Assembly: GCF_039537585.1 (NCBI RefSeq)
Contig: NZ_BAABAU010000005.1
Location: forward strand, 62,334-126,333
Direction of reading: 5' to 3'
Origin: Frondihabitans peucedani
Lineage (GTDB): Bacteria > Actinomycetota > Actinomycetes > Actinomycetales > Microbacteriaceae
Length of the DNA stretch: 64,000 nt
Under the pieces are notes generated by a model. The model was not told the DNA's origin and ran no database searches. It was given only the letters and a program-made list of their open reading frames with translations. The translations under genes were made by a program, and so were the position numbers. This document shows positions 1 to 64,000 of the stretch, piece by piece. Positions within the stretch are counted from its first letter, which is position 1; the number at the start of each line of letters is the position of its first letter.

Positions 1-800
1 GCATCCAGCCCACCAAGAAGCTGGGCCAGAACTTCGTCCACGACGGCAACACGGTGCGCAGGATCGTCGCCACCGCCAAGGTCGCCCCGGGCACCTCCGT
101 GGTCGAGATCGGTCCCGGCCTCGGCTCCCTCACCCTCGGCCTGCTCGAAGCGGGAGCCCGGGTCGTCGCCGTCGAGATCGACAAGCGTCTCGCCGAGCAG
201 CTCCCCGAGACGGTGCGTCTCCTGCAGCCGGACGCCGACCTCACCGTCGTCGTCGACGACGCCATGCGGGTGACGGCGCTCCCCGCCGAGCCGACGCACC
301 TCGTCGCCAACCTGCCCTACAACATCTCGGTGCCGGTCCTGCTCCACTTCCTCGAGCACTTCCCCTCCCTGACGCGGGGCCTGGTGATGGTGCAGGCCGA
401 GGTCGGCCTCCGCCTCGCCGCAGCTCCAGGATCGAAGGTCTACGGCTCACCGAGCATCAAGGCGGCCTGGTACGGCATCTGGTCGACCGCCGGGCAGGTC
501 TCGCGGCAGGTGTTCTGGCCGGTGCCGAACGTCGACAGCATCCTCGTCGCCTACGACCGCCGCGATCCCAAAGGCACCGAGGCCGAGCGCGCGGCGACCT
601 TCGAACTCGTCGACGCCGCGTTCCAGCAGCGCCGCAAGATGCTCCGGCAGTCGCTGTCGGTCGTCTTCGGCACCTCCTCCGAGGCATCCGACGCCATCGA
701 GCAGGCCGGCCTCGCGCCGACCTCGCGAGGCGAGGAGCTGACGGTCGACGACTTCCTCGCGATCGCGCGCGTCCGACTGCGGGCCGCAGCGGGGGAGTAG
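1..800 (+). CDS. rsmA: RsmA/KsgA 16S rRNA dimethyltransferase, 5'-truncated by window edge
   Basis: Dimethylates two adjacent adenines near the 3' end of 16S rRNA with SAM during late 30S assembly. The reading frame is open from base 3. The first visible residues are the family's N-terminal KKLGQNFVHD block, so only a short N-terminus is missing. Visible signatures are the SAM-binding motif VVEIGPGLGSLT, the catalytic motif NLPYN about 103 residues from the edge, and the C-terminal QRRKMLRQSL helix of the rRNA-binding domain. The stop is TAG at 798. It sits two bases before the next gene. In most actinobacteria ispE follows directly, but here ispE is 12 kb away. Confidence 0.97.
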   Translation, partial: IQPTKKLGQNFVHDGNTVRRIVATAKVAPGTSVVEIGPGLGSLTLGLLEAGARVVAVEIDKRLAEQLPETVRLLQPDADLTVVVDDAMRVTALPAEPTHLVANLPYNISVPVLLHFLEHFPSLTRGLVMVQAEVGLRLAAAPGSKVYGSPSIKAAWYGIWSTAGQVSRQVFWPVPNVDSILVAYDRRDPKGTEAERAATFELVDAAFQQRRKMLRQSLSVVFGTSSEASDAIEQAGLAPTSRGEELTVDDFLAIARVRLRAAAGE

Positions 801-802
801 CC

Positions 803-1357
803 GTGCCCCGGAGCCCGAGCGCCGCAGGCGGCCTCAGCGACGCCAAGCTGGCCGCGCGCACCGGCCGGAGCGCCCGCGACTGGTTCGAGATCCTCGACGC
901 CGAAGCGGCGACCCGGCTCTCGCACGATCAGATCGTGTCGCTCCTCGTCGACGTCTACGAGGCGCCCGAGTGGGGAGCGCAGGCGGTGGCCGTGCGCTAC
1001 CAGCACGATCACGGCATCCGGCTGCCGGGCGAGCAGGACGACGGCACCTTCACCGTGTCGGCGAGCAGGAGCATCCGCGGCGCGCAGCAGGCCGTGCTGG
1101 ATGCCGCGATCCTGCGCCTGTCCGCCCTGGCGAAGAGCGAGCCCGACGAGGTCCACCGCCTTCCCGAGCGCACCACCGCCTCGTGGACGCTCGGCTCCGG
1201 CGACCTGCTCGTCGCGCGAGTCGTCTCGTCAGACGGCGACCGCTGCTCGATCTCGCTGGTGCAGTCGGGCATCCGGCTGCCCGAACTCGTCGCCGGGCTC
1301 CGCCAGACCCTCGAGAAGACGGTCGTCAGAGTCGCCGGCGACATCGCTCAGGCCTGA
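803..1357 (+). CDS. DUF4287-type conserved protein
   Basis: 184-residue cytoplasmic protein of unknown function. Residues about 10-65 (TGRSARDWFEILDAEA, then LSHDQIVSLL, then EWGAQAVAVRYQ) match the pattern of the DUF4287 domain common in actinobacteria. The rest resembles the START/SRPBCC-like second half often fused to it. No signal peptide or membrane segment is seen. The GTG start lies two bases after the rsmA stop, so it is probably co-transcribed with rsmA. The family assignment is from memory of its N-terminal motif. No catalytic residues can be named. Confidence 0.8.
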   Translation: MPRSPSAAGGLSDAKLAARTGRSARDWFEILDAEAATRLSHDQIVSLLVDVYEAPEWGAQAVAVRYQHDHGIRLPGEQDDGTFTVSASRSIRGAQQAVLDAAILRLSALAKSEPDEVHRLPERTTASWTLGSGDLLVARVVSSDGDRCSISLVQSGIRLPELVAGLRQTLEKTVVRVAGDIAQA

Positions 1358-1421
1358 CGACGGGCCGAGACGAGGGCCCGAGGCGAGGATCCCAGGCGAG
1401 CAACCCCGACGACCGCCGACC

Positions 1422-4400
1422 TCAGGGCGTCGTCGCGACCAGGTCGTCGACTGAGAGGCTCTGCGCCCCGGCAGCCGACGACCCCGACACGTAGCTGAGC
1501 AGCCCGAGCGACCCGGGAGCCTGCAGCGCCGCAGCGGAGCTCGTCGCCGTCACCATCCAGGCCGACGGCTCCGTCGTGCCCGCGATCCAGGCTTTCGCCC
1601 GGAGCGTCGTGGGGCTGGTGCCGACGACCTGGAGACGGGTGCTGATCCGGGTCCCGGCGCCGATCGATCCTGCGACGCGGACCGGGTTCGCGATGGTCGT
1701 GCCCGCGCCCACCAGGGAGACCGTGGCCGTCCCGCTGCCGGTCAGCTGGACGGTCGCCCGATAGTCGCTCGACCCGATCTTCCGTCCCTGCAGCGACACC
1801 TGGGTGCCTCCGCCGGACGCCGCCTGCGCGAGCGCGAAAGTCACGGAGAGGTCGACGCCGGTCTGGGAGACCGAGGCGAGCGTCGCTCCGGCCTGCGCGC
1901 TCGGCCCGCTGAGCGTGATCCTGCCTGTCCCCGTCTGCATGGAGAGGTTGGAGGCGCTGCCCACGCTCGTCCAGGCGCCGCCGACATCAGCAGTGCCCCA
2001 GCCGCTCGAGAGGGTGCGCCCGAAGGCGTCGGAGGCGACGGTGCCGGACGTTGCGGGAACCGTGACTGTCACCTGGCGGCTCGTGGACGCTGTCGCGCCT
2101 CCGTTGTCGGTCACGGTGAGCGAGGCCGAGTAGGAGCCCGCAGCGGCATAGGCGTGCGTCGGAGTCGCACCGGTCGCCGTGGCTCCGTCTCCGAAGCTCC
2201 AGCTGTACGAGGCGATGGAGCCGTCCGGGTCGGACGACGAGGAGCCGTCGAACGTCGCCTGGAGGCCGGAGGCGCTCTGGGTGAACGAGGCGGTCGGGGC
2301 GGTGTTCGTCGGGGGCGTCGAGGCACCGGTCGCGCTGGCGTAGTGCGCCTGGACCTGAGCCGCCGTCAACGCGGCCGGGTAGATCGACACGTCGTCGATG
2401 GAGCCGGCGAACCAGGGCGAGCCGTTCCAGGTGCTGTCGCCGCCGATCCTCCAGTAGCCGACGGGGATGCTCTGGGCGCTCACCGACGACCGGCTGGCGA
2501 TGAGCCGGCCGTCGACGTAGAGGTTCATCCCGGACGAGCCGAGCGTCGCGACTGCCTGGTGCCAGTGCCCGTCGTTGAGAGCGGCCGGGCTCGTCAGCGT
2601 CACGAGCGAGCCGTTGTAGACGCCGAAGTTGAGTCGCCCGTCCGTCGACAGGTACAGGTGGCGGTCGTACTGCGTCGAGACGCCCGTCGACTGCTCCCCG
2701 AAGCCCAGGATCTTGCCGCCGGCCGTCGTGGTCGTCGAGAACCAGGCCTCCTCGGTGAAGGTCTGCGGTGCGGCCACCGGCGACTGGGTTGCGGCGAAGC
2801 CGGTCGTCGTCCCGTTGAAGGTCGAGGCCCGGTCGCCGTCCGAGACGGCTCCGGCCGCTCCGCGGGTCACGCCGGCGCCGGCGACGAGGTCGTTGTTCCC
2901 GGCGAAGTCGCGGACAGCCGAGCCGCTGGTCTCGTCCAGACGCCAGAAGTCGGACGGAGCGTCGGCGAGCACGCGCCCCGGGTAGCCGCTCGGCTGCGAC
3001 GAGGCGGCGGTGATCGAGACGCTGTTGCCGAGGACGGTGTTCCCGAACGGATCGGTCGCGCGGAGGCGATAGCTGTGGGTCGATCCGGGCACCAGCCCGG
3101 TGTCGGTGAAGGCGAGCTCGGGTCGCAGCCAGGTGGTCGAGTAGGCGGTCGTCGTGTAGACCGGGGTCGACGAGCCGTCGCGGTAGAGGGCGTACGAGAG
3201 GGTGCCGTTGTCGCGGTCGGCGTTGGCGAGCCAGCTCGCCTTGACCGAGCCCGACCGGACCGAGGTCAGATTCGGGACGAACTGGCCTCCGGTGACGACG
3301 GGGCCGTCCTTGTTCGGCGCGATCGACGGGACGGCGAAGCGCACGAGGCCCTGCTGCGCGATGCCGTCGACCGTGGGGAACTCGCCTCCGTACACGACGT
3401 AGTCGTCGTTCGCGGCGACGCTCCAGGCCGCCTGCGTCTTGCCGGTGTAGGTCCCCGGTGTCAGCGTCGGGTTCCAGTTCAGGAGCGACGGACCGGGCGT
3501 GCCCGCGAAGTCCGTGTAGGTGGAGCCCCAGGGGTTCGCCGTCAGGGTGAGTGTCGCCGCCTTGCTGAAGGCCGTCGCTCGGTGGAACGTGAAGTTCGGG
3601 TTCGTCTGCTGGAAGCCCTGGAGGTCGCCGCAGAAGTGGGCGTGGCTCGTCGCGTACAGGGCGGTCGACGAGACCGCGGTCGAGTACGTGTCGCCGTGGC
3701 AGTCCGCGATCCACACCAGGTCGCCGTTCCAGTCGGCTCGGAAGGTCCCCTCGAGAGTCCCTCCGGTGCCGAAGACGTAGCCGGATCCATAGACCCCGGT
3801 GGAGTCGCCGGTGAGACTCGTGATCCCGGCCATCGAGCCGCCGTCTCGGACCTTCGTCGTGTTGGCGGCCCAGGGCAGGAGCGCGCCCGAGGTCGAGTCG
3901 ACGGCGCCGAGCCCGTAGCCCGGGTTCCCCGACCCGTTCAGAGTGGTGAAGGCGCCTCCGACGACGACCTTCCCGCCGTCGGGGGAGACCGCCAGCGACG
4001 ACACGTTGCCGCCGACCGCGGACGGGTTCCAGGGCAGGATCGCGCCCGTCGTCGCGTCGACCGCAGCCAGCTGGCCCCGCGACACACCCGCTCCGCCGAC
4101 CGTCGCGGTCACCGAGGTGAAGGCGCCGCCGAGGTAGAGGGTGTTGCCGCGGACGGCGAGCGCGTTGACCGTCGAGTTCGCGGTGGCGGTGAAGGCCGAG
4201 ACGAGAGCCCCGGTCTTCGCGTCGACCTTCGCGATCCGGGTCCTGGTCGCACCGTCGACCTGGGTGAAGGAGCCGGCCACGAAGAGCGACGATCCGTCGG
4301 AGGAGGCGGCGACCGCTTTCACCTGCGCGTTCGTCGACGCGGTGAAGGCCGAATCGAGGATTCCGGTGGTGATGTCGTACGAGAGGAGATTCGCGCGAGA

Positions 4401-4688
4401 GACCGTGTTGACGCCGGCCGCCGCTCCGAACGGCCGCGCCGTCGTGAACTCGCCGCCCGCGAAGACGTGGCCCTTCGAGATGGCCTGGGTCCAGACGACC
4501 CCGTCGATCTGCGGTGTGGGCAGGACGTCGGTGGTCACGGTGACCGGCGTCTTCGGGTCGGTCGGATCGGCGGGGGCGGAGTCGGCGTGTGCCGGGCCTC
4601 CGATCGCCACGAGCCCCGCGGCGAGGACCGCCGTCGTGGTGAGCGCTGTCGTCACGCGCCGGATCGTCGTGCTGGTGCCTCGCCCCAT
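1422..4688 (-). CDS. Large secreted beta-propeller/FnIII/LamG/PKD protein
   Basis: 1088 residues with a Sec signal peptide (n-region with RR, hydrophobic core, cleavage near AHA-DSAPA at about residue 35). Domains in order: a repetitive beta-propeller of DUF5122/delta-60 type (about 45-440), recognised by recurring GG-FT blocks and phrases such as VVVGGAFTTLNGSG; an FnIII-like segment (about 460-560, ending SYRLRATDPFGNTVLG); a LamG/concanavalin-like domain (about 575-790, DDVSIYPAALT); a PKD domain (about 800-880, YSWSFGDGATATGATPTHAY); and a final beta-rich domain (about 885-1088). It ends without a membrane anchor or sortase motif, so it is probably released or held non-covalently. The role is likely surface or glycan binding; this is inference. 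It is a paralogue of the neighbouring gene, which lacks the last two domains. Confidence 0.88.
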   Translation of the reverse strand: MGRGTSTTIRRVTTALTTTAVLAAGLVAIGGPAHADSAPADPTDPKTPVTVTTDVLPTPQIDGVVWTQAISKGHVFAGGEFTTARPFGAAAGVNTVSRANLLSYDITTGILDSAFTASTNAQVKAVAASSDGSSLFVAGSFTQVDGATRTRIAKVDAKTGALVSAFTATANSTVNALAVRGNTLYLGGAFTSVTATVGGAGVSRGQLAAVDATTGAILPWNPSAVGGNVSSLAVSPDGGKVVVGGAFTTLNGSGNPGYGLGAVDSTSGALLPWAANTTKVRDGGSMAGITSLTGDSTGVYGSGYVFGTGGTLEGTFRADWNGDLVWIADCHGDTYSTAVSSTALYATSHAHFCGDLQGFQQTNPNFTFHRATAFSKAATLTLTANPWGSTYTDFAGTPGPSLLNWNPTLTPGTYTGKTQAAWSVAANDDYVVYGGEFPTVDGIAQQGLVRFAVPSIAPNKDGPVVTGGQFVPNLTSVRSGSVKASWLANADRDNGTLSYALYRDGSSTPVYTTTAYSTTWLRPELAFTDTGLVPGSTHSYRLRATDPFGNTVLGNSVSITAASSQPSGYPGRVLADAPSDFWRLDETSGSAVRDFAGNNDLVAGAGVTRGAAGAVSDGDRASTFNGTTTGFAATQSPVAAPQTFTEEAWFSTTTTAGGKILGFGEQSTGVSTQYDRHLYLSTDGRLNFGVYNGSLVTLTSPAALNDGHWHQAVATLGSSGMNLYVDGRLIASRSSVSAQSIPVGYWRIGGDSTWNGSPWFAGSIDDVSIYPAALTAAQVQAHYASATGASTPPTNTAPTASFTQSASGLQATFDGSSSSDPDGSIASYSWSFGDGATATGATPTHAYAAAGSYSASLTVTDNGGATASTSRQVTVTVPATSGTVASDAFGRTLSSGWGTADVGGAWTSVGSASNLSMQTGTGRITLSGPSAQAGATLASVSQTGVDLSVTFALAQAASGGGTQVSLQGRKIGSSDYRATVQLTGSGTATVSLVGAGTTIANPVRVAGSIGAGTRISTRLQVVGTSPTTLRAKAWIAGTTEPSAWMVTATSSAAALQAPGSLGLLSYVSGSSAAGAQSLSVDDLVATTP

Positions 4689-4766
4689 GAGGTGGCCTCT
4701 GTCTGTTCGGTCGTTCGTCCGGTGGTGCAGGGGGTGGAGCGTGGGCTGATGCAGGATCAGCGCGCC

Positions 4767-7115
4767 CTAGGTGCCGGTGGCGGCCCGGTACTGCGCGGCG
4801 ACCTGTGCGTCGGTGAGCGCTGCCGGGTAGACCGAGACATCGTCGATGGTTCCGGTGAAGTAGTGGGCCCCGAGCCAGGGGGTGTCGCCGCCGACGCGCC
4901 AGTAGCCCCAGGTCCGCGAGAGCGCGAACGAGCCCGACCTGCGGGCGACGGCGCGGCCGTCGAGGTAGAGCGTCATGGTCGTCGGGGTGACCGTGGCGGT
5001 CGCGAAGTGCCACCTGCTGTCGGCGACCGACCTCGGGGAGGAGAGCACGGGCGATCCTGCGGACCGGATCCCGAACGCGAGGAGGCCGTTCGCGGTCACC
5101 GCGAGCGACCGGTCGACGGTGTCGGAGAGGAGCGGGCTGTTGCTGCCGAAGTCGACCACGGTGCCGCCGTGACCGGGAGCGGCCCGGAACCAGGCGCCGA
5201 CCGACATCGTCGACACCGAGGGCCAGGAGGGCGTCGCGGTCGCGGCGGTGGTCGTGGCGGATGCGGAGAACTGCGTCGCGGTGCTGCCGTCGACGCTCGA
5301 CCCTGCGGCGCCCGCAGTCGGGTAGCCGGTCAGGATCTGGGGCGTGTAGCCGGCGAGATCCTGCACCGCGCTCCCCTTCGACTGGCCGAAGCGCCAGAAG
5401 TTCGACGCCCCCTGCCCTGTGACGACCGCCGCGTAGCCGGTGGGGCCGGCGGAGGCAACCGTGATCGAGACGTTGTCGCCCAGCACGGTGTTGCCGAAGG
5501 GGTCGGTCGCGCGCACGCGGTAGGCGTAGGAGTGCCCCGGCACGAGCCCTGCGTCGGTGAACCCGATCTGCGGCCGGAACCAGACCGACGAGTTCCTCGT
5601 CGTCGTGTAGACGGGCGTCGGGTCGCCGTCGCGGTAGACGTCGTAGCGGAGCGCCTTGTTGTCGGGATCGGCGTTCGAGGTCCAGCCCACCCGCACGACG
5701 CCGCTCGCGGGAGACGTCAGCTGCGGGACGAAGGCGGCCCCGCTCGACACCGGACCGACGCGGTTCGGCGCGAGGGAGGGGGTCGCGAACCGCACGAGCC
5801 CCTGCTGCGCCTTCCCGTTCACGGCTGTGAACTCTCCGCCGTAGACGACGTACTGGGAGGTGCCGGCCACGGTCCAGGCGGCCTGGCCCTTCCCGGTGAA
5901 GGTGCCCGGAGTGAGGTCGGGATACCAGTCGAGGAGCGACGGTGCCGGCCGCCCGCCGAAGTTCGCGTAGGCGTGGCCGGAGGCGGTGTTCGTCGCCACC
6001 TTCTGGGTCGCCGTGGCCGAGAAGGCGATCGCCCGGTGGTGGCTCTCCGGCGATGTCTCGCGGAAGCCGCCGACGTTGCCGCAGTAGTGCGCGTGGCCGG
6101 CGATGTAGACGACGCCGCCCACGACCGCGCTGCCGTAGGTGTCGCCGTGGCAGTCCTCCACCCAGGTGAGGTCGCCCGCCGTCCAGTCGGCGCGGAACGC
6201 GCCCTCCAGGTTGCCGCCGTCGCCGAACGTGTACCCGGTGCCGTAGAGACCGGTGCTCGTCGAGGTCAAGCTGGTGATCGCCGAGTTCTTGCCACCGTTG
6301 CGGACGACCGAGTTCACATGCCAGGGGAGGTTCTTGCCGGACGCGGAGTCGACGGCTCCCAGTCCGTACCCGGGGTTCGCCGACTTGTCGAGCGTCGTGA
6401 ACGCCCCGCCGACGACGACCTTCTTGCCGTCGGGCGAGAGGGCCAGCGCGTTGACGACGCCCCCGGTCGCAGACGGCGTCCAGGTCGAGAGCCCGCCGGT
6501 GGTCCCGTTCACGGCGGCGAGCTGCTGACGGGTCTTGCCGGTCGACCAGGTGAACGATCCGCCGAAGTAGACCGTCGAGCCTCGGCGGACGATGCTCTTC
6601 ACCGTGCCGTTGGCGGAGGCCTTGAAAGCGGGGGTGAGGGCGCCTGTCGTGGCGTCGATCTCCGCGATCCTGCTCTTGGCGGCACTGCCCACCTTGGTGA
6701 AGGAGCCGCCGATGTAGAGGTGCTTCCCGTCGGCCGCCGTGCTGATCGCCTGGACGTCGCCGTTGAGCACCGGCGCGAACCGGGTGTTGAGCGCGCCCGT
6801 GCGGATGTCGAACGCCAGCATCGAGGTCCGCTTGACGGTGTGTGTTCCTGCGGCGGCTCCCGCCGGGCGTGCGTTCGCGAACTTCCCGCCGACGTAGACG
6901 GTGTTCCCGACGACGAGCTCGGTCCAGACGACGCCGTCGATCTGGGGGGTCGGCAGCGGGTCGGCTGTGACGGTGGTGGGAGTGGCCGCGTTCTTCGGAT
7001 CGGCGGGTGCCGAGTCCGCCCTGGCCGAGTCGGCGACGGCGACAGTGCCGGCGACGAGAGCCAGGGTGATCAGAACTGCGGGCATTCTCCTGTTTCGGGA
7101 CAGGAAGGAAGCCAA
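4767..7115 (-). CDS. Secreted beta-propeller/FnIII/LamG protein, shorter paralogue
   Basis: 782 residues. The mature N-terminus (DSAPADPKNA..., then PTPQIDGVVWTELV), the propeller (about 45-430), the FnIII-like segment ending RVRATDPFGNTVLG and the LamG domain (about 570-780, IDDVSVYPAALT) align domain by domain with the downstream 1088-residue protein. The PKD and C-terminal domains are absent. The TTG start at 7115 gives a normal signal peptide with a charged n-region (SRNRR). ATG at 7085 would remove those charges and has its Shine-Dalgarno-like AGGAGA too close. The 78-bp gap to the next gene suggests one operon. No catalytic residues are recognised. The pair looks like a tandem duplication followed by domain loss or gain. 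Confidence 0.86.
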   Translation of the reverse strand: MASFLSRNRRMPAVLITLALVAGTVAVADSARADSAPADPKNAATPTTVTADPLPTPQIDGVVWTELVVGNTVYVGGKFANARPAGAAAGTHTVKRTSMLAFDIRTGALNTRFAPVLNGDVQAISTAADGKHLYIGGSFTKVGSAAKSRIAEIDATTGALTPAFKASANGTVKSIVRRGSTVYFGGSFTWSTGKTRQQLAAVNGTTGGLSTWTPSATGGVVNALALSPDGKKVVVGGAFTTLDKSANPGYGLGAVDSASGKNLPWHVNSVVRNGGKNSAITSLTSTSTGLYGTGYTFGDGGNLEGAFRADWTAGDLTWVEDCHGDTYGSAVVGGVVYIAGHAHYCGNVGGFRETSPESHHRAIAFSATATQKVATNTASGHAYANFGGRPAPSLLDWYPDLTPGTFTGKGQAAWTVAGTSQYVVYGGEFTAVNGKAQQGLVRFATPSLAPNRVGPVSSGAAFVPQLTSPASGVVRVGWTSNADPDNKALRYDVYRDGDPTPVYTTTRNSSVWFRPQIGFTDAGLVPGHSYAYRVRATDPFGNTVLGDNVSITVASAGPTGYAAVVTGQGASNFWRFGQSKGSAVQDLAGYTPQILTGYPTAGAAGSSVDGSTATQFSASATTTAATATPSWPSVSTMSVGAWFRAAPGHGGTVVDFGSNSPLLSDTVDRSLAVTANGLLAFGIRSAGSPVLSSPRSVADSRWHFATATVTPTTMTLYLDGRAVARRSGSFALSRTWGYWRVGGDTPWLGAHYFTGTIDDVSVYPAALTDAQVAAQYRAATGT

Positions 7116-7190
7116 GGGGTGCCTCGGGTAGGGCTGCGCTGACGGATCAGCGTGCTGCGGACAGCACCGCTCGGTGAGACGGTGCAGGTG

Positions 7191-7224
7191 CTCGGGTAAG
7201 CAGGGGCTTCGCTCTCGGGTAAGC
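7191..7224. repeat. Direct repeat CTCGGGTAAGC, 23-bp period, upstream of secreted-protein operon
   Basis: CTCGGGTAAGC occurs at 7191-7201 and 7214-7224. A shorter copy, CTCGGGTA, occurs at 7123-7130 beside the start of the 782-residue secreted protein. The spacing and position in the 198-bp promoter region suggest a regulator binding site. No known regulator motif is recognised. Confidence 0.4.
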
Positions 7225-7313
7225 GCGTCGCGTGATCCTGAGGTTACTTCGATTCGCCCGGAGAAGCGACCCTCGAACGGTGGTAGAACCGCGACTCCGC
7301 AGCCGGCAGCCGG

Positions 7314-8633
7314 TCAGAAGTCGAGCAGATTCGCCCGCAGGCCCCCGGAACCGGCTTCGGGGCGCAGGATGCCGCGGCTCCGGAGCTCGGGGACGAGCGC
7401 GTCGAGAGTGCGGTGCACGGTCGCCGGATGCAGGTCGCCGTTGAAGATGAAGCCGTCGTTGTCGGCGTCGTCGCCGAGCCGCTCGATGAAGTCGGCGACC
7501 TGGCCGACCGTTCCGACGAAGCCGGTGCCGTCCGCGATCCTGCCCTTGCGGTACTTCGCGACGAACAGCTCGCGGAGCGGCGTGTCCGGGGGAGCGCTGC
7601 CGACGAGGCCGCCGATGCTGCCCTTCGAGACGTGCTGCCCGAAGACGCCCGGGTCGAGGGGCGCGTCGAGGTCGAGGCCGGTGAGGTCGGTCTCGGTGAT
7701 GATCGACTGCCGCTCGATCACCTCGTGCAGGTCGGCGTCGCTCGGGTGAGCCGAGGCCGCCACGATGCGGTCGACCTCGTCCTGGCTGGCGACGATCTCC
7801 GGCGTCAGGACGAAGAGGATCCTGAGCGACGCAGGATCCCGCCCCTCCGCCACCGCTGCCGCGTGGATCTTCGCGCGGTACGCCCTCACGGTCTCGACGT
7901 CGAGTTTCGCGAGCGCGAGCTGCACGTCGGAGTTGCGGCCCGCGAACGCGAGCCCCCGGCCGGAGCCGCCGGGCGAGACGATGACGGGGTCGCCGCCCTC
8001 GTCGTCGAACGGCAGCGCGTTGAGGGGGCCGTCGAGCGAGAAGTAGTCGCCGCGGTGCTGGAAGGCGTCGAGCTTCGAGCCGTCGGCGTAGCGCCAGGTG
8101 TCGGTGTCCTCGACGACCGCGCCGTCCGCCCAGCTGTGCCAGAGCTGCCGGACGACGTGCATCCACTCCTCGGCCCGGTCGTAGGCGGCGTCGTGGTCGA
8201 GCTCCGGGATGCCGAAGTGCCGGCTCCCCTTGACGTCGGTGACGACGTTGAGGCCCACCCGGTAGTCGCTCAGGTGCTGGAGGGTCGCGAACTGCCGGGC
8301 GGCCAGGTAGGGCGGGAAGACGCCGGCGTTGATCGTCGGCGCGATTCCCAGGCGGCTCGTCGCCGCGAACAGGTAGGGGGTCAGGAGGAGCGGGTCGAGC
8401 TTCGGGGCCCCCAGCGCTCCGCGGACGCGGAGGTCGAGCTGCTCCGCGGGCCCGGGCGACAGGCTGTCCTCGATGATCAGGAGGTCGAGACCGGCGCGCT
8501 CCAGCTCGGCGGCCGACGACTGGTAGAGGCCCGGGCGGTCCCAGGGGAGGTTCCAGTGCCAGTCGGGGCGCAGCCAGCCCTGCGGGCCGAACCCGCGCCC
8601 GAAGAACCATCCGAAGTGCTGCATCCGTGCCAT
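7314..8633 (-). CDS. LLM-class flavin-dependent monooxygenase, NtaA/SnaA/DszA-like
   Basis: 439 residues, TIM-barrel bacterial-luciferase superfamily, typical length of the NtaA/SnaA/DszA subgroup. These enzymes use reduced FMN from a partner reductase to oxygenate small sulfur, nitrogen or chelate compounds. Family marks are the N-terminal WRPDWHWNLPWDRPGLYQ-like region, GLNVVTDVKGSRHFG (the VTS/VTD-N-FG region), the long YFSLDGPLN strand and VIVSPGGSGRGLAFAGRN in the flavin/phosphate region. The substrate cannot be deduced: no reductase or sulfonate transporter gene is adjacent. It is transcribed divergently from the surface-protein gene. Confidence 0.85.
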   Translation of the reverse strand: MARMQHFGWFFGRGFGPQGWLRPDWHWNLPWDRPGLYQSSAAELERAGLDLLIIEDSLSPGPAEQLDLRVRGALGAPKLDPLLLTPYLFAATSRLGIAPTINAGVFPPYLAARQFATLQHLSDYRVGLNVVTDVKGSRHFGIPELDHDAAYDRAEEWMHVVRQLWHSWADGAVVEDTDTWRYADGSKLDAFQHRGDYFSLDGPLNALPFDDEGGDPVIVSPGGSGRGLAFAGRNSDVQLALAKLDVETVRAYRAKIHAAAVAEGRDPASLRILFVLTPEIVASQDEVDRIVAASAHPSDADLHEVIERQSIITETDLTGLDLDAPLDPGVFGQHVSKGSIGGLVGSAPPDTPLRELFVAKYRKGRIADGTGFVGTVGQVADFIERLGDDADNDGFIFNGDLHPATVHRTLDALVPELRSRGILRPEAGSGGLRANLLDF

Positions 8634-8850
8634 GAGCCCAGCATGCCGTGTCGGTCCGTGCGCCAGACAGGACCGCGTAACGCGACGACTCGCTGACCCG
8701 ACTCGGCCCCGGAAGCGGGCGTGCCGAGGCGCGGCCCGGCGGTGCTACCTTCTTCTCACCCGCGCGATCACCGGGGGGACTCCTCGCTCGGGGTGGGTCG
8801 GAGCGCTGGAACGCACGTCGACTCACGCCGAAAGCACCCGGTCTCCCGTG

Positions 8851-10677
8851 ATGAAAGCATCCCTGCGCCACCTCCTCGTCGTTCCCGCAGCCCTCCTCCT
8901 CGGCCTCGGCGGCACGGCCCTCGTGTCGGTGCCCGCCAGCGCCGCGCCGGCGGCGACCCCCACCCCGACGCAGTCGCCGACTCCGACGCAGTCCCCCACC
9001 CCGACGCAGTCGCCGACCCCGACGCAGTCGCCGACCCCGACGCGTCCGCCCAGCCCCAAGCGCGCGACCTCCTCCGACCTCGTCCTCACCTCGCCCCGAC
9101 CGGACCAAGACGGCTCCGTCCGGGTCCAGGGGCCGCGCACGCTCACCCTCGAGGGCACGGCTCCCGTCGGGTCGCGGCTCTCCGTCACGGACAGTGATGG
9201 TGCCGTGATCGCGCGGACGACCACGACGACCTCGTCATTCTCGATCCCGTTGACCTTCGCCGCCGACGCGGGCTACGAGCAGTTCCTCAGCCTCTTCGGC
9301 ACGAGCGCCGGCCGCGCCCTCACCGAGGTCGATCTCGACGTGACCTTCGATGCGGAGACCAGCGAGACGCCGACGATCCTGGCCCCCTCGACGGGCAGCA
9401 CCTACCGCGTCGCGCCAGCGCCGTTCGCGGGCGGACAACCGAACGCGATCATCGAGTTCTCGGGAACCGGCACGCCGGGCGACACGATCGACCTGTACTC
9501 GTCCCGGGACGACGAGGACTTCGACGGCGGCCCCACGGACGCCATCGTGGTCGGGGCCGACGGCACGTGGACAGGTGACTACTCCGTGGTGTTCGGGTCG
9601 GTGAGCGTCACGGCAGCCGCTGCGCGGTACACGGACGACGGCGACCAGACGACGATCGAATCGGCCGAGTCCTCGCCCGTCGACCTCACGGTGTCGCCGC
9701 CGGTCGGCGCGATTCTGCCGCCGCGCATCACGAGCCCGAACTACGACGGTCTCGACTTCAGCGCCTCGATCGACCCCGGCACCGACACGGTGTACGTGAA
9801 CACGTACTCGTCCGAGTCCGAGTCCGAGTCCGAGTCCCAGTCCCAGTCCCAGTCCGCCTCCGCCTCACGCGTCGCTCCGCGCGGCGCCGACCGGCCGCGG
9901 ACGCAGTCCGCGAAGATCGCGGCGCGATCGATCGCGACGACCGACTGGGCCGCCCGACCCGCAGTCGGCGTCGTCCAGCGGAAGCTATCCAGCGTCGTCG
10001 CCCTGGCGAAGCTCTCCGAGGGCAGGGCGCGCGCGGCCGACGACTTCCCCGAGACGCTCGACGGCGTGATCGACGAGTACGGCATCCCCGTCACCGGCAG
10101 AACGAGCGCGACGACGACCGGAGCCGTCGACATGACGGTCTCCGGCACGGGAACCCCCGGCGACGACATCGTGCTCTACGAGGAGAAGGGCGACGACGCG
10201 CTCACCTACCTCAGCGGCCTCTACCCGGCTCTATTCGCATCCTCCGGCGACCCGGCGCCGCTCCAGCCCGAGTCCGCGCGCCGCGTGGTTCCTGCCGCGG
10301 TGAGCACCGGTGATCCTGCCGCGACCTCGTCGCTGCCCGTCGACGACGGAACGGTCCGGGTCGGATCAGACGGCCAGTGGTCGGCGACGCTCACCCGCGA
10401 GCCCGGCGACTACCTGCTGACCGCCTTCGCAGCTCGGAGCGGCGGCACGCAAACGGCCGACTTCTCGGTCGCGACCGATGTGAGCCTCATCCACCTCACC
10501 GGAACGCCCCGAGCGGCGGCAGGCGTGACGCCGACCTCGGGCGTCGCCGAACTCGCCTTCACCGGGTCGACCACCTGGCCGACGCTGGCGGTCGGCCTCG
10601 GCGGGCTGGCGGCAGGCGGCGTCCTGCTGGTCGTCGCGCGTCGTCGACGCCCGCGTCCTGCCACCGACGCGACGTAG
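8851..10677 (+). CDS. LAxTG-anchored surface protein with Pro/Thr and Ser/Glu low-complexity tracts
   Basis: 608 residues. ATG at 8851 (or GTG at 8848) opens a clear signal peptide (KASLRHLLVVPAALLLGLGG, cleavage near ASA). Next come five PTPTQS-type repeats (about residues 37-66), beta-sandwich-like segments with two FSGTGTPGDTIDLY / VSGTGTPGDDIVLYEE repeats, and a SESESES-SQSQSQ tract (about 321-338). The C-terminus has LAFTG (568-572), a hydrophobic segment and RRRRPRP, the layout of a substrate for class E (LAxTG) sortases of high-GC actinobacteria. It is therefore probably cell-wall linked; its function is unknown, perhaps adhesion. No sortase gene lies in the window. The in-frame extension upstream of 8848 lacks a signal and is rejected. 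Confidence 0.87.
   Translation: MKASLRHLLVVPAALLLGLGGTALVSVPASAAPAATPTPTQSPTPTQSPTPTQSPTPTQSPTPTRPPSPKRATSSDLVLTSPRPDQDGSVRVQGPRTLTLEGTAPVGSRLSVTDSDGAVIARTTTTTSSFSIPLTFAADAGYEQFLSLFGTSAGRALTEVDLDVTFDAETSETPTILAPSTGSTYRVAPAPFAGGQPNAIIEFSGTGTPGDTIDLYSSRDDEDFDGGPTDAIVVGADGTWTGDYSVVFGSVSVTAAAARYTDDGDQTTIESAESSPVDLTVSPPVGAILPPRITSPNYDGLDFSASIDPGTDTVYVNTYSSESESESESQSQSQSASASRVAPRGADRPRTQSAKIAARSIATTDWAARPAVGVVQRKLSSVVALAKLSEGRARAADDFPETLDGVIDEYGIPVTGRTSATTTGAVDMTVSGTGTPGDDIVLYEEKGDDALTYLSGLYPALFASSGDPAPLQPESARRVVPAAVSTGDPAATSSLPVDDGTVRVGSDGQWSATLTREPGDYLLTAFAARSGGTQTADFSVATDVSLIHLTGTPRAAAGVTPTSGVAELAFTGSTTWPTLAVGLGGLAAGGVLLVVARRRRPRPATDAT
8959..9048 (+). repeat. Five 18-bp tandem repeats encoding PTPTQS
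   Basis: Five consecutive 18-bp units, nearly identical at the DNA level, encode PTPTQS four times and then PTPTRP. They follow the signal peptide of the LAFTG protein and likely form an extended wall-spanning stalk. Copy number may vary between strains. Confidence 0.85.
9811..9864 (+). repeat. Hexanucleotide tandem tract encoding SE/SQ/SA repeats
   Basis: TCCGAG four times, TCCCAG three times, then TCCGCC twice, coding SESESESE-SQSQSQ-SASA. It lies mid-way in the LAFTG surface protein between two beta-rich halves and probably acts as a flexible linker. Units differ by single bases, consistent with slippage expansion. Confidence 0.9.
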
Positions 10678-10715
10678 CCGGACGCAACACAGACGCAGGA
10701 TGCAGCGCGCGTGCC

Positions 10716-10721
10716 TAGGCT
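10716..10721 (+). promoter_or_regulatory. -10 box TAGGCT for a leaderless ATP-grasp transcript
   Basis: TAGGCT ends six bases before the GTG start at 10728. This fits the TANNNT box of actinobacterial leaderless promoters; no Shine-Dalgarno sequence is present. Confidence 0.6.
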
Positions 10722-10727
10722 TGCAGA

Positions 10728-11690
10728 GTGACTGAGCACCCCCGCGTCTACGTGATCCACGAGAACCCCGAGTGGTTCCCGCCCCTCCGAGCAGCCTTCG
10801 AGGCCGAGGGGGTGCCGGTCGAGGAGCTCCTGCTGACCGACGGCTCGATCGACCTGACCTCGGAGCCGGCCCCCGGCGTCTACTGGTCGCGCATGTCGGC
10901 CAGCGCGCACACCCGCGGCAACGAGTTCTCGAAGGAGTACACCCGCGCCGCGCTGTCCTGGCTCGAGGCGGCCGGCCGCCCCGTCGTGAACGGCCGCGGC
11001 GTGATCGACCTCGAGGTGAGCAAGGTGCAGCAGCACCTGGGCCTCCAGTCGCTCGGCTTCGACGTGCCGCGCACCTCCGCCGTCTTCGGCACCCGCGACC
11101 TCGCAGCGGTCGCCGCGACCTTCCCCGTGCCGTTCATCTCGAAGCACAACCAGGGCGGCAAGGGTCTCGGCGTCCGCCGCTGGGACTCCCAGGAGGAGTT
11201 CGCCGCCTGGGTCGACTCCGCCGAGTTCGAGTCGTCGCCCGACGGCATCACGCTCATCCAGGAGCTGCTCCAGGCCGCGCAGCCGTTCAACACGCGCGCC
11301 GAGTTCGTCGGGGGCGAGTTCGTCTACGCCGTGCAGGTCGACACCTCCGGCGACACCTTCGAGTTCTGCCCGGCCGACGCCTGCGCCCTGCCCGGCGCCG
11401 CGCCGCTCTTCCAGCTGCGGGAGAAGACCGCCGACGGCGCTCCGATCGCCGAGCACCCCGTGATCCTGCGCCTCCCCGAGTTCCTGTCGGCGAACGGCAT
11501 CGAGATCGCCGGAGTGGAGTTCATCGAGACCGTCGACGGACGCCAGGTGGTCTACGACGTCAACACGAACACGAACTACAACCCCGAAGTGGAGGCGGCC
11601 TCCGAGAAGTCGGGGCCTCAAGAGATCGCGAGGTTCCTCGGCGCCCGGCTCGCTGCGCACTACCCCGAGACGGCGGGGGTGCTCGCATGA
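10728..11690 (+). CDS. ATP-grasp family ligase
   Basis: 320 residues, cytoplasmic. An N-terminal Rossmann-like part (RVYVIHENPEW...) is followed by an ATP-grasp fold: KHNQGGKGLGVRRW is the glycine-rich phosphate loop, LIQELLQ the adenine-contacting strand, and VVYDVNTNTNYNPEVE supplies the metal-binding Asp/Asn residues. It resembles RimK-like carboxylate-amine/thiol ligases, which make an acyl-phosphate with ATP. The substrate is unknown. Its stop overlaps the start of the flavin monooxygenase gene (ATGA at 11687-11690), implying translational coupling and a shared pathway. The start is supported by a leaderless -10 box. Confidence 0.85.
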   Translation: MTEHPRVYVIHENPEWFPPLRAAFEAEGVPVEELLLTDGSIDLTSEPAPGVYWSRMSASAHTRGNEFSKEYTRAALSWLEAAGRPVVNGRGVIDLEVSKVQQHLGLQSLGFDVPRTSAVFGTRDLAAVAATFPVPFISKHNQGGKGLGVRRWDSQEEFAAWVDSAEFESSPDGITLIQELLQAAQPFNTRAEFVGGEFVYAVQVDTSGDTFEFCPADACALPGAAPLFQLREKTADGAPIAEHPVILRLPEFLSANGIEIAGVEFIETVDGRQVVYDVNTNTNYNPEVEAASEKSGPQEIARFLGARLAAHYPETAGVLA

Positions 11691-12745
11691 GGTTCGGCTT
11701 CTGGACCCCCATCTTCGGCGGCTGGCTCCGCAACGTCGACGACGAGAAGATGCCCGTCACCTTCGACTACATCAAGCGCGTCGTGCAGACCGCCGAGCGG
11801 GTCGGCTTCGACCTCACGCTGATCCCCGAGCTCAACCTGAACGACATCAAGGGCACGGCCGCGCCGTCGCTCGAGGCCTGGTCGCTGACGGCCGCGATCG
11901 CCGCCGTCACCGAGAAGCTCGAGCTCATGGCCGCGATCCGGCCCGGCTACCACCTGCCGGCCGTCGCCGCGAAGCAGGCCGCGACGATCGACGAGGTCTC
12001 CGGCGGGCGCTTCACGCTCAACGTCGTCTCGGCCTGGTGGGAGGAGGAGTCGCGCCAGTACGGCGGCCTCTTCTCGGAGCACGACGACCGCTACGCGCGC
12101 TCCACGGAGTTCGTGAACATCCTGAAGGGCCTCTGGAACGAGACGCCGTTCGACTTCCACGGCGACTACTACGACCTGACGAACAGCCACCTCGAGCCGA
12201 AGCCGCACGTGCAGCCGCGCATCTACGCCGGCGGCGAGAGCCCCGCGGGCAAGGCCGCGATCGTCGGTTTCGCCGACGCGTACCTCACGCACGGCGGCAC
12301 CGTCGACGAGCTCCGCACGAAGGTCGACGACATGCGCGCTCGCCGCGAGGCCGCAGGATCGACTCCGTTCGAGGCGTTCGGGATGGCCGCGTACGCGATC
12401 GTCCGCGACACCGAGGAGGAGGCCGAGGCCGAGCTGGCCCGGATCACCGACGTCAGCCACGGCGCCGCCTACGAGTCGTACCAGGACTTCATCCGGCAGT
12501 CGCACCTCGAGCACCAGCCCGATCTCCGCGACTACTCGGTGTCGAACCGCGGTCTCCGCCCCAGGTTCATCGGGACGCCCCGCCAGGTCGCCGACCGCAT
12601 CCTGGAGTTCGAACGGGCCGGCGTCGACACGCTCCTTCTGCAGTTCTCGCCGCAGGTCGAGGAGATGGAGCGCTTCGCCCGCGACGTCATCCCGCTCGTC
12701 AGGGCCGAGTCGGGTGCGGCTCGAGAGGCGCTCCCAGCCGTATAA
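11687..12745 (+). CDS. LLM-class flavin-dependent monooxygenase, SsuD-like
   Basis: 352 residues, luciferase-like TIM barrel related to alkanesulfonate monooxygenase SsuD and dimethylsulfone monooxygenases. Marks are FGFWTPIFGGWLRN at the N-terminus, AAIRPGYHLPAVAAKQAATIDEVSGGRFTLNVVSAWW (FMN/active-site strand region), YAGGESPAGKA (phosphate site) and FIGTPRQVADRILEFERAGVDTLLLQFSP at the end. It should oxygenate a small substrate with FMNH2 and O2. The ATGA overlap with the ATP-grasp gene shows the two are one operon, and no ABC sulfonate transporter is adjacent. It may therefore act on the ligase's product or substrate rather than as a sulfur scavenger; this is inference. Confidence 0.88.
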   Translation: MRFGFWTPIFGGWLRNVDDEKMPVTFDYIKRVVQTAERVGFDLTLIPELNLNDIKGTAAPSLEAWSLTAAIAAVTEKLELMAAIRPGYHLPAVAAKQAATIDEVSGGRFTLNVVSAWWEEESRQYGGLFSEHDDRYARSTEFVNILKGLWNETPFDFHGDYYDLTNSHLEPKPHVQPRIYAGGESPAGKAAIVGFADAYLTHGGTVDELRTKVDDMRARREAAGSTPFEAFGMAAYAIVRDTEEEAEAELARITDVSHGAAYESYQDFIRQSHLEHQPDLRDYSVSNRGLRPRFIGTPRQVADRILEFERAGVDTLLLQFSPQVEEMERFARDVIPLVRAESGAAREALPAV

Positions 12746-12748
12746 GTT
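12743..12748 (+). promoter_or_regulatory. -10 box TAAGTT before ispE (leaderless)
   Basis: TAAGTT overlaps the TAA stop of the preceding monooxygenase gene and ends six bases before the ispE ATG at 12755. IspE can therefore have its own leaderless promoter independent of the upstream accessory genes. Confidence 0.5.
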
Positions 12749-12754
12749 GGAACC

Positions 12755-13696
12755 ATGACCTCCGTGGCCTCCTCGACCGTGGTCCACACCCGCGCCCCCG
12801 GCAAGATCAACGTCTTCCTCGCCGTGGGCGATCTCCAGGACGACGGGTACCACGAGCTCGCGACGGCGTACCAGGCCGTGTCGCTGTACGAGGATGTCCG
12901 AGCGCGCCACGCAGACGGGTTCAGCGTCCGGTTCACTTCGACGACGGCGGGCATCGACCTGTCGGGCGTGCCGGTCGACGACTCCAACCTCGCCATCAAA
13001 GCCGCCAGGCTCCTCGCCGCGGCCACCGGCTACGCGGGCGGGGTGGCCCTGACGATCGACAAGAACGTCCCGGTCGCCGGAGGCATGGGCGGCGGCTCGG
13101 CCGATGCCGCGGCGACCCTGCTCGCCTGCGACACGCTCTGGAACACCGGCCAGAGCCGCGACGAGCTCCTCCGCCTCGGCGCCCAGCTCGGAGCCGACGT
13201 GCCCTTCGCGCTGATGGGCGGCACCGCCGTCGGCACCGGCCGCGGCGACGAGCTCAGCCCCGCGCTCGCGCAGGGCCAGTTCCAATGGGTCCTCGCCCTC
13301 GCCGACTTCGGGCTATCGACGCCCGCCGTCTACCGCGAACTCGACGAGCACAGGATCCGCCACCTCGCCGACATCAATCCGGTCCGGCAGCCCCGGGTCG
13401 ACTCGGGGGTCCTGCAGGCGCTGCGGGCGGGGGATCCTGCGCGGCTCGCCGACGTCATGCACAACGACCTCCAGGCGCCGGCGCTCCACCTCGAGCCGGG
13501 GCTCGGCGCCGTGCTCGAGCTCGGCGAGCAGAACGGGGCCCTCGCGGGCGTCGTCTCAGGATCGGGGCCGACGGTCGCGTTCCTGGCGCCGGACCTCGAC
13601 GGGGCGCTCGAGCTGCAGATCGCGCTGAGCGCGGCGAAGCTGGCCGTCGTGCGGGCCACCGGGCCCGTGCACGGCGCGCGGCTCCTCGCCGACTGA
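12755..13696 (+). CDS. ispE: 4-diphosphocytidyl-2-C-methyl-D-erythritol kinase
   Basis: 313 residues, GHMP kinase of the non-mevalonate isoprenoid pathway; phosphorylates CDP-methylerythritol at the 2-hydroxyl. Visible motifs are [12 protein letters not shown] at the N-terminus, the ATP loop [19 protein letters not shown] (about residues 107-125) and [13 protein letters not shown] near the C-terminus. Length is normal. In related genomes ispE directly follows rsmA. Here it is separated by about 11 kb of secreted-protein and oxygenase genes. It supplies isopentenyl precursors also needed by the carotenoid/retinal genes at 47.6-50.8 kb. Confidence 0.97.
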
Positions 13697-13745
13697 CCGC
13701 AGCGCAGGGCTGCGCGACACGAGCCTGTTCCCGGCCGCAGCCCGG

Positions 13746-15401
13746 CTAGAGCCGGTAGCGCAGCACGTTCACCCAGGTGAGGTGCCACTCGTCCTGCAGG
13801 TGGTAGCCCTCGCCGGCCAGCGCCTTGGTGACGCTGGGGCGGAGATCCTGCTTGATGCTCGTGACGAGCCAGACGTAGGTGTGGCCGTCGACGCGCTCGA
13901 TGGTCGACGAGAGCGGGTAGCGGGTCTCCCAGAGGGCTCCGGTCTCGGCTGCGGGGGTCTTGAGGGTGACATCGGTCATGCCCGTGAACGCGTGCGGATA
14001 GGCGTAGGCGATGTTGCGGGCGGAGCCGGTCGGGTGACGCCGGATGTGCCCGTAGATGATGGCATCGGTGGCGTTGACGCCCTCGAGCTTTCGCTCCTTG
14101 GCGACGAGGGCGGCGACCTCCGACCACGACGAGGAGTCCTTGGCCTCGACCAGCCGCTGCGAGATGTAGGTCGGAAGGCTCATCGCGACCGCGAGGACGA
14201 GCCCGGACGCGACCAGGCGGCGCGACGAGGCGGAGGTGAGGCGTGGCGCCCGGAGAGACGTCAACCCCACCGCCATCAGGAGGGCCATGGCGGGGGCTGC
14301 GAAGGTCACGTACCGCGGCGAGTACAGGGGGCTCCCGACCAGCGAGACCGCGATCAGGCCGATCGAAGGCACGAGCATCCAGGGCAGGACGAGCTGCAGC
14401 ACGCCGGACGGGCGTCCCGCAGCCGCACCGTCCGCAGCCGCACCCTCTGACCGCAGCGCAGCGCGCCCCCGGAGGACGGCGACGACGCCCGCGATCGCCA
14501 GGATCCACCCGAGCCCCGCGAACCACCAGCTGGTCATGAACCACTGCCAGACGCCGAAGTCGATGATCGTGCCCGCGTCGGGCTTCGAGATCCAGCTGAT
14601 CTGCTTCGACTCGCTGCTCGCGAGTCGGGCCAGCGGGACGAGCAGCCCGCCGGCCACACCCGCCGAGACGAACCAGCCCCCGACGACGGGGCGCCAGGGG
14701 GTGTCGCGCGACGAGCGGCGCTCGCGCAGGAGCCACAGCCCCAGCGTCACGCCGTGCCCCACGATCAGGAGCGCCGAGTAGAGGAACACCGCAGTGGAGG
14801 CGAAGGCGAGGACGCCGTAGAGCACCCACCAGAGGACGTGGACGCGCCGGTCGTCGCGCGTCTTCTTGGCGGCCAGGACGAAGACGAGCGTCGCCGCGGT
14901 CGCGAGAGCGGTCGACAGGGCGTAGGAGCGGCCCTCGCTCCCGGCCCAGGTGACGCGGGGCAGCAGGACGAAGAGGAGACCGGCGACGATCGCCGTGCGC
15001 TTCGAGGTCAGCTCGCGCGCCAGCGTCGTGAGGAGGGCGGCGGCCAGCCCGATCGCGACGGCGCTGGGGAAGCGCAGGCTGAACGGGGTGTAGCCGACGA
15101 CGGCGAACCACGCGTGCATGAGGGCGTAGTAGGTGGCGTGGACGGCGTCGACCGTGTGGATCTCGGACCACAGCTCGGCCCAGGTGCGCTGCGCCGAGAC
15201 GATCGTGGCCGACTCGTCGTACCAGACCGACGGCACCCACGAGAAGGCCACCGAGACGAGGAGGCCGACGACTCCCACCAGCGCGGCGTCGCCGAACCGG
15301 GTGGCCCGGATCGCCTGCAGCTGCTCTCGCGAGCGCGAGAGGCGCGTGGAGCGTCGTACAGTGGGGATCGCTGCTGTCGGCGATTCGAGGAGGTCGGTCA
15401 T
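13746..15401 (-). CDS. GT39/ArnT-like polytopic membrane glycosyltransferase
   Basis: 551 residues with about ten hydrophobic segments. The first extracytoplasmic loop contains WVPSVWYDESATIVSAQRTWAELW, the acidic-motif region of GT-C enzymes such as protein O-mannosyltransferases and ArnT. Such enzymes move a sugar from a polyprenyl-phosphate donor onto protein or envelope glycans on the outer face of the membrane. ATG at 15401 is preceded by GAGGAGGG nine bases away. The longer in-frame extension upstream overlaps the divergent moeZ gene and is rejected. The acceptor is unknown. Confidence 0.85.
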   Translation of the reverse strand: MTDLLESPTAAIPTVRRSTRLSRSREQLQAIRATRFGDAALVGVVGLLVSVAFSWVPSVWYDESATIVSAQRTWAELWSEIHTVDAVHATYYALMHAWFAVVGYTPFSLRFPSAVAIGLAAALLTTLARELTSKRTAIVAGLLFVLLPRVTWAGSEGRSYALSTALATAATLVFVLAAKKTRDDRRVHVLWWVLYGVLAFASTAVFLYSALLIVGHGVTLGLWLLRERRSSRDTPWRPVVGGWFVSAGVAGGLLVPLARLASSESKQISWISKPDAGTIIDFGVWQWFMTSWWFAGLGWILAIAGVVAVLRGRAALRSEGAAADGAAAGRPSGVLQLVLPWMLVPSIGLIAVSLVGSPLYSPRYVTFAAPAMALLMAVGLTSLRAPRLTSASSRRLVASGLVLAVAMSLPTYISQRLVEAKDSSSWSEVAALVAKERKLEGVNATDAIIYGHIRRHPTGSARNIAYAYPHAFTGMTDVTLKTPAAETGALWETRYPLSSTIERVDGHTYVWLVTSIKQDLRPSVTKALAGEGYHLQDEWHLTWVNVLRYRL

Positions 15402-15418
15402 GTCGTCGCTCCCTCCTC
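15387..15418. promoter_or_regulatory. Overlapping divergent starts sharing CATG, with reciprocal Shine-Dalgarno sites
   Basis: The glycosyltransferase (minus) and moeZ (plus) starts share CATG at 15399-15402. GAGGAGG (15387-15393) serves moeZ and lies inside the glycosyltransferase codons for LLE. CCCTCCTC (15411-15418, GAGGAGGG on the minus strand) serves the glycosyltransferase and lies inside the moeZ codons for LPPL. Confidence 0.75.
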
Positions 15419-16770
15419 TCGTCGGTCTGTCTGGTCTCGTCGGTGTGTCTGATGTCGTAGGTCTGTCTGGCCGGAACGCCTCTGATGGTTCGGAGCGCTC
15501 TGGTGGTGCGGGTGGTGCGGTTCTCTCGTCTGGCACCGCTGCTGCGGCTGCGACCAGTGCCCCGCGCCCGGACGTCGCACGGTATGCGCGCACGTCACGA
15601 TTGGCTGAGATCGGTCTCGACGGGCAGGATCGCATCGCGAACGCCAGAGTGCTCGTCGTCGGGGCCGGCGGCCTCGGCTGCCCCGGTATCCAGTATCTCG
15701 CGCAGAGTGGTGTCGGAACGCTGGGAATCGTCGATGACGATGCTGTGGACCTCTCGAACCTCCAGCGCCAGGTCCTCTACCGGCCCGACCAGGTCGGCCT
15801 CCCGAAGGCCCGGGCCGCTGCCGACTGGGTCCGCGCCGTCAACTCCGACGTGACCGTCCGGGTGCACCCGTTCCGTCTCGACGCCTCCACCGCCTCGATC
15901 CTCGACGACTACGACCTCGTCGTCGACGGCAGCGACTCCTTCGACACCTGCTACGTCGTCGCCGACGAGGCCGCGCGCCGGGGCCTCCCCGTCGTCTGGG
16001 GCAGCGTCTCGCGCTTCGACGGCCAGGTGAGCGTCTTCTGGGACGCCGCCCCCGACGACCGCGCGGTCGACTACCGCGACCTCCACCCGGAGCCGCCGGA
16101 GGGCGGCTGGGACGAGTCCTGCGCCGACGTCGGGGTCCTCGGCCCGCTCTGCGGCACGGTCGGCTCGGTCATGGCGTCCGAGGCGATCAAGCTCATCACC
16201 GGGGTCGGCGAGCCTCTCCTCGGCCGCGTCGTCACGATCGACGCCGGGTTCGGCAGCTGGCGGGAGAGCCGGCTCGTCCGCTCGGCGGCTCGAAAGGCGG
16301 AGAGGGCGCAGGATCGAGAGACCGGCCGCACCGCCCCCGATCCTGCGCCGGCCCCCGTCGCCGCGATCACGGCCGACGCCCTCGAGGCCCGCCTCCGCGA
16401 CCGCTCGCGCGGTGTCGACGCCTTCACGCTCGTCGACGTGCGAGAGGCCGCGGAGCACGCCTCAGGCGCCATCCCGGGCGATCTCCTGGCCGCGGGGTTC
16501 GGGTCGACGAGCCGCGAGCATCCTGCGCTCGATCCCGAGTTGCCGGTGGTCGTGTACTGCGCCAGGGGTCCGCGCTCGGAGGCGGCCGCCCGGATGCTCC
16601 GCTCGGAGGGCTACGACGTGTCGGTGCTGACGCGCGGGATGCTCGGCTGGACTCTCCGCCCCGGCGCACTGACCGGAGGCGACGCGGTCCCGGCGGGCTC
16701 CCCGGGGCGCGTGCCGCTGCCGCTCTGCGACATCGACCCGGGCGGGTTCCACCCCAACCTTCACTCCTGA
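15400..16770 (+). CDS. moeZ: MoeZ/MoeB-type adenylyltransferase with rhodanese domain
   Basis: 456 residues. The N-terminal MSSLPPLV matches actinobacterial MoeZ starts, and GAGGAGG at 15387-15393 is a good ribosome site. A ThiF/MoeB domain (about 55-290; VLVVGAGGLGCPGIQYLA nucleotide loop, DLSNLQRQVLY, DGSDSFDTCYVV, then SCADVGVLGPLCG) adenylates the C-terminal glycine of MoaD/ThiS-like carriers. A rhodanese domain (about 325-430, VVYCARGPRSEAA with active Cys387) donates sulfur. Zinc-binding CxxC pairs of E. coli MoeB are absent, as in MoeZ. Between residues 9 and 50 there is an unusual repetitive linker (GLSGLVGVSDVVGLSG, then Ser/Gly/Ala-rich) not typical of the family. Its likely partner is MoaD just downstream on the other strand. 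Confidence 0.9.
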   Translation: MSSLPPLVGLSGLVGVSDVVGLSGRNASDGSERSGGAGGAVLSSGTAAAAATSAPRPDVARYARTSRLAEIGLDGQDRIANARVLVVGAGGLGCPGIQYLAQSGVGTLGIVDDDAVDLSNLQRQVLYRPDQVGLPKARAAADWVRAVNSDVTVRVHPFRLDASTASILDDYDLVVDGSDSFDTCYVVADEAARRGLPVVWGSVSRFDGQVSVFWDAAPDDRAVDYRDLHPEPPEGGWDESCADVGVLGPLCGTVGSVMASEAIKLITGVGEPLLGRVVTIDAGFGSWRESRLVRSAARKAERAQDRETGRTAPDPAPAPVAAITADALEARLRDRSRGVDAFTLVDVREAAEHASGAIPGDLLAAGFGSTSREHPALDPELPVVVYCARGPRSEAAARMLRSEGYDVSVLTRGMLGWTLRPGALTGGDAVPAGSPGRVPLPLCDIDPGGFHPNLHS

Positions 16771-16772
16771 CC

Positions 16773-16806
16773 GCGGGGCGGGAGCCGCAAGCGGGGCGGG
16801 AGCCGC
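16773..16806. repeat. 16-bp direct repeat GCGGGGCGGGAGCCGC
   Basis: Two exact copies (16773-16788 and 16791-16806) fill most of the short gap between the convergent moeZ and moaD genes. Possibly a remnant of slippage; no hairpin with a T-tract is seen. Confidence 0.75.
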
Positions 16807-16843
16807 GAGACGCGAGCGGCGAGCAGCGGGACGCGCAGCGGGC

Positions 16844-17113
16844 TCAGCCGCCGGCGAAGGGCGGCATCACGTCGACGACGGCGCCCGCCGGCACGGGGGT
16901 CGAGCGGTCGCGGGTGGTGACCCCGTCGACCAGGAACGAGCAGCGCTGGAGCATCCGCTCGAACTCGTCGGGGTCGGTGCCGTTCGCGGGCGCCAGACCG
17001 GCGAGCAGCTCGCCGAGCGTCGGCTCGTCGTCGGAGACGCACTCGAGCTGATCGAGCCCGGTCGCGGCCCGCGACGCGGCGAAGAAGCGCAGGGTGACGG
17101 TGACGACGCTCAT
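16844..17113 (-). CDS. moaD: MoaD-like molybdopterin synthase small subunit
   Basis: 89 residues, ubiquitin-like fold; the sulfur carrier of molybdopterin synthase. It ends in the required diglycine (PPFAGG), which MoeZ adenylates and thiocarboxylates before transfer to MoaE. The N-terminal TVTLRFFAASRAATG strand and internal DGVTTRDRSTPVPAGAVVDVMPP fit MoaD. Its start lies one base after the moaA stop on the same strand, so the two are co-transcribed. The large subunit MoaE is encoded at 28830-29291. Confidence 0.93.
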   Translation of the reverse strand: MSVVTVTLRFFAASRAATGLDQLECVSDDEPTLGELLAGLAPANGTDPDEFERMLQRCSFLVDGVTTRDRSTPVPAGAVVDVMPPFAGG

Positions 17114-17114
17114 G

Positions 17115-18200
17115 TCATCCGCCGATCGCGCTCATGGAGCGGTCCGGCTGGACGAAGCCGGCGTCGTTCATGCTGTGGCCCTTCGGCTTCGCCCACATGG
17201 CCTCGCGCCAGCGGTCGGCCACGTCGAGGTCGGTCGCGCCGCCGCGGAGGAGCCCGCGGAGGTCGAACTCGGTGTGCGAGAAGAGGCAGCTGCGGACGCT
17301 GCCCTCGGCCGTGAGGCGCGTGCGGCGGCAGTCGGCGCAGAACGGCTCGGTGACGGAGGCGATGATGCCGACCGTCCCGTGGAGCCGGGCGTCGTCGCCG
17401 GTGCGCCCGGTCGCGACGAAGCGCTCGGCCGGCGCGCCGTCGCGGGGCTCGACCGCGAGCGCGAGGTCGAAGCGGTCGGACAGCAGCTCGCGGACGCGGG
17501 CGGCCGTCACCATCGAGTCGCGGCTCCAGGTGTGGTCGGCGTCGAGGGCCATCTGCTCGATGAAGCGGAGCTCGTGCCCGCGCTCGAGCGCCCAGGCGAG
17601 GAGGTCGGGCGCCTCGTGGTCGTTGACGCCCGGCAGGAGGACCGCGTTGATCTTGACCGGCCCGAGGCCGTGCGCCGCAGCGGCGTCGACGCCGGCGATG
17701 ACGCGGTTGAGGAACGGGCGCCGGGTCACCTTCATGAAGGTCTCGGCGTGGAGCGAGTCGAGCGAGACGTTGACCCGGTCGAGGCCGGCAGCGGCGAGCC
17801 GCTCGGCGCGCTCGGCGAGGCCGATGGCGTTGGTGGTCAGGGAGATCTCCGGGCGCGGCTCGAGTGCCGCGCAGCGCTCGATGATCTCGACGAGGTCGCG
17901 CCGGAGGAGCGGCTCGCCGCCGGTGAAGCGCACCTGCCGGATGCCGAGGTCGCGCACTCCGATGGTGACCAGCCGCACGATCTCGTCGGCCGTCAGCGCC
18001 TGGTCTCGGGGGAGCGAGGGCAGGCCCTCGGCCGGCATGCAGTACGTGCAGCGGAGGTTGCAGACGTCGGTGAGCGAGACGCGGAGGTCGGTCGCCTCGC
18101 GGCCCAGCGGGTCGATCAGGCCGGCCGCTGCCGAGGGCCGAGGAGGGAGCGCGGGATCCGCTCGTCCTGGAAGGGTGGGGATGCCCAGCGAGACCGTCAT
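17115..18200 (-). CDS. moaA: GTP 3',8-cyclase MoaA
   Basis: 361 residues, radical-SAM enzyme that with MoaC converts GTP to cyclic pyranopterin monophosphate, the first step of molybdenum-cofactor synthesis. The SAM-cluster motif CNLRCTYCMP lies near residue 43. FTGGEPLLRRDL, LTTNAIGL and NVSLDSL follow. The C-terminal cluster CADCRRTRLTAEGSVRSCLF has the expected three cysteines. ATG at 18200 has a TACTCT box six bases upstream (18207-18212, minus), arguing for a leaderless transcript. Longer in-frame extensions lack homology. Confidence 0.97.
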   Translation of the reverse strand: MTVSLGIPTLPGRADPALPPRPSAAAGLIDPLGREATDLRVSLTDVCNLRCTYCMPAEGLPSLPRDQALTADEIVRLVTIGVRDLGIRQVRFTGGEPLLRRDLVEIIERCAALEPRPEISLTTNAIGLAERAERLAAAGLDRVNVSLDSLHAETFMKVTRRPFLNRVIAGVDAAAAHGLGPVKINAVLLPGVNDHEAPDLLAWALERGHELRFIEQMALDADHTWSRDSMVTAARVRELLSDRFDLALAVEPRDGAPAERFVATGRTGDDARLHGTVGIIASVTEPFCADCRRTRLTAEGSVRSCLFSHTEFDLRGLLRGGATDLDVADRWREAMWAKPKGHSMNDAGFVQPDRSMSAIGG

Positions 18201-18206
18201 GTCTCG

Positions 18207-18212
18207 AGAGTA
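18207..18212 (-). promoter_or_regulatory. -10 box TACTCT for leaderless moaA
   Basis: On the minus strand TACTCT ends six bases before the moaA ATG at 18200. If this is the main promoter, the inverted repeat at 18286-18358 lies outside the moaA message. Confidence 0.55.
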
Positions 18213-18285
18213 ATCGCAGCTGTCTGCGACAGCACCCGGGGACCGCAGCACGGGTTGTCTGCTGCGGGCCTCCGAGGCCGCGCTG

Positions 18286-18358
18286 ATCCGGTGGTGCGTT
18301 CCGGCTTCGGGTCTCTCGCCGGACGGAGAGGGGCGGCGCCCTTCGGGAGGCACCGGAT
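18286..18358. repeat. Inverted repeat ATCCGGTG/CACCGGAT enclosing smaller hairpins
   Basis: Perfect 8-bp arms (18286-18293, 18351-18358) enclose 57 bp with further pairings, including CCCTTCGGG and CCGGC/GCCGG on the plus strand and CTCTC/GAGAG. It lies downstream of the HTH-TOBE gene and upstream of the moaA promoter. It may be a terminator, an attenuator or a structured RNA. A molybdenum-cofactor riboswitch was considered but its consensus could not be matched with certainty. Confidence 0.4.
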
Positions 18359-18417
18359 ATGAGTTCGAAGCCCTCGGCGGATCGGATTGGCCCGAGGTGA
18401 GAATTCCTCCTGGCGCT

Positions 18418-18819
18418 CTACGACGCCGGAGGCGTCTCGATGACGACCATCGTCGCCTTGACGACGGCCACGGCCTCCGAGCCGAGCTCGATGCCGAGCT
18501 CTCGGACCGCCTCGGTGCTCATCAGCGAGACCACCCGGAACGGTCCGCACTGCAGCTCGACCTGCGACATCACGGTGTCGCTCGTGATGCCGGTCACGAG
18601 GCCCGTGAAGCGGTTGCGCGCCGAGCTGGCCTTGCCGTCGGGGTCGCCGGGCAGGACGGCGTTCCTCCGCGCCAGTCGGGCGAGAGCGAGCCCGTCGACG
18701 ACGGTGCGGCCGGAGGCGTTCTTGGAGCTCTCGAGGACGCCGTTGTCGATCCAGCGCCGCACGGTGTCGTCGCTGACCCCGAGGTAGCGGGCGGCTTCCG
18801 GGACCCTGATCTGCGGCAT
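18418..18819 (-). CDS. HTH (excisionase/MerR-type) plus TOBE/Mop domain protein, molybdate-responsive
   Basis: 133 residues. The N-terminus (RVPEAARYLGVSDDTVRRWIDNG, about residues 5-27) is an excisionase-like helix-turn-helix. Residues about 66-130 (SARNRFTGLVTGITSD, VMSQVELQCGPFRVVSLMS, VAVVKATMVVIETP) form a TOBE/molybdopterin-binding (Mop) domain, which binds molybdate or tungstate oxyanions. It is therefore probably a small molybdate-sensing DNA-binding protein or storage protein. The location just upstream of moaA-moaD, pointing the same way, makes it a candidate regulator of cofactor synthesis. A TAGGGT box six bases before the ATG suggests a leaderless mRNA. Confidence 0.88.
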   Translation of the reverse strand: MPQIRVPEAARYLGVSDDTVRRWIDNGVLESSKNASGRTVVDGLALARLARRNAVLPGDPDGKASSARNRFTGLVTGITSDTVMSQVELQCGPFRVVSLMSTEAVRELGIELGSEAVAVVKATMVVIETPPAS

Positions 18820-18825
18820 GGCTGA

Positions 18826-18831
18826 ACCCTA
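18826..18831 (-). promoter_or_regulatory. -10 box TAGGGT for leaderless HTH-TOBE gene
   Basis: Minus-strand TAGGGT ends six bases before the ATG at 18819 and overlaps the TAG stop of the upstream glycosyltransferase gene, so the regulator can be expressed separately from it. Confidence 0.5.
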
Positions 18832-20256
18832 CTGCGACGCGGGAGGCGCGATGCGGGCCGGCCGCCCCGAGAGCAGGAGCCACTCGTCTCTGGCGCGCAC
18901 CCGCATCCTGCCCCACCAGCCCGGACCGGAGCGGTGGATGCTCACGATCACGATGATCGCCAGCGCGACGCCGAGCGTCGAGGCCCGCACGTAGGCGTAC
19001 GGCCAGAACTGCCGGATCGAGATCGCCAGGGCGAGGCCGAGCCACTCCCATCGGCCGGTCATCGCCACGAACGGGATCAGCAGCAGCGCGTACCAGGGGT
19101 ACCGCGGACTCAGGACGAACAGGAACGCGCCGATCATCACGAGCTGGCCGAGCCAGGGGGATCGCGGATCGGTGGTCCGCCAGACGACGACGGCGACGGC
19201 CAGCAGGATCAGCACCGCCACCACGGTCGTCGCTTTTCCGTGCACGAAGAGGAATACCAGGGCGAACCGCGAACCGTCGTCGACGCCCTCCTCCTGGAGG
19301 TAGCCGGGCAGGTAGCCGAGGACCTTCGGTCCCGTCGTGAGGAGGTAGGGCACATAGAGCAGCACGAACGCCCCGATCGAGGCGGCGACGACGGGAAGCG
19401 GGCGCTTCCGGAGGAGCGCGGGGGCCGTGACGACAGGCAGCAGCTTGACGGCGATCGCGGCTCCGAGCGCCACCCCGCCGAGCCACCGCCGCTCGCTCGC
19501 CACGAGGGCCGTCGCACCGAGTGCCAGGGCGGCCCCCAGGAGGTCGACGTGCGAGTTCGTGACGCCCTCGGACGCGACGAGCGGACACCAGGCCCAGAGC
19601 GCCGCCCACCGCACGTCGAGGCGCCGTCTGCGGAGCAGGATCACGAGCAGGACCGTCACGCCGAGGCTGAGGACGAGCCCGGCGGCCTGGAGCGGCCAGT
19701 ACGTCGCGTCGACCGGGACGACGGCGCGGACGGCTGCGAAGTAGAGCTCCGCCGCAGCCGGGTAGATGGTGTTGACGCTCGGCCGGTTGATGGTCGTGCA
19801 GAGCACCCGGTGGGTGCCGTAGTCGTGCGTCCTCATGACGCGGGTGCCCTCGCAGGTCTTCGTGCCCTTCGCGGTCTCGACCGCGTCGGGGAACAGCCAC
19901 TCCGGCCGCAGCGACTCGGTCGCGCGGGAGTTCGGGGTGTGCACGTAGGGCGAGACGCCGGCGTTCTGGACGATGCCGTCCCAGGCGTAGCGAGCCGAGT
20001 CGGTGCTCGTGTTCGGGGGGCCGACGATGGCCGCGCCGCCGATCAGGGCGGCCCCGATCAGGACGACGACGGTCGCCTTCTCGGCCGGGACGCGGCGGAG
20101 CAGCAGGAACGCGCCGATGAACAGCAGCCAGCAGACCACCGTCCACGCCTGGAAGCTGTGCCCGACACCCGGGAGCGAGAACCCGAGCGCGCTGACGCCC
20201 CAGCCGATGGTCAGGGCGAGGACGGTCGCGCCGAGGAGGCCGAGGAAGGTGCGCAC
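18829..20256 (-). CDS. GT87-like (DUF2029) polytopic mannosyltransferase-type membrane protein
   Basis: 475 residues, about eleven hydrophobic segments. After the first segments comes a long external loop with STDSARYAWDGIVQNAGVSPY, the acidic motif of GT-C enzymes, then INRPSVNTIYPAAAELYF. Family members transfer mannose or related sugars from polyprenyl phosphate. The GTG start at 20256 places RTFLGLLGATVLALTIGWG at the N-terminus; upstream in-frame sequence is not membrane-like. It faces the Moco oxidoreductase divergently. The presence of a GT2, a DUF2064 transferase and an epimerase nearby suggests a common envelope-glycan or lipid task. Confidence 0.82.
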   Translation of the reverse strand: MRTFLGLLGATVLALTIGWGVSALGFSLPGVGHSFQAWTVVCWLLFIGAFLLLRRVPAEKATVVVLIGAALIGGAAIVGPPNTSTDSARYAWDGIVQNAGVSPYVHTPNSRATESLRPEWLFPDAVETAKGTKTCEGTRVMRTHDYGTHRVLCTTINRPSVNTIYPAAAELYFAAVRAVVPVDATYWPLQAAGLVLSLGVTVLLVILLRRRRLDVRWAALWAWCPLVASEGVTNSHVDLLGAALALGATALVASERRWLGGVALGAAIAVKLLPVVTAPALLRKRPLPVVAASIGAFVLLYVPYLLTTGPKVLGYLPGYLQEEGVDDGSRFALVFLFVHGKATTVVAVLILLAVAVVVWRTTDPRSPWLGQLVMIGAFLFVLSPRYPWYALLLIPFVAMTGRWEWLGLALAISIRQFWPYAYVRASTLGVALAIIVIVSIHRSGPGWWGRMRVRARDEWLLLSGRPARIAPPASQ

Positions 20257-20362
20257 CCGCCCACTCTGCCCGAACCGGGAGCGGTTCCGGTCCGAACTCC
20301 TTCCGCGACCGTGACATCCGGGCCCCCCGAAAGGGCGTTTCGGCCCACTCGGCGCCCGATCG

Positions 20363-21646
20363 ATGGTGAGATACAGCATGCGCGAAGTGATGTACGGACT
20401 CAGACGCTCCGTGACGTCTCCGAATCGCAACGCCCGGAGCGCGGTCGTCCTCGGCCGGCTGCTCGGTCTCGCCTTCGTGGTCTGCCTCGGCACGGGGCTC
20501 TACAGCCACTTCCTGCAGGAGCCCGCCTCCTGGATGAGCTTCCCGACGCGCCCGGTCTCGCTCTACAAGTGGACCCAGGGCCTCCACATCACCGCGGGGA
20601 TCGCCTGCTTCCCGCTGCTGTTCGGCAAGCTCTACGCAGTGTTCCCGCAGCTGTTCAAGTGGCCGCCGATCGAGCGGCCCGTGCAGATCCTGGAGCGGGC
20701 GTCGATCGCCCTGTTCGTCGCGGCCTCGCTGGTGCAGATCTTCACCGGTCTCCTCAACACCTTCCAGTACTACCCGTGGCCGTTCCCGTTCAAGCAGGTG
20801 CACTACGCGCTGTCGTACGTGATCATCGGCTCGCTCGCCGTGCACATCGGCGTCAAGCTGCCGATCATCGCCCGCTACTGGCGGGCCCGCGACAGCTACG
20901 ACGCCGAGGGGCGGTTCGTCGCCGACGCGGACCTCGTCCCCGACGAGCTGCCCAACGAGGTCCCCGCGGCAGGCTCGGCGCGGCCCGTGCCGAAGGGGTT
21001 CGTCGGGCGGATCTTCGACTGGATCGACCGCACCCCCGACGTCGAGCCGGTCTCGTCGCGCCGCGGCTTCTTCGCCGGTGTCGCCGTCACGGCCGGAGCC
21101 GTCGTCGCCGTGACCGCCGGCCAGTCGTTCCGCCCGCTCGACGCCCTCAACGTCTTCGCGCCGCGCAAGATGGGCCTCGGCGCGAACGACCTCCCGGTCA
21201 ACCGCACGGCCGCCGCGGCGCAGGTGCTCGAGACCGCCACCGACCCCGGCTGGGCGCTCACGGTCTCGCGCGGGTCCTCGAGCCGCACGTTCTCCGTCTC
21301 GGAGCTGATGGCCCTGCCGCAGCACGAGGCCGAGCTGCCGATCGCCTGCGTCGAGGGCTGGAGCCAGCTCGCGCACTGGAAGGGCCCGAGGCTCCGCGAC
21401 GTCGTCGAGGCGGTCGGCGGCACGAGCAGCGAGTCGCTCCGGATCACCAGCCTCGAGAAGAAGGGCGGCTACCGGGTGACTCTGATGGGCGCCGAGTACG
21501 TGCGCGACGAGAACACGCTGATCGCGCTGCACCTGAACGGCTCGCGGCTCGACATCGAGCACGGCTTCCCCGCGCGGATGATCGCGCCCGGGCGCCCCGG
21601 AGTCCTCCAGACGAAATGGCTGAGCTCGCTCGAGGTGCTCTCGTGA
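20363..21646 (+). CDS. Membrane-anchored molybdopterin-dependent oxidoreductase (sulfite-oxidase/YedY fold)
   Basis: 427 residues. Residues about 27-180 contain four hydrophobic segments of cytochrome b561-like character with several His residues. SSRRGFFAGVAVTAGAVVAV (about 231-250) is a twin-arginine motif followed by a fifth membrane segment. Residues about 280-425 are the oxidoreductase molybdopterin domain, with LPIACVEGWSQ holding the predicted molybdenum-ligand Cys329. This five-segment layout, four inserted by Sec and the last by Tat, is described for Streptomyces SCO3746-type proteins. Substrate unknown. ATG at 20378 is an alternative start. Its cofactor would come from the surrounding moa/moe genes. 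Confidence 0.87.
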   Translation: MVRYSMREVMYGLRRSVTSPNRNARSAVVLGRLLGLAFVVCLGTGLYSHFLQEPASWMSFPTRPVSLYKWTQGLHITAGIACFPLLFGKLYAVFPQLFKWPPIERPVQILERASIALFVAASLVQIFTGLLNTFQYYPWPFPFKQVHYALSYVIIGSLAVHIGVKLPIIARYWRARDSYDAEGRFVADADLVPDELPNEVPAAGSARPVPKGFVGRIFDWIDRTPDVEPVSSRRGFFAGVAVTAGAVVAVTAGQSFRPLDALNVFAPRKMGLGANDLPVNRTAAAAQVLETATDPGWALTVSRGSSSRTFSVSELMALPQHEAELPIACVEGWSQLAHWKGPRLRDVVEAVGGTSSESLRITSLEKKGGYRVTLMGAEYVRDENTLIALHLNGSRLDIEHGFPARMIAPGRPGVLQTKWLSSLEVLS

Positions 21647-22086
21647 GGGCCGCGCGCATCACCCTGGTGGCGGTGGGAGCCCTCGCGATCCTGCTCGGCG
21701 CCTGGGTGATGGTCGACACGGTGCGCCCCAAGAGCATCTGGGGGCTGGTCACCTGGCTGATCGCGGCCGTGATCCTGCACGACGGGATCATCTCGCCGGT
21801 CGTCGTGGCGATCAGCGTCGCGATGAGGCGGGCGGGGCGCAGGATCCCGGCGGCCGTCCTCGCCATCGTCCAGGCCGGCGTGCTGGTCGGCGTCGTCTTC
21901 ACCCTGATCGTCGTGCCCGAGATCATCCGCAAGGCGAAGGTGCCGAAGAACGACACCGTGCTGCCGTTCGACTACGCGGCGAGGCTCGGGCTGCTCTGGC
22001 TGGCCGTCGCCGTGGTCACCGCGCTGGTCGTGGTGGTGTACCTCCGGGTGCGGGCGCGGCGCGCTGCCGTCGCCGCTGCTGCCTGA
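21643..22086 (+). CDS. Small four-segment membrane protein coupled to the Moco oxidoreductase
   Basis: 147 residues. GTG at 21643 overlaps the oxidoreductase stop (GTGA), indicating translational coupling. Four hydrophobic segments are visible: ITLVAVGALAILLGAWVMV, TWLIAAVILHDGIISPVVVAI, AVLAIVQAGVLVGVVFTLIV and LLWLAVAVVTALVVVVYL. The last is followed by an arginine-rich tail. The function is unknown; it may be an assembly or electron-transfer partner of the oxidoreductase. No cofactor motif is seen apart from one His (ILHDG). Confidence 0.82.
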   Translation: MRAARITLVAVGALAILLGAWVMVDTVRPKSIWGLVTWLIAAVILHDGIISPVVVAISVAMRRAGRRIPAAVLAIVQAGVLVGVVFTLIVVPEIIRKAKVPKNDTVLPFDYAARLGLLWLAVAVVTALVVVVYLRVRARRAAVAAAA

Positions 22087-22129
22087 GGCGTGATGCCCGC
22101 CGCCTGACGCTCCTCCGCGGGAGTGCGGG

Positions 22130-22203
22130 CTGCCGCGCAACGTCTGGCGGACTGGGCGCCCTGCCGCGGCAGGGTGGATCGTCCGTGAGACGTTGCGCGG
22201 CAG
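22130..22203. terminator. 74-bp symmetrical nested palindrome between convergent genes
   Basis: Outer arms CTGCCGCGCAACGTCT (22130-22145) and its exact complement (22188-22203) flank a perfect 16-bp palindrome CCCTGCCGCGGCAGGG (22159-22174), with exactly 13 bases on each side. It lies between the stops of two convergent genes, so a bidirectional rho-independent-like terminator is the simplest reading. There is no T-tract. Confidence 0.65.
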
Positions 22204-22216
22204 GAGCGGGCTGCGG

Positions 22217-22897
22217 CTAGCGGTGAGCGGCGACGAGACGGCAGAACACGCGGCCGTCGACACGCCAGACCTGGTCGAGCCGGAGCCCCGCGGCCTCGGC
22301 GTGACGCTCGAGGGCGGTCGCGCCGACCTCGGCCCAGGGGAACGTCGACGACGTCCGGCCGTCCTCGTCGACGATGCGCGCGGTGAACGCCTCGTCGGCC
22401 TCGTCGTCGGGCCGGGTCTCGACGAGCACGGCGCCGCGCGGCGACAGGAGCTCGGCGCAGCGCTCGAGGAGGGCACGGGGGTCGCCGCCGATCCCGATGT
22501 TGCCGTCGATCAGGAGCGCGGTCTTCCAGTGGCCCTCGCGGGGGAGGCGCTCGAAGACGCTCCGGGCCAGGACGGGGAGCCCCGCACGACGGGCGACGTT
22601 GACCGCCGCACGGGAGACGTCGACGCCGAGGCTCACGAAGCCGAGGTCGATCGAGGCGGCGACCATGCGTCCGGGGCCGCAGCCGATGTCGAGCACCGGC
22701 CCCGATTCGCCGGCCAGGATCGCGCGATCGACGTCGTCCGCCTCGGCCATCCAGCGGCCGAGGTCGTACCCGCTCCGGGGGCGTCCCTGGTCGCGGACGA
22801 GCGTCAGGCGACCCTCGCGACGGAGAGCGTGCGCGTAGGGCTCGGAACCGCCCGACCCGAAGGTCGCGGTCTGGGGGCGGGAGGCGAGATCGGTCAC
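22217..22897 (-). CDS. Class I SAM-dependent methyltransferase
   Basis: About 226 residues from GTG at 22897. A longer form from ATG at 23029 (270 residues) is possible but its extra N-terminus is low-complexity. The Rossmann SAM motif is VLDIGCGPGRMVAA, followed by SLGVDVSRAAVNVARR (motif II) and TALLIDGNIGIGGDP. It methylates an unknown small molecule or glycan. It is last in the minus-strand set with the DUF2064 transferase, GT2 and epimerase, an association seen in other actinobacteria beside Moco oxidoreductases like the one at 20363; the pathway is not characterised as far as I know. Confidence 0.85.
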   Translation of the reverse strand: MTDLASRPQTATFGSGGSEPYAHALRREGRLTLVRDQGRPRSGYDLGRWMAEADDVDRAILAGESGPVLDIGCGPGRMVAASIDLGFVSLGVDVSRAAVNVARRAGLPVLARSVFERLPREGHWKTALLIDGNIGIGGDPRALLERCAELLSPRGAVLVETRPDDEADEAFTARIVDEDGRTSSTFPWAEVGATALERHAEAAGLRLDQVWRVDGRVFCRLVAAHR

Positions 22898-23066
22898 GTG
22901 TGATGGTTCGGAGCCGAGGGGGTCGCGGTTGCCCTCGAGCGGCAGGAAGACGGGCGACGAAGGGGGCACCACCCGAGGGTACGAACGATTCGCCCCGCGT
23001 GGTCGGCTGACACAGTGCTCATCCGGCACATCTCGCGCATTCCGGCCTTTTCGCGGGTCTGCCGGC

Positions 23067-23729
23067 TCACGCCGAGGCAGGCGCGGGCGCGGGCGCCGAC
23101 GCGGGCGGCCGCAGCACCTCGAAGTCGGCCAGCGTCCGGGCGAAGCGGGAGTCGGGCGCGATCCTGGCCACGGTCCGGGCGTCCTCGATCGTGTCGACGT
23201 CGGTCAGCTCGGGCAGGAAGTCGACCTCGATGCCTGCTCTCGCCAGCCGGTTGAGCTGGTGGTTGCCGGTGTCGGCCTGCGACATCGGGACTCCGCGGAC
23301 GAGGTCGCCGCTCGGGTTCCGGAGCGCGAGCGCCCAGTAGCCGCCGTCGTCGGCCGGCCCGAACCACGCGTCGACGCCCGAGGGCCACTCGTCGAACACG
23401 GGCGCCAGGATGTCGGCGGTCAGCTGCGGCGTGTCCATCCCGACGAGCACGAGCGGCTCGTCGACGAGGTCGAAGACGGCGCCGAGACGCTCGTCGAGAC
23501 CTCCCTCGACCTGGTGCACGACCTCGAAGCCCTCGGCGTCGGCGGGCGGGGTGGTTCCGTCGAAGAGCAGGATCCTCCGGCTCGCCGGCAGCGGACGCAC
23601 GGCCTCGAGAGTGTCGGAGAGGCTGGCGGAGGCGACGAGTGCCGCCTGCTCCAGGGTCAGGGGCGGGTGCAGCCTCGTCTTGACCTTCCCGGGCAGGCAC
23701 TCCTTGGCGATCACCACGAGCGTCGTCAT
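23067..23729 (-). CDS. DUF2064 / TIGR04282-type glycosyltransferase-like protein
   Basis: 220 residues, GT-A nucleotidyl/glycosyl-transferase fold. Typical motifs are VVIAKECLPGKVKTRLHPPLT (sugar-nucleotide loop), VLVGMDTPQLT and FGPADDGGYWALALR. The C-terminus ends in a Pro/Ala/Ser tail (PASAPAPAPASA) outside the fold. The family was originally noted beside radical-SAM/selenoprotein genes, but none is present here. Its ATG overlaps the end of the GT2 gene by four bases (23726-23729), so the two are translationally coupled. Confidence 0.87.
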   Translation of the reverse strand: MTTLVVIAKECLPGKVKTRLHPPLTLEQAALVASASLSDTLEAVRPLPASRRILLFDGTTPPADAEGFEVVHQVEGGLDERLGAVFDLVDEPLVLVGMDTPQLTADILAPVFDEWPSGVDAWFGPADDGGYWALALRNPSGDLVRGVPMSQADTGNHQLNRLARAGIEVDFLPELTDVDTIEDARTVARIAPDSRFARTLADFEVLRPPASAPAPAPASA

Positions 23730-24472
23730 CGGGTCACCGCCTCGTCGCTCGCGGAGGAGTCGGGCGAGCCTGGCACGGTGGGCACGGTGGACGTGTCTCT
23801 GCCGGTCGGCGACGCCGCACGGAGGAGCGCCGACATGTCCTGGATCGCGCGGATCGTCCCTCGCAGCGTCCCGGTCACCTTGCTCTTGCCGATCCGCGGC
23901 GTGTACGGGGTGTCGAGCTCGCGGATGCGGAAGCCGCTCTCCGACCCGCGGAGGACCATCTCGAGGGGGTAGCCGCTCCGCCGATCCTGCAGGTCGAGCG
24001 CGAGGAGGTCGGCGCGGCGGGCTGCGCGCATCGGGCCGAGGTCGTGGAGGCGGACTCCGGAGGCGCGGCGCATGAGCCGGGCGAGGACGAGGTTGGCGAT
24101 GCGCGCGTGGATCGGCCAGGCGCCGCGGACCGTGGGGCGGCGTCGGCCGAGGGTGAGCTCGACCTCGCCGGCGGCGACGGGTGCGACGAGGAGGGGCAGA
24201 TCCTGCGGGTCCATCGAGGCGTCGGCGTCGCAGAACGCGACGATGTCGGCGGTGGCCGCCAGGAGGCCGGCGTGGGCCGCGGCACCGAACCCGCGGCGCG
24301 ACTCGCTGACGACGGTCGCGCCGAGACCGCGGGCGACCTCCGCCGACCGGTCGGTCGAGCCGTTGTCGACGACGATGGCGCGGTAGCCCTCGGGCAGGCG
24401 GCCGAGGATCCAGGGGAGCGCCTGCTCTTCATCGAGGCAGGGCAGGATCACGTCGACGACGGTGGTGCTCAT
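23726..24472 (-). CDS. Family 2 glycosyltransferase (DPM1/UgtP-like GT-A)
   Basis: 248 residues, soluble. Motifs are VDVILPCLDEEQALPWIL, VVDNGSTDRS, the metal-binding FCDADASMDP (DxD) and RSGYPLEMVLRGSESGFRIRELDTPY. It should transfer a sugar from a nucleotide donor, possibly to polyprenyl phosphate to feed the GT-C membrane enzymes nearby; this is inference. It is followed by the DUF2064 gene with an ATGA overlap. A TAAACT box at 24543-24548 on the minus strand may give this pair its own promoter. Confidence 0.88.
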   Translation of the reverse strand: MSTTVVDVILPCLDEEQALPWILGRLPEGYRAIVVDNGSTDRSAEVARGLGATVVSESRRGFGAAAHAGLLAATADIVAFCDADASMDPQDLPLLVAPVAAGEVELTLGRRRPTVRGAWPIHARIANLVLARLMRRASGVRLHDLGPMRAARRADLLALDLQDRRSGYPLEMVLRGSESGFRIRELDTPYTPRIGKSKVTGTLRGTIRAIQDMSALLRAASPTGRDTSTVPTVPGSPDSSASDEAVTR

Positions 24473-24542
24473 GGTGACTCCGGTTCTCGGGCGACCCCAG
24501 ACGGTGCCCTGCCAGGTGTTCGGAGCCGAGGCGCCGGGGGTG

Positions 24543-24548
24543 AGTTTA
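24543..24548 (-). promoter_or_regulatory. Possible -10 box TAAACT upstream of GT2-DUF2064 genes
   Basis: Minus-strand TAAACT in the 85-bp gap after the epimerase stop, about 70 bases before the GT2 ATG. This AT-rich hexamer stands out in GC-rich sequence. No convincing -35 box was identified. Confidence 0.35.
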
Positions 24549-24557
24549 GGACGGTCG

Positions 24558-25658
24558 TCACACGCTCGCTCGCAGCGGCGCCGATGCGAACTCCAGCATG
24601 CCCTCGTCGAACGACACCGAGGGGCTCCAGCCGAGCTCGCGCTGGAGGCGCTCCGAGGAGGCCGTGATGTGCCGGACGTCGCCCGCCCGGTATTCGCCGG
24701 TGACGACCGGCTCGAGGCCCCCGGCGTGACGGCTGAGAGCCGATGCCATCTCGCCGATCGTGTGGACGTGGCCGGAGCCGACGTTGAACGCGCGGAAGCT
24801 GTCGGCGGGCTGCCCGGCCGTCCAGTCGAGGGCCGCGATGTTCGCCGAGGCGACGTCGCGGACGTGCACGAAGTCGCGCCGCTGGGCGCCGTCCTCGAAG
24901 ACGCGGGGGGCCTCGCCGCGCTCGATCGCCGAGCGGAAGAGCGACGCGACGCCGGCGTAGGGCGTGTTCTGCGGCATGCCGGGGCCGTAGACGTTGTGGT
25001 AGCGGAGAGCCGCAGCCCGGCCGCCGGTGCTCCTCGCCCAGCTGGTGGCCAGGTGCTCCTGCGTGAGCTTCGTGATCGCGTAGACGTTGCGGGGGTCGAG
25101 CGGCGCGTCCTCGGAGATCAGCCCGGGCTCGAGCAGCTCTCCGGAGTCGTCGCGGGGGTCGAAGACGCCGGCGTCGAGGTCGGCGATGCGGCGCGGGGCG
25201 GGCCGGACGACTCCCGCGCTGCCCCGGTAGGCGCCCTCGCCGTAGACCACCATCGACGAGGCCACGACCAGCCGGTCGATGCCTCTCCGATCGAGTGCGG
25301 CCAGCAGCACGGCCGTGCCGTACTCGTTCGTCGAGACGTAGTCGGGGGCGTCCTGGAAGTCGACGCCGAGCCCCACCTTCGCCGCCTGGTGGCAGACCGC
25401 GGTGACGCCCTCGAGGGCGCGGTCGACCGTCGCAGGATCGCGCACGTCGCCCACCCGCAGGTCGACCCGCGGATCGAGGGTCGGCGGACCGCCGTGCACG
25501 TCTGGCCGCAGGTCGTCGAGGACCCTCACCGTCCAGCCGCGCTCGAGAGCCGCGGTGACGACTGCCCCGCCGATGAATCCGGCGCCGCCCGTCACGAGGA
25601 GGGTGCCGAGCGGCGCCTCGTCGCTGACGGGGTCGCCGCTCGCAGTGCGCTCGCTCAC
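24558..25658 (-). CDS. NAD-dependent sugar epimerase/dehydratase (extended SDR)
   Basis: 366 residues from GTG at 25658. Rossmann motif LLVTGGAGFIGGAVV, VCHQAAKVG, catalytic SSMVVYGEG with the Tyr-x3-Lys motif YAITK (RNVYAITKLTQEH), then ALRYHNVYGPGMP and RRDFVHVRDVASAN. These are typical of UDP-glucose 4-epimerase-like enzymes acting on nucleotide sugars in the cytoplasm. The start overlaps the mtnP stop (GTGA), so it is translated after mtnP. With the GT2, DUF2064 and methyltransferase genes it looks like a sugar-modification module. Confidence 0.9.
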   Translation of the reverse strand: MSERTASGDPVSDEAPLGTLLVTGGAGFIGGAVVTAALERGWTVRVLDDLRPDVHGGPPTLDPRVDLRVGDVRDPATVDRALEGVTAVCHQAAKVGLGVDFQDAPDYVSTNEYGTAVLLAALDRRGIDRLVVASSMVVYGEGAYRGSAGVVRPAPRRIADLDAGVFDPRDDSGELLEPGLISEDAPLDPRNVYAITKLTQEHLATSWARSTGGRAAALRYHNVYGPGMPQNTPYAGVASLFRSAIERGEAPRVFEDGAQRRDFVHVRDVASANIAALDWTAGQPADSFRAFNVGSGHVHTIGEMASALSRHAGGLEPVVTGEYRAGDVRHITASSERLQRELGWSPSVSFDEGMLEFASAPLRASV

Positions 25659-26545
25659 GCCGGCGGCCTCGGTGCCGAGCTGACCGGGCGGGCGAGCACC
25701 TCCGCGACAGCCGCCGCGGGGATCAGCTCGCGCGGCGCGAAGTCGCGGGGGATCGCCTGGACGATCCGCTCGATGGCCCGGACGATGACCGGCTGCGCCT
25801 CGGCGAGCCGCCGCATCACGAGCTCGTGGCTGACGATCTCGCTGTCGTCGTCGTCCTCCGCGGGCGAGAGCCCGGCGTCGCTGTCGGTGACGAACGACAG
25901 GTTGACGGTGCCGATGTTGAGCTCGGCGGCGAGCGGCACCTCGGGCACCATCGTCATGTTGACCGTGTGGGCGCCGGCCTGCTGCCACCAGAGCGACTCG
26001 GCGCGGGTCGAGAAGCGCGGGCCCTGGATCACGACGCAGGTGCCGGACGGCGCGAACGAGCCGAGCTCGGACGCCAGCGCGTCGATCGCGAGGCCGCGGA
26101 GAGCAGGATCGAACGGGTCGGCCGCGGCCAGGTGCTGCACCGAGCCCTGGTCGAAGAACGTGTCGGGGCGGCCCCAGGTGCGGTCGATGAACTGGTCGGT
26201 GACGACGAGGGTCCCCGGCGGGTAGTCGGGGTGGACCCCGCCGACGGCGGACGACGACACGATGGCCTTGGCCCCCAGCGAGGCGAGTGCCCAGATGTTC
26301 GCGCGGAACCCGATCTGGTGCGGCGGCACCGAGTGCCCCTTGCCGTGCCGGGTCAGGAAGGCGACGCGCTTGCCGCCGAGCTCGCCGACCGTGACCGGGC
26401 TCGAGGTCGGGCCGTAGGGGGTGTCGACCTCGAACGAGTCGGCCGTGCCCTCGGCGAAGAGGGAGTAGAGGCCGGAGCCGCCGATGACCGCCACGTCGAC
26501 GGTGGGGAGCGGGCCTGTGGAGGAGTCCCGAGGGTCCGTTGTCAT
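25655..26545 (-). CDS. mtnP: S-methyl-5'-thioadenosine phosphorylase / purine nucleoside phosphorylase family
   Basis: 296 residues. Motifs are VAVIGGSGLYSL, FLTRHGKGHSVPPHQIGFRANIWAL split over the phosphate and purine sites, SAVGGVHPDYPPG, QGPRFSTRAES and NMTMVPEVPLAAELNI. It phosphorolyses methylthioadenosine (or inosine/guanosine-type nucleosides) to base plus ribose-1-phosphate. The PPHQI signature is closer to the broad MTAP/MTIP group than to classic PNP, so the exact substrate is open. The ATG at 26545 has a TAGTGT box seven bases upstream. It heads the mtnP-epimerase minus-strand unit. Confidence 0.9.
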   Translation of the reverse strand: MTTDPRDSSTGPLPTVDVAVIGGSGLYSLFAEGTADSFEVDTPYGPTSSPVTVGELGGKRVAFLTRHGKGHSVPPHQIGFRANIWALASLGAKAIVSSSAVGGVHPDYPPGTLVVTDQFIDRTWGRPDTFFDQGSVQHLAAADPFDPALRGLAIDALASELGSFAPSGTCVVIQGPRFSTRAESLWWQQAGAHTVNMTMVPEVPLAAELNIGTVNLSFVTDSDAGLSPAEDDDDSEIVSHELVMRRLAEAQPVIVRAIERIVQAIPRDFAPRELIPAAAVAEVLARPVSSAPRPPA

Positions 26546-26552
26546 GGGTGCG

Positions 26553-26558
26553 ACACTA
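26553..26558 (-). promoter_or_regulatory. -10 box TAGTGT for leaderless mtnP
   Basis: Minus-strand TAGTGT ends seven bases before the mtnP ATG in the 51-bp divergent gap with moeA. No Shine-Dalgarno sequence precedes the ATG. Confidence 0.55.
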
Positions 26559-26596
26559 CTGGGAGACGTCCCGCTCAGGGTGAGAGGCAGGCGCGA

Positions 26597-27826
26597 GTGC
26601 GCACCATCGAAGAACACCGCAAGACGATCGCCGAGCTGGTCGCGGGCGCCCTCGCGACGCGACGGGTCGTCGTCCGCCGCGTGTCCGAGGGAGTGTCGGG
26701 CGAGGTCCTCGCCGACGATGTCGTCGCACCCCTCGACCTGCCCCCGTTCGCCAACTCCCAGATGGACGGGTACGCGGTGGTCGCGTCCGATCTCGAGGGC
26801 GGGGCAGCACGCCTGGCGGTGGGGCGCAGGATCCCGGCCGGCCACGTCCCGGCCCCTCTGACCCCCGGCACAGCGGCCCCCATCATGACCGGCGCGGCCC
26901 TGCCCGACGGCGCCGACGCGGTCGTCCAGATCGAGCGGGCCGACCCGCCCCGCTTCCAGGACGAGGGCGGGGCCTCCACGGTCTCGCTGCCGGGGCCGGT
27001 CCCCGTCGGGCAGTTCGTGCGGGCGGTCGGCAGCGACGTCCGGCGGGGCGACACCCTGCTCCGGGCCGGCACGGTCCTCCGCGGGCCGCACTACGGCATC
27101 CTGGCGTCCTCCGGCGTCGAGAGCGTGCGGGTGCTCGACGCCCCCGTGGTGCTGCTCGTGTCGACCGGCTCCGAGCTCGCGGCAGAGCCCGGCCCGCTCG
27201 GCGGCGCCGCGATCCACGACGCCAACGGGGCCTCGCTCCGGGTCGCCCTCGAGGAGGCCGACGCCCGCGTGATCGTCCGGCGGGTGGCCGACGACGGCGA
27301 CGCCCTCCTGCGCCTGGCGAGGCTCGGCGTCGAGGCCGACTCCGCCGACCTCGTCGTCACCACCGGCGGCGTCAGCGAGGGCGCCTACGAGGTGGTGCGC
27401 GAGACGTTCGCGCCGCGGGGCGTCGAGTTCGGCTCCGTCGCGATGCAGCCCGGCGGCCCGCAGGGCTGGGGCGTGCTCGATCTCGGCGGCCGCAGCGTGC
27501 CCGTGGTCGCCTTCCCGGGCAACCCGGTGAGCGCGCTCATCTCGTTCGAGATGTTCCTCCGGGAGCCTCTGCAGCGGGCGGCGGGGCGACCGGTGCAGGA
27601 TCGCGACCGGGTCGCGATCCTGAGCGAGGGCGCCGACTCGCCGCCCGGCAAGCACCAGATCCGGCGCGGGCGCCTCGATCCGGCAGGCCGGGTCGTGTTC
27701 GTCGGAGGCCCCGGCTCGCACCTGCTGCACTCCTACGCCCTGGCGACCCACCTCGTGCACCTGCCGGTCGGCATCTCGCGGGTCGAGGCGGGCGACGAGG
27801 TCGTAGTGTGGCCCCTCGATGACTGA
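26597..27826 (+). CDS. moeA: Molybdopterin molybdenumtransferase MoeA
   Basis: 409 residues from GTG at 26597. It inserts molybdate into adenylylated molybdopterin. Visible are [16 protein letters not shown] (N-terminal lid), [44 protein letters not shown] (MoCF domain), [15 protein letters not shown] and [20 protein letters not shown], in the normal order, with a C-terminal beta-barrel. It starts the plus-strand operon moeA-moaC-mogA-moaE, in which all genes overlap by four to eight bases. Confidence 0.96.
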
Positions 27827-28313
27827 TTCAGACTCCGCCGAGGCCCCGGGCGTCCTGTCGCACGTCCGCGACGACGGCAGCGCGCACATGGTCGACGTGA
27901 CCTCGAAGGCCGAGACGAAGCGGGTGGCGCTCGCGCAGGCCGTCGTGCGCACGCGGGCCGACGTGATCCTGCAGGTCTCCGACGGGTCTCTGCCGAAGGG
28001 CGAGGCCCTCGGCACGGCCAGGATCGCCGGGATCATGGCCGCCAAGCAGACCTCGACGCTCATCCCGCTCTGCCATCCGCTGCCGATCGGCTCGGTCACG
28101 GTCGACTTCGAGGTCGGGCACGATGCGGTGCGGGTGCTGGCGTCCGTGTCGACGCGCGGGGTGACCGGCGTCGAGATGGAGGCGCTGACGGCGGCGTCCG
28201 TGGCCGCGCTCACGCTCTTCGACATGATCAAGGCCGTCGACAAGCTGGCCGTCATCGACGACATCAAGGTGCTCGAGAAGTCCGGCGGCAAGTCCGGAGA
28301 CTGGTCGCGATGA
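27819..28313 (+). CDS. moaC: Cyclic pyranopterin monophosphate synthase MoaC
   Basis: 164 residues. It completes with MoaA the conversion of GTP to cPMP. Characteristic strings are [35 protein letters not shown] with the catalytic Lys and His residues, [19 protein letters not shown] and [12 protein letters not shown]. It overlaps moeA by eight bases and mogA by four. Length is normal. Confidence 0.97.
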
Positions 28314-28837
28314 GCGATCTCGACTCGGTCGGCGACCCGTCAGGCGCCCGGCCTCCTGCCCCGGGACGCACGGCCCTCGTCGTCGTGGCCTCGACCAGGG
28401 CCTCGCGAGGCGACGCCGTCGACACCACCGGCCCCGTCATCACGGCGTGGCTGGCCGAGCGCGGCTTCACGGTCGACGAGCCCGTCGTCGTCGCCGACGG
28501 CGAACCGGTCGGCCAGGCGCTCATCGCCGGGATCACCCAGCCCGTCGACATCGTCGTGACCACCGGCGGCACCGGGGTGACCCCGACCGACGCGACCCCC
28601 GAGATGACCCTGCCGCTCATCGACCGGCGGCTCCTCGGCATCGAGGAGGAGCTCCGCCGCCGCGGCTCCCTCCACACGCCGACCGCCCTGCTCTCGCGCG
28701 GCGTCGTCGGCGTGGCCCGCCGCACCCTCGTGGTGAACCTCCCCGGTTCCCCCGGCGGAGTCCGAGACGGCCTCGAGCTGCTCGACGAGCTGCTCGACCA
28801 CCTGCTCGACCAGCTGCGCGGGGGCGGGCATGCGTGA
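28310..28837 (+). CDS. mogA: MogA/MoaB-type molybdopterin adenylyltransferase
   Basis: 175 residues. It adenylates molybdopterin before MoeA inserts metal. Signature strings are [41 protein letters not shown] (the GGTG molybdopterin loop) and [18 protein letters not shown]. MogA and MoaB cannot be separated reliably by eye, and either name would fit. Both ends overlap neighbouring moa genes. Confidence 0.93.
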
Positions 28838-29291
28838 TCCTGCGCCCCTCACCGCCTCGTCGGCCGACGACCGCGTGCTGCTCGCCCGAGTGACCCTCGA
28901 CGAGCTGTCGGTCTCGGCCTGCTCGACCCTCGTCCACCGCGCCACGGCCGGAGCCGTCGTCACCTTCGAGGGCGTCGTCCGCGACCACGACGACGGCCGC
29001 GGTGTCAGCGCCCTCGAGTACGAGGCGCACCCGTCGGCGACCGAGGTCATCCGCGCCGTCGCCGTCGACGTGGCGTCGCGGCACCCCGAGGTCGCGATCG
29101 CCGTCGAGCACCGGACGGGCCCGCTCACCATCGGCGACGTCGCGCTCGCCGCCGCCGTCTCGAGCGCCCACCGGGCCGCCGCGTTCGCCGCCTGCGCCGA
29201 GCTCATCGACGAGATCAAGGCGCGCGTGCCCATCTGGAAGAAGCAGGACTTCACCGACGGCTCGAGCGAGTGGGTGGCGTCGCTCGGCTGA
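28830..29291 (+). CDS. moaE: Molybdopterin synthase catalytic subunit MoaE
   Basis: 153 residues. It converts cPMP to molybdopterin with sulfur from thiocarboxylated MoaD. Motifs are TFEGVVRDHDDGR, LEYEAHPSATEVI, EHRTGPLTIGDVAL (catalytic loop, dimer interface) and VPIWKKQDF with the catalytic lysines. It is last in the moeA operon, overlapping mogA by eight bases. Its partner MoaD is encoded 12 kb away, at 16844-17113. Confidence 0.96.
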   Translation: MRDPAPLTASSADDRVLLARVTLDELSVSACSTLVHRATAGAVVTFEGVVRDHDDGRGVSALEYEAHPSATEVIRAVAVDVASRHPEVAIAVEHRTGPLTIGDVALAAAVSSAHRAAAFAACAELIDEIKARVPIWKKQDFTDGSSEWVASLG

Positions 29292-29322
29292 CGCCCGGGC
29301 GGCGAGCACAGCCGCAGCCCCG

Positions 29323-29328
29323 TAGCCT
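29323..29328 (+). promoter_or_regulatory. -10 box TAGCCT for leaderless ABC-F gene
   Basis: TAGCCT ends six bases before the GTG at 29335, giving the ABC-F gene its own promoter after the Moco operon. Confidence 0.6.
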
Positions 29329-29334
29329 TGACGC

Positions 29335-31152
<1,818 letters not shown>

Positions 31153-31157
31153 CGGGC

Positions 31158-31652
31158 GTGACCGCGCAGGATCCCGCCCCGGTCTTCACGACCGAGGCGA
31201 GCTCGCGCGTCCTGCTCGTCTCCGCCGTGGTCCTCGGCGCAGCCTCTGCGGCGGTGCTCGTCTTCTGGCTGGTGGCGCGCCCCGGAGTCGACTTCCTCGT
31301 CCTCCTGCTCGGCCTGGTGTTCGCGCTCCTGTCCTGCCTGGCGCCCGCCCGGGTCCGAGTCACGGCCGGACCGGCCGGGCTGGTCGTCGAGTCGGTGCCC
31401 CTCGGCTTCGCGCTGGCGCAGTACGGCCTCGACGAGATCGCCGACGCGCGGGTCGAGCCGGTGTCGCTTCGGAGCTGGGTCGGCTGGGGCTTTCGCTTCA
31501 CGGCGGGCGGGAGCGGCGTGATCCTGCGCGGCGGCCCGGCGCTGGTGCTCGAGCTGATCTCGGGCAAGACGTTCACGGTGACGCTGCCCGGCGCGGACGC
31601 CGAGGCTGCGCTCACCGCGCTCGAGGATGCTGCTGACGCGGCTCGCCCGTAG
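31158..31652 (+). CDS. Small membrane protein with C-terminal beta domain
   Basis: 164 residues from GTG at 31158, five bases after the ABC-F stop. Two adjacent hydrophobic segments (RVLLVSAVVLGAASAAVLVF and VDFLVLLLGLVFALLSCLA, about residues 15-60) are followed by a soluble part with short strands ([40 protein letters not shown]) that resembles bacterial PH-like domains such as DUF3093. Function unknown. It is probably co-transcribed with the ABC-F gene. Confidence 0.78.
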   Translation: MTAQDPAPVFTTEASSRVLLVSAVVLGAASAAVLVFWLVARPGVDFLVLLLGLVFALLSCLAPARVRVTAGPAGLVVESVPLGFALAQYGLDEIADARVEPVSLRSWVGWGFRFTAGGSGVILRGGPALVLELISGKTFTVTLPGADAEAALTALEDAADAARP

Positions 31653-31664
31653 GTCCGCCGGGCC

Positions 31665-32186
31665 CTAGTCGCCGAGCGTGAGCGACAGCGAGCGCAGCAG
31701 CGCGGTGAGATGCTCGCGGTCGGGGCCGGACAGGTCGCCCAGCAGGGTCGCCTCGGCGCCGACGAGGTTCGCGATCGCGATGTCCACCGCGCTGACACCT
31801 CTCGCCGTCATGGTGACCAGGATGCCCCGGCCGTCGCTCGGATCGGTCCGCCGCTCGACGAGGCCCCGGGTCACCAGGCGGTCGATGCGGTTGGTCATGG
31901 TCCCGCTCGAGACGAGCGTCTGCGTCAGGAGGGCCTTCGGGGACAGCTGGTACGGCGATCCTGCGCGGCGCAGCGCCGACAGGACGTCGAACTCCCACGA
32001 CTCCAGGTCGCTCGCGGTGAACGCGGCCTTCCGGGCCCGGTCGAGGTGCTTCGAGAGCCGGCCGACGCGCGACAGGACGTGGAGCGGCGTGAAGTCGAGG
32101 TCGGGGCGCTCGCGGTTCCAGGCGTCGACGATGCGGTCGACTTCGTCCTGCGCGACGGGCGTGCCCTGCGCATCCTGCTCCGGCAT
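31665..32186 (-). CDS. MarR-family transcriptional regulator
   Basis: 173 residues from ATG at 32186. A winged helix is visible: SPYQLSPKALLTQTLVSSGT (recognition helix region), MTNRIDRLVTRGLVERR and the wing RTDPSDGRGILVTMTARG. It is flanked by dimerisation helices rich in Leu/Arg. It is convergent with the small membrane protein and divergent from tRNA-Gln. No operator could be assigned. Its target may be itself or a remote gene. Confidence 0.88.
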   Translation of the reverse strand: MPEQDAQGTPVAQDEVDRIVDAWNRERPDLDFTPLHVLSRVGRLSKHLDRARKAAFTASDLESWEFDVLSALRRAGSPYQLSPKALLTQTLVSSGTMTNRIDRLVTRGLVERRTDPSDGRGILVTMTARGVSAVDIAIANLVGAEATLLGDLSGPDREHLTALLRSLSLTLGD

Positions 32187-32309
32187 CCGTCCATTATGTC
32201 GGCGTGCCTCCCGGTCCTGTCGGACGGGTCGCTCGGGGACCCCGCGCAGCCCGCCCGGGAACGGCCGCTCCTGCGCCATCTGGCAGACTGGTCGGGCGTG
32301 AAAGCGCGG

Positions 32310-32381
32310 TCCGCCTTGGTGTAATGGCAGCACGACAGCCTTTGGAGCTGTTAGGTCTAGGTTCGAATCCTGGAGGCGGAG
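32310..32381 (+). tRNA. tRNA-Gln(TTG)
   Basis: 72-nt cloverleaf. Acceptor arms TCCGCCT (32310-32316) and AGGCGGA (32374-32380) pair perfectly. The D arm contains GGTGTAATGGCAGCAC. The anticodon stem ACAGC/GCTGT encloses loop CTTTGGA with anticodon TTG, and the T arm is CTAGG-TTCGAAT-CCTGG. Discriminator base G; CCA is not encoded. No duplicated 3' end, i.e. no attachment-site copy, was noticed elsewhere in the window. Confidence 0.96.
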
Positions 32382-32454
32382 CTACGATGTGCGGGCCTCG
32401 CCGCAGAACCGAAACACCACGGCCACGCCACCAGAGGCCAACACGACGACCGGA

Positions 32455-33963
32455 CTACCTCCGGAACTCGCCCAGGGAGGCGAAGACGCCCTTCAGCTGC
32501 GGGTAGAGCAAGCGGTAGACGGCGAAGAGTCGGGAGTACGTCGCCGAGCTGTCGGCCTGGGGGCGGAACGTGGCGGTGGTCCGGGTCATCCGCGCAGCAG
32601 TCGCTGCGAGATCCGCCCGGCCGTGGAGTCCGACGGCGAAGGCCGCCAGCACTGCGGCGCCGAGGGCCGCCGTCTCGTCTTCGGACGACACCTCGATGTC
32701 GCGCTCGAGCACGTCGGCCAGGATCTGGAGGAAGACGGCCGACCGCGCCGCGCCGCCCATCACGATGAGCCTTCCAGGGTCCGTGCCGGTGTCCGCGAGG
32801 ATCAACTCGAGGAGGAGCCGGACCTCCAGGGCGAGCCCCTCGAACGTCGCGCGCACCAGATCAGCAGTCGTGTGGTACTCGCCTAGACCGACGAAGGCGC
32901 CTCGGGCATCGGCGTCCCAGTAGGGGGTCTCGGCGCTCGTCAGGTACGGCAGGAAGAGGAGGCCCCTGGATCCTGGCGTCGACGATCCGGCCAGAGCGGA
33001 GAGCGCTGCATTCCCGTCGGGAGTGTCGGCGAGCTTGGCGATCGCGCCCCGGACCCATTCGAGCGACAGGGCTCCGGAGGCCAGGAGACCCTCCAGTGTG
33101 TAGCTCCCCGCGAGAGGCGAGGCCAGAGTCCGGTAGCTCATGGAGGTGCGGAACTCCGTGCTGTGGAGGCCCAGCGTGATGGACGTGCCCAGGCTGAGAT
33201 AGGCGCGGTCGTCGTCGAGGACGGCTGCACCGAGTCCGGCGGCCTGCCCGTCGCCGGCTCCCGCCACGACAGGGGTTCCCTCCGGAAGACCCGTCGACGC
33301 CGAGGCGCCGGCATCCACAGTCGCCATGACCTGCCCGGGCGGCACCAGGCGGGGATAGGACTCCGCGGGCAGGCCGATGAGGCCGAGGAGCTCCGGAGAC
33401 CAGTCGAAAGCCGCCATGTCGAGGATCGACAGCGGGTCGGCGCTCGCGGTCGAGGTGACGTGCTCGCCGGTGAGCCGGTAGGCCAGATACCCTCCGACGT
33501 CGAGGACCATGGCGGTCCTCTCCAGCGTGAGCGGCTCGTTCTCGCGCAACCAGATGAGCTTGTACAGGCTCGGGGTGGTGCTCGGGGGCTTTCCGGAGGT
33601 GGCGTGGACCGCGGCGTCGCCGAATCTCTCGATCTGGGTTCCCGCCCGGGTGTCGAGCCACAGGATCGCGGGACGGACCTGCTGGCCGTCCTCGTCGAGG
33701 CACACGAACGTCTCGCGTTGATGCGTGATGCAGACGGCTTCCGGCATCCCGGCGCCGGCCGACTCCAGCTGCCCGATGACGTCGCGGATCGCGGCCACGA
33801 GACCCTGCCACCAGTCCTCAGCCGACTGTTCCGCCCAGCCGGGGTGAGGCGACTGCCGCTGCAGGGAGCTCCGACCGGTCGCGACGGGGACTCCGTCGGC
33901 GTCGAAGGCGATCGCCTTGATCGCGGTCGTGGAGGCGTCGATGCCCAGGACGGTCCTCGTCAT
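32455..33963 (-). CDS. FGGY-family carbohydrate/polyol kinase (xylulokinase-like)
   Basis: 502 residues. The FGGY fold has VLGIDASTTAIKAIAFDADG (phosphate 1), ITHQRETFVCLDEDG with ILWLDTRAG, GAGDGQAAGLGAAVL, YLSLGTSITLGL, and the C-terminal VMGGAARSAVFLQILADVL with SSEDETAALGAAVLAA. It phosphorylates a sugar or polyol with ATP; xylulose or an erythritol/glycerol-like polyol are candidates. The start overlaps the end of the GpsA-like gene (ATGA), so the kinase product is likely handled by that dehydrogenase. No transporter is adjacent. Confidence 0.87.
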   Translation of the reverse strand: MTRTVLGIDASTTAIKAIAFDADGVPVATGRSSLQRQSPHPGWAEQSAEDWWQGLVAAIRDVIGQLESAGAGMPEAVCITHQRETFVCLDEDGQQVRPAILWLDTRAGTQIERFGDAAVHATSGKPPSTTPSLYKLIWLRENEPLTLERTAMVLDVGGYLAYRLTGEHVTSTASADPLSILDMAAFDWSPELLGLIGLPAESYPRLVPPGQVMATVDAGASASTGLPEGTPVVAGAGDGQAAGLGAAVLDDDRAYLSLGTSITLGLHSTEFRTSMSYRTLASPLAGSYTLEGLLASGALSLEWVRGAIAKLADTPDGNAALSALAGSSTPGSRGLLFLPYLTSAETPYWDADARGAFVGLGEYHTTADLVRATFEGLALEVRLLLELILADTGTDPGRLIVMGGAARSAVFLQILADVLERDIEVSSEDETAALGAAVLAAFAVGLHGRADLAATAARMTRTTATFRPQADSSATYSRLFAVYRLLYPQLKGVFASLGEFRR

Positions 33964-35036
33964 CGCGACGATCCCGACGCCTGAAGGGGCGGGAGCGCAG
34001 CCGTCGTCAGGACGAGGAGCGGATCGTCGCAGCCCTCGACGATCCGCCGGATGGCGTGAAGGAGCGGAAGACGGGATGCAGCGTCGTCGAACAGCTGCGA
34101 GGCCAGCGCGACGGCGAGGCCGGATGCGGGGACACCCTCGACGGTCTGGTGCGCGTCGATCATCTTCTGGAGGGCCTCGGCCGGAGCCTCGCCCGATCCG
34201 AGCCGCTCCCCGAAGACCTTGTTCCTGCCCGAGAGGCCGGTCACCTCGAGATCGCCGACCCCCGAGAGACCCCACGCGGTTCGGGCCGAGCCGCCGAGGG
34301 CTTCGGTCATGTCGGCGATCTCGTCGACGGCCTTCGAGAAGACGGCCGATCGGAGGTCGTGCCAGGGCTGACCGGTCCGGGTGGTGAGACCGTCGGCGAA
34401 GCCCAGAGCGATGGCGTACACGTTCTTCAGGGGTGCCGCGACCTCCACTCCCCGGTCGTCGTCGGTCACGTGGATCCGGTAGCCGTCGGTCTCCACGGCC
34501 CCGGCGATGCTCCGCGCGACGTCGATGTCGGAGCAGCCGAACACCGCAGCGGTGGGTCGAGAGGCCGCGACCTCGTTCGCTTTGCACGGACCGCCGATAG
34601 CGACGATGGGAGGCGGCACGGCAGCACTGTCCGAGAAGATCCTCTCGATCGACTCGGGCAGGAGCCTCACCGTTCCCTCGGCGTCGCGGAGGAAGCCCTT
34701 CGTCGTCAGGGCCAGGGCCTGCGCCCGGCCCATCAACGGCGCGGCGCGCTCGACGATGCTCCTCACCCCGTCCGAAGACACCGCCACGACCACGACGTCG
34801 GCGTCCGCGAGGGCGGACTCCAAGTCGGGATCGTGAACCAGCTCGGTTCCGTCGGCGAGATGCTCGCCCGTCCGCGGGTGCGGCAGGCCGCCCTCCAGGG
34901 CGGTCAGGATGTCCTCGTCCAGGGGAGTGCCCCAGAGCCTCACGGTGTGCCCGCGGGCGCGGAGGGGCGTGCAGAGGGCCGAGCCCATCGCACCTGCGCC
35001 CAGCACGGTCACGGTCATCGGATTCGGAAGCGTCAT
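33960..35036 (-). CDS. GpsA-like NAD(P)-dependent glycerol-3-phosphate dehydrogenase family protein
   Basis: 358 residues. The N-terminal Rossmann motif is VTVLGAGAMGSALCTPL. IGGPCKANEVAASRPT, the catalytic AAPLKNVYAIALGFADGL with the essential Lys, and GLSGVGDLEVTGLSGRNKVFG match the NAD-G3P dehydrogenase family. Its pairing with an FGGY kinase, with a four-base overlap, suggests a catabolic role on a phosphorylated polyol rather than the housekeeping G3P supply; this is inference. ATG at 35018 is an alternative start. Confidence 0.87.
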   Translation of the reverse strand: MTLPNPMTVTVLGAGAMGSALCTPLRARGHTVRLWGTPLDEDILTALEGGLPHPRTGEHLADGTELVHDPDLESALADADVVVVAVSSDGVRSIVERAAPLMGRAQALALTTKGFLRDAEGTVRLLPESIERIFSDSAAVPPPIVAIGGPCKANEVAASRPTAAVFGCSDIDVARSIAGAVETDGYRIHVTDDDRGVEVAAPLKNVYAIALGFADGLTTRTGQPWHDLRSAVFSKAVDEIADMTEALGGSARTAWGLSGVGDLEVTGLSGRNKVFGERLGSGEAPAEALQKMIDAHQTVEGVPASGLAVALASQLFDDAASRLPLLHAIRRIVEGCDDPLLVLTTAALPPLQASGSSR

Positions 35037-35085
35037 CGCTTCACCTACTCACTCGGTTCGGGCCGCGAAGAGGTCTTGAGACCAA

Positions 35086-35105
35086 TTAGTTCGGCCGGAC
35101 AACAA
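35086..35105. promoter_or_regulatory. Candidate operator, imperfect palindrome around CGGCCG in an AT-richer promoter region
   Basis: TTAGTTCGGCCGGACAACAA is centred on GGCC at 35093-35096, with matching GT and CGG/CCG half-site bases on each side. It lies about 50-70 bases upstream of the kinase operon start, in a stretch clearly richer in A+T than its surroundings. No regulator gene is adjacent; a ROK/LacI-type site is possible. Confidence 0.4.
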
Positions 35106-35223
35106 ATATGAAAGTAGCACGGCGGGGTCCCCGGATGCCTCGAAATTCTGCCCGTGAAGCCTGCGGTTTCGGCGCCGCGTCGTGATCCTGCCTCGGACAC
35201 GCCCGCCCCGCCCCGCCGCGCCC

Positions 35224-36171
35224 CTACCTGCTCTCCACCCGCCCCACACCCGCCCCGCCCTCGCGGAACGCCTCCCGAGCCGCGGCCCAGCTCCCCTCGT
35301 CGACGCGCAGCGCCGTCCGCAGGTACGCGGTGCTCAGCCGCTGCAGGACGGCGACGCGCTCGGGGTCCTCGTCGGTCGTCTCCGAGACCTCGTAGCCGAC
35401 GATGCCGCCGAGGGAGAGCTCGGCTCCGGCGAGGGTGACGAGGTCGGTGGCGCCGGGGCTCTGCCTGTACGCATCGGTGAACCAGTCCGGCCCGCGGCTC
35501 GACATCCTGGACTGGTCGTGGTCCCCGGCGACGACCAGGGTCGGCGTCGTGAGCTCCTGGAACGAGGGCCGCATGAACGGGAAGTTCTCGCGGGCGAACG
35601 GGGCCAGATCGTCCCCGGCGAGGCCGGTCGCGGCGAAGAGGAGACCCGCGCCGACGCGGTCGTCCGACAGGTCGTCGCCGACGAGGCGGCCCTCGTCGTC
35701 GACGATGCGGGCACCGAGCAGAGCCTGCGCGGTCTGGCCACCCCAGGAGTGGCCGGCCGCGGCGACGCGGCTCCGGTCGATCCGGCCGGCGAGGCCGGGC
35801 ACCGACTCCTCGACCGTGTCGAGCTGGTCCAGGATGCGACGCAGGTCGGTGATCCGCTCCGTCCAGATCGTCGGGAACACGGGGTGATCGAACCCGAACC
35901 CGTTCCGACGGGAGTCGAGATGGGTCGGCTGCACCACGACGAAGCCCCGCGAGGCCCAGAAGGCGGCCAGCGGTGCGTAGCCGTCGAGGTTCCACCCGTT
36001 GCCGTGGGAGAACAGGATCACGGGAAGGTCGACCCCGACGGACGGCGCGGAGATGCGCACCTCGAGCGGGACGGGCCGATCCTGCGCCTGGAGGACGATC
36101 GGGGCGACCGAGACGACCGGGCTGCCGGGGCCGACGATGTCGTCGAGTCGGGAGATGAGGGAGGAGGGCAT
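35224..36171 (-). CDS. Alpha/beta-hydrolase, chlorophyllase/dienelactone-hydrolase-like
   Basis: 315 residues from ATG at 36171 (AAAGGA upstream). Cytoplasmic, no signal. LPVILFSHGNGWNLDGYAPLA is the oxyanion-hole strand, and AAAGHSWGGQTAQALLG carries the nucleophile (GHSWGG). The acid is probably in TLVVAGDHDQS; the catalytic His is less clear. The ester or lactone substrate is unknown. It faces the TetR gene at 36278 across a 106-bp gap with two palindromes, and is probably its target. Confidence 0.82.
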   Translation of the reverse strand: MPSSLISRLDDIVGPGSPVVSVAPIVLQAQDRPVPLEVRISAPSVGVDLPVILFSHGNGWNLDGYAPLAAFWASRGFVVVQPTHLDSRRNGFGFDHPVFPTIWTERITDLRRILDQLDTVEESVPGLAGRIDRSRVAAAGHSWGGQTAQALLGARIVDDEGRLVGDDLSDDRVGAGLLFAATGLAGDDLAPFARENFPFMRPSFQELTTPTLVVAGDHDQSRMSSRGPDWFTDAYRQSPGATDLVTLAGAELSLGGIVGYEVSETTDEDPERVAVLQRLSTAYLRTALRVDEGSWAAAREAFREGGAGVGRVESR

Positions 36172-36215
36172 GCTGGTCCTTTCAGAACGACGCGCGCTCT
36201 GCGATGATGAGATAT

Positions 36216-36254
36216 CGGAGCGTCGCTCCGCAACGTTACGGAACAGTGTTCCGT
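36216..36254. promoter_or_regulatory. Two operator-like palindromes between hydrolase and TetR genes
   Basis: ACGGAACA-G-TGTTCCGT (36238-36254) is a perfect 17-bp palindrome with one central base. CGGAGC-GTC-GCTCCG (36216-36230) is a second one. Both lie in the divergent promoter gap, the classic position for a TetR operator controlling itself and the neighbouring gene. Confidence 0.7.
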
Positions 36255-36277
36255 TAAGCAAGAGAACGGAGGAGTCG

Positions 36278-36901
36278 GTGTCTGAAGAGCGCCCCGACTC
36301 AACGGCGAGGCCCGTCGGCCGACCGCGCCGCAGCCCGCAGGAGCTGCTCGACGCGGCGGCAGCCGTCTTCGTCGAGTCGGGGGTCGACGCGCCCGTCCGA
36401 GACATCGCGAGCCGCGCGGGTGTCGGCGTCGGCACGGTCTACCGCCACTTCCCGACGCGGTCGGCGCTCGTCGTCGCGGTCTACCGGCACCAGGTCGAGG
36501 CGCTCGCCGAGGCGGGCCCGCGGCTCCTCGTCGACAGCGGCACCGCCGAGTCGGCTCTCCGATCCTGGATCGCGGTCTTCGTCGACTTCCTGGTCACGAA
36601 GCACGGTCTCGCCGACGCGCTCAACGGCGACGATGCAGGATCCGACTCCCTCCACACCTTCTTCGTCGACCGCCTGGTGCCCGTCTGCCAGACGCTCCTC
36701 GACGCCGCGCTCGCCGAGCAGGCACCTCGGTCGGGCGGCGCCGTCCCGGCCGGCACGGTCCTCGACGGCTACAGCCTCCTCAAGGGCGTCGGCAACCTCT
36801 GCATCGGCGCAGCCGCCGACCCCCGCTACGACGGCGACCGGCTCGTGCAGGCGCTCGTGTCGGGTGCGCTCGCGACCCCGCCGGCACCGTCGAGCCGGTA
36901 G
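36278..36901 (+). CDS. TetR-family transcriptional regulator
   Basis: 207 residues from GTG at 36278, with GGAGGA six bases upstream. The N-terminal HTH (RSPQELLDAAAAVFVESG, then VRDIASRAGVGVGTVYRHF and PTRSALVVAVYRHQ) is canonical. The C-terminal ligand domain resembles the SbtR-type group. It probably represses the divergent hydrolase through the 17-bp palindrome. The ligand is unknown. Confidence 0.9.
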   Translation: MSEERPDSTARPVGRPRRSPQELLDAAAAVFVESGVDAPVRDIASRAGVGVGTVYRHFPTRSALVVAVYRHQVEALAEAGPRLLVDSGTAESALRSWIAVFVDFLVTKHGLADALNGDDAGSDSLHTFFVDRLVPVCQTLLDAALAEQAPRSGGAVPAGTVLDGYSLLKGVGNLCIGAAADPRYDGDRLVQALVSGALATPPAPSSR

Positions 36902-37068
36902 GCCGGCGGCCCGTCTCCCGCCGCCGCCCCGACCTCCCGCGATCGCCGCCGACCTGGCGCTACGCTCGATGACTGCGGCGACCGTCCCGACGGAGCGCCG
37001 CCGGAAGGGCGGCCGGCCCGGCGACATGCCCGACGTGCCGCAGTCAGACCACCGCGAGGAGAACCACC

Positions 37069-38517
37069 GTGCCCGAACTTGCCGTCATCGTCCTCGCAGC
37101 GGGCCAGGGCACCAGGATGAAGTCGTCCACCCCGAAGGTCCTGCACCGGCTGGCGGGCCTCCCGCTGATCCACCACGTCCTCGAGTCGGCGCGGGCCCTC
37201 GATCCTGCCCACCTGCAGGTCGTCGTGCGGCACGAGCGCGACACCGTGACCGCGAGCGTCCTCGAGGTCGCACCGCAGGCGGTCATCGTCGACCAGGACG
37301 ACCTGCCCGGCACCGGCCGTGCCGTCGAGCAGGCGGTGGACGCGCTGCCCGGCGACTTCGACGGTGACGTGGTCGTCGTCAGCGCCGACGTGCCGTTCGT
37401 CGATCACAACACGCTCCTGAGGCTCCTGGAGGAGCACCGGTCGGCTGGCGCCGAGGCGACCCTGCTGAGCGCCGTGGTCCCCGAGCCGAAGGGCTACGGC
37501 CGGATCATCCGCCGCGCCGACGACTCCGTCGACCGCATCGTCGAGCAGAAGGACGCCACCCCCGACGAGCTCCTCGTAGCCGAGATCAACTCGGGCACCT
37601 ACGTCTTCACCGTGGCCTCGCTCCGCAAGCACCTCCCGTTCGTCACCCCGGCCAACGCGCAGAACGAGAAGTACCTCACCGACGTGGTCGGCCTCGCCAC
37701 GATCAACGGCGGCCGCGTCGCCGCCCTGCCGATCGACGAGGCCTGGCGGGTCGAGGGCATCAACGACCGGGTCCAGCTCGCCGCGGCCGCCCGCCGCATG
37801 AACGACAGGATCGTGCAGCACTGGCAGCTCGAGGGCGTCACCGTCGTCGATCCCCAGACCACCTGGATCGACCGCGACGTGAGCCTGGCGCGCGACGTCG
37901 AGATCCTGCCCGGCACGCAGCTCAAGGGCGCGACCGTCATCGAGGAGGGCGCCGTCGTGGGGCCCGACACCACCCTCGTCGACACCGAGGTCGGCCGGAA
38001 CGCCGTCGTCAAGCGCACCGACGCGACGCTCGCCGTGATCGGGGAGGGCGCGAGCGTCGGGCCGTTCGCCTACCTCCGCCCCGGCACGGATCTCGGCAAG
38101 GACGGCAAGATCGGCACCTACGTCGAGACGAAGAACGCGGTCATCGGCGAGGGCAGCAAGGTGCCGCACCTCAGCTACGTCGGCGACACCGAGGTCGGCG
38201 TCGGCTCGAACGTCGGAGCGGGCACCATCACGGCGAACTACGACGGCGTGAACAAGCACCGCACCGTCGTCGGCTCCCACGTCCGCACCGGGTCGCACAA
38301 CGTGTTCGTCGCGCCCGTTAGGATTGGTGACGGAGCGTACACAGGTGCAGGAACAGTCGTCCGCAAAGACGTGCCGGCCGGATCCCTCGCCATCAACGTC
38401 GCTCCGCAGCGCACGATGACCGGATGGGTCGAGGCCAAGCGTCCGGGCACCGAGGCAGCGCGGGCTGCGGCAGCCGCCCAGGCGTCTGAAGCGCAGAGCA
38501 CCAGCAACGACGACTAG
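37069..38517 (+). CDS. glmU: Bifunctional UDP-N-acetylglucosamine pyrophosphorylase/glucosamine-1-phosphate acetyltransferase
   Basis: 482 residues. The N-terminal pyrophosphorylase has VIVLAAGQGTRMKSSTPKVLH and VVVSADVPFV. The C-terminal left-handed beta-helix has hexapeptide repeats (ATVIEEGAVVGPDTTLVD, AVIGEGASVGPFAYLRPG) and the acetyltransferase region KVPHLSYVGDTEVG with NVGAGTITANYDG. It makes UDP-GlcNAc for peptidoglycan. The C-terminal tail (AAAAAQASEAQST) is the short disordered type of actinobacteria. GTG start. It is followed 54 bases later by prs. Confidence 0.97.
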   Translation: MPELAVIVLAAGQGTRMKSSTPKVLHRLAGLPLIHHVLESARALDPAHLQVVVRHERDTVTASVLEVAPQAVIVDQDDLPGTGRAVEQAVDALPGDFDGDVVVVSADVPFVDHNTLLRLLEEHRSAGAEATLLSAVVPEPKGYGRIIRRADDSVDRIVEQKDATPDELLVAEINSGTYVFTVASLRKHLPFVTPANAQNEKYLTDVVGLATINGGRVAALPIDEAWRVEGINDRVQLAAAARRMNDRIVQHWQLEGVTVVDPQTTWIDRDVSLARDVEILPGTQLKGATVIEEGAVVGPDTTLVDTEVGRNAVVKRTDATLAVIGEGASVGPFAYLRPGTDLGKDGKIGTYVETKNAVIGEGSKVPHLSYVGDTEVGVGSNVGAGTITANYDGVNKHRTVVGSHVRTGSHNVFVAPVRIGDGAYTGAGTVVRKDVPAGSLAINVAPQRTMTGWVEAKRPGTEAARAAAAAQASEAQSTSNDD

Positions 38518-38571
38518 GCCGCACGTCTCTCGAGACGCGGGGCCAGGCCTCCGGGCCAGAGAGCGAGTGAC

Positions 38572-39549
38572 GTGTCGGGAATCAAGATCACCGGCGAGAA
38601 CCGACTCGTGCTGGTGACAGGCCGGGCCCATCCCGCCCTCGCGAACGAGATCGCGCGAGAGCTGGGCACCGAGCTCACCCACACCGACGCCCGCACCTTC
38701 GCGTCCAGCGAGATCTACGCGCGCTACGACGACAGCGTGCGCGGCTCCGACGCCTTCGTCATCCAGTCGCACACGCGGCCGATCAACGAGTGGCTCATGG
38801 AGCAGCTCATCATGGTCGACGCCCTCAAGCGCGCCTCGGCCAAGCGCATCACCGTCGTCGCCCCCTACTTCCCGTACGCCCGCCAAGACAAGAAGGGCCG
38901 CGGCCGCGAGCCGATCTCCGCCCGCCTCGTCGCCGACCTGTTCAAGGCCGCGGGCGCCCACCGCATCATGAGCGTCGACCTGCACGCCCCGCAGATCCAG
39001 GGCTTCTTCGACGGCCCCGTCGACCACCTGTTCGCGATGCCGGTGCTGCTCAAGCACTTCCAGGAGAAGCTCGACCCGAAGACGCTCACCGTCGTGTCGC
39101 CCGACATGGGCCGCGTGAAGGTCGCCGACATCTGGAGCGAGAAGCTCGGCGCACCGCTCGCGATCATCCACAAGCGCCGCGACCCGCGCGTCATGAACGA
39201 GGTCTCCGTGCACGAGATCGTCGGCCAGGTCGAGGGTCGCGTCTGCCTGCTGGTCGACGACCTGATCGACACGGGCCGCACCATCGTCAAGGCCGCCGAG
39301 GCGCTCAAGAAGGCGGGCGCTCTCGGAGTCGTCGTCGCGGCGACGCACGCGGTGTTCTCCGATCCTGCGCCCGAGATCCTGTCGAACGAGTTCATCGACT
39401 CGGTGGTCGTCACCGACACGCTCCCGCTCACCGACCACCAGCGCTTCGAGAGCCTGACCGTGCTGCCGATCGCTCCGCTGATCGCGCGCGCGATCCACGA
39501 GGTGTTCGACAACGGGTCGGTCACGAGCATGTTCGACGGCGCCGCCTGA
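38572..39549 (+). CDS. prs: Ribose-phosphate pyrophosphokinase (PRPP synthetase)
   Basis: 325 residues, class I. It makes PRPP from ribose-5-phosphate and ATP for nucleotide, His and Trp synthesis. Visible are FASSEIYARYDDSVRG, VAPYFPYARQDKKGRGREPI (ATP loop), MSVDLHAPQIQGFF, VVSPDMGRVKVA and the PRPP loop CLLVDDLIDTGRTI. The GTG start has no strong Shine-Dalgarno; the glmU-prs pair is likely co-transcribed, as in most actinobacteria. Confidence 0.97.
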   Translation: MSGIKITGENRLVLVTGRAHPALANEIARELGTELTHTDARTFASSEIYARYDDSVRGSDAFVIQSHTRPINEWLMEQLIMVDALKRASAKRITVVAPYFPYARQDKKGRGREPISARLVADLFKAAGAHRIMSVDLHAPQIQGFFDGPVDHLFAMPVLLKHFQEKLDPKTLTVVSPDMGRVKVADIWSEKLGAPLAIIHKRRDPRVMNEVSVHEIVGQVEGRVCLLVDDLIDTGRTIVKAAEALKKAGALGVVVAATHAVFSDPAPEILSNEFIDSVVVTDTLPLTDHQRFESLTVLPIAPLIARAIHEVFDNGSVTSMFDGAA

Positions 39550-39553
39550 CCCC

Positions 39554-40939
39554 GTGAAGCGTCTCGTCTTCGAGAACGCCTTCATCGCGACCGTAGACGA
39601 AGCAGGCACCGAGCACGACTCCGGTCACCTCGTCGTCGACGGGTCGCGCATCGTCGCGGTCGGCGCGGGTCCGGCGCCCGACCGGCTGACAGGCGGGGCC
39701 GAGGCCGCAGGATCCCGCCCCGACTCCGTCGAGTTGATCGACGCCCGCGGCCACCTGCTCACCCCGGGGCTCGTCAACACGCACCACCACCTCTACCAGT
39801 GGCTGACGCGCGGGATCGCCCAGGACGCGATCCTGTTCGACTGGCTCACCGCCCTGTACCCGACCTGGTCGAGGATCACCGAGCCGCTCGTCGAGGCCGG
39901 CGCCGCGGCGGCCCTCGCCGTGCTCGCCCGCTCCGGCTGCAGCCTGGTCGCCGACCACCACTACGTGTTCCCCGAGGGTTCGGGCGACCTCCTCGGCGGG
40001 ATCGTCCGCGCGGCCGACACGGTCGGCGTCCGGCTCCACGCCACGCGCGGATCGATGGACCTCGGCGCCTCGCAGGGCGGCCTCCCGCCCGACTTCGCGG
40101 TCGAGACGACGGCAGCGGCGCTCGAGGCGTCGGGGGAGGCCGTGGCGAGGTTCCACGATCCTGCGCGCGATGCCCGCGTGCAGATCGCGCTGGCCCCGTG
40201 CTCGCCGTTCTCGGTGACGTCCGACCTGCTCCGCGAGTCGGCGGTGCTCGGCCGCCAGCTGGGCGTCCGCCTGCACACGCACGGCTCCGAGACCGTCGAA
40301 GAGGACGCCTTCTGCCGCGAGCGCTTCGGCCGGACGCCGACGGACTACCTCGACGACCTCGGTTGGCTGGGCGATGACGTCTGGATGGCTCACAGCGTGC
40401 ACCTCGACGCTCCCGCCATCGCGCGGTTCGCCGCCACCGGCACGGGCACGGCGCACTGCCCGTCGTCGAACGCGCGGCTCGCGGCGGGCATCGCGCCGAT
40501 CGCTGCCCTCCTCGCGGCGGGGGCACCGGTGGGCCTCGGCGTCGACGGGGCGGCCTCCAACGAGTCCGGGCAGCTCGGCACGGAGATCCGGCAGGCGGTC
40601 CTGATGAACCGGCTCCGCTCGGGAGCGGACGGCTTCTCGGTGCGAGACGGGCTCAGGATCGCGACGCTCGGCGGGGCGCGCGTGCTCGGCCGCGACCGCG
40701 ACCTCGGGTCGCTCGAGGTCGGGAAGCTGGCCGACCTGGCCCTCTGGCGCATCGACGGCGTGGAGTTCGCGGGGATCGCCGATCCTGTCGCGACCCTCGG
40801 TCTCGCGTCCCTGCCGCCGGTCGCCCGGCTCTACGTCGGCGGCGAGCTCGTGGTCGACGACGGCCGCCTGACCCGCACCGACGAGCAGCACCTCGCCGAC
40901 GCTGCTGCCGGCGCCTCCCGACTCCTGCGCTCCCTCTGA
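39554..40939 (+). CDS. Amidohydrolase, 8-oxoguanine deaminase-like
   Basis: 461 residues. It begins with GTG four bases after the prs stop. Metal-binding NTHHHLYQWLTRG (about residues 75-87), VADHHYVFPEG, LHTHGSETVEEDAFC (third His), AHSVHLD, AHCPSSNARLAAG and VGLGVDGAASNESG (metal Asp) match the subtype III deaminases that include 8-oxoguanine deaminase and atrazine/hydroxyatrazine hydrolases. 8-oxoguanine to urate is the usual activity of this architecture. Translation close to prs hints at purine salvage or damage clearance. Confidence 0.88.
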   Translation: MKRLVFENAFIATVDEAGTEHDSGHLVVDGSRIVAVGAGPAPDRLTGGAEAAGSRPDSVELIDARGHLLTPGLVNTHHHLYQWLTRGIAQDAILFDWLTALYPTWSRITEPLVEAGAAAALAVLARSGCSLVADHHYVFPEGSGDLLGGIVRAADTVGVRLHATRGSMDLGASQGGLPPDFAVETTAAALEASGEAVARFHDPARDARVQIALAPCSPFSVTSDLLRESAVLGRQLGVRLHTHGSETVEEDAFCRERFGRTPTDYLDDLGWLGDDVWMAHSVHLDAPAIARFAATGTGTAHCPSSNARLAAGIAPIAALLAAGAPVGLGVDGAASNESGQLGTEIRQAVLMNRLRSGADGFSVRDGLRIATLGGARVLGRDRDLGSLEVGKLADLALWRIDGVEFAGIADPVATLGLASLPPVARLYVGGELVVDDGRLTRTDEQHLADAAAGASRLLRSL

Positions 40940-40944
40940 CTCGT

Positions 40945-41006
40945 CGCCGAAAGGCCAAAATCCGCCCTCTTCCGACGCGGGAGGGGCGGATTTCGGCCTT
41001 TCGGCG
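40945..41006. terminator. Bidirectional terminator, 23-bp stem, between convergent genes
   Basis: Arms 40945-40967 and 40984-41006 (CGCCGAAAGGCC, then AAATCCGCCC and complement) pair over 23 positions with one A/C mismatch, around a 16-base loop. A/T runs sit inside the stem. Located between the convergent deaminase and gnd genes. Confidence 0.8.
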
Positions 41007-41010
41007 GCGC

Positions 41011-42483
41011 TCAGTGCGTCGAGGGCTCCGTCTCGATCTCCGAGCGGTCGTCGCTCCACAAGGTGTGGAACACCTTGTCGCTGTCGATCCTCTTGTAGGT
41101 GTGCGCTCCGAAGAAGTCGCGCTGGCCCTGGATCAGCGACGCGGGCAGGCGCTCCGCGGCGAGGCTGTCGTAGTACGACAGCGCCGACGCGAATCCGGGC
41201 ACCGGGATGCCCGAGAGCGAGGCCTTCGCGACGATGCGGCGCCAGGCGTCCTCCCCGTCGGCGATGGCCTTGGCGAAGTACTCGTCCTCCAGCAGCGTCG
41301 CGATCGACGCGTCGTTCTCGTACGCGTCGACGATCCTGTTCAGGAACTGCGCCCGGATGATGCAGCCGCCCCGCCAGATCTTGGCGACCGCGCCCTTGTC
41401 GATCGACCAGTCGTACTCCTTCGCCCCGGCGATGATGGCGTCGAAGCCCTGGGCGTAGGCGATGATCTTCGAGGCGTAGAGCGCCTTCTGCACGTCGTCC
41501 TCGAAGCCCTCGCCCGCCTCCTGCACGGTGGGACGGTTCTTCAGCGTCTTCTTGACCGCGGCGCGCTGGTCGGGCTTCGACGACACGGCGCGCGCGAACA
41601 CCGCCTCGGCGATGCCTCCGACCGGGACGCCGAGCCCGACCGAGTTCTGCACGGTCCAGACGCCGGTGCCCTTGGAGCCGGCCTCGTCGACGATGACGTC
41701 GACCAGGGGCTTGCCGGTCTTGGCGTCTTTCTGCTTGAGCACCTCGGCGGTGATCTCGATCAGGTACGACTCGAGCTCGCCCTTGTTCCACTCGCCGAAG
41801 ACCTCGGCGATGGCGTCGGGGTCGTGGCCGCCGATGTGGCGGAGCAGGTCGTACGACTCGGCGATGAGCTGCATGTCGGCGTACTCGATGCCGTTGTGGA
41901 TCATCTTGACGAAGTGACCTGCGCCGTCGGTGCCGATGTGGGTCACGCACGGCTCGCCCTCCGCGACGGCGGCGATCGAGCGCAGGATCGGGCCCAGCGT
42001 CTCCCAGGCCTCCGCGCTCCCGCCCGGCATGATCGACGGCCCCTTGAGCGCGCCCTCCTCGCCGCCGGAGATGCCGGTGCCGACGAAGTTGAGGTTCCGC
42101 TCGCGGAGCTCGTGCTCGCGCCGGATCGTGTCGTGGAAGTTGGCGTTGCCGCCGTCGACGATGATGTCGCCCTCCTCGAACAGGTCGGCGAGCTGTCCGA
42201 TGACCGCGTCGGTGCCCTTCCCGGCCTGCACCATGATGATCGCGGTGCGGGGCTTCGACAGCGACGCGACGAAGTCCTCGATCGACTTCGACGCGATGAA
42301 GCCGGCGTCGCCGTGCTCCTTCATCAGCACGTCGGTGCGCTCGGGGGAGCGGTTGTAGACGGCGACGGTGTTGCCCTCGCGGCTGGCGAGGTTGCGGGCG
42401 AGGTTCGAGCCCATGACGGCCAGCCCCACCACGCCGATGTTCGCCTTGCCGGATGTCTCGGTTGATTCCGCGTGATCGGCCAC
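41011..42483 (-). CDS. gnd: 6-phosphogluconate dehydrogenase, decarboxylating (NADP)
   Basis: 490 residues from GTG at 42483, preceded by GAAGGAGG, which fixes the start against a longer in-frame form. Oxidative pentose-phosphate pathway: 6-phosphogluconate to ribulose-5-phosphate and CO2. NIGVVGLAVMGSNLARNLA (NADP fold), MPGGSAEAWE, GTDGAGHFVKMIHNGIEYADMQ (catalytic Lys), EAGSKGTGVWTVQ and the long helical C-terminus ending GAHTYKRID match the long homodimeric form. Confidence 0.97.
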   Translation of the reverse strand: MADHAESTETSGKANIGVVGLAVMGSNLARNLASREGNTVAVYNRSPERTDVLMKEHGDAGFIASKSIEDFVASLSKPRTAIIMVQAGKGTDAVIGQLADLFEEGDIIVDGGNANFHDTIRREHELRERNLNFVGTGISGGEEGALKGPSIMPGGSAEAWETLGPILRSIAAVAEGEPCVTHIGTDGAGHFVKMIHNGIEYADMQLIAESYDLLRHIGGHDPDAIAEVFGEWNKGELESYLIEITAEVLKQKDAKTGKPLVDVIVDEAGSKGTGVWTVQNSVGLGVPVGGIAEAVFARAVSSKPDQRAAVKKTLKNRPTVQEAGEGFEDDVQKALYASKIIAYAQGFDAIIAGAKEYDWSIDKGAVAKIWRGGCIIRAQFLNRIVDAYENDASIATLLEDEYFAKAIADGEDAWRRIVAKASLSGIPVPGFASALSYYDSLAAERLPASLIQGQRDFFGAHTYKRIDSDKVFHTLWSDDRSEIETEPSTH

Positions 42484-42555
42484 GCTGCCTCCTTCGATCG
42501 GTATCGCCAATCTAGCCACGGTTGCCTCGCCGCAGCCAGGACTGCTGAGACCGGG

Positions 42556-42585
42556 TTCGACGGGGGCACCCTCGTGCCGTAGACT
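42556..42585 (+). promoter_or_regulatory. Candidate rplY promoter TTCGAC-N18-TAGACT
   Basis: -35-like TTCGAC (42556-42561) and -10 TAGACT (42580-42585), 18 bp apart, in the divergent gnd/rplY gap. This places transcription about 160 bases before the rplY start. Confidence 0.5.
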
Positions 42586-42604
42586 CGGCGACTGAACTTC
42601 GGCG

Positions 42605-42750
42605 AGGGATGCACCAGCATCCGTTATCGACGCGGTGGGCGGACTCCAGGGCTCCGCGTCTCTCCTCGAGAGATGCTTCCCGGTCTTTCCTCACGCTGAC
42701 AATGCGTTCGAGTTGAACCCCAGAACACCCCAGTCCCCAAGGAGAACACC
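42605..42750 (+). promoter_or_regulatory. rplY 5' leader with two short hairpins
   Basis: The leader contains GGATGC-ACCA-GCATCC (hairpin starting near 42607) and CTCTC-CTC-GAGAG (near 42661). Ribosomal-protein leaders of this length often carry autoregulatory or stress-control elements. No known motif is recognised. Confidence 0.35.
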
Positions 42751-43371
42751 ATGTCTGACGACAACAAGCTGTCCGTCGAGCTGCGCACCAAGTTCGGCAA
42801 GGGCGCCGCGCGCAAGATCCGCGCCGCCTCGAAGATCCCCGCCGTCCTCTACGGTCACGGCACCGACCCGGTCCACGTCACGCTGCCCGGCCACGAGACG
42901 ATGCTCATCACCCGTCGGTCGAACTCGATCCTCGAGCTCGACATCGAGGGCACGCACCAGCTCGCCCTGGTCAAGGACATCCAGCGCGACCCGGTGCGTC
43001 AGATCATCGAGCACATCGACCTCGTGATCGTCCGCGCCGGCGAGCGCGTCGAGGTCGAGGTCCCCGTCCACATCGAGGGCGAGTCCTACCCCGGCACCAT
43101 CCACGTCGTCGAGACCAACACGCTGCTGCTCGAGGTGCTCGCGACGAACATCCCGCAGAACGTCGTCGTGTCGATCGAGGGCCTCGAGGACGGCGCGCAG
43201 ATCCAGGCGCAGGAGATCACGCTGCCCGAGGGCGCCAAGCTGATCACCGACCCCGAGATCCTCGTGGTCAACGTCAGCCTGCCCCGTGCCGAGGTCGCCG
43301 AGGGCGACGAGGCCACCGAGGGCGAGTCGTCCGACGACTCGGCCGACGCCGACTCCGGCTCGGGCGAATAG
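42751..43371 (+). CDS. rplY: 50S ribosomal protein L25/general stress protein Ctc
   Basis: 206 residues, the long Ctc form. The N-terminal L25 domain (LSVELRTKFGKGAARKIRAASKIPAVLYG) binds 5S rRNA. A second beta domain (about 97-185) and an acidic Asp/Glu/Ser-rich tail follow. AAGGAG precedes the ATG. Backbone gene directly upstream of pth, as in other actinobacteria. Confidence 0.96.
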   Translation: MSDDNKLSVELRTKFGKGAARKIRAASKIPAVLYGHGTDPVHVTLPGHETMLITRRSNSILELDIEGTHQLALVKDIQRDPVRQIIEHIDLVIVRAGERVEVEVPVHIEGESYPGTIHVVETNTLLLEVLATNIPQNVVVSIEGLEDGAQIQAQEITLPEGAKLITDPEILVVNVSLPRAEVAEGDEATEGESSDDSADADSGSGE

Positions 43372-43416
43372 TCGCTTCTCTCACACCCCCGACACGAAGG
43401 CTGACGTTCGCCGAGC

Positions 43417-44004
43417 ATGGCTGAAGACGACAGATGGCTCGTGGTCGGGCTCGGGAATCCCGGGCCCGGCTACGCGTCCACCCGGCACAACGTCGGGCAG
43501 ATGGTCCTCGCCCTGCTCGGCGACCGCATGCGGTCGGGCTTCAAGAACCACAAGACGCAGGCGACGGTCGCCGAGGGGCGGAGCTTCCCCGGCGGTCCTC
43601 GCCTCGTGCTGGCGAAGCCGCTGACGTTCATGAACGTCAGCGGCCCGCCGGTCGCGGCCCTCCTGCGCTACTACGACCTCGACGTGTCGCGGCTCATCGT
43701 CGTGCACGACGAGCTCGACATCCCGTTCGACACCCTGAAGCTGAAGCAGGGCGGCGGCCACGGCGGCCACAACGGCCTGCGCGACATCATCGCGGCCTGC
43801 GGCTCGAACGACTTCACCCGGGTGCGGGTCGGCATCGGCCGTCCCCCCGGGCGCCTCTCGGCGGCCGACTTCGTCCTTCAAGATTTCTCGGCGACGGAGC
43901 GCAAGACGCTCCCCAACCTCCTCGACGAGGCTGCCGACGCCGTCGAGCTGATCGCCGCCTCCGGCATCACCGCAGCCCAGCTGAAGTTCCACACCGCCGA
44001 CTGA
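43417..44004 (+). CDS. pth: Peptidyl-tRNA hydrolase
   Basis: 195 residues. It recycles peptidyl-tRNA released from stalled ribosomes. WLVVGLGNPGPGYASTRHNVG contains the catalytic His and Asn. LAKPLTFMNVSG, VVHDELDIPFDTLKLKQGGGHGGHNGLRDI and FTRVRVGIGRPPG are all conserved. In most relatives mfd follows soon after; here a SipW-type operon and a rhodopsin operon (6.9 kb) lie between. Confidence 0.97.
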   Translation: MAEDDRWLVVGLGNPGPGYASTRHNVGQMVLALLGDRMRSGFKNHKTQATVAEGRSFPGGPRLVLAKPLTFMNVSGPPVAALLRYYDLDVSRLIVVHDELDIPFDTLKLKQGGGHGGHNGLRDIIAACGSNDFTRVRVGIGRPPGRLSAADFVLQDFSATERKTLPNLLDEAADAVELIAASGITAAQLKFHTAD

Positions 44005-44013
44005 TCCCCTGAG

Positions 44014-44032
44014 GGGGACACCGGGTGTCCCC
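44014..44032. terminator. Hairpin GGGGACACC-G-GGTGTCCCC after pth
   Basis: Perfect 9-bp arms around one base (effective 7-bp stem with a CCGGG loop) start ten bases after the pth stop. Probably the end of the rplY-pth transcript. Confidence 0.6.
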
Positions 44033-44058
44033 GCACTGGGTGTGTCCGCCTTCTGGGG

Positions 44059-44236
44059 GACGATCTATCGTCGAACCCACGACGGGCCCCGCGGAGGGAT
44101 CCTCAGACCTGCATCGCGAGACCACTCGCGCCGGCGGCCTGTCGAGCGGGGGTCCCGAGCCCTCGCGCATCGCGGGGGATCCCAGGACTCCGCGACGAGT
44201 GGCCCCGGCGCCGTCCCGACGGCGCGACTCGTCGCG
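44059..44236 (+). promoter_or_regulatory. Structured leader/promoter region of the SipW-type export operon
   Basis: The 266-bp gap before 44271 holds GACGAT-CT-ATCGTC (44059-44072, including a TATCGT box), GGGATCC (44096-44102) complementary to GGATCCC (44177-44183), and a nested hairpin with outer arms CGCGACGAGT/ACTCGTCGCG (44191-44200, 44227-44236) and inner arms CGCCGT/ACGGCG (44209-44214, 44219-44224). It may be a cis-regulatory RNA. No known riboswitch class was recognised. Confidence 0.45.
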
Positions 44237-44270
44237 CTCGCGCACGGATGCGCAGAAACGGACAGGCACC

Positions 44271-44825
44271 ATGAACAAGCTCGTCACCGGCGCCATCGCA
44301 GGCGCCGCCGCCATCGCCCTGCTCCTCGGTGGAGCGGGCACCTTCGCCCTGTGGAACAGCAACGTCCAGGCCGACGCCTCGACGATCAGCTCCGGCACGC
44401 TCTCGCTGACCAGCGCGGGCGCCGGCACCTGGACCGACGTCACGAACGGCCGCGACCAGACCGTGTCGGCCGCCTCCATCCTGATGGTCCCGGGCGACAC
44501 CTACCGCTTCACGCAGCCTCTGACGGTGACCGCGACGGGCACCGATCTGAAGGCCGAGCTGACCTACGATCCTGCGACCATCACGGGCGACGCCGGCCTC
44601 CTCTCGGCGGTCTCCAAGACCCTGACGGTCTCGTCGTCGAGCGCCTCGATCACGCCCTCGGACTCGAAGGCGAACACCTTCGTCGTCTCGCCGTCGGCGG
44701 CATCGTCGACCGTGTCGGTCGTCTTCACGGTCGCGCTCCCGCAGTCGGCGACGACGGGCCAGAACGGCTCGATCGACCTCTCCCGCCTGTCGTTCACGCT
44801 GACCCAGACGGCCATCGGGTCGTAG
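44271..44825 (+). CDS. SipW-dependent exported protein (alternate signal peptide), TasA/camelysin-like
   Basis: 184 residues. The signal region IAGAAAIALLLGGAGTFALWNSN is the SipW-cognate type (T-x-A-x-W-x-x after the hydrophobic core) seen in TasA/CalY-like and RER_14450-type proteins. The mature part is a small beta-sandwich (LSLTSAGAGTWTDV, RFTQPLTVTATGTDLKAEL) ending LSRLSFTLTQTAIG. Likely secreted and possibly fibre- or matrix-forming, by analogy with Bacillus TasA. First of three such genes before sipW. A possible upstream in-frame extension has no signal and is rejected. Confidence 0.85.
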   Translation: MNKLVTGAIAGAAAIALLLGGAGTFALWNSNVQADASTISSGTLSLTSAGAGTWTDVTNGRDQTVSAASILMVPGDTYRFTQPLTVTATGTDLKAELTYDPATITGDAGLLSAVSKTLTVSSSSASITPSDSKANTFVVSPSAASSTVSVVFTVALPQSATTGQNGSIDLSRLSFTLTQTAIGS

Positions 44826-44850
44826 ACGGCGACCGACGCAGGATCCGACG

Positions 44851-45450
44851 ATGAGTCTCGCCCGCGGACGCCACGCGCGTCCGCTCCGCTCCGGCCTCCG
44901 CCGCCGCGCCCTCGCCGTCGCGGCGGTGGCGGCCCTGGTGCTGCTCACCGGTCTTCTCGGGACGCGCGGGACCCTGGCCCTCTGGAATGCGGACGCGGCC
45001 TCGATCGGCGGCGGGACGGTCCGGAGCGGGACGGCGTCGCTCTACGTCGGGGTCATGCCCGCGCTGCGGCTGACGCCGCTCGGGCCGGGCACCTCGACGG
45101 TCGGCGCGTTCAGCGTGACGAACCAGGGCTCCGTGCCGCTCAGCGTCCGCGTCGCGACGACCTCCACGAAGGTGTCGTACGTGTCGCCGACGCCCGACGC
45201 GACCGTGCTCGGCGCGACGACGCTGCACCTGGCTTCGGTCACGTCGGCGGCCGCCTGCACGCCCGGGCTCGGCGGCGCGAGCGGCCCGATCGCGACCTTC
45301 GACACCGGCAGCGGCTACTACACGCTCCCCGCAGGAGCGAAGGCCTACGCCTGCCTCGAGGTGACGCTCGCCGCAGACGCGCCGCAGTCGGTGTCGGGCG
45401 CGGTCGTCGACTTCACGGTCACGGTGAGCGGGACGCAGGTGCCGCGATGA
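44851..45450 (+). CDS. SipW-type exported protein 2
   Basis: 199 residues. Arg-rich n-region, hydrophobic core, then GLLGTRGTLALWNADAAS, again the SipW-cognate signal. The mature part is Ser/Thr/Val-rich beta structure, with two Cys residues (AAACTPG, AYACLEV) that could form a disulfide outside the cell. It lacks a wall anchor or membrane tail. The stop overlaps the third gene (ATGA at 45447-45450), so the genes are translationally coupled. Confidence 0.83.
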   Translation: MSLARGRHARPLRSGLRRRALAVAAVAALVLLTGLLGTRGTLALWNADAASIGGGTVRSGTASLYVGVMPALRLTPLGPGTSTVGAFSVTNQGSVPLSVRVATTSTKVSYVSPTPDATVLGATTLHLASVTSAAACTPGLGGASGPIATFDTGSGYYTLPAGAKAYACLEVTLAADAPQSVSGAVVDFTVTVSGTQVPR

Positions 45451-46424
45451 GGCGCAGGATCGCGGACCGGTCGCGACCATTCGCCAGGCGGCCGCACCGG
45501 GTCGCCGGCCGAGCCCTCCGCGTCGGGATCGCGGCCGCCCTCGCGGCACTGCTCGTGACGGGGTCGGCCTCGGCGGCCTTCGCCCTCTGGTCGGCGTCGG
45601 CGTCGGGCGGGTCGAGCGTGATCCTGGGCAAGCTCGCCGGCTCGCTCAGCGGGACCGACGCGATGACCACGACGTTCTCCTCGTCGGTCACGAGCCTCAC
45701 CGCACCCCTGACTCTGACCAACGCCGGCAGCATCGCCGGAACCTACTCGACGAGCGTCGCCGCCACTCAGGGGTCGGCCCTGGCGTCGAGCATCCGGGTC
45801 GACGCGTGGCAGGTCGCCGGGACCGCCGACTGCACCGGGTCCGCACCGGTCGGATCGCCGTCCGTCAGCGGGACCTGGGCCTCGCTGCCCTCCCTCTCGG
45901 GCAGTCTCGCCCCGAAGGCGTCGGCGGTCTGGTGCACGCGGAGCACGCCCGCAGCGGACGCACCGGCGTCGGCGACGACGAACCCGGTCGTCTCGCTGGT
46001 CATCTCCGCGGGATCGTGGACGTCGGCCGCCGTCACGGGCGGCTTCTACCTGAACACCTCGGCGGCCGCGCCCCCTGCGACCGCGCCCCCTGCGGCGTCG
46101 CCCGCCGTGGCCCGGGCGACCTGCACGCCGTACGACGGCGACTTCCACGTGACGATCGGCTTCGATCCGTCCGCGAGACCGTCCGACACCTACTACGGGC
46201 TGGTGGTCGCGGGCACCAGGATCAATGCCGCCGAGCAGGGCTATCACCCGTCGTTCGACCTCGCCGGCACCGACGTCTCGCCCCAGGTGGCGCCGGACGG
46301 CCCGGCCCGGATCGACGTGGACGTGCTCGACGCCGACGGGAGGCCGACGGGGGAGACCGTCGCGACCGGCACCGTCACGTTCGCCGAGTCGAACGCGGCG
46401 CGGACCGTGGTCTGCGGCGGGTGA
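45447..46424 (+). CDS. SipW-type exported protein 3 (longest)
   Basis: 325 residues. The Arg-rich n-region and LLVTGSASAAFALWSASASGG give a SipW-type signal. The mature part has two beta-rich halves separated by an Ala/Pro linker (APPATAPPAASPA, about residue 211), with Cys at TADCTGS, VWCTRS, RATCTPY and VVCGG, possibly two disulfides. The second half (FHVTIGFDPSARPSDTYYGLVVAG) may be an FnIII-like domain. Function unknown; a minor or anchoring subunit is one possibility. Confidence 0.8.
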   Translation: MRRRIADRSRPFARRPHRVAGRALRVGIAAALAALLVTGSASAAFALWSASASGGSSVILGKLAGSLSGTDAMTTTFSSSVTSLTAPLTLTNAGSIAGTYSTSVAATQGSALASSIRVDAWQVAGTADCTGSAPVGSPSVSGTWASLPSLSGSLAPKASAVWCTRSTPAADAPASATTNPVVSLVISAGSWTSAAVTGGFYLNTSAAAPPATAPPAASPAVARATCTPYDGDFHVTIGFDPSARPSDTYYGLVVAGTRINAAEQGYHPSFDLAGTDVSPQVAPDGPARIDVDVLDADGRPTGETVATGTVTFAESNAARTVVCGG

Positions 46425-46428
46425 CGAC

Positions 46429-47031
46429 GTGACCCGCCCGATCCTGCGCGCCCTCGTGCTCGGCCTCAGCCTCGGCCTCCTGCTGGTCGTCGCCGGTCTC
46501 GCGGCGGTCCTCGTCGTCGTGCCGCGCGCGACCGGCTCGACCCCGCTGACGGTCCTGACCTCGTCGATGACGCCGACCCTCCCGCCCGGCACCCTCGTCG
46601 TGGTCCGCCCGACGGCTCCCGCCGACGTCCGGGTCGGGCAGATCGCCACGTACCAGCTGCAGTCGGGGCGCCCCGAGGTCGTCACTCACCGGGTCAAGGC
46701 CATCACGACGACCTCCGCCGGCGACCGGCTGTTCACCTTCCGCGGCGACGCGAACGCCCGTGCCGACCAGGAAGCGGTCCGCGCAGTCCAGCTCCGGGGG
46801 ACCGTCTGGTACTCGGTGCCGGGCCTGGGCTGGGTCAACCAGGCGGTCGACGGCCCGGGGCGGTCGTGGGTGGTGCCCTCGGCGGCCGGAGCCCTCTTCG
46901 CCTACGCGGCCGTGATGATCCTGCTGGGTGTCCGGGAGGCCGTCAGGCCCGGGCGGAGGGATCGGGGTCGCCGGAGCGCTTCAGCGCCAGGTCGATCTCG
47001 GCCGCGACGGCACCGATCGACCTGGTCGTGA
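46429..47031 (+). CDS. sipW: SipW-type (ER-type) signal peptidase I
   Basis: 200 residues from GTG at 46429, four bases after the third substrate gene. An N-terminal membrane helix (VLGLSLGLLLVVAGLAAVLVVV) is followed by LTSSMTPTLPPGTLVVVRP with catalytic Ser46, and VVTHRVKAI with His87 in place of the Lys of ordinary bacterial signal peptidases, the Ser/His dyad of archaeal/ER-type enzymes. A second membrane helix (AAGALFAYAAVMILLGV) lies near the C-terminus. It should mature the three upstream proteins. The 3' end overlaps the convergent MarR gene by 89 bp. Confidence 0.9.
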   Translation: MTRPILRALVLGLSLGLLLVVAGLAAVLVVVPRATGSTPLTVLTSSMTPTLPPGTLVVVRPTAPADVRVGQIATYQLQSGRPEVVTHRVKAITTTSAGDRLFTFRGDANARADQEAVRAVQLRGTVWYSVPGLGWVNQAVDGPGRSWVVPSAAGALFAYAAVMILLGVREAVRPGRRDRGRRSASAPGRSRPRRHRSTWS

Positions 47032-47428
47032 CCTCGAGGGCGCTGTCGTCGACGACGCCCGTGGCCGCCTCGATCATCTCGCGGAACGACGTGTGGATGC
47101 CGCGCATGACGGCGTTGCCCTCGGGAGTGAGCTCGAGGAACAGGCTGCGGCGGTCGCTCGGGTGCTCCGCGCGCCGCAGGTGGCCGAGCGAGATGAGCCG
47201 GTCGGAGAGGCCGGTCACCGCCCCCTTGGTCACGGCCAGGTCGGTCGCGAGGATCTTCGGCGTCACCCTGCCCTGAGCGGCGACCCGCAGGAGCGCCCGC
47301 AGCTCGAGGCTCGACAGGCCGTGGCTGGTCGCGAGCCGCTGACGGTTCGCCTCGAGGGCCCGGAAGAGGCGGATCGCGGCATCCGCGAACCCGCTCAGCT
47401 CGTGGATCTCCACGTCTTCGCTCGCCAC
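46943..47428 (-). CDS. MarR-family regulator, candidate CrtR-type repressor of the retinal operon
   Basis: 161 residues. Winged HTH: TPKILATDLAVTKGAVTGLSDRLISLGHLRR, wing AEHPSDRRSLFLELTPEG, flanked by dimer helices. It is divergent from the rhodopsin-crtY-blh genes. In Corynebacterium glutamicum the MarR-type CrtR sits divergently beside the carotenoid operon and is released by geranylgeranyl diphosphate. A similar role here is inferred from position only. ATG start. A TATTCT box lies at 47476-47481 on the minus strand. Confidence 0.85.
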   Translation of the reverse strand: MASEDVEIHELSGFADAAIRLFRALEANRQRLATSHGLSSLELRALLRVAAQGRVTPKILATDLAVTKGAVTGLSDRLISLGHLRRAEHPSDRRSLFLELTPEGNAVMRGIHTSFREMIEAATGVVDDSALEVTTRSIGAVAAEIDLALKRSGDPDPSARA

Positions 47429-47506
47429 AGGCCTCCGTTCGGGCGCTCGCCGAGCGCTGTCATGACCGAAGCGTCAGAATACCCGCTCGATTCCGAGAGA
47501 TCATCG

Positions 47507-47535
47507 TTTCATTTAGCTCGTTAACGGTTTAGCAT
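47507..47535 (+). promoter_or_regulatory. Rhodopsin promoter with operator-like palindrome in the spacer
   Basis: TTTCAT (47507-47512) and TAGCAT (47530-47535) are 17 bp apart. CGTTAACG (47519-47526) with TA at equal distance on both sides forms an imperfect palindrome inside the spacer, the place where a repressor would block polymerase. TTTAGC is also directly repeated around it. Confidence 0.55.
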
Positions 47536-47597
47536 CCGAATCACTTGGTGCGTCAGCCCGACGCCCGCACACTGATCGACGTCCACTGGAGGACAAC

Positions 47598-48434
47598 GTG
47601 ATTCCCACAATGCTCACGCACGGGCAGTATGAGACCGTCTACAACTTCCTGTCGCTGGTGATCGCCTCGCAGCTGTTCACGGCGATCTTCCTGCTGATCT
47701 CCCTCCCGAGGATCCTGCCCCGGTACCGGCAGGCCATCACGGTGGCGATCATCGTCTGCGGCATCGCGGCGTACCACTACTTCCGCATCTTCGACTCCTT
47801 CAAGGGAGCGTTCGTCACGAAGTCCGTGGGCGGCACCGGCACCTACAGCCAGGCCGCCGGCGAGGCGTTCAACGAGGGCTACCGGTACGTCGACTGGCTC
47901 CTGACGGTGCCGCTGCTGCTGGTGGAGCTCGTCGCCGTCCTCGCGCTCGCCCGGAGCATCCAGCGCCGCCTCCTGGTGCGACTCGTCCCGGCGGCCGCCC
48001 TCATGATCGCTCTCGGCTACCCCGGCGAGATCAGTGGCGACAACGGCCTCCGCGGCCTCTTCGGGCTGCTCTCGACCATCCCGTTCGCCTACATCCTGTT
48101 CGTCCTGTTCACGCAGCTCAGCAAGTCGCTCAAGACGCAGCCCGCGGGGGTCCGGGGCACGCTCGGCCGGCTCCGCTTCCTGCTGCTGCTGAGCTGGGGC
48201 GTCTACCCGGTCGCCTACCTGCTCCCGCTCCTGAACATCGAGGGTGCGGACGCCTGGGTCGGCAAGCAGGTCGGCTACTCGATCGCCGACATCGTCGCGA
48301 AGGCCGTGTACGCCCTCATCATCTTCTCGGTCGCGAAGATCAAGTCGTACGACGACGATCCGACGTTCCGCGAGATCGAGGGGTCGCACGACGACGTCGC
48401 AGTCCCCGCGGAACGCTCCCGCTCCGCAGCCTGA
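47598..48434 (+). CDS. Type-1 microbial rhodopsin, green-type outward proton pump (xantho-/actinorhodopsin-like)
   Basis: 278 residues, seven helices. YRYVDWLLTVPLLLVE carries D99, T103 and E110, the DTE motif of proton-pumping proteorhodopsins (acceptor, gate, donor). L107 at the tuning site predicts green absorption. ADIVAKAV gives counter-ion D231 and retinal Schiff-base K235. H60 (AAYHYFR) is the His that pairs with the acceptor Asp. G156 in LFGLLSTIPF matches the glycine that opens the carotenoid-antenna pocket in xanthorhodopsin. GGAGGA lies four bases before the GTG. It should pump protons across the cytoplasmic membrane in light. It heads the operon with crtY and blh. Confidence 0.95.
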   Translation: MIPTMLTHGQYETVYNFLSLVIASQLFTAIFLLISLPRILPRYRQAITVAIIVCGIAAYHYFRIFDSFKGAFVTKSVGGTGTYSQAAGEAFNEGYRYVDWLLTVPLLLVELVAVLALARSIQRRLLVRLVPAAALMIALGYPGEISGDNGLRGLFGLLSTIPFAYILFVLFTQLSKSLKTQPAGVRGTLGRLRFLLLLSWGVYPVAYLLPLLNIEGADAWVGKQVGYSIADIVAKAVYALIIFSVAKIKSYDDDPTFREIEGSHDDVAVPAERSRSAA

Positions 48435-48454
48435 GATCGGCTCGGAGCAGGTCC

Positions 48455-49786
48455 GTGCTTCTCTCCGATCCTCTCGATCCGGTCCTCCGGACCACGGCGC
48501 CGCTCCCTCGGGGCGCCGTGGTCCGGGTGCCGGACCCCCTTCTCGTCCGCGAGCCCTCCGCAGACGCGTACGACGTCGTGATCCTGGGCGCAGGATGCTC
48601 CGCCCTGTCGCTCTGCCTCGCGCTCGTCGAGAACGGTGCGACCGGCCCGATCCTGCTGATCGACGCCCGGACCGAGTACGCCGACGACCGCACCTGGAGC
48701 TACTGGGACGTCGAGGACACCCGGTTCAGCCACCTCGCCCGCGCTGCCTGGGGCAGCTGGCGCGTCCGCACCGCGAGCGACGACGTGCACTCGTCGGCAC
48801 CCGACACCCCCTATCTCTCGCTCGCCGCCAACGACTTCTACCGCTACGCCCTCGGCAGGCTGGCAGAGCACCCGAACGTCGAGCTCCTGCTCGGCGAGCC
48901 GGTCGCCGGATACCGCACGATCCCCTCCGGCTACGAGGCGACGACGGCCCGCTTCACCGTGCGCTCCAGCCGGGTCGCCGACGCCCGGGGTCTGCGGCCC
49001 TCCCCGGCCGAGATCGCCGCGATCCGCTCGCGGTCGACCTGGATCCCGCAGGCCTTCGTCGGGCAGCACATCGTCACGCGCGACCCGGTCTTCGATCCGG
49101 GGGAGGCCGTGCTGATGGACTTCGACGTCGACCAGTCGCGGGGCCTCCGGTTCGGCTACCTGCTCCCCGTGTCGCCGTGCGAGGCGCTCGTCGAGAACGT
49201 CTACCTGTCCGACGCGCCGGTGACCCTCGAGGAGCACCGCTCGGAGCTCCGCGCGTACCTCCGAGACCGGCACGGCCTCGACGAGGGCGACTACGAGGTG
49301 CTCGCCGAGGAGCGCGGGGTGATCCCGATGACCGACCACGCGTTCCGGGCGCGGTCCGACTCCGGAGTCGCCGTCGTCGGGACGCTGGGCGGCGCGACCC
49401 GGCCGAGCACGGGCTACACGTTCCTGCGCATCCAGCGGGCGAGCGACGCGACGGCCAGGTGGCTGCTCGGCCAGAGCAGAGACGCGCTGCCGGAGCCGCG
49501 CTGCTCGCTCCTCGACCGCGTGTTCCTGCGCTTCCTCGCGGACCGTCCGGACGCGGCGCCGAAGGTGTTCGCGCTCATGTTCGGCCGTCTCCCGCCGGAC
49601 GCCCTGGTGCGGTTCCTGTCCGACCGGAGCCGTCCCTCCGACATCGCGCGCCTGATCCTGGCACTGCCGAAGCGCGTGTTCCTCGTCGAGGCCGGCCGGA
49701 CCGTCCTCGGCCTCGGCCTCGGCATCTCCCTCGTCCGCCGGGCCCTCTCCCGCGCCGGCTCCCGCTCTCGTGCTGGCTCCCGCTGA
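48455..49786 (+). CDS. crtY: Lycopene beta-cyclase, CrtY type
   Basis: 443 residues, FAD/NAD-binding monocyclase/bicyclase. YDVVILGAGCSALSLCLAL (dinucleotide fold), DDRTWSYWDV (catalytic/cyclase motif), DFDVDQSRGLRFGYLLPVSPCEALVENVYLS and the signature GVIPMTDHAFRAR...GTLGGATRPSTGYTFLRIQ are all present. It converts lycopene to beta-carotene, the Blh substrate. It starts 20 bases after the rhodopsin stop. Phytoene synthase and desaturase are not in the window. The C-terminus ends in an Arg/Ser/Gly repeat (SRAGSRSRAGSR). Confidence 0.93.
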   Translation: MLLSDPLDPVLRTTAPLPRGAVVRVPDPLLVREPSADAYDVVILGAGCSALSLCLALVENGATGPILLIDARTEYADDRTWSYWDVEDTRFSHLARAAWGSWRVRTASDDVHSSAPDTPYLSLAANDFYRYALGRLAEHPNVELLLGEPVAGYRTIPSGYEATTARFTVRSSRVADARGLRPSPAEIAAIRSRSTWIPQAFVGQHIVTRDPVFDPGEAVLMDFDVDQSRGLRFGYLLPVSPCEALVENVYLSDAPVTLEEHRSELRAYLRDRHGLDEGDYEVLAEERGVIPMTDHAFRARSDSGVAVVGTLGGATRPSTGYTFLRIQRASDATARWLLGQSRDALPEPRCSLLDRVFLRFLADRPDAAPKVFALMFGRLPPDALVRFLSDRSRPSDIARLILALPKRVFLVEAGRTVLGLGLGISLVRRALSRAGSRSRAGSR

Positions 49787-50786
49787 CCGCGCGGTCTGGG
49801 TCCTCGCCAGGCGGAGGCTCTTCGTCCCCGTCGACGTCGTCCTGGTCGCGATCACGCTCGTGTGCGCGGCGGGAGTCCCCATCCCGGCTGCCGTGCAGAT
49901 CATCCCGTTCGCGCTCGGGCTCGTCCTCTTCGGGCTGCCGCACGGAGCGCTCGACCACCTCGTCCCGGCGCGGCTGGCGGGTCGGCCGGCATCGCTGCGC
50001 ACGGTCGGCCCCGTGGTGCACCTCTATCTCGTGCTCGGCGGCCTGGTCCTCGGGCTGTGGACCGTCGCCCCGGTCGCGGCCTCGGTCTTCTTCATCGCTC
50101 TGACCTGGTTCCACTGGGGCACCGGCGACGCGCACGCGGTCTCGGCGCGCGGCCGCCGGCTCTCCGGCTCGCGCGTCGTCACCGTCCCGCTCCTCCGCGG
50201 AGCCCTGCCGATGATCGTCCCTCTCCTCGCCTTCCCCGAGACCTACGGCGGCGTCCTCGCCTCGACGACCCGCGCCTTCGGCGTCGGTGCTCCTCCGGGC
50301 GCCGTGTCCGGCCCGGTCAGGATCGGCCTCGCGGCCGGACTCGGCGTCCTGGTCGCGGCGGTCGTCCTGGCCGAGTACCGCGCTCACGGCCAGACGCCCG
50401 ACGGACGCCGCTCCCTCCTCGGCGACCTCGGCGAGGTCACGCTCCTCATCGCCTTTTTCTCGGTGGTGCCGCCCGTCCTCGCCGTCGGCCTCTACTTCTC
50501 GCTCTGGCACTCCCTGCGGCACATCGTGCGGCTCTCGCTGATCGATGCCGCGCTCGCGGGGCCCGCGCTCGAGAACCGCTGGGGAGCCGTGCTCGCGCGC
50601 TTCTCCCTCCAGGCCGCGCCGATCACCCTGGCGGCGCTGGCGCTGCTCGTCGGGCTGTTCGTCGCGCTCTCGCCGCGGGCCGGTGGCTCGCCCTCCGCCC
50701 TCCTCGGCATCTACCTCGTCCTGATCTCCGCGCTCACGCTGCCGCACGCCGTCGTCGTCGGAGCGATGGACCGCGCCCGGCGCTGA
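49770..50786 (+). CDS. blh: Beta-carotene 15,15'-dioxygenase, Brp/Blh family
   Basis: 338 residues, polytopic membrane protein. The conserved histidine clusters FGLPHGALDHLV, LTWFHWGTGDAH, LYFSLWHSLRHIVRLS and LTLPHAVVVGAMD are the iron-binding residues of Blh. It cleaves beta-carotene into two retinals for the rhodopsin. It overlaps crtY by 17 bases, so the three genes rhodopsin-crtY-blh form one operon. Confidence 0.94.
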   Translation: MLAPADRAVWVLARRRLFVPVDVVLVAITLVCAAGVPIPAAVQIIPFALGLVLFGLPHGALDHLVPARLAGRPASLRTVGPVVHLYLVLGGLVLGLWTVAPVAASVFFIALTWFHWGTGDAHAVSARGRRLSGSRVVTVPLLRGALPMIVPLLAFPETYGGVLASTTRAFGVGAPPGAVSGPVRIGLAAGLGVLVAAVVLAEYRAHGQTPDGRRSLLGDLGEVTLLIAFFSVVPPVLAVGLYFSLWHSLRHIVRLSLIDAALAGPALENRWGAVLARFSLQAAPITLAALALLVGLFVALSPRAGGSPSALLGIYLVLISALTLPHAVVVGAMDRARR

Positions 50787-50794
50787 CCCGGCCG

Positions 50795-50842
50795 GCAGCC
50801 CGACCGGGAGCCCGGCCAGGAGCCCGACCAGGAGCCCGGCGC
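50795..50842 (+). repeat. Four 12-bp tandem repeats between blh and mfd
   Basis: Units of the form GGAGCCCGACCA repeat four times (one unit starts GCAG, two carry GGC instead of GAC). Non-coding; no hairpin role is evident. Confidence 0.8.
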
Positions 50843-50892
50843 TCGGGCATCGCCTCCCGCGAACACCCCAGCCGCTTGTCGGAGGCTCCCCG

Positions 50893-50908
50893 TACACTCG
50901 TACGAGTG
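50893..50908 (+). promoter_or_regulatory. Leaderless mfd promoter: TACACT box and 14-bp palindrome spanning the start codon
   Basis: TACACT (50893-50898) lies seven bases before GTG at 50906. CACTCGTACGAGTG (50895-50908) is a perfect palindrome that includes the start codon and could bind a regulator or fold at the mRNA 5' end. Confidence 0.55.
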
Positions 50909-53900
50909 ATCCTCCAGGGCTTGATTCCGGCGCTTTCGCGCGCCTCCACGTTCGACGCCGCCCTCGAGAAGTCCGGCGGCTCGACCGACTTCTCGCTCGT
51001 CGACGGCCTCCGGATCCCGCTCCTCGCGGGCCTCCTCGCGCGCCGCGCCGAGCAGGCCGGCGGCACCCCGCAGGCCCTCCTCGTCATCACCGCCACGGGC
51101 CGCGAGTCCGAGGCGGTCCGCGGCTCCATGGCCAGCTACCTCCCCGACGCCGAGGTCATCGAGTTCCCCGCGTGGGAGACCCTCCCGCACGAGCGTCTGA
51201 GCCCGAGCGCCGAGACGGTGGGCAAGCGGATCCACGCCCTGCGGCGGCTCGGCGCGTGGCAGAGCGAGGTGTCCGCCGATCCTGCGCAGGCGAAGCCCCT
51301 CGTGCTGGTCGCCGGCGTGCGCGCGGCACTCCAGCCCATCTCCGACAACCTCGCCGACATCGACCCGGTCGTCCTCACCACCGGCGGTCGCGGCTACGAC
51401 CTGGCGCTCATCTCGACGCAGCTGGTCGACCTCGCCTACGCGCGGGTCGACATGGTCACGCGCCGCGGCGAGTTCGCCGTGCGCGGCGGCATCCTCGACG
51501 TGTTCCCGCCGACCTCCGAGCACCCGGTGCGCGTCGACTTCTTCGGCGACGAGGTCGACCAGATCAAGCTCTTCTCGGTCGCCGACCAGCGGAGCCTCGA
51601 CTCCACCGTCGACGGCGTCGAGCTGCCGCCGAGCCGCGAGATGCTGCTGACCGAGTCGGTCCGGCAGCGGGCGCGCGAGATGCAGCACGAGTTCCCCAGC
51701 CTCGCGCAGATGCTCGAGAAGCTCGGCCAGGGCATCCCCGTCGAGGGCATGGAGTCGCTGGCGCCGGCCCTCGTGCACCGGCTGGTGCCGCTGACCCACT
51801 ACCTGCCCGCATCCTGCGCCATCGCGGTGCTGTCGCCCGAGCGGGTCGTCTCGCGGGCCAAGAGCCTCGCCGAGACGAACCGCGAGTTCCTCGAGGCGGC
51901 CTGGAGTGCTGCGACCGCCGGCGCCGAGGCCCCGATCGACCTCGACTCGGGCGACTTCCTGTCGCCGCGCGACCTCCGCGACCAGGCGGGCGACCGCACC
52001 TGGTGGTCGCTGTCCGGGTTCGACTCCGGCATCGTGCTGACCGACGAGGAGAAGATCGCGGCCGCGGGCGACTACGTGCGCGTCGACGCCGACACCGTGC
52101 CGAGCTTCTCGGGCAACGCGGAGGGCGCCCTCGACCACGTCGCCGCGCGAGTGGCCGACGGCTGGAGCGTCGTCGTGACCGCCAGGGGAGCAGGGCTCGT
52201 CGAGCGCGCCCGCGACGTCCTGGCCGACCGCGGCATCGCCGCACGCCTCGAAGACGCCCTCCCCGACACGCTCGAGCCGGGTGTCGTCCACCTCGTGGCG
52301 GGCGGGATCGAGGCCGGCTTCGAGCTGGCCGAGGCGAGGATCGCCGTGCTCGGCGAGTCCGACTTCTTCGGCCGTGCCGCCGGCTACGAGTCGCGGCAGG
52401 TCAAGAAGCTCGCCTCCCGCCGCAAGAACGTCGTCGACCCGCTGCAGCTCAAGGCGGGCGACATCGTCGTGCACTCGACTCACGGCATCGGCCGGTTCCT
52501 CGAGCTGACCAGCCGCGAGGTCTCGACCGGCGGCCGCAACGCCGTCAAGCACAGCCGCGAGTACCTCGTGCTCGAGTACGCGCCCTCGAAGCGCGGCCAG
52601 GCCGGCGACCGCCTCTACGTGCCCACCGACCAGCTCGACCTCCTCAGCCGCTACGTCGGCGGCGAGGCGCCCAAGCTGTCGAAGATGGGCGGCAGCGACT
52701 GGTCGCAGGCCAAGGGCAAGGCGCGCCGGGCCGTCCGCGACATCGCCGTCGAGCTCGTCAAGCTCTACTCGGCCCGCATGGCGTCGAAGGGCTACGCCTT
52801 CAGTCCCGACACCCCCTGGCAGCGCGAGCTCGAAGAGGCGTTCCCGTTCGCCGAGACGCCCGACCAGCTGACGACCATCGACGAGATCAAGGCCGACATG
52901 GAGCGGCCGATCCCGATGGACCGCCTCATCTCGGGCGACGTCGGCTACGGCAAGACCGAGGTCGCGATCCGAGCCGCGTTCAAGGCCGTCCAAGACGGCA
53001 AGCAGGTCGCTATGCTCGTGCCGACCACGCTGCTGGTCAAGCAGCACATGGAGACCTTCGCCGAGCGCTTCGCCGGGTTCCCGGTGCACCTGCGCGCCCT
53101 GTCGCGGTTCCAGACAGCGAAGGAGTCGAAAGAGACGATCGCGGGCATCACCGACGGCACGGTCGACATCGTCATCGGCACCCACCGCATCCTGACCGAC
53201 GGCCTCTCGTTCAAAGACCTCGGCCTCGTCATCATCGACGAGGAGCAGCGGTTCGGCGTCGAGCACAAAGACCAGCTCAAGAAGCTCAAGACCAACGTCG
53301 ACATCCTCGCGATGAGCGCGACCCCCATTCCGCGGACCCTCGAGATGGCGGTCACCGGCATCCGCGAGATGTCGACGCTGGCGACCCCGCCCGAAGACCG
53401 CCACCCGATCCTGACGTTCGTCGGCCCCAACAGCGACCGCCAGATCGCGGCGGCCATCCGGCGCGAGCTCCTCCGCGAGGGCCAGGTGTTCTTCGTGCAC
53501 AACCGCGTCTCGTCGATCAACCGCACCGCGGCGCAGATCGCCGAGCTGGTGCCCGAGGCCAGGATCGCGATCGCTCACGGTCAGATGCCGGAGTCGGCGC
53601 TCGAACAGGTCATGGTCGACTTCTGGGAGCGCAAGTTCGACGTGCTCGTCTCGACGACCATCATCGAGACGGGTCTCGACATCGCCAACGCCAACACGCT
53701 GATCATCGACCGCGCCGACCGCTACGGGCTGTCGCAGCTGCACCAGCTGCGCGGCCGCGTGGGCCGAGGTCGCGAGCGCGGGTACGCGTACTTCCTCTAC
53801 GACGCCGACAAGCCGCTCTCCGAGACCGCTCAAGGCCGGCTCGAGACGATCGCGGCGAACAACGAGCTCGGCGCGGGCATGCAGGTCGCGCTGAAAGACC

Positions 53901-54535
53901 TCGAGATCCGCGGCGCCGGCAACCTGCTCGGCGGCGAGCAGTCCGGCCACATCGCGGGCGTCGGGTTCGATCTCTACCTGCGGATGATCGGCGAGGCCGT
54001 CAACGCGTTCCGCGGCGATGTCGCCGAGGGGCAGACCGAGCTCCGGCTCGAGCTGCCCGTCGACGCGCACATCCCCGACGAGTACGTCGAGAGCGAGCGC
54101 CTCCGCCTCGAGGCCTACCAGAAGCTGTCGACCGCGTCGTCGCCGACGTCGAGCGACGAGCAGATCACGCAGGTGCTCGAAGAGCTCACCGACCGCTACG
54201 GCGAGCCGCCGGCGCAGGTGCTCGCGCTCATCGAGGTGTCGAGGCTCCGCAGGATGGCGCAGAAGACCGGCCTCAGCGAGGTCGTCGCGATGGGGTCGAA
54301 CCTCCGCGTCGCGTCGTTCGAGCTGGCCGACAGCGTGCAGCTGCGGCTGCAGCGGCTGTTCCCGGGCGCGCGCTACTTCGCGCAGACGAAGTCGGTCACG
54401 GTCCCGATGCCGCGCAAGCACGGCGAGCCGCTGCCCGACGCCGAGCTGATCACGTGGGTGGAGCAGCTGCTCACCAGCGTTTACGGGGCCGAGGCGCCGA
54501 GCTCGGCGGCCGACAGCGCTGCGTCGCAGGGCTGA
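50906..54535 (+). CDS. mfd: Transcription-repair coupling factor Mfd
   Basis: 1209 residues. It displaces RNA polymerase stalled at DNA damage and recruits UvrA. The N-terminal UvrB-like region includes EFPAWETLPHERLSPSAETVGKR. The RNA-polymerase interaction domain (about 510-600) has GDIVVHSTHGIGRFL. The translocase has GDVGYGKTEVAIRAA (Walker A, about residue 676), IIDEEQRFGVEHKD (about 777), MSATPIPRTLEMA and the TRG motif region HQLRGRVGRGRERGYAYFLY. The C-terminal autoinhibitory domain follows. Normal length. The in-frame sequence before 50906 is antisense-like and rejected. Confidence 0.97.
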   Translation: MILQGLIPALSRASTFDAALEKSGGSTDFSLVDGLRIPLLAGLLARRAEQAGGTPQALLVITATGRESEAVRGSMASYLPDAEVIEFPAWETLPHERLSPSAETVGKRIHALRRLGAWQSEVSADPAQAKPLVLVAGVRAALQPISDNLADIDPVVLTTGGRGYDLALISTQLVDLAYARVDMVTRRGEFAVRGGILDVFPPTSEHPVRVDFFGDEVDQIKLFSVADQRSLDSTVDGVELPPSREMLLTESVRQRAREMQHEFPSLAQMLEKLGQGIPVEGMESLAPALVHRLVPLTHYLPASCAIAVLSPERVVSRAKSLAETNREFLEAAWSAATAGAEAPIDLDSGDFLSPRDLRDQAGDRTWWSLSGFDSGIVLTDEEKIAAAGDYVRVDADTVPSFSGNAEGALDHVAARVADGWSVVVTARGAGLVERARDVLADRGIAARLEDALPDTLEPGVVHLVAGGIEAGFELAEARIAVLGESDFFGRAAGYESRQVKKLASRRKNVVDPLQLKAGDIVVHSTHGIGRFLELTSREVSTGGRNAVKHSREYLVLEYAPSKRGQAGDRLYVPTDQLDLLSRYVGGEAPKLSKMGGSDWSQAKGKARRAVRDIAVELVKLYSARMASKGYAFSPDTPWQRELEEAFPFAETPDQLTTIDEIKADMERPIPMDRLISGDVGYGKTEVAIRAAFKAVQDGKQVAMLVPTTLLVKQHMETFAERFAGFPVHLRALSRFQTAKESKETIAGITDGTVDIVIGTHRILTDGLSFKDLGLVIIDEEQRFGVEHKDQLKKLKTNVDILAMSATPIPRTLEMAVTGIREMSTLATPPEDRHPILTFVGPNSDRQIAAAIRRELLREGQVFFVHNRVSSINRTAAQIAELVPEARIAIAHGQMPESALEQVMVDFWERKFDVLVSTTIIETGLDIANANTLIIDRADRYGLSQLHQLRGRVGRGRERGYAYFLYDADKPLSETAQGRLETIAANNELGAGMQVALKDLEIRGAGNLLGGEQSGHIAGVGFDLYLRMIGEAVNAFRGDVAEGQTELRLELPVDAHIPDEYVESERLRLEAYQKLSTASSPTSSDEQITQVLEELTDRYGEPPAQVLALIEVSRLRRMAQKTGLSEVVAMGSNLRVASFELADSVQLRLQRLFPGARYFAQTKSVTVPMPRKHGEPLPDAELITWVEQLLTSVYGAEAPSSAADSAASQG

Positions 54536-54554
54536 GCGCTGCGTCGCAGGGCTG
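54515..54554 (+). repeat. 20-bp tandem duplication across the mfd stop codon
   Basis: AGCGCTGCGTCGCAGGGCTG occurs at 54515-54534 and again at 54535-54554, followed by a partial third copy. The first mfd stop (TGA 54533-54535) lies at the junction, so the duplication sits in the extreme C-terminal codons and 3' flank. Confidence 0.88.
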
Positions 54555-54568
54555 AGCGCAGGCTGCGG

Positions 54569-54589
54569 CGGCCGCTGTTCTCGCGGCCG
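54569..54589. terminator. Hairpin CGGCCGC-TGTTCTC-GCGGCCG between mfd and nhaA
   Basis: Perfect 7-bp GC-rich arms with a 7-base loop in the gap between convergent genes, likely a terminator for one or both. Confidence 0.55.
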
Positions 54590-54609
54590 TCGTCCTGCCT
54601 CGCGCGAAC

Positions 54610-55818
54610 CTAGGGGCGGGCGGCCTTCGCAGCGACGGCGGCCTCGTGGGCAGCGCGGCGACGGCGGGAGTCGGCCTGCTTCAGCCCGCGGACCAGCACG
54701 GCCGCGATCACGATCGACACCGCCGATCCGAGGAGCACGGCCAGGGTCCCCTCGTCGACGATCTCCTGCGACCGTGCGAAGGCCAGCTCGTTCATCAGCA
54801 GCGACACGGTGAACCCGATCCCGCCGAGCATCGCCACGGCGACGAGCTCGCGGATGCTGAGCGTCTGGCTGCGCCGGGCAGGATCCGGGTTGCGGAAGAT
54901 GCGCGACGCGATGCCGCCGGCGACGGTGATGCCGATGAGCTTGCCGACGGGCAGCGCGACGACGATCGCCCAGAACACCGGGCTCAGCTCGCCGAGGCCG
55001 ACGCTCGGCACGACGACAGCGGCGGCGGCGAAGGCGAACACCGGAAGGACCACGCCGTTGGTGACGGGCTCGAGCGCGTGGACCGCCTTGCGCGCGGGCT
55101 TCAGCGGGAGCACGAGGCCCACGGCGACGGCGGCGATCGTCGCGTGCACGCCCGACCGGTAGACCAGGTACCAGGTCACGACGGCCAGGAGCACGACGAC
55201 CACGACGGCCAGCACCGCCAGGGCTCCCTCGAACCGGCCGAGGAACCGCCCGGCGACGAACGTCACGACGACCGACACGACCGCCAGCCCGAGGAACAGC
55301 AGGTCGCTGCCGTGGGTGAAGAAGATGGCGATGATCAGGATCGCGATCAGGTCGTCGAGCACCGCCAGCGCCAGGAGGAACACCCGGATGCGGCCGGGGA
55401 GCGCCGAGCCGAACACGGCCAGGACGCCGAGGGCGAAGGCGATGTCGGTCGCCGTCGGGATCGGCCAGCCGGAACCGTAGCGGGTGCCGAGCGTGACGAG
55501 CGCGTACAGCCCGGCCGGGGCGAGGACCCCGCCGACGGCCGCGATCGCCGGCACGACGGCCTTGGAGACCGAGTTGAGGTCGCCGCGGAGCAGCTCGTGC
55601 TTGAGGTCGACCGCGACGACGAAGAAGAACAGCGCGAGGAGGCCGTCGCTGACCCAGTGCCCGACCGAGAGGTTCAGGCCGAGCGCCGGGATGTCGAGGT
55701 GGTGGTCTTTGATCGGGAGGAGACCGGGCCCGGTGGGCAGGTTGGCGAGGACGAGGCCGAGGACAGCGGCGCCGAGGAGGAGACCGGCAGAGGCGCGTTC
55801 GGATCGGAGGAGGCTCAT
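54610..55818 (-). CDS. nhaA: NhaA-type Na+/H+ antiporter
   Basis: 402 residues, about twelve membrane helices. FFFVVAVDLKHELLRGDL, PTATDIAFALGVLAVFGSALP, the ion-binding double Asp in LALAVLDDLIAILIIAIFF, and LLGGIGFTVSLLMNELAF-like C-terminal region match NhaA. It exchanges external protons for internal sodium. ATG at 55818 chosen; the longer in-frame extension overlaps mazG antisense. The cytoplasmic tail is Arg/Ala-rich. Functionally it could use a proton gradient made by the rhodopsin, though the genes are separate. Confidence 0.93.
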   Translation of the reverse strand: MSLLRSERASAGLLLGAAVLGLVLANLPTGPGLLPIKDHHLDIPALGLNLSVGHWVSDGLLALFFFVVAVDLKHELLRGDLNSVSKAVVPAIAAVGGVLAPAGLYALVTLGTRYGSGWPIPTATDIAFALGVLAVFGSALPGRIRVFLLALAVLDDLIAILIIAIFFTHGSDLLFLGLAVVSVVVTFVAGRFLGRFEGALAVLAVVVVVLLAVVTWYLVYRSGVHATIAAVAVGLVLPLKPARKAVHALEPVTNGVVLPVFAFAAAAVVVPSVGLGELSPVFWAIVVALPVGKLIGITVAGGIASRIFRNPDPARRSQTLSIRELVAVAMLGGIGFTVSLLMNELAFARSQEIVDEGTLAVLLGSAVSIVIAAVLVRGLKQADSRRRRAAHEAAVAAKAARP

Positions 55819-55883
55819 GGAGTCCAATCGAGGGTCGAGAAAGAAAGTGTCGACCAGACTTCCCGACTCACCGAGAACGATCC

Positions 55884-55889
55884 TATCGT
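55884..55889 (+). promoter_or_regulatory. -10 box TATCGT for leaderless mazG
   Basis: TATCGT ends seven bases before GTG at 55897. The purine-rich stretch between them is too close to the start to act as a Shine-Dalgarno site. Confidence 0.5.
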
Positions 55890-55896
55890 GAGGGGA

Positions 55897-56613
55897 GTGA
55901 CGGCGGACGACGGGAGCCCAGTGCCAGAGACCGAGCAGGATCAGGCCCTCCGCGACCTCGTGAGCACGGTCGACGCGCTCCTCGACCCGCCCGGCTGCGA
56001 GTGGAACCGCGCCCAGACGCACCGCTCTCTCGTCACGTACCTGATCGAGGAGACCTACGAGCTCGTCGAGGCGATCGAGGACGGCGACGTGACAGACCTC
56101 CGCGAGGAGCTCGGCGACGTGCTCTACCAGGTGGTCCTCCACGCGGGCATCGCCTCCCGCTCGGGCGAGGGCTTCGACCTCGGAGACGTCGTGGCCGAGG
56201 TGGACGAGAAGATCCGCCGCCGCCACCCGCACGTCTTCGGCGCCGACAGCGCGAACGGGGTCGACGACATCGTGCGGCTGTGGTCGGCGGCGAAGGCACG
56301 CGAGAAGACCTCCCGGGAGAGCGCGTACGACGGGGTGCCGCTCGGGCTGCCGGCGCTGGCACGCGCGCAGAAGATCGGGTCGAGGGCCGAGGCGACGGGC
56401 GCGGTGTCGGAGCCCGCAGGATCCTGCGCCCCCGTCACGGCGCCGGAGCCCGACTCCGAAGAGGCCTGGGGGCGTTGGCTCCTCGAGCGGGTCGACGAGG
56501 CGTCGAGCCGTGGCTGGGACGCGGAGCGGGCCCTCCGCGGGGCCCTGCGCGAGCGGGAGAGCGCCCTGCGCGAGGCGGAGAGGAGACGGCGGGGCACCCC
56601 ACAACCCGAATAG
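55897..56613 (+). CDS. mazG: MazG family nucleoside triphosphate pyrophosphohydrolase
   Basis: 238 residues from GTG at 55897 (GTG at 55888 also possible). One MazG domain: CEWNRAQTHRSLVTYLIEETYELVEAIEDGD, DLREELGDVLYQVVLHA (metal-binding EExxE/ExxD pattern) and DVVAEVDEKIRRRHPHVFG. It hydrolyses (d)NTPs to monophosphates, probably cleaning aberrant nucleotides. The second MazG copy of the E. coli protein is replaced by a divergent helical C-terminus. Backbone position between mfd and eno is conserved. Confidence 0.93.
   Translation: MTADDGSPVPETEQDQALRDLVSTVDALLDPPGCEWNRAQTHRSLVTYLIEETYELVEAIEDGDVTDLREELGDVLYQVVLHAGIASRSGEGFDLGDVVAEVDEKIRRRHPHVFGADSANGVDDIVRLWSAAKAREKTSRESAYDGVPLGLPALARAQKIGSRAEATGAVSEPAGSCAPVTAPEPDSEEAWGRWLLERVDEASSRGWDAERALRGALRERESALREAERRRRGTPQPE
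56416..56427. repeat. Palindromic dimer GCAGGATCCTGC of the over-represented octamer (in mazG)
   Basis: Both orientations of the octamer GCAGGATC overlap head to head, forming a 12-bp palindrome inside mazG. A second identical dimer is in hisS at 58428-58439. See the finding on the octamer. Confidence 0.9.
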
Positions 56614-56689
56614 AGGGGACCCCGCCCGAGCAGGTGATCAGCCATGCTCGGCCGCGCTTGTTCAGCGCGACACCTCATCTTACACACGA

Positions 56690-56723
56690 CTGAAATGTCA
56701 CAAACTCGTTCTCAGTATTTCAG
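56690..56723. promoter_or_regulatory. CTGAAAT / ATTTCAG inverted repeat upstream of TetR gene
   Basis: CTGAAATGT at 56690-56698 and ATTTCAG at 56717-56723 are 20 bp apart in a distinctly AT-rich promoter region. A third copy (ACATTTCAG, 57843-57851) lies just upstream of hisS, downstream of the TetR gene. Candidate operator of the TetR protein encoded at 56857. Confidence 0.5.
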
Positions 56724-56856
56724 AAGGATCATCTGTAACTGCTCACGGGGGGCGGTCGTCGGACAGGACCCGTCGAGGAAGCGTCCTCTGTTATCGTGAT
56801 CGTCGCTCACCCGGCCGCGGATCACGGCCGCCGAAGCGACACGAGAGACGAGCCCG

Positions 56857-57456
56857 ATGCCCCGACGCGCCGACCCGACCCGGAAGCCCGAGCTCCTGGG
56901 GCAGATCCTCGACCACCTGACCGGACGCACTCTCGCGACGGTGTCGTTCCGCACGCTCGCGGAGGCTCTGGGTGTCAGCACCTACGTCTTCGTCTACCAC
57001 TTCGGCAACCGCGCTCAGCTCGTGGAGGAGATCGTCCGGGCGATCGTGTCGCGGCACGACGGCCTGCTCGCCATCGACGCGGGCTCGCTCGACGAGGAGG
57101 CGTGGCGGGAGTTCATGGCCTCGTCGTGGGACGTCGTCACCTCGCCCCGGGAGCTGCAGCTGCACCGCCTGGAGCTGGAGGCGGCGATGCTCGAGATGGC
57201 GCAGGGCCAGCCGAGCGGGGTGGGCCGGGCGGCGGTCGCCCGCTGGCACGCCTTCACCACGGCCTGGTGCGTGGGCCGCGGCGCTCAGCCGGAGCGCGCC
57301 GACGTCGAGGCGCGCCTCTTCACCGACGCGATCTACGGACTCCTGTACGACGCGCTCGCCACCGGAGACCTCGCGCGCGTCACGGCCGGCTACCGGCTGC
57401 ACGTCGACGCGTTCGCCGCGCGGGTGCGCGATCTCGCCGGCATCGCTGCCGCCTAG
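56857..57456 (+). CDS. TetR-family transcriptional regulator
   Basis: 199 residues. N-terminal HTH: LLGQILDHLTGRTLATVSFRTLAEALGVSTYVFVYHFGNRAQLVEEI. The recognition helix ends YHFGNR, where most TetR proteins have YHYF/YRHF. The C-terminal domain is helical, with TRP-rich ASSWDVV and ARWHAFTTAW. Target unknown; the CTGAAAT repeats on both sides of the gene are candidates. It interrupts the backbone between mazG and hisS/eno. Confidence 0.87.
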   Translation: MPRRADPTRKPELLGQILDHLTGRTLATVSFRTLAEALGVSTYVFVYHFGNRAQLVEEIVRAIVSRHDGLLAIDAGSLDEEAWREFMASSWDVVTSPRELQLHRLELEAAMLEMAQGQPSGVGRAAVARWHAFTTAWCVGRGAQPERADVEARLFTDAIYGLLYDALATGDLARVTAGYRLHVDAFAARVRDLAGIAAA

Positions 57457-57895
57457 GGCGTCGCGCCCGGCCCGAGTGCGTTCTCACGTCGCGAGGACGG
57501 TCTCGATCGTCCTTCCGACGTCAGAACGTCCTTCGGCCGTGCTGGCAGCCACGGCCGAGCGAGCAGCAGCACCCCGCAACGCAGCAGCACCCCGCAACGC
57601 AGCATCACCCGTAGCGCAGCAGCACCCCGCAACGAGAAGCGGCGGTGCCCGGGCAATCGCTCCGGACACCGCCGACCAGTCGGGCTCGTCTCCGCAGGGA
57701 TGGGACGAACCTCTGGCTGACAGGCGCGCAACCCGATTCGCGCCTGTCGTCGGTCGACCGGAGGGGGAGAGGACACCCTTCGGCCGAGTCTGACACCCGG
57801 TGGAGACTGCTTGGGCTGAACCGGATATGAACAGCGTACTTCACATTTCAGATGAGCGCAAACGCCGAGCCGCTCGCGTCTGGAAGAATCGGCGC
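57457..57895. other. 439-bp non-coding gap before hisS
   Basis: Contains the 18-bp tandem repeats (57565-57635), an 8-bp inverted repeat CGGCGGTG/CACCGCCG (57642-57649, 57669-57676) and the ACATTTCAG site (57843-57851). The sequence from about 57780 to the hisS ATG is AT-richer and probably holds the hisS promoter. No convincing gene or RNA gene is seen; short open frames here lack homology or ribosome sites. Confidence 0.6.
57565..57635. repeat. 18-bp tandem repeat GCAGCAGCACCCCGCAAC, four copies
   Basis: Copies at 57565-57582, 57583-57600 and 57618-57635 are identical. The unit at 57601-57617 is a degenerate 17-bp version. It lies in the gap after the TetR gene. Confidence 0.9.
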
Positions 57896-59155
57896 ATGCC
57901 CTCTCCCGTGACCCCGCCCCGCGGCATGCGCGACTTCCTGCCCTCCGACAAGCGCCGGCGCGACCTCGTGCTCGACACGATCCGGTCGACCTACCGCTCC
58001 TTCGGCTTCGACGAGATCGAGACGCCCGTCGTCGAAGACAGCGAGCGGCTCCACGCGGGTCTCGGCGGAGACAACGAGAAGCTCGCGTTCGCTGTCCTGC
58101 GCCGGGCCCTCAGCACCGACGACCTCCGCACGGCGGCCACCCCGCTCGACCTCGCCGACCTCGGCCTGCGCTTCGACCTGACCGTGCCGCTGGCCCGGTT
58201 CTACGCCACGCACCGCGCCGAGCTGCCGCCGGTCTTCCGTGCCGTCCAGATCGCACCCGTCTGGCGGGCCGAGAAGCCGCAGAAGGGGCGCTACCGCCAG
58301 TTCGTGCAGTGCGACATCGACATCATCGGCGAGCCCTCCGCGATGGCCGAGATCGAGCTCCTCTCGGCGACCTCGGCCGTGCTCGCGCGCCTCGGTCTCA
58401 TCGGCACGACGATCCGGATCAACGACCGCAGGATCCTGCTCGCCCTCCTCGCCCACTGGAACGTGCCGCTCGACCGCTTCGACACCGCGCTCGTCATCAT
58501 CGACAAGCTCGACAAGATCGGGGTCGGCGGCGTCGTCACGGAGCTCGCCGGAATCGACGTGCCCACCGCGGGCCTCGAGGCGCAGCTCGAGGAGCTCGCC
58601 GCCTCGACGTGGGAGTCGCTGTCCGGCGGCGCCGAGTGGCTCGACGAGGCCGCTTTCGCCGACCTGCTCGCCCTGCGCGCAGCGCTCCCCGACGCGGCCC
58701 TCGAGTTCGACCCCACCCTCGTCCGCGGCATGGGCTACTACACCGGCACGATCTTCGAGGTCGCTCACCCCGACTTCGGCTACTCCCTCGGCGGCGGCGG
58801 CCGGTACGACGGCATGATCGGGCGATTCCTCGGCGCCGACGTCCCGGCGGCCGGCTTCTCGCTGGGGTTCGAGAGGCTCGTCGACCTGGTGGAGCTGCCG
58901 GGCGACACGGGCGGGGAGGGTGTCGTGCTGCTGTACGACGCGTCCCTCGATCCTGCCGCTCTGGTCCGCCTGCAGCACGAGGTGGCGGCCCTCCACGCGG
59001 CGGAGGGCGTCGAACCCCGGGTCCGCCTCGACCGGAAGGCCAGGAACCTCAAGAACCAGCTCTCCGGGCTCGCGGCCCTCGGCTACGGCCGGTTCGCCGT
59101 CGTGCAGAGCGCCGACCAGACCGCCGAGACGCTGGAGTTCCGCGGGTTGGCGTGA
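57896..59155 (+). CDS. hisS: Histidyl-tRNA synthetase
   Basis: 419 residues from ATG at 57896. Class II aminoacyl-tRNA synthetase: PPRGMRDFLPSDKRRR, motif 1 region FGFDEIETPVVEDSERL, motif 2 FRAVQIAPVWRAEKPQKGRYRQFVQCDIDIIG, histidine-specific LVRGMGYYTGTIFEV and GGGGRYDGMIGRFLG, with a C-terminal anticodon-binding domain. The in-frame stretch from 57800 is non-conserved. A good hairpin follows the stop. Confidence 0.96.
   Translation: MPSPVTPPRGMRDFLPSDKRRRDLVLDTIRSTYRSFGFDEIETPVVEDSERLHAGLGGDNEKLAFAVLRRALSTDDLRTAATPLDLADLGLRFDLTVPLARFYATHRAELPPVFRAVQIAPVWRAEKPQKGRYRQFVQCDIDIIGEPSAMAEIELLSATSAVLARLGLIGTTIRINDRRILLALLAHWNVPLDRFDTALVIIDKLDKIGVGGVVTELAGIDVPTAGLEAQLEELAASTWESLSGGAEWLDEAAFADLLALRAALPDAALEFDPTLVRGMGYYTGTIFEVAHPDFGYSLGGGGRYDGMIGRFLGADVPAAGFSLGFERLVDLVELPGDTGGEGVVLLYDASLDPAALVRLQHEVAALHAAEGVEPRVRLDRKARNLKNQLSGLAALGYGRFAVVQSADQTAETLEFRGLA
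58428..58439. repeat. Palindromic dimer GCAGGATCCTGC (in hisS)
   Basis: Inside hisS, coding R-I-L with the rare Arg codon AGG. Same 12-bp palindrome as in mazG but in a different reading frame. Confidence 0.9.
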
Positions 59156-60565
<1,410 letters not shown>

Positions 60566-60575
60566 TCCGCTCCGC

Positions 60576-60637
60576 CGAAGGCCCGTCCCGCGTCCGCGCG
60601 AGGCGGGCCTTCGTCGCGCGCGGCCTTCGTCGCGCGC
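60576..60637 (+). terminator. eno terminator hairpin with 16-bp tandem repeat
   Basis: CGAAGGCCCG (60576-60585) pairs with CGGGCCTTCG (60604-60613) around an 18-base loop, ten bases after the eno stop. Its right side is tandemly duplicated: GGCCTTCGTCGCGCGC at 60606-60621 and 60622-60637. Confidence 0.75.
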
Positions 60638-60731
60638 GGGGCGGGGGCGCCGGAGCGCGAGGCAGGACGACGCGGACCCGGCAGATGGCCTTGGCCGTCG
60701 TGCCGCTCCGGGATCCTGCGCGATCGTCGCC

Positions 60732-60737
60732 TAGGGT
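60732..60737 (+). promoter_or_regulatory. -10 box TAGGGT for leaderless ftsB-like gene
   Basis: TAGGGT ends seven bases before ATG at 60745, supporting that start over in-frame upstream ones. Confidence 0.6.
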
Positions 60738-60744
60738 CGTCTGC

Positions 60745-61281
60745 ATGGCCAGCGACCACCAGAAGACCGACACCGGCTCCACCCGCCGCGTGCCCGTGAG
60801 CCTGCCCGCCATGGAGACCGCGGCCGGCGGCTGGCTGCGCGGCATGCGCTTCTCCGGCTTCAGCCTGATCATGCTCGTGATCATCGTGCTGTTCGTCGTG
60901 ATCCTGGCCCCGAGCCTCCGGACGCTCATCCAGCAGCAGCAGCAGATCTCGTCGCTCCAGAAGTCGGTCGACAAGCAGAAGGCCGACGTCGGAGCCCTGA
61001 AAGACGACGTGGCCCGCTGGAACGACCCTGCCTACATCGAGGCCCAGGCCCGCGACCGCCTGCTCTACGTGTACCCGGGGGAGTACAGCTACCTCGTGAT
61101 GGACGACGACCGCGCGTCGGGGTCGACCACGACGACGAAGTCGGGCGACACCATCTCGAACAAGATCCAGAATCCGAAGGTCGACTGGGTCGGCGGCATG
61201 ATGTCGTCGGTCCTCGACGCCGGGCTCACGACGAAGCCGGCCGAGAAGCTCGTCTCGCCCGACATCACCACCGGCAGGTAG
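60745..61281 (+). CDS. FtsB/DivIC septum formation initiator family protein
   Basis: 178 residues. One membrane helix (SLIMLVIIVLFVVILA, about residues 34-52), a coiled coil (TLIQQQQQISSLQKSVDKQKADVGALKDDVARW split over about 56-90) and the DivIC motif DPAYIEAQARDRLLYVYPGE. Bitopic divisome protein facing outwards, expected to pair with FtsL/FtsQ at the septum. A Thr/Ser-rich tail follows. Position after eno is conserved (Rv1024-type). Leaderless start supported by TAGGGT. Confidence 0.93.
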   Translation: MASDHQKTDTGSTRRVPVSLPAMETAAGGWLRGMRFSGFSLIMLVIIVLFVVILAPSLRTLIQQQQQISSLQKSVDKQKADVGALKDDVARWNDPAYIEAQARDRLLYVYPGEYSYLVMDDDRASGSTTTTKSGDTISNKIQNPKVDWVGGMMSSVLDAGLTTKPAEKLVSPDITTGR

Positions 61282-61309
61282 GCCGGCCGGAGGGCCCTCG
61301 CCCGCCCGG

Positions 61310-61315
61310 TATTCT
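61310..61315 (+). promoter_or_regulatory. -10 box TATTCT for DUF501 gene
   Basis: TATTCT ends nine bases before ATG at 61325 and three before GTG at 61319, which favours ATG as a (near-)leaderless start. Confidence 0.5.
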
Positions 61316-61324
61316 GGAGTGCTG

Positions 61325-61861
61325 ATGACTACGCCTCCCTTCGCCCCCGTGACCGAGCACGACGTGTTCGTCGTCACCCAGCAGCTCGGGCGCCCCGCGC
61401 GCGACGTGATCGGCATCGCGGCGCGGTGCGTCTGCGGCAACCCCACGGTCGTCTCGACGAAGCCGCGGCTCGGCGACGGCACGCCGTTCCCGACGCTGTA
61501 CTACCTGTGCCACCCGGGCGCCACCGCCGCCATCTCGACGCTCGAGGCCAACGGCGTCATGGCCGAGTTTACCGCTCTCCTGGCCGACAGCCCCGAGCTG
61601 CAACAGCAGTACCTCCGCGCTCACGAGGCGTACCTCGCCGACCGCGAGAGCATCGAGCACGTCGACGAGATCGACCACGTGACGGCCGGCGGCATGCCCG
61701 AGCGGATCAAGTGCCTGCACGCGCTCGCAGGGCACGCGCTCGCGGCCGGGCCGGGCGTCAACCCGTTCGGCGACCTGGCACTCGAGCGCGCCTCGTGGAG
61801 CCCCGACGTCTGCACCTGCCCCGACTACTCGGGCGTCTCGACGGCCTCCGAGAGCGAGTAG
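61325..61861 (+). CDS. DUF501 conserved protein
   Basis: 178 residues from ATG at 61325 (GTG at 61319 adds two residues). Actinobacterial DUF501: VTQQLGRPARDVIGIAARCVCGNPTVVSTKPRLGDGTPFPTLYYLCHP split across the N-terminal half, and HVTAGGMPERIKCLHALAGHALAAGPGVNPFGD in the second half. Conserved Cys/His residues (CVCGNP, YLCHPG, KCLHAL, CTCPDY) could bind metal. Function unknown. Normally followed by ppx; here a subtilisin-like protease follows instead. Confidence 0.92.
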   Translation: MTTPPFAPVTEHDVFVVTQQLGRPARDVIGIAARCVCGNPTVVSTKPRLGDGTPFPTLYYLCHPGATAAISTLEANGVMAEFTALLADSPELQQQYLRAHEAYLADRESIEHVDEIDHVTAGGMPERIKCLHALAGHALAAGPGVNPFGDLALERASWSPDVCTCPDYSGVSTASESE

Positions 61862-61866
61862 GGCCG

Positions 61867-63135
61867 ATGCGCAGGATCAGCCGCCCCGCCGCCCTCGCGG
61901 TGGTCGCCCTGGCGCTCTCGATCCTGCTCGCCCCCGTCGCCCTGACGGTCACCGCCCAGCCCGCGCGCGCCGACTCGCTCCGCGCCCGCGAGTACTGGCT
62001 CGACGACTACGGCATCCGGAGCGCCTGGTCGACGACCGAGGGGCAGGGCGTGACCGTGGCCGTCATCGACACGGGTGTCGACGGCTCGGTCCCCGAGCTC
62101 CGGGGGGTCGTCACCGGCGGCACCGACTTCTCCGGCAAGGGAGGAGCCGACGGTCAGACGCCGATCGACGACGACTCGTCGCACGGCACGCTCGTCGGAT
62201 CACTCATCGCCGGCCGCGGCACCGGGCCGACGTCCGGGATGATCGGCGTGGCTCCGAAGGCGCACCTGCTGTCGATCTCGGTCGGGTTCGGATCGAGCGC
62301 CGTCGACCCCGACGGGCAGATCGCGAAGGCCGTCGTCTGGGCCGTCGACCACGGCGCGAAGGTCATCAACATGTCGCTCACGCGCAACACGCTCGACTGG
62401 CCGACGAGCTGGGACAGGGCGTTTCTCTACGCAATGAAGCACGGCGTGGTGGTGGTGGCCGCGGCGGGGAACCGGGGGAGCGGGACCGACGAGGTCGGAG
62501 CGCCCGCGACGATGCCGGGCGTCCTCACCGTCGCCGGCGTCGACCAGGCGAAGAACGCCAGCTTCGACGCGTCCAGTCAGGGCATCACCATCGGCGTCGC
62601 GGCTCCGAGCGAGGGCCTCGTCGGCGTCGCTCCCGGTGGCGGCTACCTCCTCTGGTCGGGCACCAGCGGCGCGACCCCGATCGTCGCCGGCATCGCCGCC
62701 CTCGTGATCGCAGCCCACCCGGGGATCTCGGCCGACGACGTCATCCAGCGCATCGTCTCCACCGCTACGCCGAAGGGCACCCCGTCGCCGGGGCCCATCT
62801 ACGGACACGGCCTGGTCGACGCGCAGAAGGCGGTCACGGCCGACGTCGCGCACGTCACGAGCAACCCCCTCGGCGACCTGTCCGGCTGGATCCGGCTGCA
62901 CCGGCGGGCCGAGGCCACGCCGCAGGCGACGTCGAAGCCGGTGCCGACGACCCCGGTCACGGCGACGCCGACGACCGCGACGGCCGCGGGGACGGATGAC
63001 GGGATCCTGCCCTCCGCCGAGGGGATCCGCTCGGTGGGGATCCCGGTCACGGTCTATTCTCTTTTCGGAGTCATCTTCCTCGCCGTCGTCATCGGGGCCG
63101 CACGGCATCTCAGACGGATCCGCGCCAGGCGCTAG
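61867..63135 (+). CDS. Subtilisin-like S8 serine protease, mycosin-like, membrane-anchored
   Basis: 422 residues. The signal peptide (LAVVALALSILLAPVALTV) is cleaved near ARA-DS. The catalytic triad is Asp in VAVIDTGVDGS, His in DDDSSHGTLVGSLIAG and Ser in LWSGTSGATPIVAGIAAL, with AAAGNRGSG as oxyanion Asn region. A Thr/Pro linker (PTTPVTATPTTATAAG) leads to a C-terminal membrane helix (VTVYSLFGVIFLAVVIGAA) with a basic tail, so the protease domain faces outside. The layout equals that of type VII secretion mycosins, but no esx/ecc genes are in the window. It starts five bases after the DUF501 stop. Confidence 0.92.
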   Translation: MRRISRPAALAVVALALSILLAPVALTVTAQPARADSLRAREYWLDDYGIRSAWSTTEGQGVTVAVIDTGVDGSVPELRGVVTGGTDFSGKGGADGQTPIDDDSSHGTLVGSLIAGRGTGPTSGMIGVAPKAHLLSISVGFGSSAVDPDGQIAKAVVWAVDHGAKVINMSLTRNTLDWPTSWDRAFLYAMKHGVVVVAAAGNRGSGTDEVGAPATMPGVLTVAGVDQAKNASFDASSQGITIGVAAPSEGLVGVAPGGGYLLWSGTSGATPIVAGIAALVIAAHPGISADDVIQRIVSTATPKGTPSPGPIYGHGLVDAQKAVTADVAHVTSNPLGDLSGWIRLHRRAEATPQATSKPVPTTPVTATPTTATAAGTDDGILPSAEGIRSVGIPVTVYSLFGVIFLAVVIGAARHLRRIRARR

Positions 63136-63174
63136 CCTGGTCTCCGTCCCCACCTACCAAGGAGTCCATCACTC

Positions 63175-64000
63175 GTGCCCAAGATCCTCATCGTCGGCGG
63201 CGGATACGCCGGGTTCTACACCGCCTGGAAGCTCGAGAAGTGGCTGCGCAAGGGTGAGGCCGAGGTCACCGTGGTCGACCCGCTGCCCTACATGACGTAC
63301 CAGCCGTTCCTCCCCGAGGTCGCCGCCGGGTCGATCGAGCCGCGTCACGCCATCGTGTCGCTCCGCCGTCACCTGAAGAGCACGAACGTCATCACCGCCA
63401 AGGTGACGAAGGTCGACCACGCCACGAAGACCGCCACCATCACCCCCGAGGTCGGCGACGAGTGGACCATGGAGTACGACCAGGTCGTCATGACCGCCGG
63501 TGCCGTCTCGCGCACGTTCCCGATCCCGGGCGTCGCCGACGAGGCCATCGGCCTCAAGACGATCGAAGAGGCGCAGGCGATCCGCGACAAGCTCCTCACC
63601 AACTTCCAGAAGGCCGCCAACCTGCCCGCCGGGCCGCTGCGCGACCGTCTCCTGACCGTCGTCGTCGTCGGCGGCGGCTTCGCGGGCATCGAGATCTTCG
63701 CCGAGCTCCGCAGCTTCGCGACCGACCTCCTCAAGAACTACCCGGGCCTCACCATCGACGACACCCACTTCCACCTCGTCGAGGCGATGGGCAGGATCAT
63801 GCCCGAGGTCTCGCTTGAGACGAGCCACTGGGTGCTCAAGAACCTCGCCGAGCGCCAGGCGATCGTGCACCTCGACACGCAGCTCCAGTCGGCCGTCGGC
63901 GGCAAGATCGAGCTCTCGACCGGCGAGTCGTTCGAGTCCGACCTCATCGTCTGGACCGCTGGCGTCATGGCGAACCCCGTGGTCCGCAACACCGACTTCC
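63175..64000 (+). CDS. ndh: Type II NADH dehydrogenase (NDH-2), 3'-truncated by window edge
   Basis: First 275 residues; continues past the window. FAD-binding KILIVGGGYAGFYTAWKLEKWL, YMTYQPFLPEVAAGSIEPRH, TAGAVSRTFPIPGVADEA, the NAD-binding VVVVGGGFAGIEIFAELR and SDLIVWTAGVMANP match actinobacterial NDH-2, which passes electrons from NADH to menaquinone without pumping protons. GTG start with AAGGAG ten bases upstream. A TAGCCT box (63133-63138) overlaps the stop of the preceding protease gene. Confidence 0.94.
   Translation, partial: MPKILIVGGGYAGFYTAWKLEKWLRKGEAEVTVVDPLPYMTYQPFLPEVAAGSIEPRHAIVSLRRHLKSTNVITAKVTKVDHATKTATITPEVGDEWTMEYDQVVMTAGAVSRTFPIPGVADEAIGLKTIEEAQAIRDKLLTNFQKAANLPAGPLRDRLLTVVVVGGGFAGIEIFAELRSFATDLLKNYPGLTIDDTHFHLVEAMGRIMPEVSLETSHWVLKNLAERQAIVHLDTQLQSAVGGKIELSTGESFESDLIVWTAGVMANPVVRNTDF

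Follow-up and report, generated by a model that had tools for sequence, protein, structure and literature searches.

An iterated non-palindromic octamer, apparently a genus-level dialect, in Microbacteriaceae

The octamer GCAGGATC is iterated across its genome beyond what codon usage gives, and apparently represents, at genus level, one dialect of a word that recurs in much of the family (Microbacteriaceae, as judged by named relatives). Such repetition hints at a protein, so far unrecognised, by which the genome's own signature is read, and in our preferred, tentative reading (probability roughly 0.35) the word would mark self-DNA much as DNA uptake sequences do, with a hypothetical reader.

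Results

Iteration of the octamer in the window and the genome

The window, the whole 64,000-nt stretch of DNA that was analysed, holds 70 exact copies on its two strands (29 GCAGGATC and 41 GATCCTGC), where a base composition of 71.5% G+C would give 2.17. A first-pass annotation had estimated roughly 60–70 copies in 64 kb against two or three from composition, and these estimates agree with the exact figures; all six of its example positions are copies of the word, and both of its head-to-head dimers were recovered as GCAGGATCCTGC. The copies in the window are listed by coordinates and strand:

58..65, plus, word
1108..1115, minus, word
1666..1673, minus, word
1917..1924, minus, word
4034..4041, plus, word
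4751..4758, plus, word
5053..5060, minus, word
5357..5364, minus, word
6666..6673, minus, word
7536..7543, minus, word
7831..7838, plus, word
10312..10319, minus, word
11462..11469, minus, word
12353..12360, plus, word
13433..13440, minus, word (first-pass example)
13844..13851, minus, word
15624..15631, plus, word
16308..16315, plus, word, inverted pair with 16339..16346
16339..16346, minus, word, inverted pair with 16308..16315
19203..19210, plus, word
19635..19642, plus, word
21687..21694, minus, word
21771..21778, minus, word
21839..21846, plus, word
23567..23574, plus, word
23983..23990, minus, word
24199..24206, minus, word
24442..24449, plus, word
25432..25439, plus, word
26103..26110, plus, word
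26826..26833, plus, word
27595..27602, plus, word
27965..27972, minus, word
28836..28843, minus, word
29489..29496, plus, word
30600..30607, minus, word
31166..31173, plus, word
31520..31527, minus, word
31957..31964, minus, word
35184..35191, minus, word
36078..36085, minus, word
36635..36642, plus, word (first-pass example)
37201..37208, minus, word (first-pass example)
37902..37909, minus, word
39361..39368, minus, word (first-pass example)
39707..39714, plus, word (first-pass example)
40157..40164, minus, word
41982..41989, plus, word
44568..44575, minus, word
44838..44845, plus, word
45454..45461, plus, word
46440..46447, minus, word
46917..46924, minus, word
47711..47718, minus, word
48649..48656, minus, word
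51278..51285, minus, word (first-pass example)
54878..54885, plus, word
55935..55942, plus, word
56416..56427, two overlapping words (56416 plus, 56420 minus), palindrome GCAGGATCCTGC
58428..58439, two overlapping words (58428 plus, 58432 minus), palindrome GCAGGATCCTGC
58949..58956, minus, word
59154..59161, minus, word
59782..59789, minus, word
60712..60719, minus, word
61871..61878, plus, word, inverted pair with 61920..61927
61920..61927, minus, word, inverted pair with 61871..61878
63003..63010, minus, word
63791..63798, plus, word

The whole genome (3.69 Mb) contains 3208 copies (869 per Mb), divided equally between the strands (1579 and 1629), and the octamer recurs about once per kilobase along the chromosome. 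Enrichment in the rest of the genome was one of the two refuting tests named in the first-pass annotation; the other, a codon-preserving shuffle, likewise upheld the word. In a 365-kb sample, 316 copies were observed compared to 26.5 under an order-2 Markov null and to a mean of 78.6 (s.d. 4.9, 20 replicates) under the shuffle, which alters genes only and keeps noncoding DNA, with 46 of the 316 copies, as it is. Since the shuffle retains 78.6 of the 316 copies, codon usage accounts for just part of the excess; for genic copies only, simple subtraction gives 270 observed against roughly 33 expected. A reversed-pattern control (22 copies genome-wide) was dropped as a null because it includes CTAG and makes GCAGGATC look better.

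Word density in the same sample is 842 per Mb in coding and 1060 per Mb in noncoding DNA, and copies were found in all six coding phases as well as between genes, as expected from the earlier claim of both orientations and all frames. Codon choice was also said to be overridden, and among 107,856 sampled codons, 86 of 1050 GAT, 54 of 549 CCT and 59 of 625 AGG codons indeed lie wholly within the word. In the phase used most often, which accounts for 92 of the 270 copies within genes, the word reads ATC CTG, both favoured codons, so some of the surplus above the base-composition estimate comes from ordinary codon usage. Two near-neighbours differing at position 2 fall far under their Markov values in genus member G000 (GAAGGATC, 3 versus 22.9; GTAGGATC, 0 versus 7.3), values that are inflated by the word itself, and the remaining one-mismatch neighbours in G000 show no depletion. 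Overall, one-mismatch forms reach 2036 per Mb, only a little above the 1779 per Mb of outgroups, which is not the graded near-match enrichment characteristic of DNA uptake sequences; for these a gradual drive has been described (PMC1939737).

Dialects across the family

In a survey of 299 family genomes (figures read by eye), GCAGGATC is abundant in all seven genomes of its own genus, g1 (222–869 per Mb), and in G075 of another genus, and reaches at most about 230 per Mb in the other 291. Frigoribacterium, which supplies the nearest of the named GlmU matches (78%), shows just 6 copies over 99 kb. A second word, GGATGCCG, is found at more than 250 per Mb in 52 of the 100 family genomes examined, roughly half the family being rich in it; its highest values are 1321 per Mb and 4491 copies in 3.4 Mb, and all eight GCAGGATC-rich genomes are low in it (108–229 per Mb). 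The comparison with related genera suggested in the first-pass annotation brought out similar words in further lineages (GGGCATCC, GGAGGCGC, CGGATCCG, GCAGGAAC and AAGGATCC). Sister species iterate GCAGGAGC or GCAGGAAC, both without GATC; G062 (genus g55) iterates CGGATCCG, a true palindrome, with a count of 74 where the codon shuffle gives 17.9 (each palindrome counting twice); and cores resembling GGATCC are seen in both G005 and G075. Leading words differ by lineage in this tree-free comparison, in which G075 is not placed relative to g1, and by our informal reading they appear to differ by small steps and not by replacement. In-place dialect switching was considered and rejected, as the word of G003, GCAGGAAC, stands at 1 of 45 aligned G000 sites.

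Among the literature matches listed, none describes GCAGGATC or GGATGCCG in Microbacteriaceae, and those for the letters GCAGGATC concern, by title, other organisms; with these matches listed in part, and the letter search confined to GCAGGATC, the lack of a description carries little weight.

Arrangement and turnover of copies

Strand skew relative to oriC and dif, a further check from the first-pass annotation, was assessed in G001, a closed relative, where 213 copies in 400 kb showed no replication polarity (p = 0.27) in a test sensitive enough to reveal a 70:30 bias, and no skew toward the terminus of the KOPS/SRS/AIMS type. This disfavours the polar segregation signal that was among the earlier suggestions. 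Spacing is near random (CV 1.13 and 0.90), and even spacing as a packaging or import unit was rejected.

An exploratory count in samples of four genus members found non-overlapping pairs within 150 bp to be mostly inverted (36 versus 11 direct), some of them forming intergenic hairpins; for other words such an excess is unclear (12:6, 5:6, 4:0 and 0:1). A palindromic dimer as the true unit was rejected, palindromic completion of GCAGGATC (32/683, 4.7%, versus 3.8% at other GATC sites) being close to the rate for independent copies. Among four word-rich genus members, 76 of 195 copies are conserved compared to a calibrated expectation of 46.2, counted over ordered pairs that are not independent; the closest pair conserves 28 of 39 (11.8 expected), and toward three word-poorer genus members no excess was found (47 of 268 versus 45.0). 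Word density is maintained, with positions conserved just moderately.

Foreign DNA and candidate readers

A plasmid-like contig of the source genome carries 1 copy in 20 kb, compared to 10–25 in each of fourteen other 20-kb stretches of that genome. Parts of six Microbacterium phages, five of them from one phage genus, hold 18 copies of GGATGCCG in 120 kb versus 11.5 by the Markov estimate; one 21-kb Microbacterium locus, taken in place of the phages' own hosts, holds 28. The plasmid-like contig and the phages show little or no word enrichment, a result that also fits any slow-accumulation model.

Known readers mostly fail for this word. Genomes carrying PilT (51 of 100) are richer in GGATGCCG (median 426 versus 171 per Mb), and among those above 2.3 Mb the contrast is 461 versus 241 per Mb (p = 0.011), or 490 versus 241 without the four GCAGGATC-dialect genomes (p = 0.0016). 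We had predicted beforehand that GGATGCCG-poor genomes with PilT would carry another word and those lacking PilT none, and this held only in part: another word was clear in 3 of 10 PilT-positive genomes (G063, G070 and G102) and weak in one (G083), and clear in 1 of 10 PilT-negative genomes (G062) and probable in one (G120), 7 of these latter 10 having been sampled at 20 kb instead of 60. Within the 16 genera that have both PilT states in the 299-genome survey, GGATGCCG is higher with PilT in 8 and lower in 8 (p = 0.53), and genus g78 lacks PilT in five of five genomes at GGATGCCG densities of 483–862 per Mb. Because of the even within-genus split, the initial association probably reflects confounding by lineage and genome size, and the type IV pilus hypothesis was dropped; dependence on a PilT-retraction type IV pilus, a trait of DNA uptake sequences, is not found for GGATGCCG. 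The uptake-like signal among the first-pass suggestions survives in our preferred reading, although PilT-type pili do not track GGATGCCG within genera.

Of 100 family genomes, 98 have ComEC, small genomes without the word among them, and it was set aside as an uninformative predictor. RecC is absent from all 100, with the control set matching only E. coli, and this absence together with the lack of polarity in G001 disfavours the classical Chi signal also raised in the annotation. A D12 methyltransferase is absent from the three genus members searched (G000, G001 and G005) and scores above the cut-off in no more than 19 of the 100 family genomes, G075 being one of these. As D12 is missing from those three genus members and both GCAGGAGC and GCAGGAAC lack GATC, the earlier methylation idea is weakened in its Dam-type form; in its favour, G075 has D12.

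Discussion

A proposed self-DNA signal and its rivals

Under the self-DNA reading, a sequence-specific DNA-binding protein would recognise the word in either orientation, and word-bearing DNA would be treated as the cell's own. The likeliest setting would be DNA import or the recombination of incoming DNA, with word-bearing fragments kept preferentially; copies would then build up through that bias at sites where the encoded protein tolerates them, and the genome would drift along with the specificity of the reader. We infer that a single system with a single reader underlies all the dialects, that this system acts on incoming DNA, and that the bias, not another benefit, maintains the copies. 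More doubtful is the fuller proposal that actinobacteria of this family hold an undescribed, uptake-sequence-like self-recognition with a non-PilT reader, its dialects bounding genera and even species and GCAGGATC being the dialect of this genus. We know of no Gram-positive bacterium with known uptake specificity, which counts against an uptake-like model.

The first-pass annotation had likened the word to HIP1, and the octamer might be made and kept by DNA modification with repair biased to the modified site, a mechanism put forward for the cyanobacterial element, without any selected role. Density and genome-wide spread do resemble HIP1, whose alternate words, found in some lineages, each come with a matching methyltransferase (PMC4390886), and the palindrome iterated by G062, the GGATCC-like cores of G005 and G075, and the D12 enzyme of G075 point the same way. 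We nevertheless hold this unlikely: neither GCAGGATC nor GGATGCCG is palindromic, completion stays near the independent-copy level, D12 (the one class searched) has the sparse distribution given above, and the words seem to change stepwise, with no wholesale replacement. No better in our judgment is a Chi-like role, in which the word would regulate a non-RecBCD helicase-nuclease of recombinational repair, e.g. the actinobacterial AdnAB, protect the cell's own DNA and promote recombination. A non-palindromic word with small-step variants would suit it, as would near-background levels in the phages and plasmid-like contig, and AdnAB-type helicase-nucleases are general in Actinobacteria; however, RecC is missing from all 100 family genomes searched, known Chi sites are strand-biased whereas no polarity appears in G001, and mycobacterial AdnAB reportedly acts without Chi.

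About one site per kilobase, in genes and gaps alike over the sampled chromosome, could also suit a chromosome-organising or nucleoid protein that binds the word, but the copies show neither polarity nor even spacing, and we think this improbable. Lowest we place a neutral bias, arising in mutation, repair or gene conversion, that favours a long sequence context and has no benefiting reader. Fast turnover of positions, with conservation toward word-poorer relatives no higher than expected, is consistent with such a bias, and the depleted GAAGGATC and GTAGGATC could be emptied donor states, given an expectation inflated by the word itself; yet the other one-mismatch neighbours are not emptied, mutation alone would hardly yield a context eight or nine bases long that varies between lineages, and Microbacterium phages are little enriched in GGATGCCG.

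Comparison with known systems

Bacteria are known to have just a few kinds of iterated signal, several of which have pointed the way to a DNA-handling machine (uptake pili, RecBCD, FtsK). The iterated words of this large actinobacterial family, undescribed within the literature searched, look like dialects that differ step by step. Should the word mark the cell's own DNA, it would help to explain channelled gene exchange in the family and offer a handle for transforming difficult strains, and the series of dialects against genotypes lets comparative genomics seek the reader.

Chi sites are non-palindromic, octamer-like, over-represented and lineage-specific; unlike them, GCAGGATC has no strand polarity and RecC is absent. 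KOPS/SRS and AIMS are octamers spread across the chromosome and strand-skewed toward the terminus, a skew that GCAGGATC does not share. HIP1 of cyanobacteria (GCGATCGC) is likewise an octamer, its density ranging from hundreds to a few thousand per Mb, with alternate words in some lineages and low levels in obligate symbionts (PMC4390886). The parallel drawn in the first-pass annotation stands for density; the likeness fails in that GCAGGATC and GGATGCCG are not palindromes, the dialects appear small-stepped, and D12 is absent in three genus members.

The DNA uptake sequences of Neisseriaceae (DUS) and Pasteurellaceae (USS) are short, non-palindromic words found about once per kilobase, equally on both strands, in genes and gaps, and in inverted pairs, and GCAGGATC resembles them in each of these respects. 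It differs in belonging to a Gram-positive family, in near matches that are almost ungraded, and in that GGATGCCG reaches high density without need of PilT. As with the DUS of Neisseriaceae (PMC3630211), the words appear to form dialects by lineage within one family.

An iterated octamer throughout the genome

The octamer GCAGGATC (reverse complement GATCCTGC) is a real and genome-wide word of Frondihabitans peucedani. An exact search of the window returned 70 copies (29 GCAGGATC and 41 GATCCTGC) against 2.17 expected from base composition, bearing out the massive over-representation reported by the first-pass annotation, whose cited copy coordinates were all right. Enrichment extends to the rest of the genome (G000; 3.69 Mb in 12 contigs, with the window in contig 5), which holds 3208 copies split 1579 to 1629 by strand. 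A 365-kb sample, comprising the window together with fifteen 20-kb stretches and a short piece that could not be read, contained 316 copies compared to 26.5 under an order-2 Markov model and a mean of 78.6 (sd 4.9) over 20 codon-preserving shuffles, confirming that codon choice is overridden. Because the shuffle leaves DNA outside called genes intact, where 46 of the 316 copies sit, the within-gene excess is about eightfold (obtained by subtraction, with no separate run). Genic copies are found in each of the six phases, and the word takes in 8 to 10% of the GAT, CCT and AGG codons of the sample, in line with the earlier description of copies in both orientations and all frames that use rare codons; phases and coding shares are approximate, as genes were called with a simple G+C-by-codon-position caller.

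Position 1 of the word is soft, with each of the three alternative bases before CAGGATC found at 3.6 to 4.3 times Markov expectation, and flanking preference is weak (GC upstream, R-C-G downstream). In G001, the closed genome of the same genus (g1, seven genomes), the strands carry 1072 and 1063 copies, and replication polarity was absent among 213 copies from 20 stretches round the chromosome (p = 0.27), a test with full simulated power against a 70:30 bias. Spacing is near random. Among non-overlapping copies at most 150 bp apart, an exploratory test on pooled samples of four g1 members gave 36 inverted and 11 direct pairs (p = 3.5e-4); a few inverted pairs lie between genes as hairpins whose arms resemble GGGCGCAGGATC...GATCCTGCGCCC. 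Corresponding inverted-to-direct counts for other words were 12:6 (G014), 5:6 (Frigoribacterium), 4:0 (G003) and 0:1 (G005).

Turnover of copies and mobile DNA

Across ordered, dependent pairs of four word-rich g1 genomes, 76 of 195 aligned coding copies were kept whole (calibrated expectation 46.2), an excess derived mainly from the closest pair (28/39 vs 11.8); toward three word-poorer g1 genomes there was none (47/268 vs 45.0). These counts imply that density is maintained while positions turn over.

One 20-kb stretch (L097), read from the 94-kb contig 2 of G000, has a single copy, and the other fourteen have 10–25. Its G+C is 64%, and inspection by eye shows small genes in duplicate and a protein resembling a relaxase; contig 2 is probably a plasmid or recent island. 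Six Microbacterium phages (parts, 120 kb; five of one phage genus) held 18 copies of the family word GGATGCCG (about 11.5 by Markov), compared to 28 in 21 kb (2.6 by Markov) at a Microbacterium chromosomal locus, a comparison made at genus level.

Proposed dialects across the family

Whole-genome counts over 299 Microbacteriaceae placed GCAGGATC at 222–869 per Mb in 7/7 g1 genomes and 538 per Mb in G075, from another genus. The next-highest density, among remaining rows judged by eye with rounded genome sizes, is about 230 per Mb (genus g14), and the lowest g1 members are therefore not above background by GCAGGATC alone. Background copies in three outgroup samples lie mainly in ATC CTG phase (5/6, 12/14 and 8/14 genic copies). 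All eight GCAGGATC-rich genomes contain the family word at only 108–229 per Mb. Named relatives retrieved through GlmU are, among the top matches, mostly Microbacteriaceae, with Frigoribacterium nearest at 78%, which points to that family.

By whole-genome count, GGATGCCG exceeds 250 per Mb in 52 and 400 per Mb in 34 of 100 family genomes, peaking in G133 (4491 copies in 3.4 Mb; 1321 per Mb), and is near background in most 1–1.8 Mb genomes except G093 and G203. Across 396 genomes of the order, the 9-mer CGGATGCCG is denser in 30 of 33 other family members, most of them from genera g100 and g106, than in every one of 362 other-family genomes (highest about 127 per Mb, G521); the exceptions are G077, G190 and G492. 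In G000 the value is 58.

Many loci and genomes in a survey of 62 named Actinobacteria loci (about 20 kb each) plus genome samples showed their own word spread over phases, and many other loci showed no clear word; a single 20-kb locus is a small sample, in which weaker words may be chance. CGGATGCC/GGATGCCG appeared in loci of Salinibacterium, Microbacterium, Marisediminicola, Okibacterium and Cryobacterium. Pseudoclavibacter carried GGATGCG forms, Frigoribacterium GGAGGCGC and one Demequina locus GCCGATGC. Within g1, GCAGGATC leads in G000, G006, G001 and G002, with GCAGGAGC as a further word of G001 and G004; G003 and G005 are led by GCAGGAAC and AAGGATCC. The G003 word has a modest excess over codon shuffle, in part because many of its copies lie between genes, where the shuffle leaves them in place. 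One or two steps separate CGGATGCCG, GGATGCCC, CGGATCCG, CAGGATCC and AAGGATCC from one another, and we read such similar words as probable drift of one system.

Several words were observed alongside these. Two Knoellia loci (L058, L069) carry CGGCATAC, a strong iterated word from outside Microbacteriaceae, with 20 copies per 21 kb in one and 19 in the other (Markov 0.5 and 0.4). GGAGGCGC, iterated in Frigoribacterium and G063 (L188–L190, L001–L005), is more than twofold denser between Frigoribacterium genes (2168 per Mb) than within them (843). G062 (genus g55; L221–L223), which lacks PilT, is a HIP-like case with the strongly iterated palindrome CGGATCCG (74 vs 17.9 in codon shuffle) and the related GCGGATCC (63 vs 18.1). 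Neither of the PilT-negative family genomes G019 and G022 (100 kb each) showed a clear iterated word of the type described here.

Candidate readers

Among 100 family genomes, RecC was found in none, ComEC in 98 and a D12 methyltransferase above cut-off in 19, with one in G075 and none in G000, G001 or G005. PilT, present in 51, at first seemed associated with GGATGCCG. Within-genus contrasts cancel out and genera without PilT retain the word (g78, 5/5 genomes), and PilT-dependent uptake is therefore not supported; a prediction on PilT made in advance was borne out only in part.

Other genes in the window

47598–49786: a gene for a bacteriorhodopsin-like protein (PF01036, E 1.9e-37) and, immediately after it, one for a lycopene cyclase (PF05834, E 1.2e-50); the two probably provide a light-driven rhodopsin and the supply of its retinal
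1422–7115: two large neighbouring proteins, alike N-terminally, both with Laminin_G_3 domains and one with a PKD domain, apparently the products of a tandemly duplicated surface-protein gene
44851–46424: two adjoining proteins with N-terminal hydrophobic segments bearing ALWNA and ALWSA and no Pfam match, perhaps, at a guess, surface fibre or pilin-like

Comparison with known systems

A literature search of open-licence papers found no published description of the word. As we read the sequences, GCAGGATC would be a dialect of an iterated element present across the family. It fails at least one tested defining feature each of HIP1, Chi and polar segregation signals. From DNA uptake sequences it differs in PilT and in graded near matches, and, since both features fail and uptake is putative only, it is not classed as one; by anatomy, these sequences nonetheless appear to be what it is most like in function.
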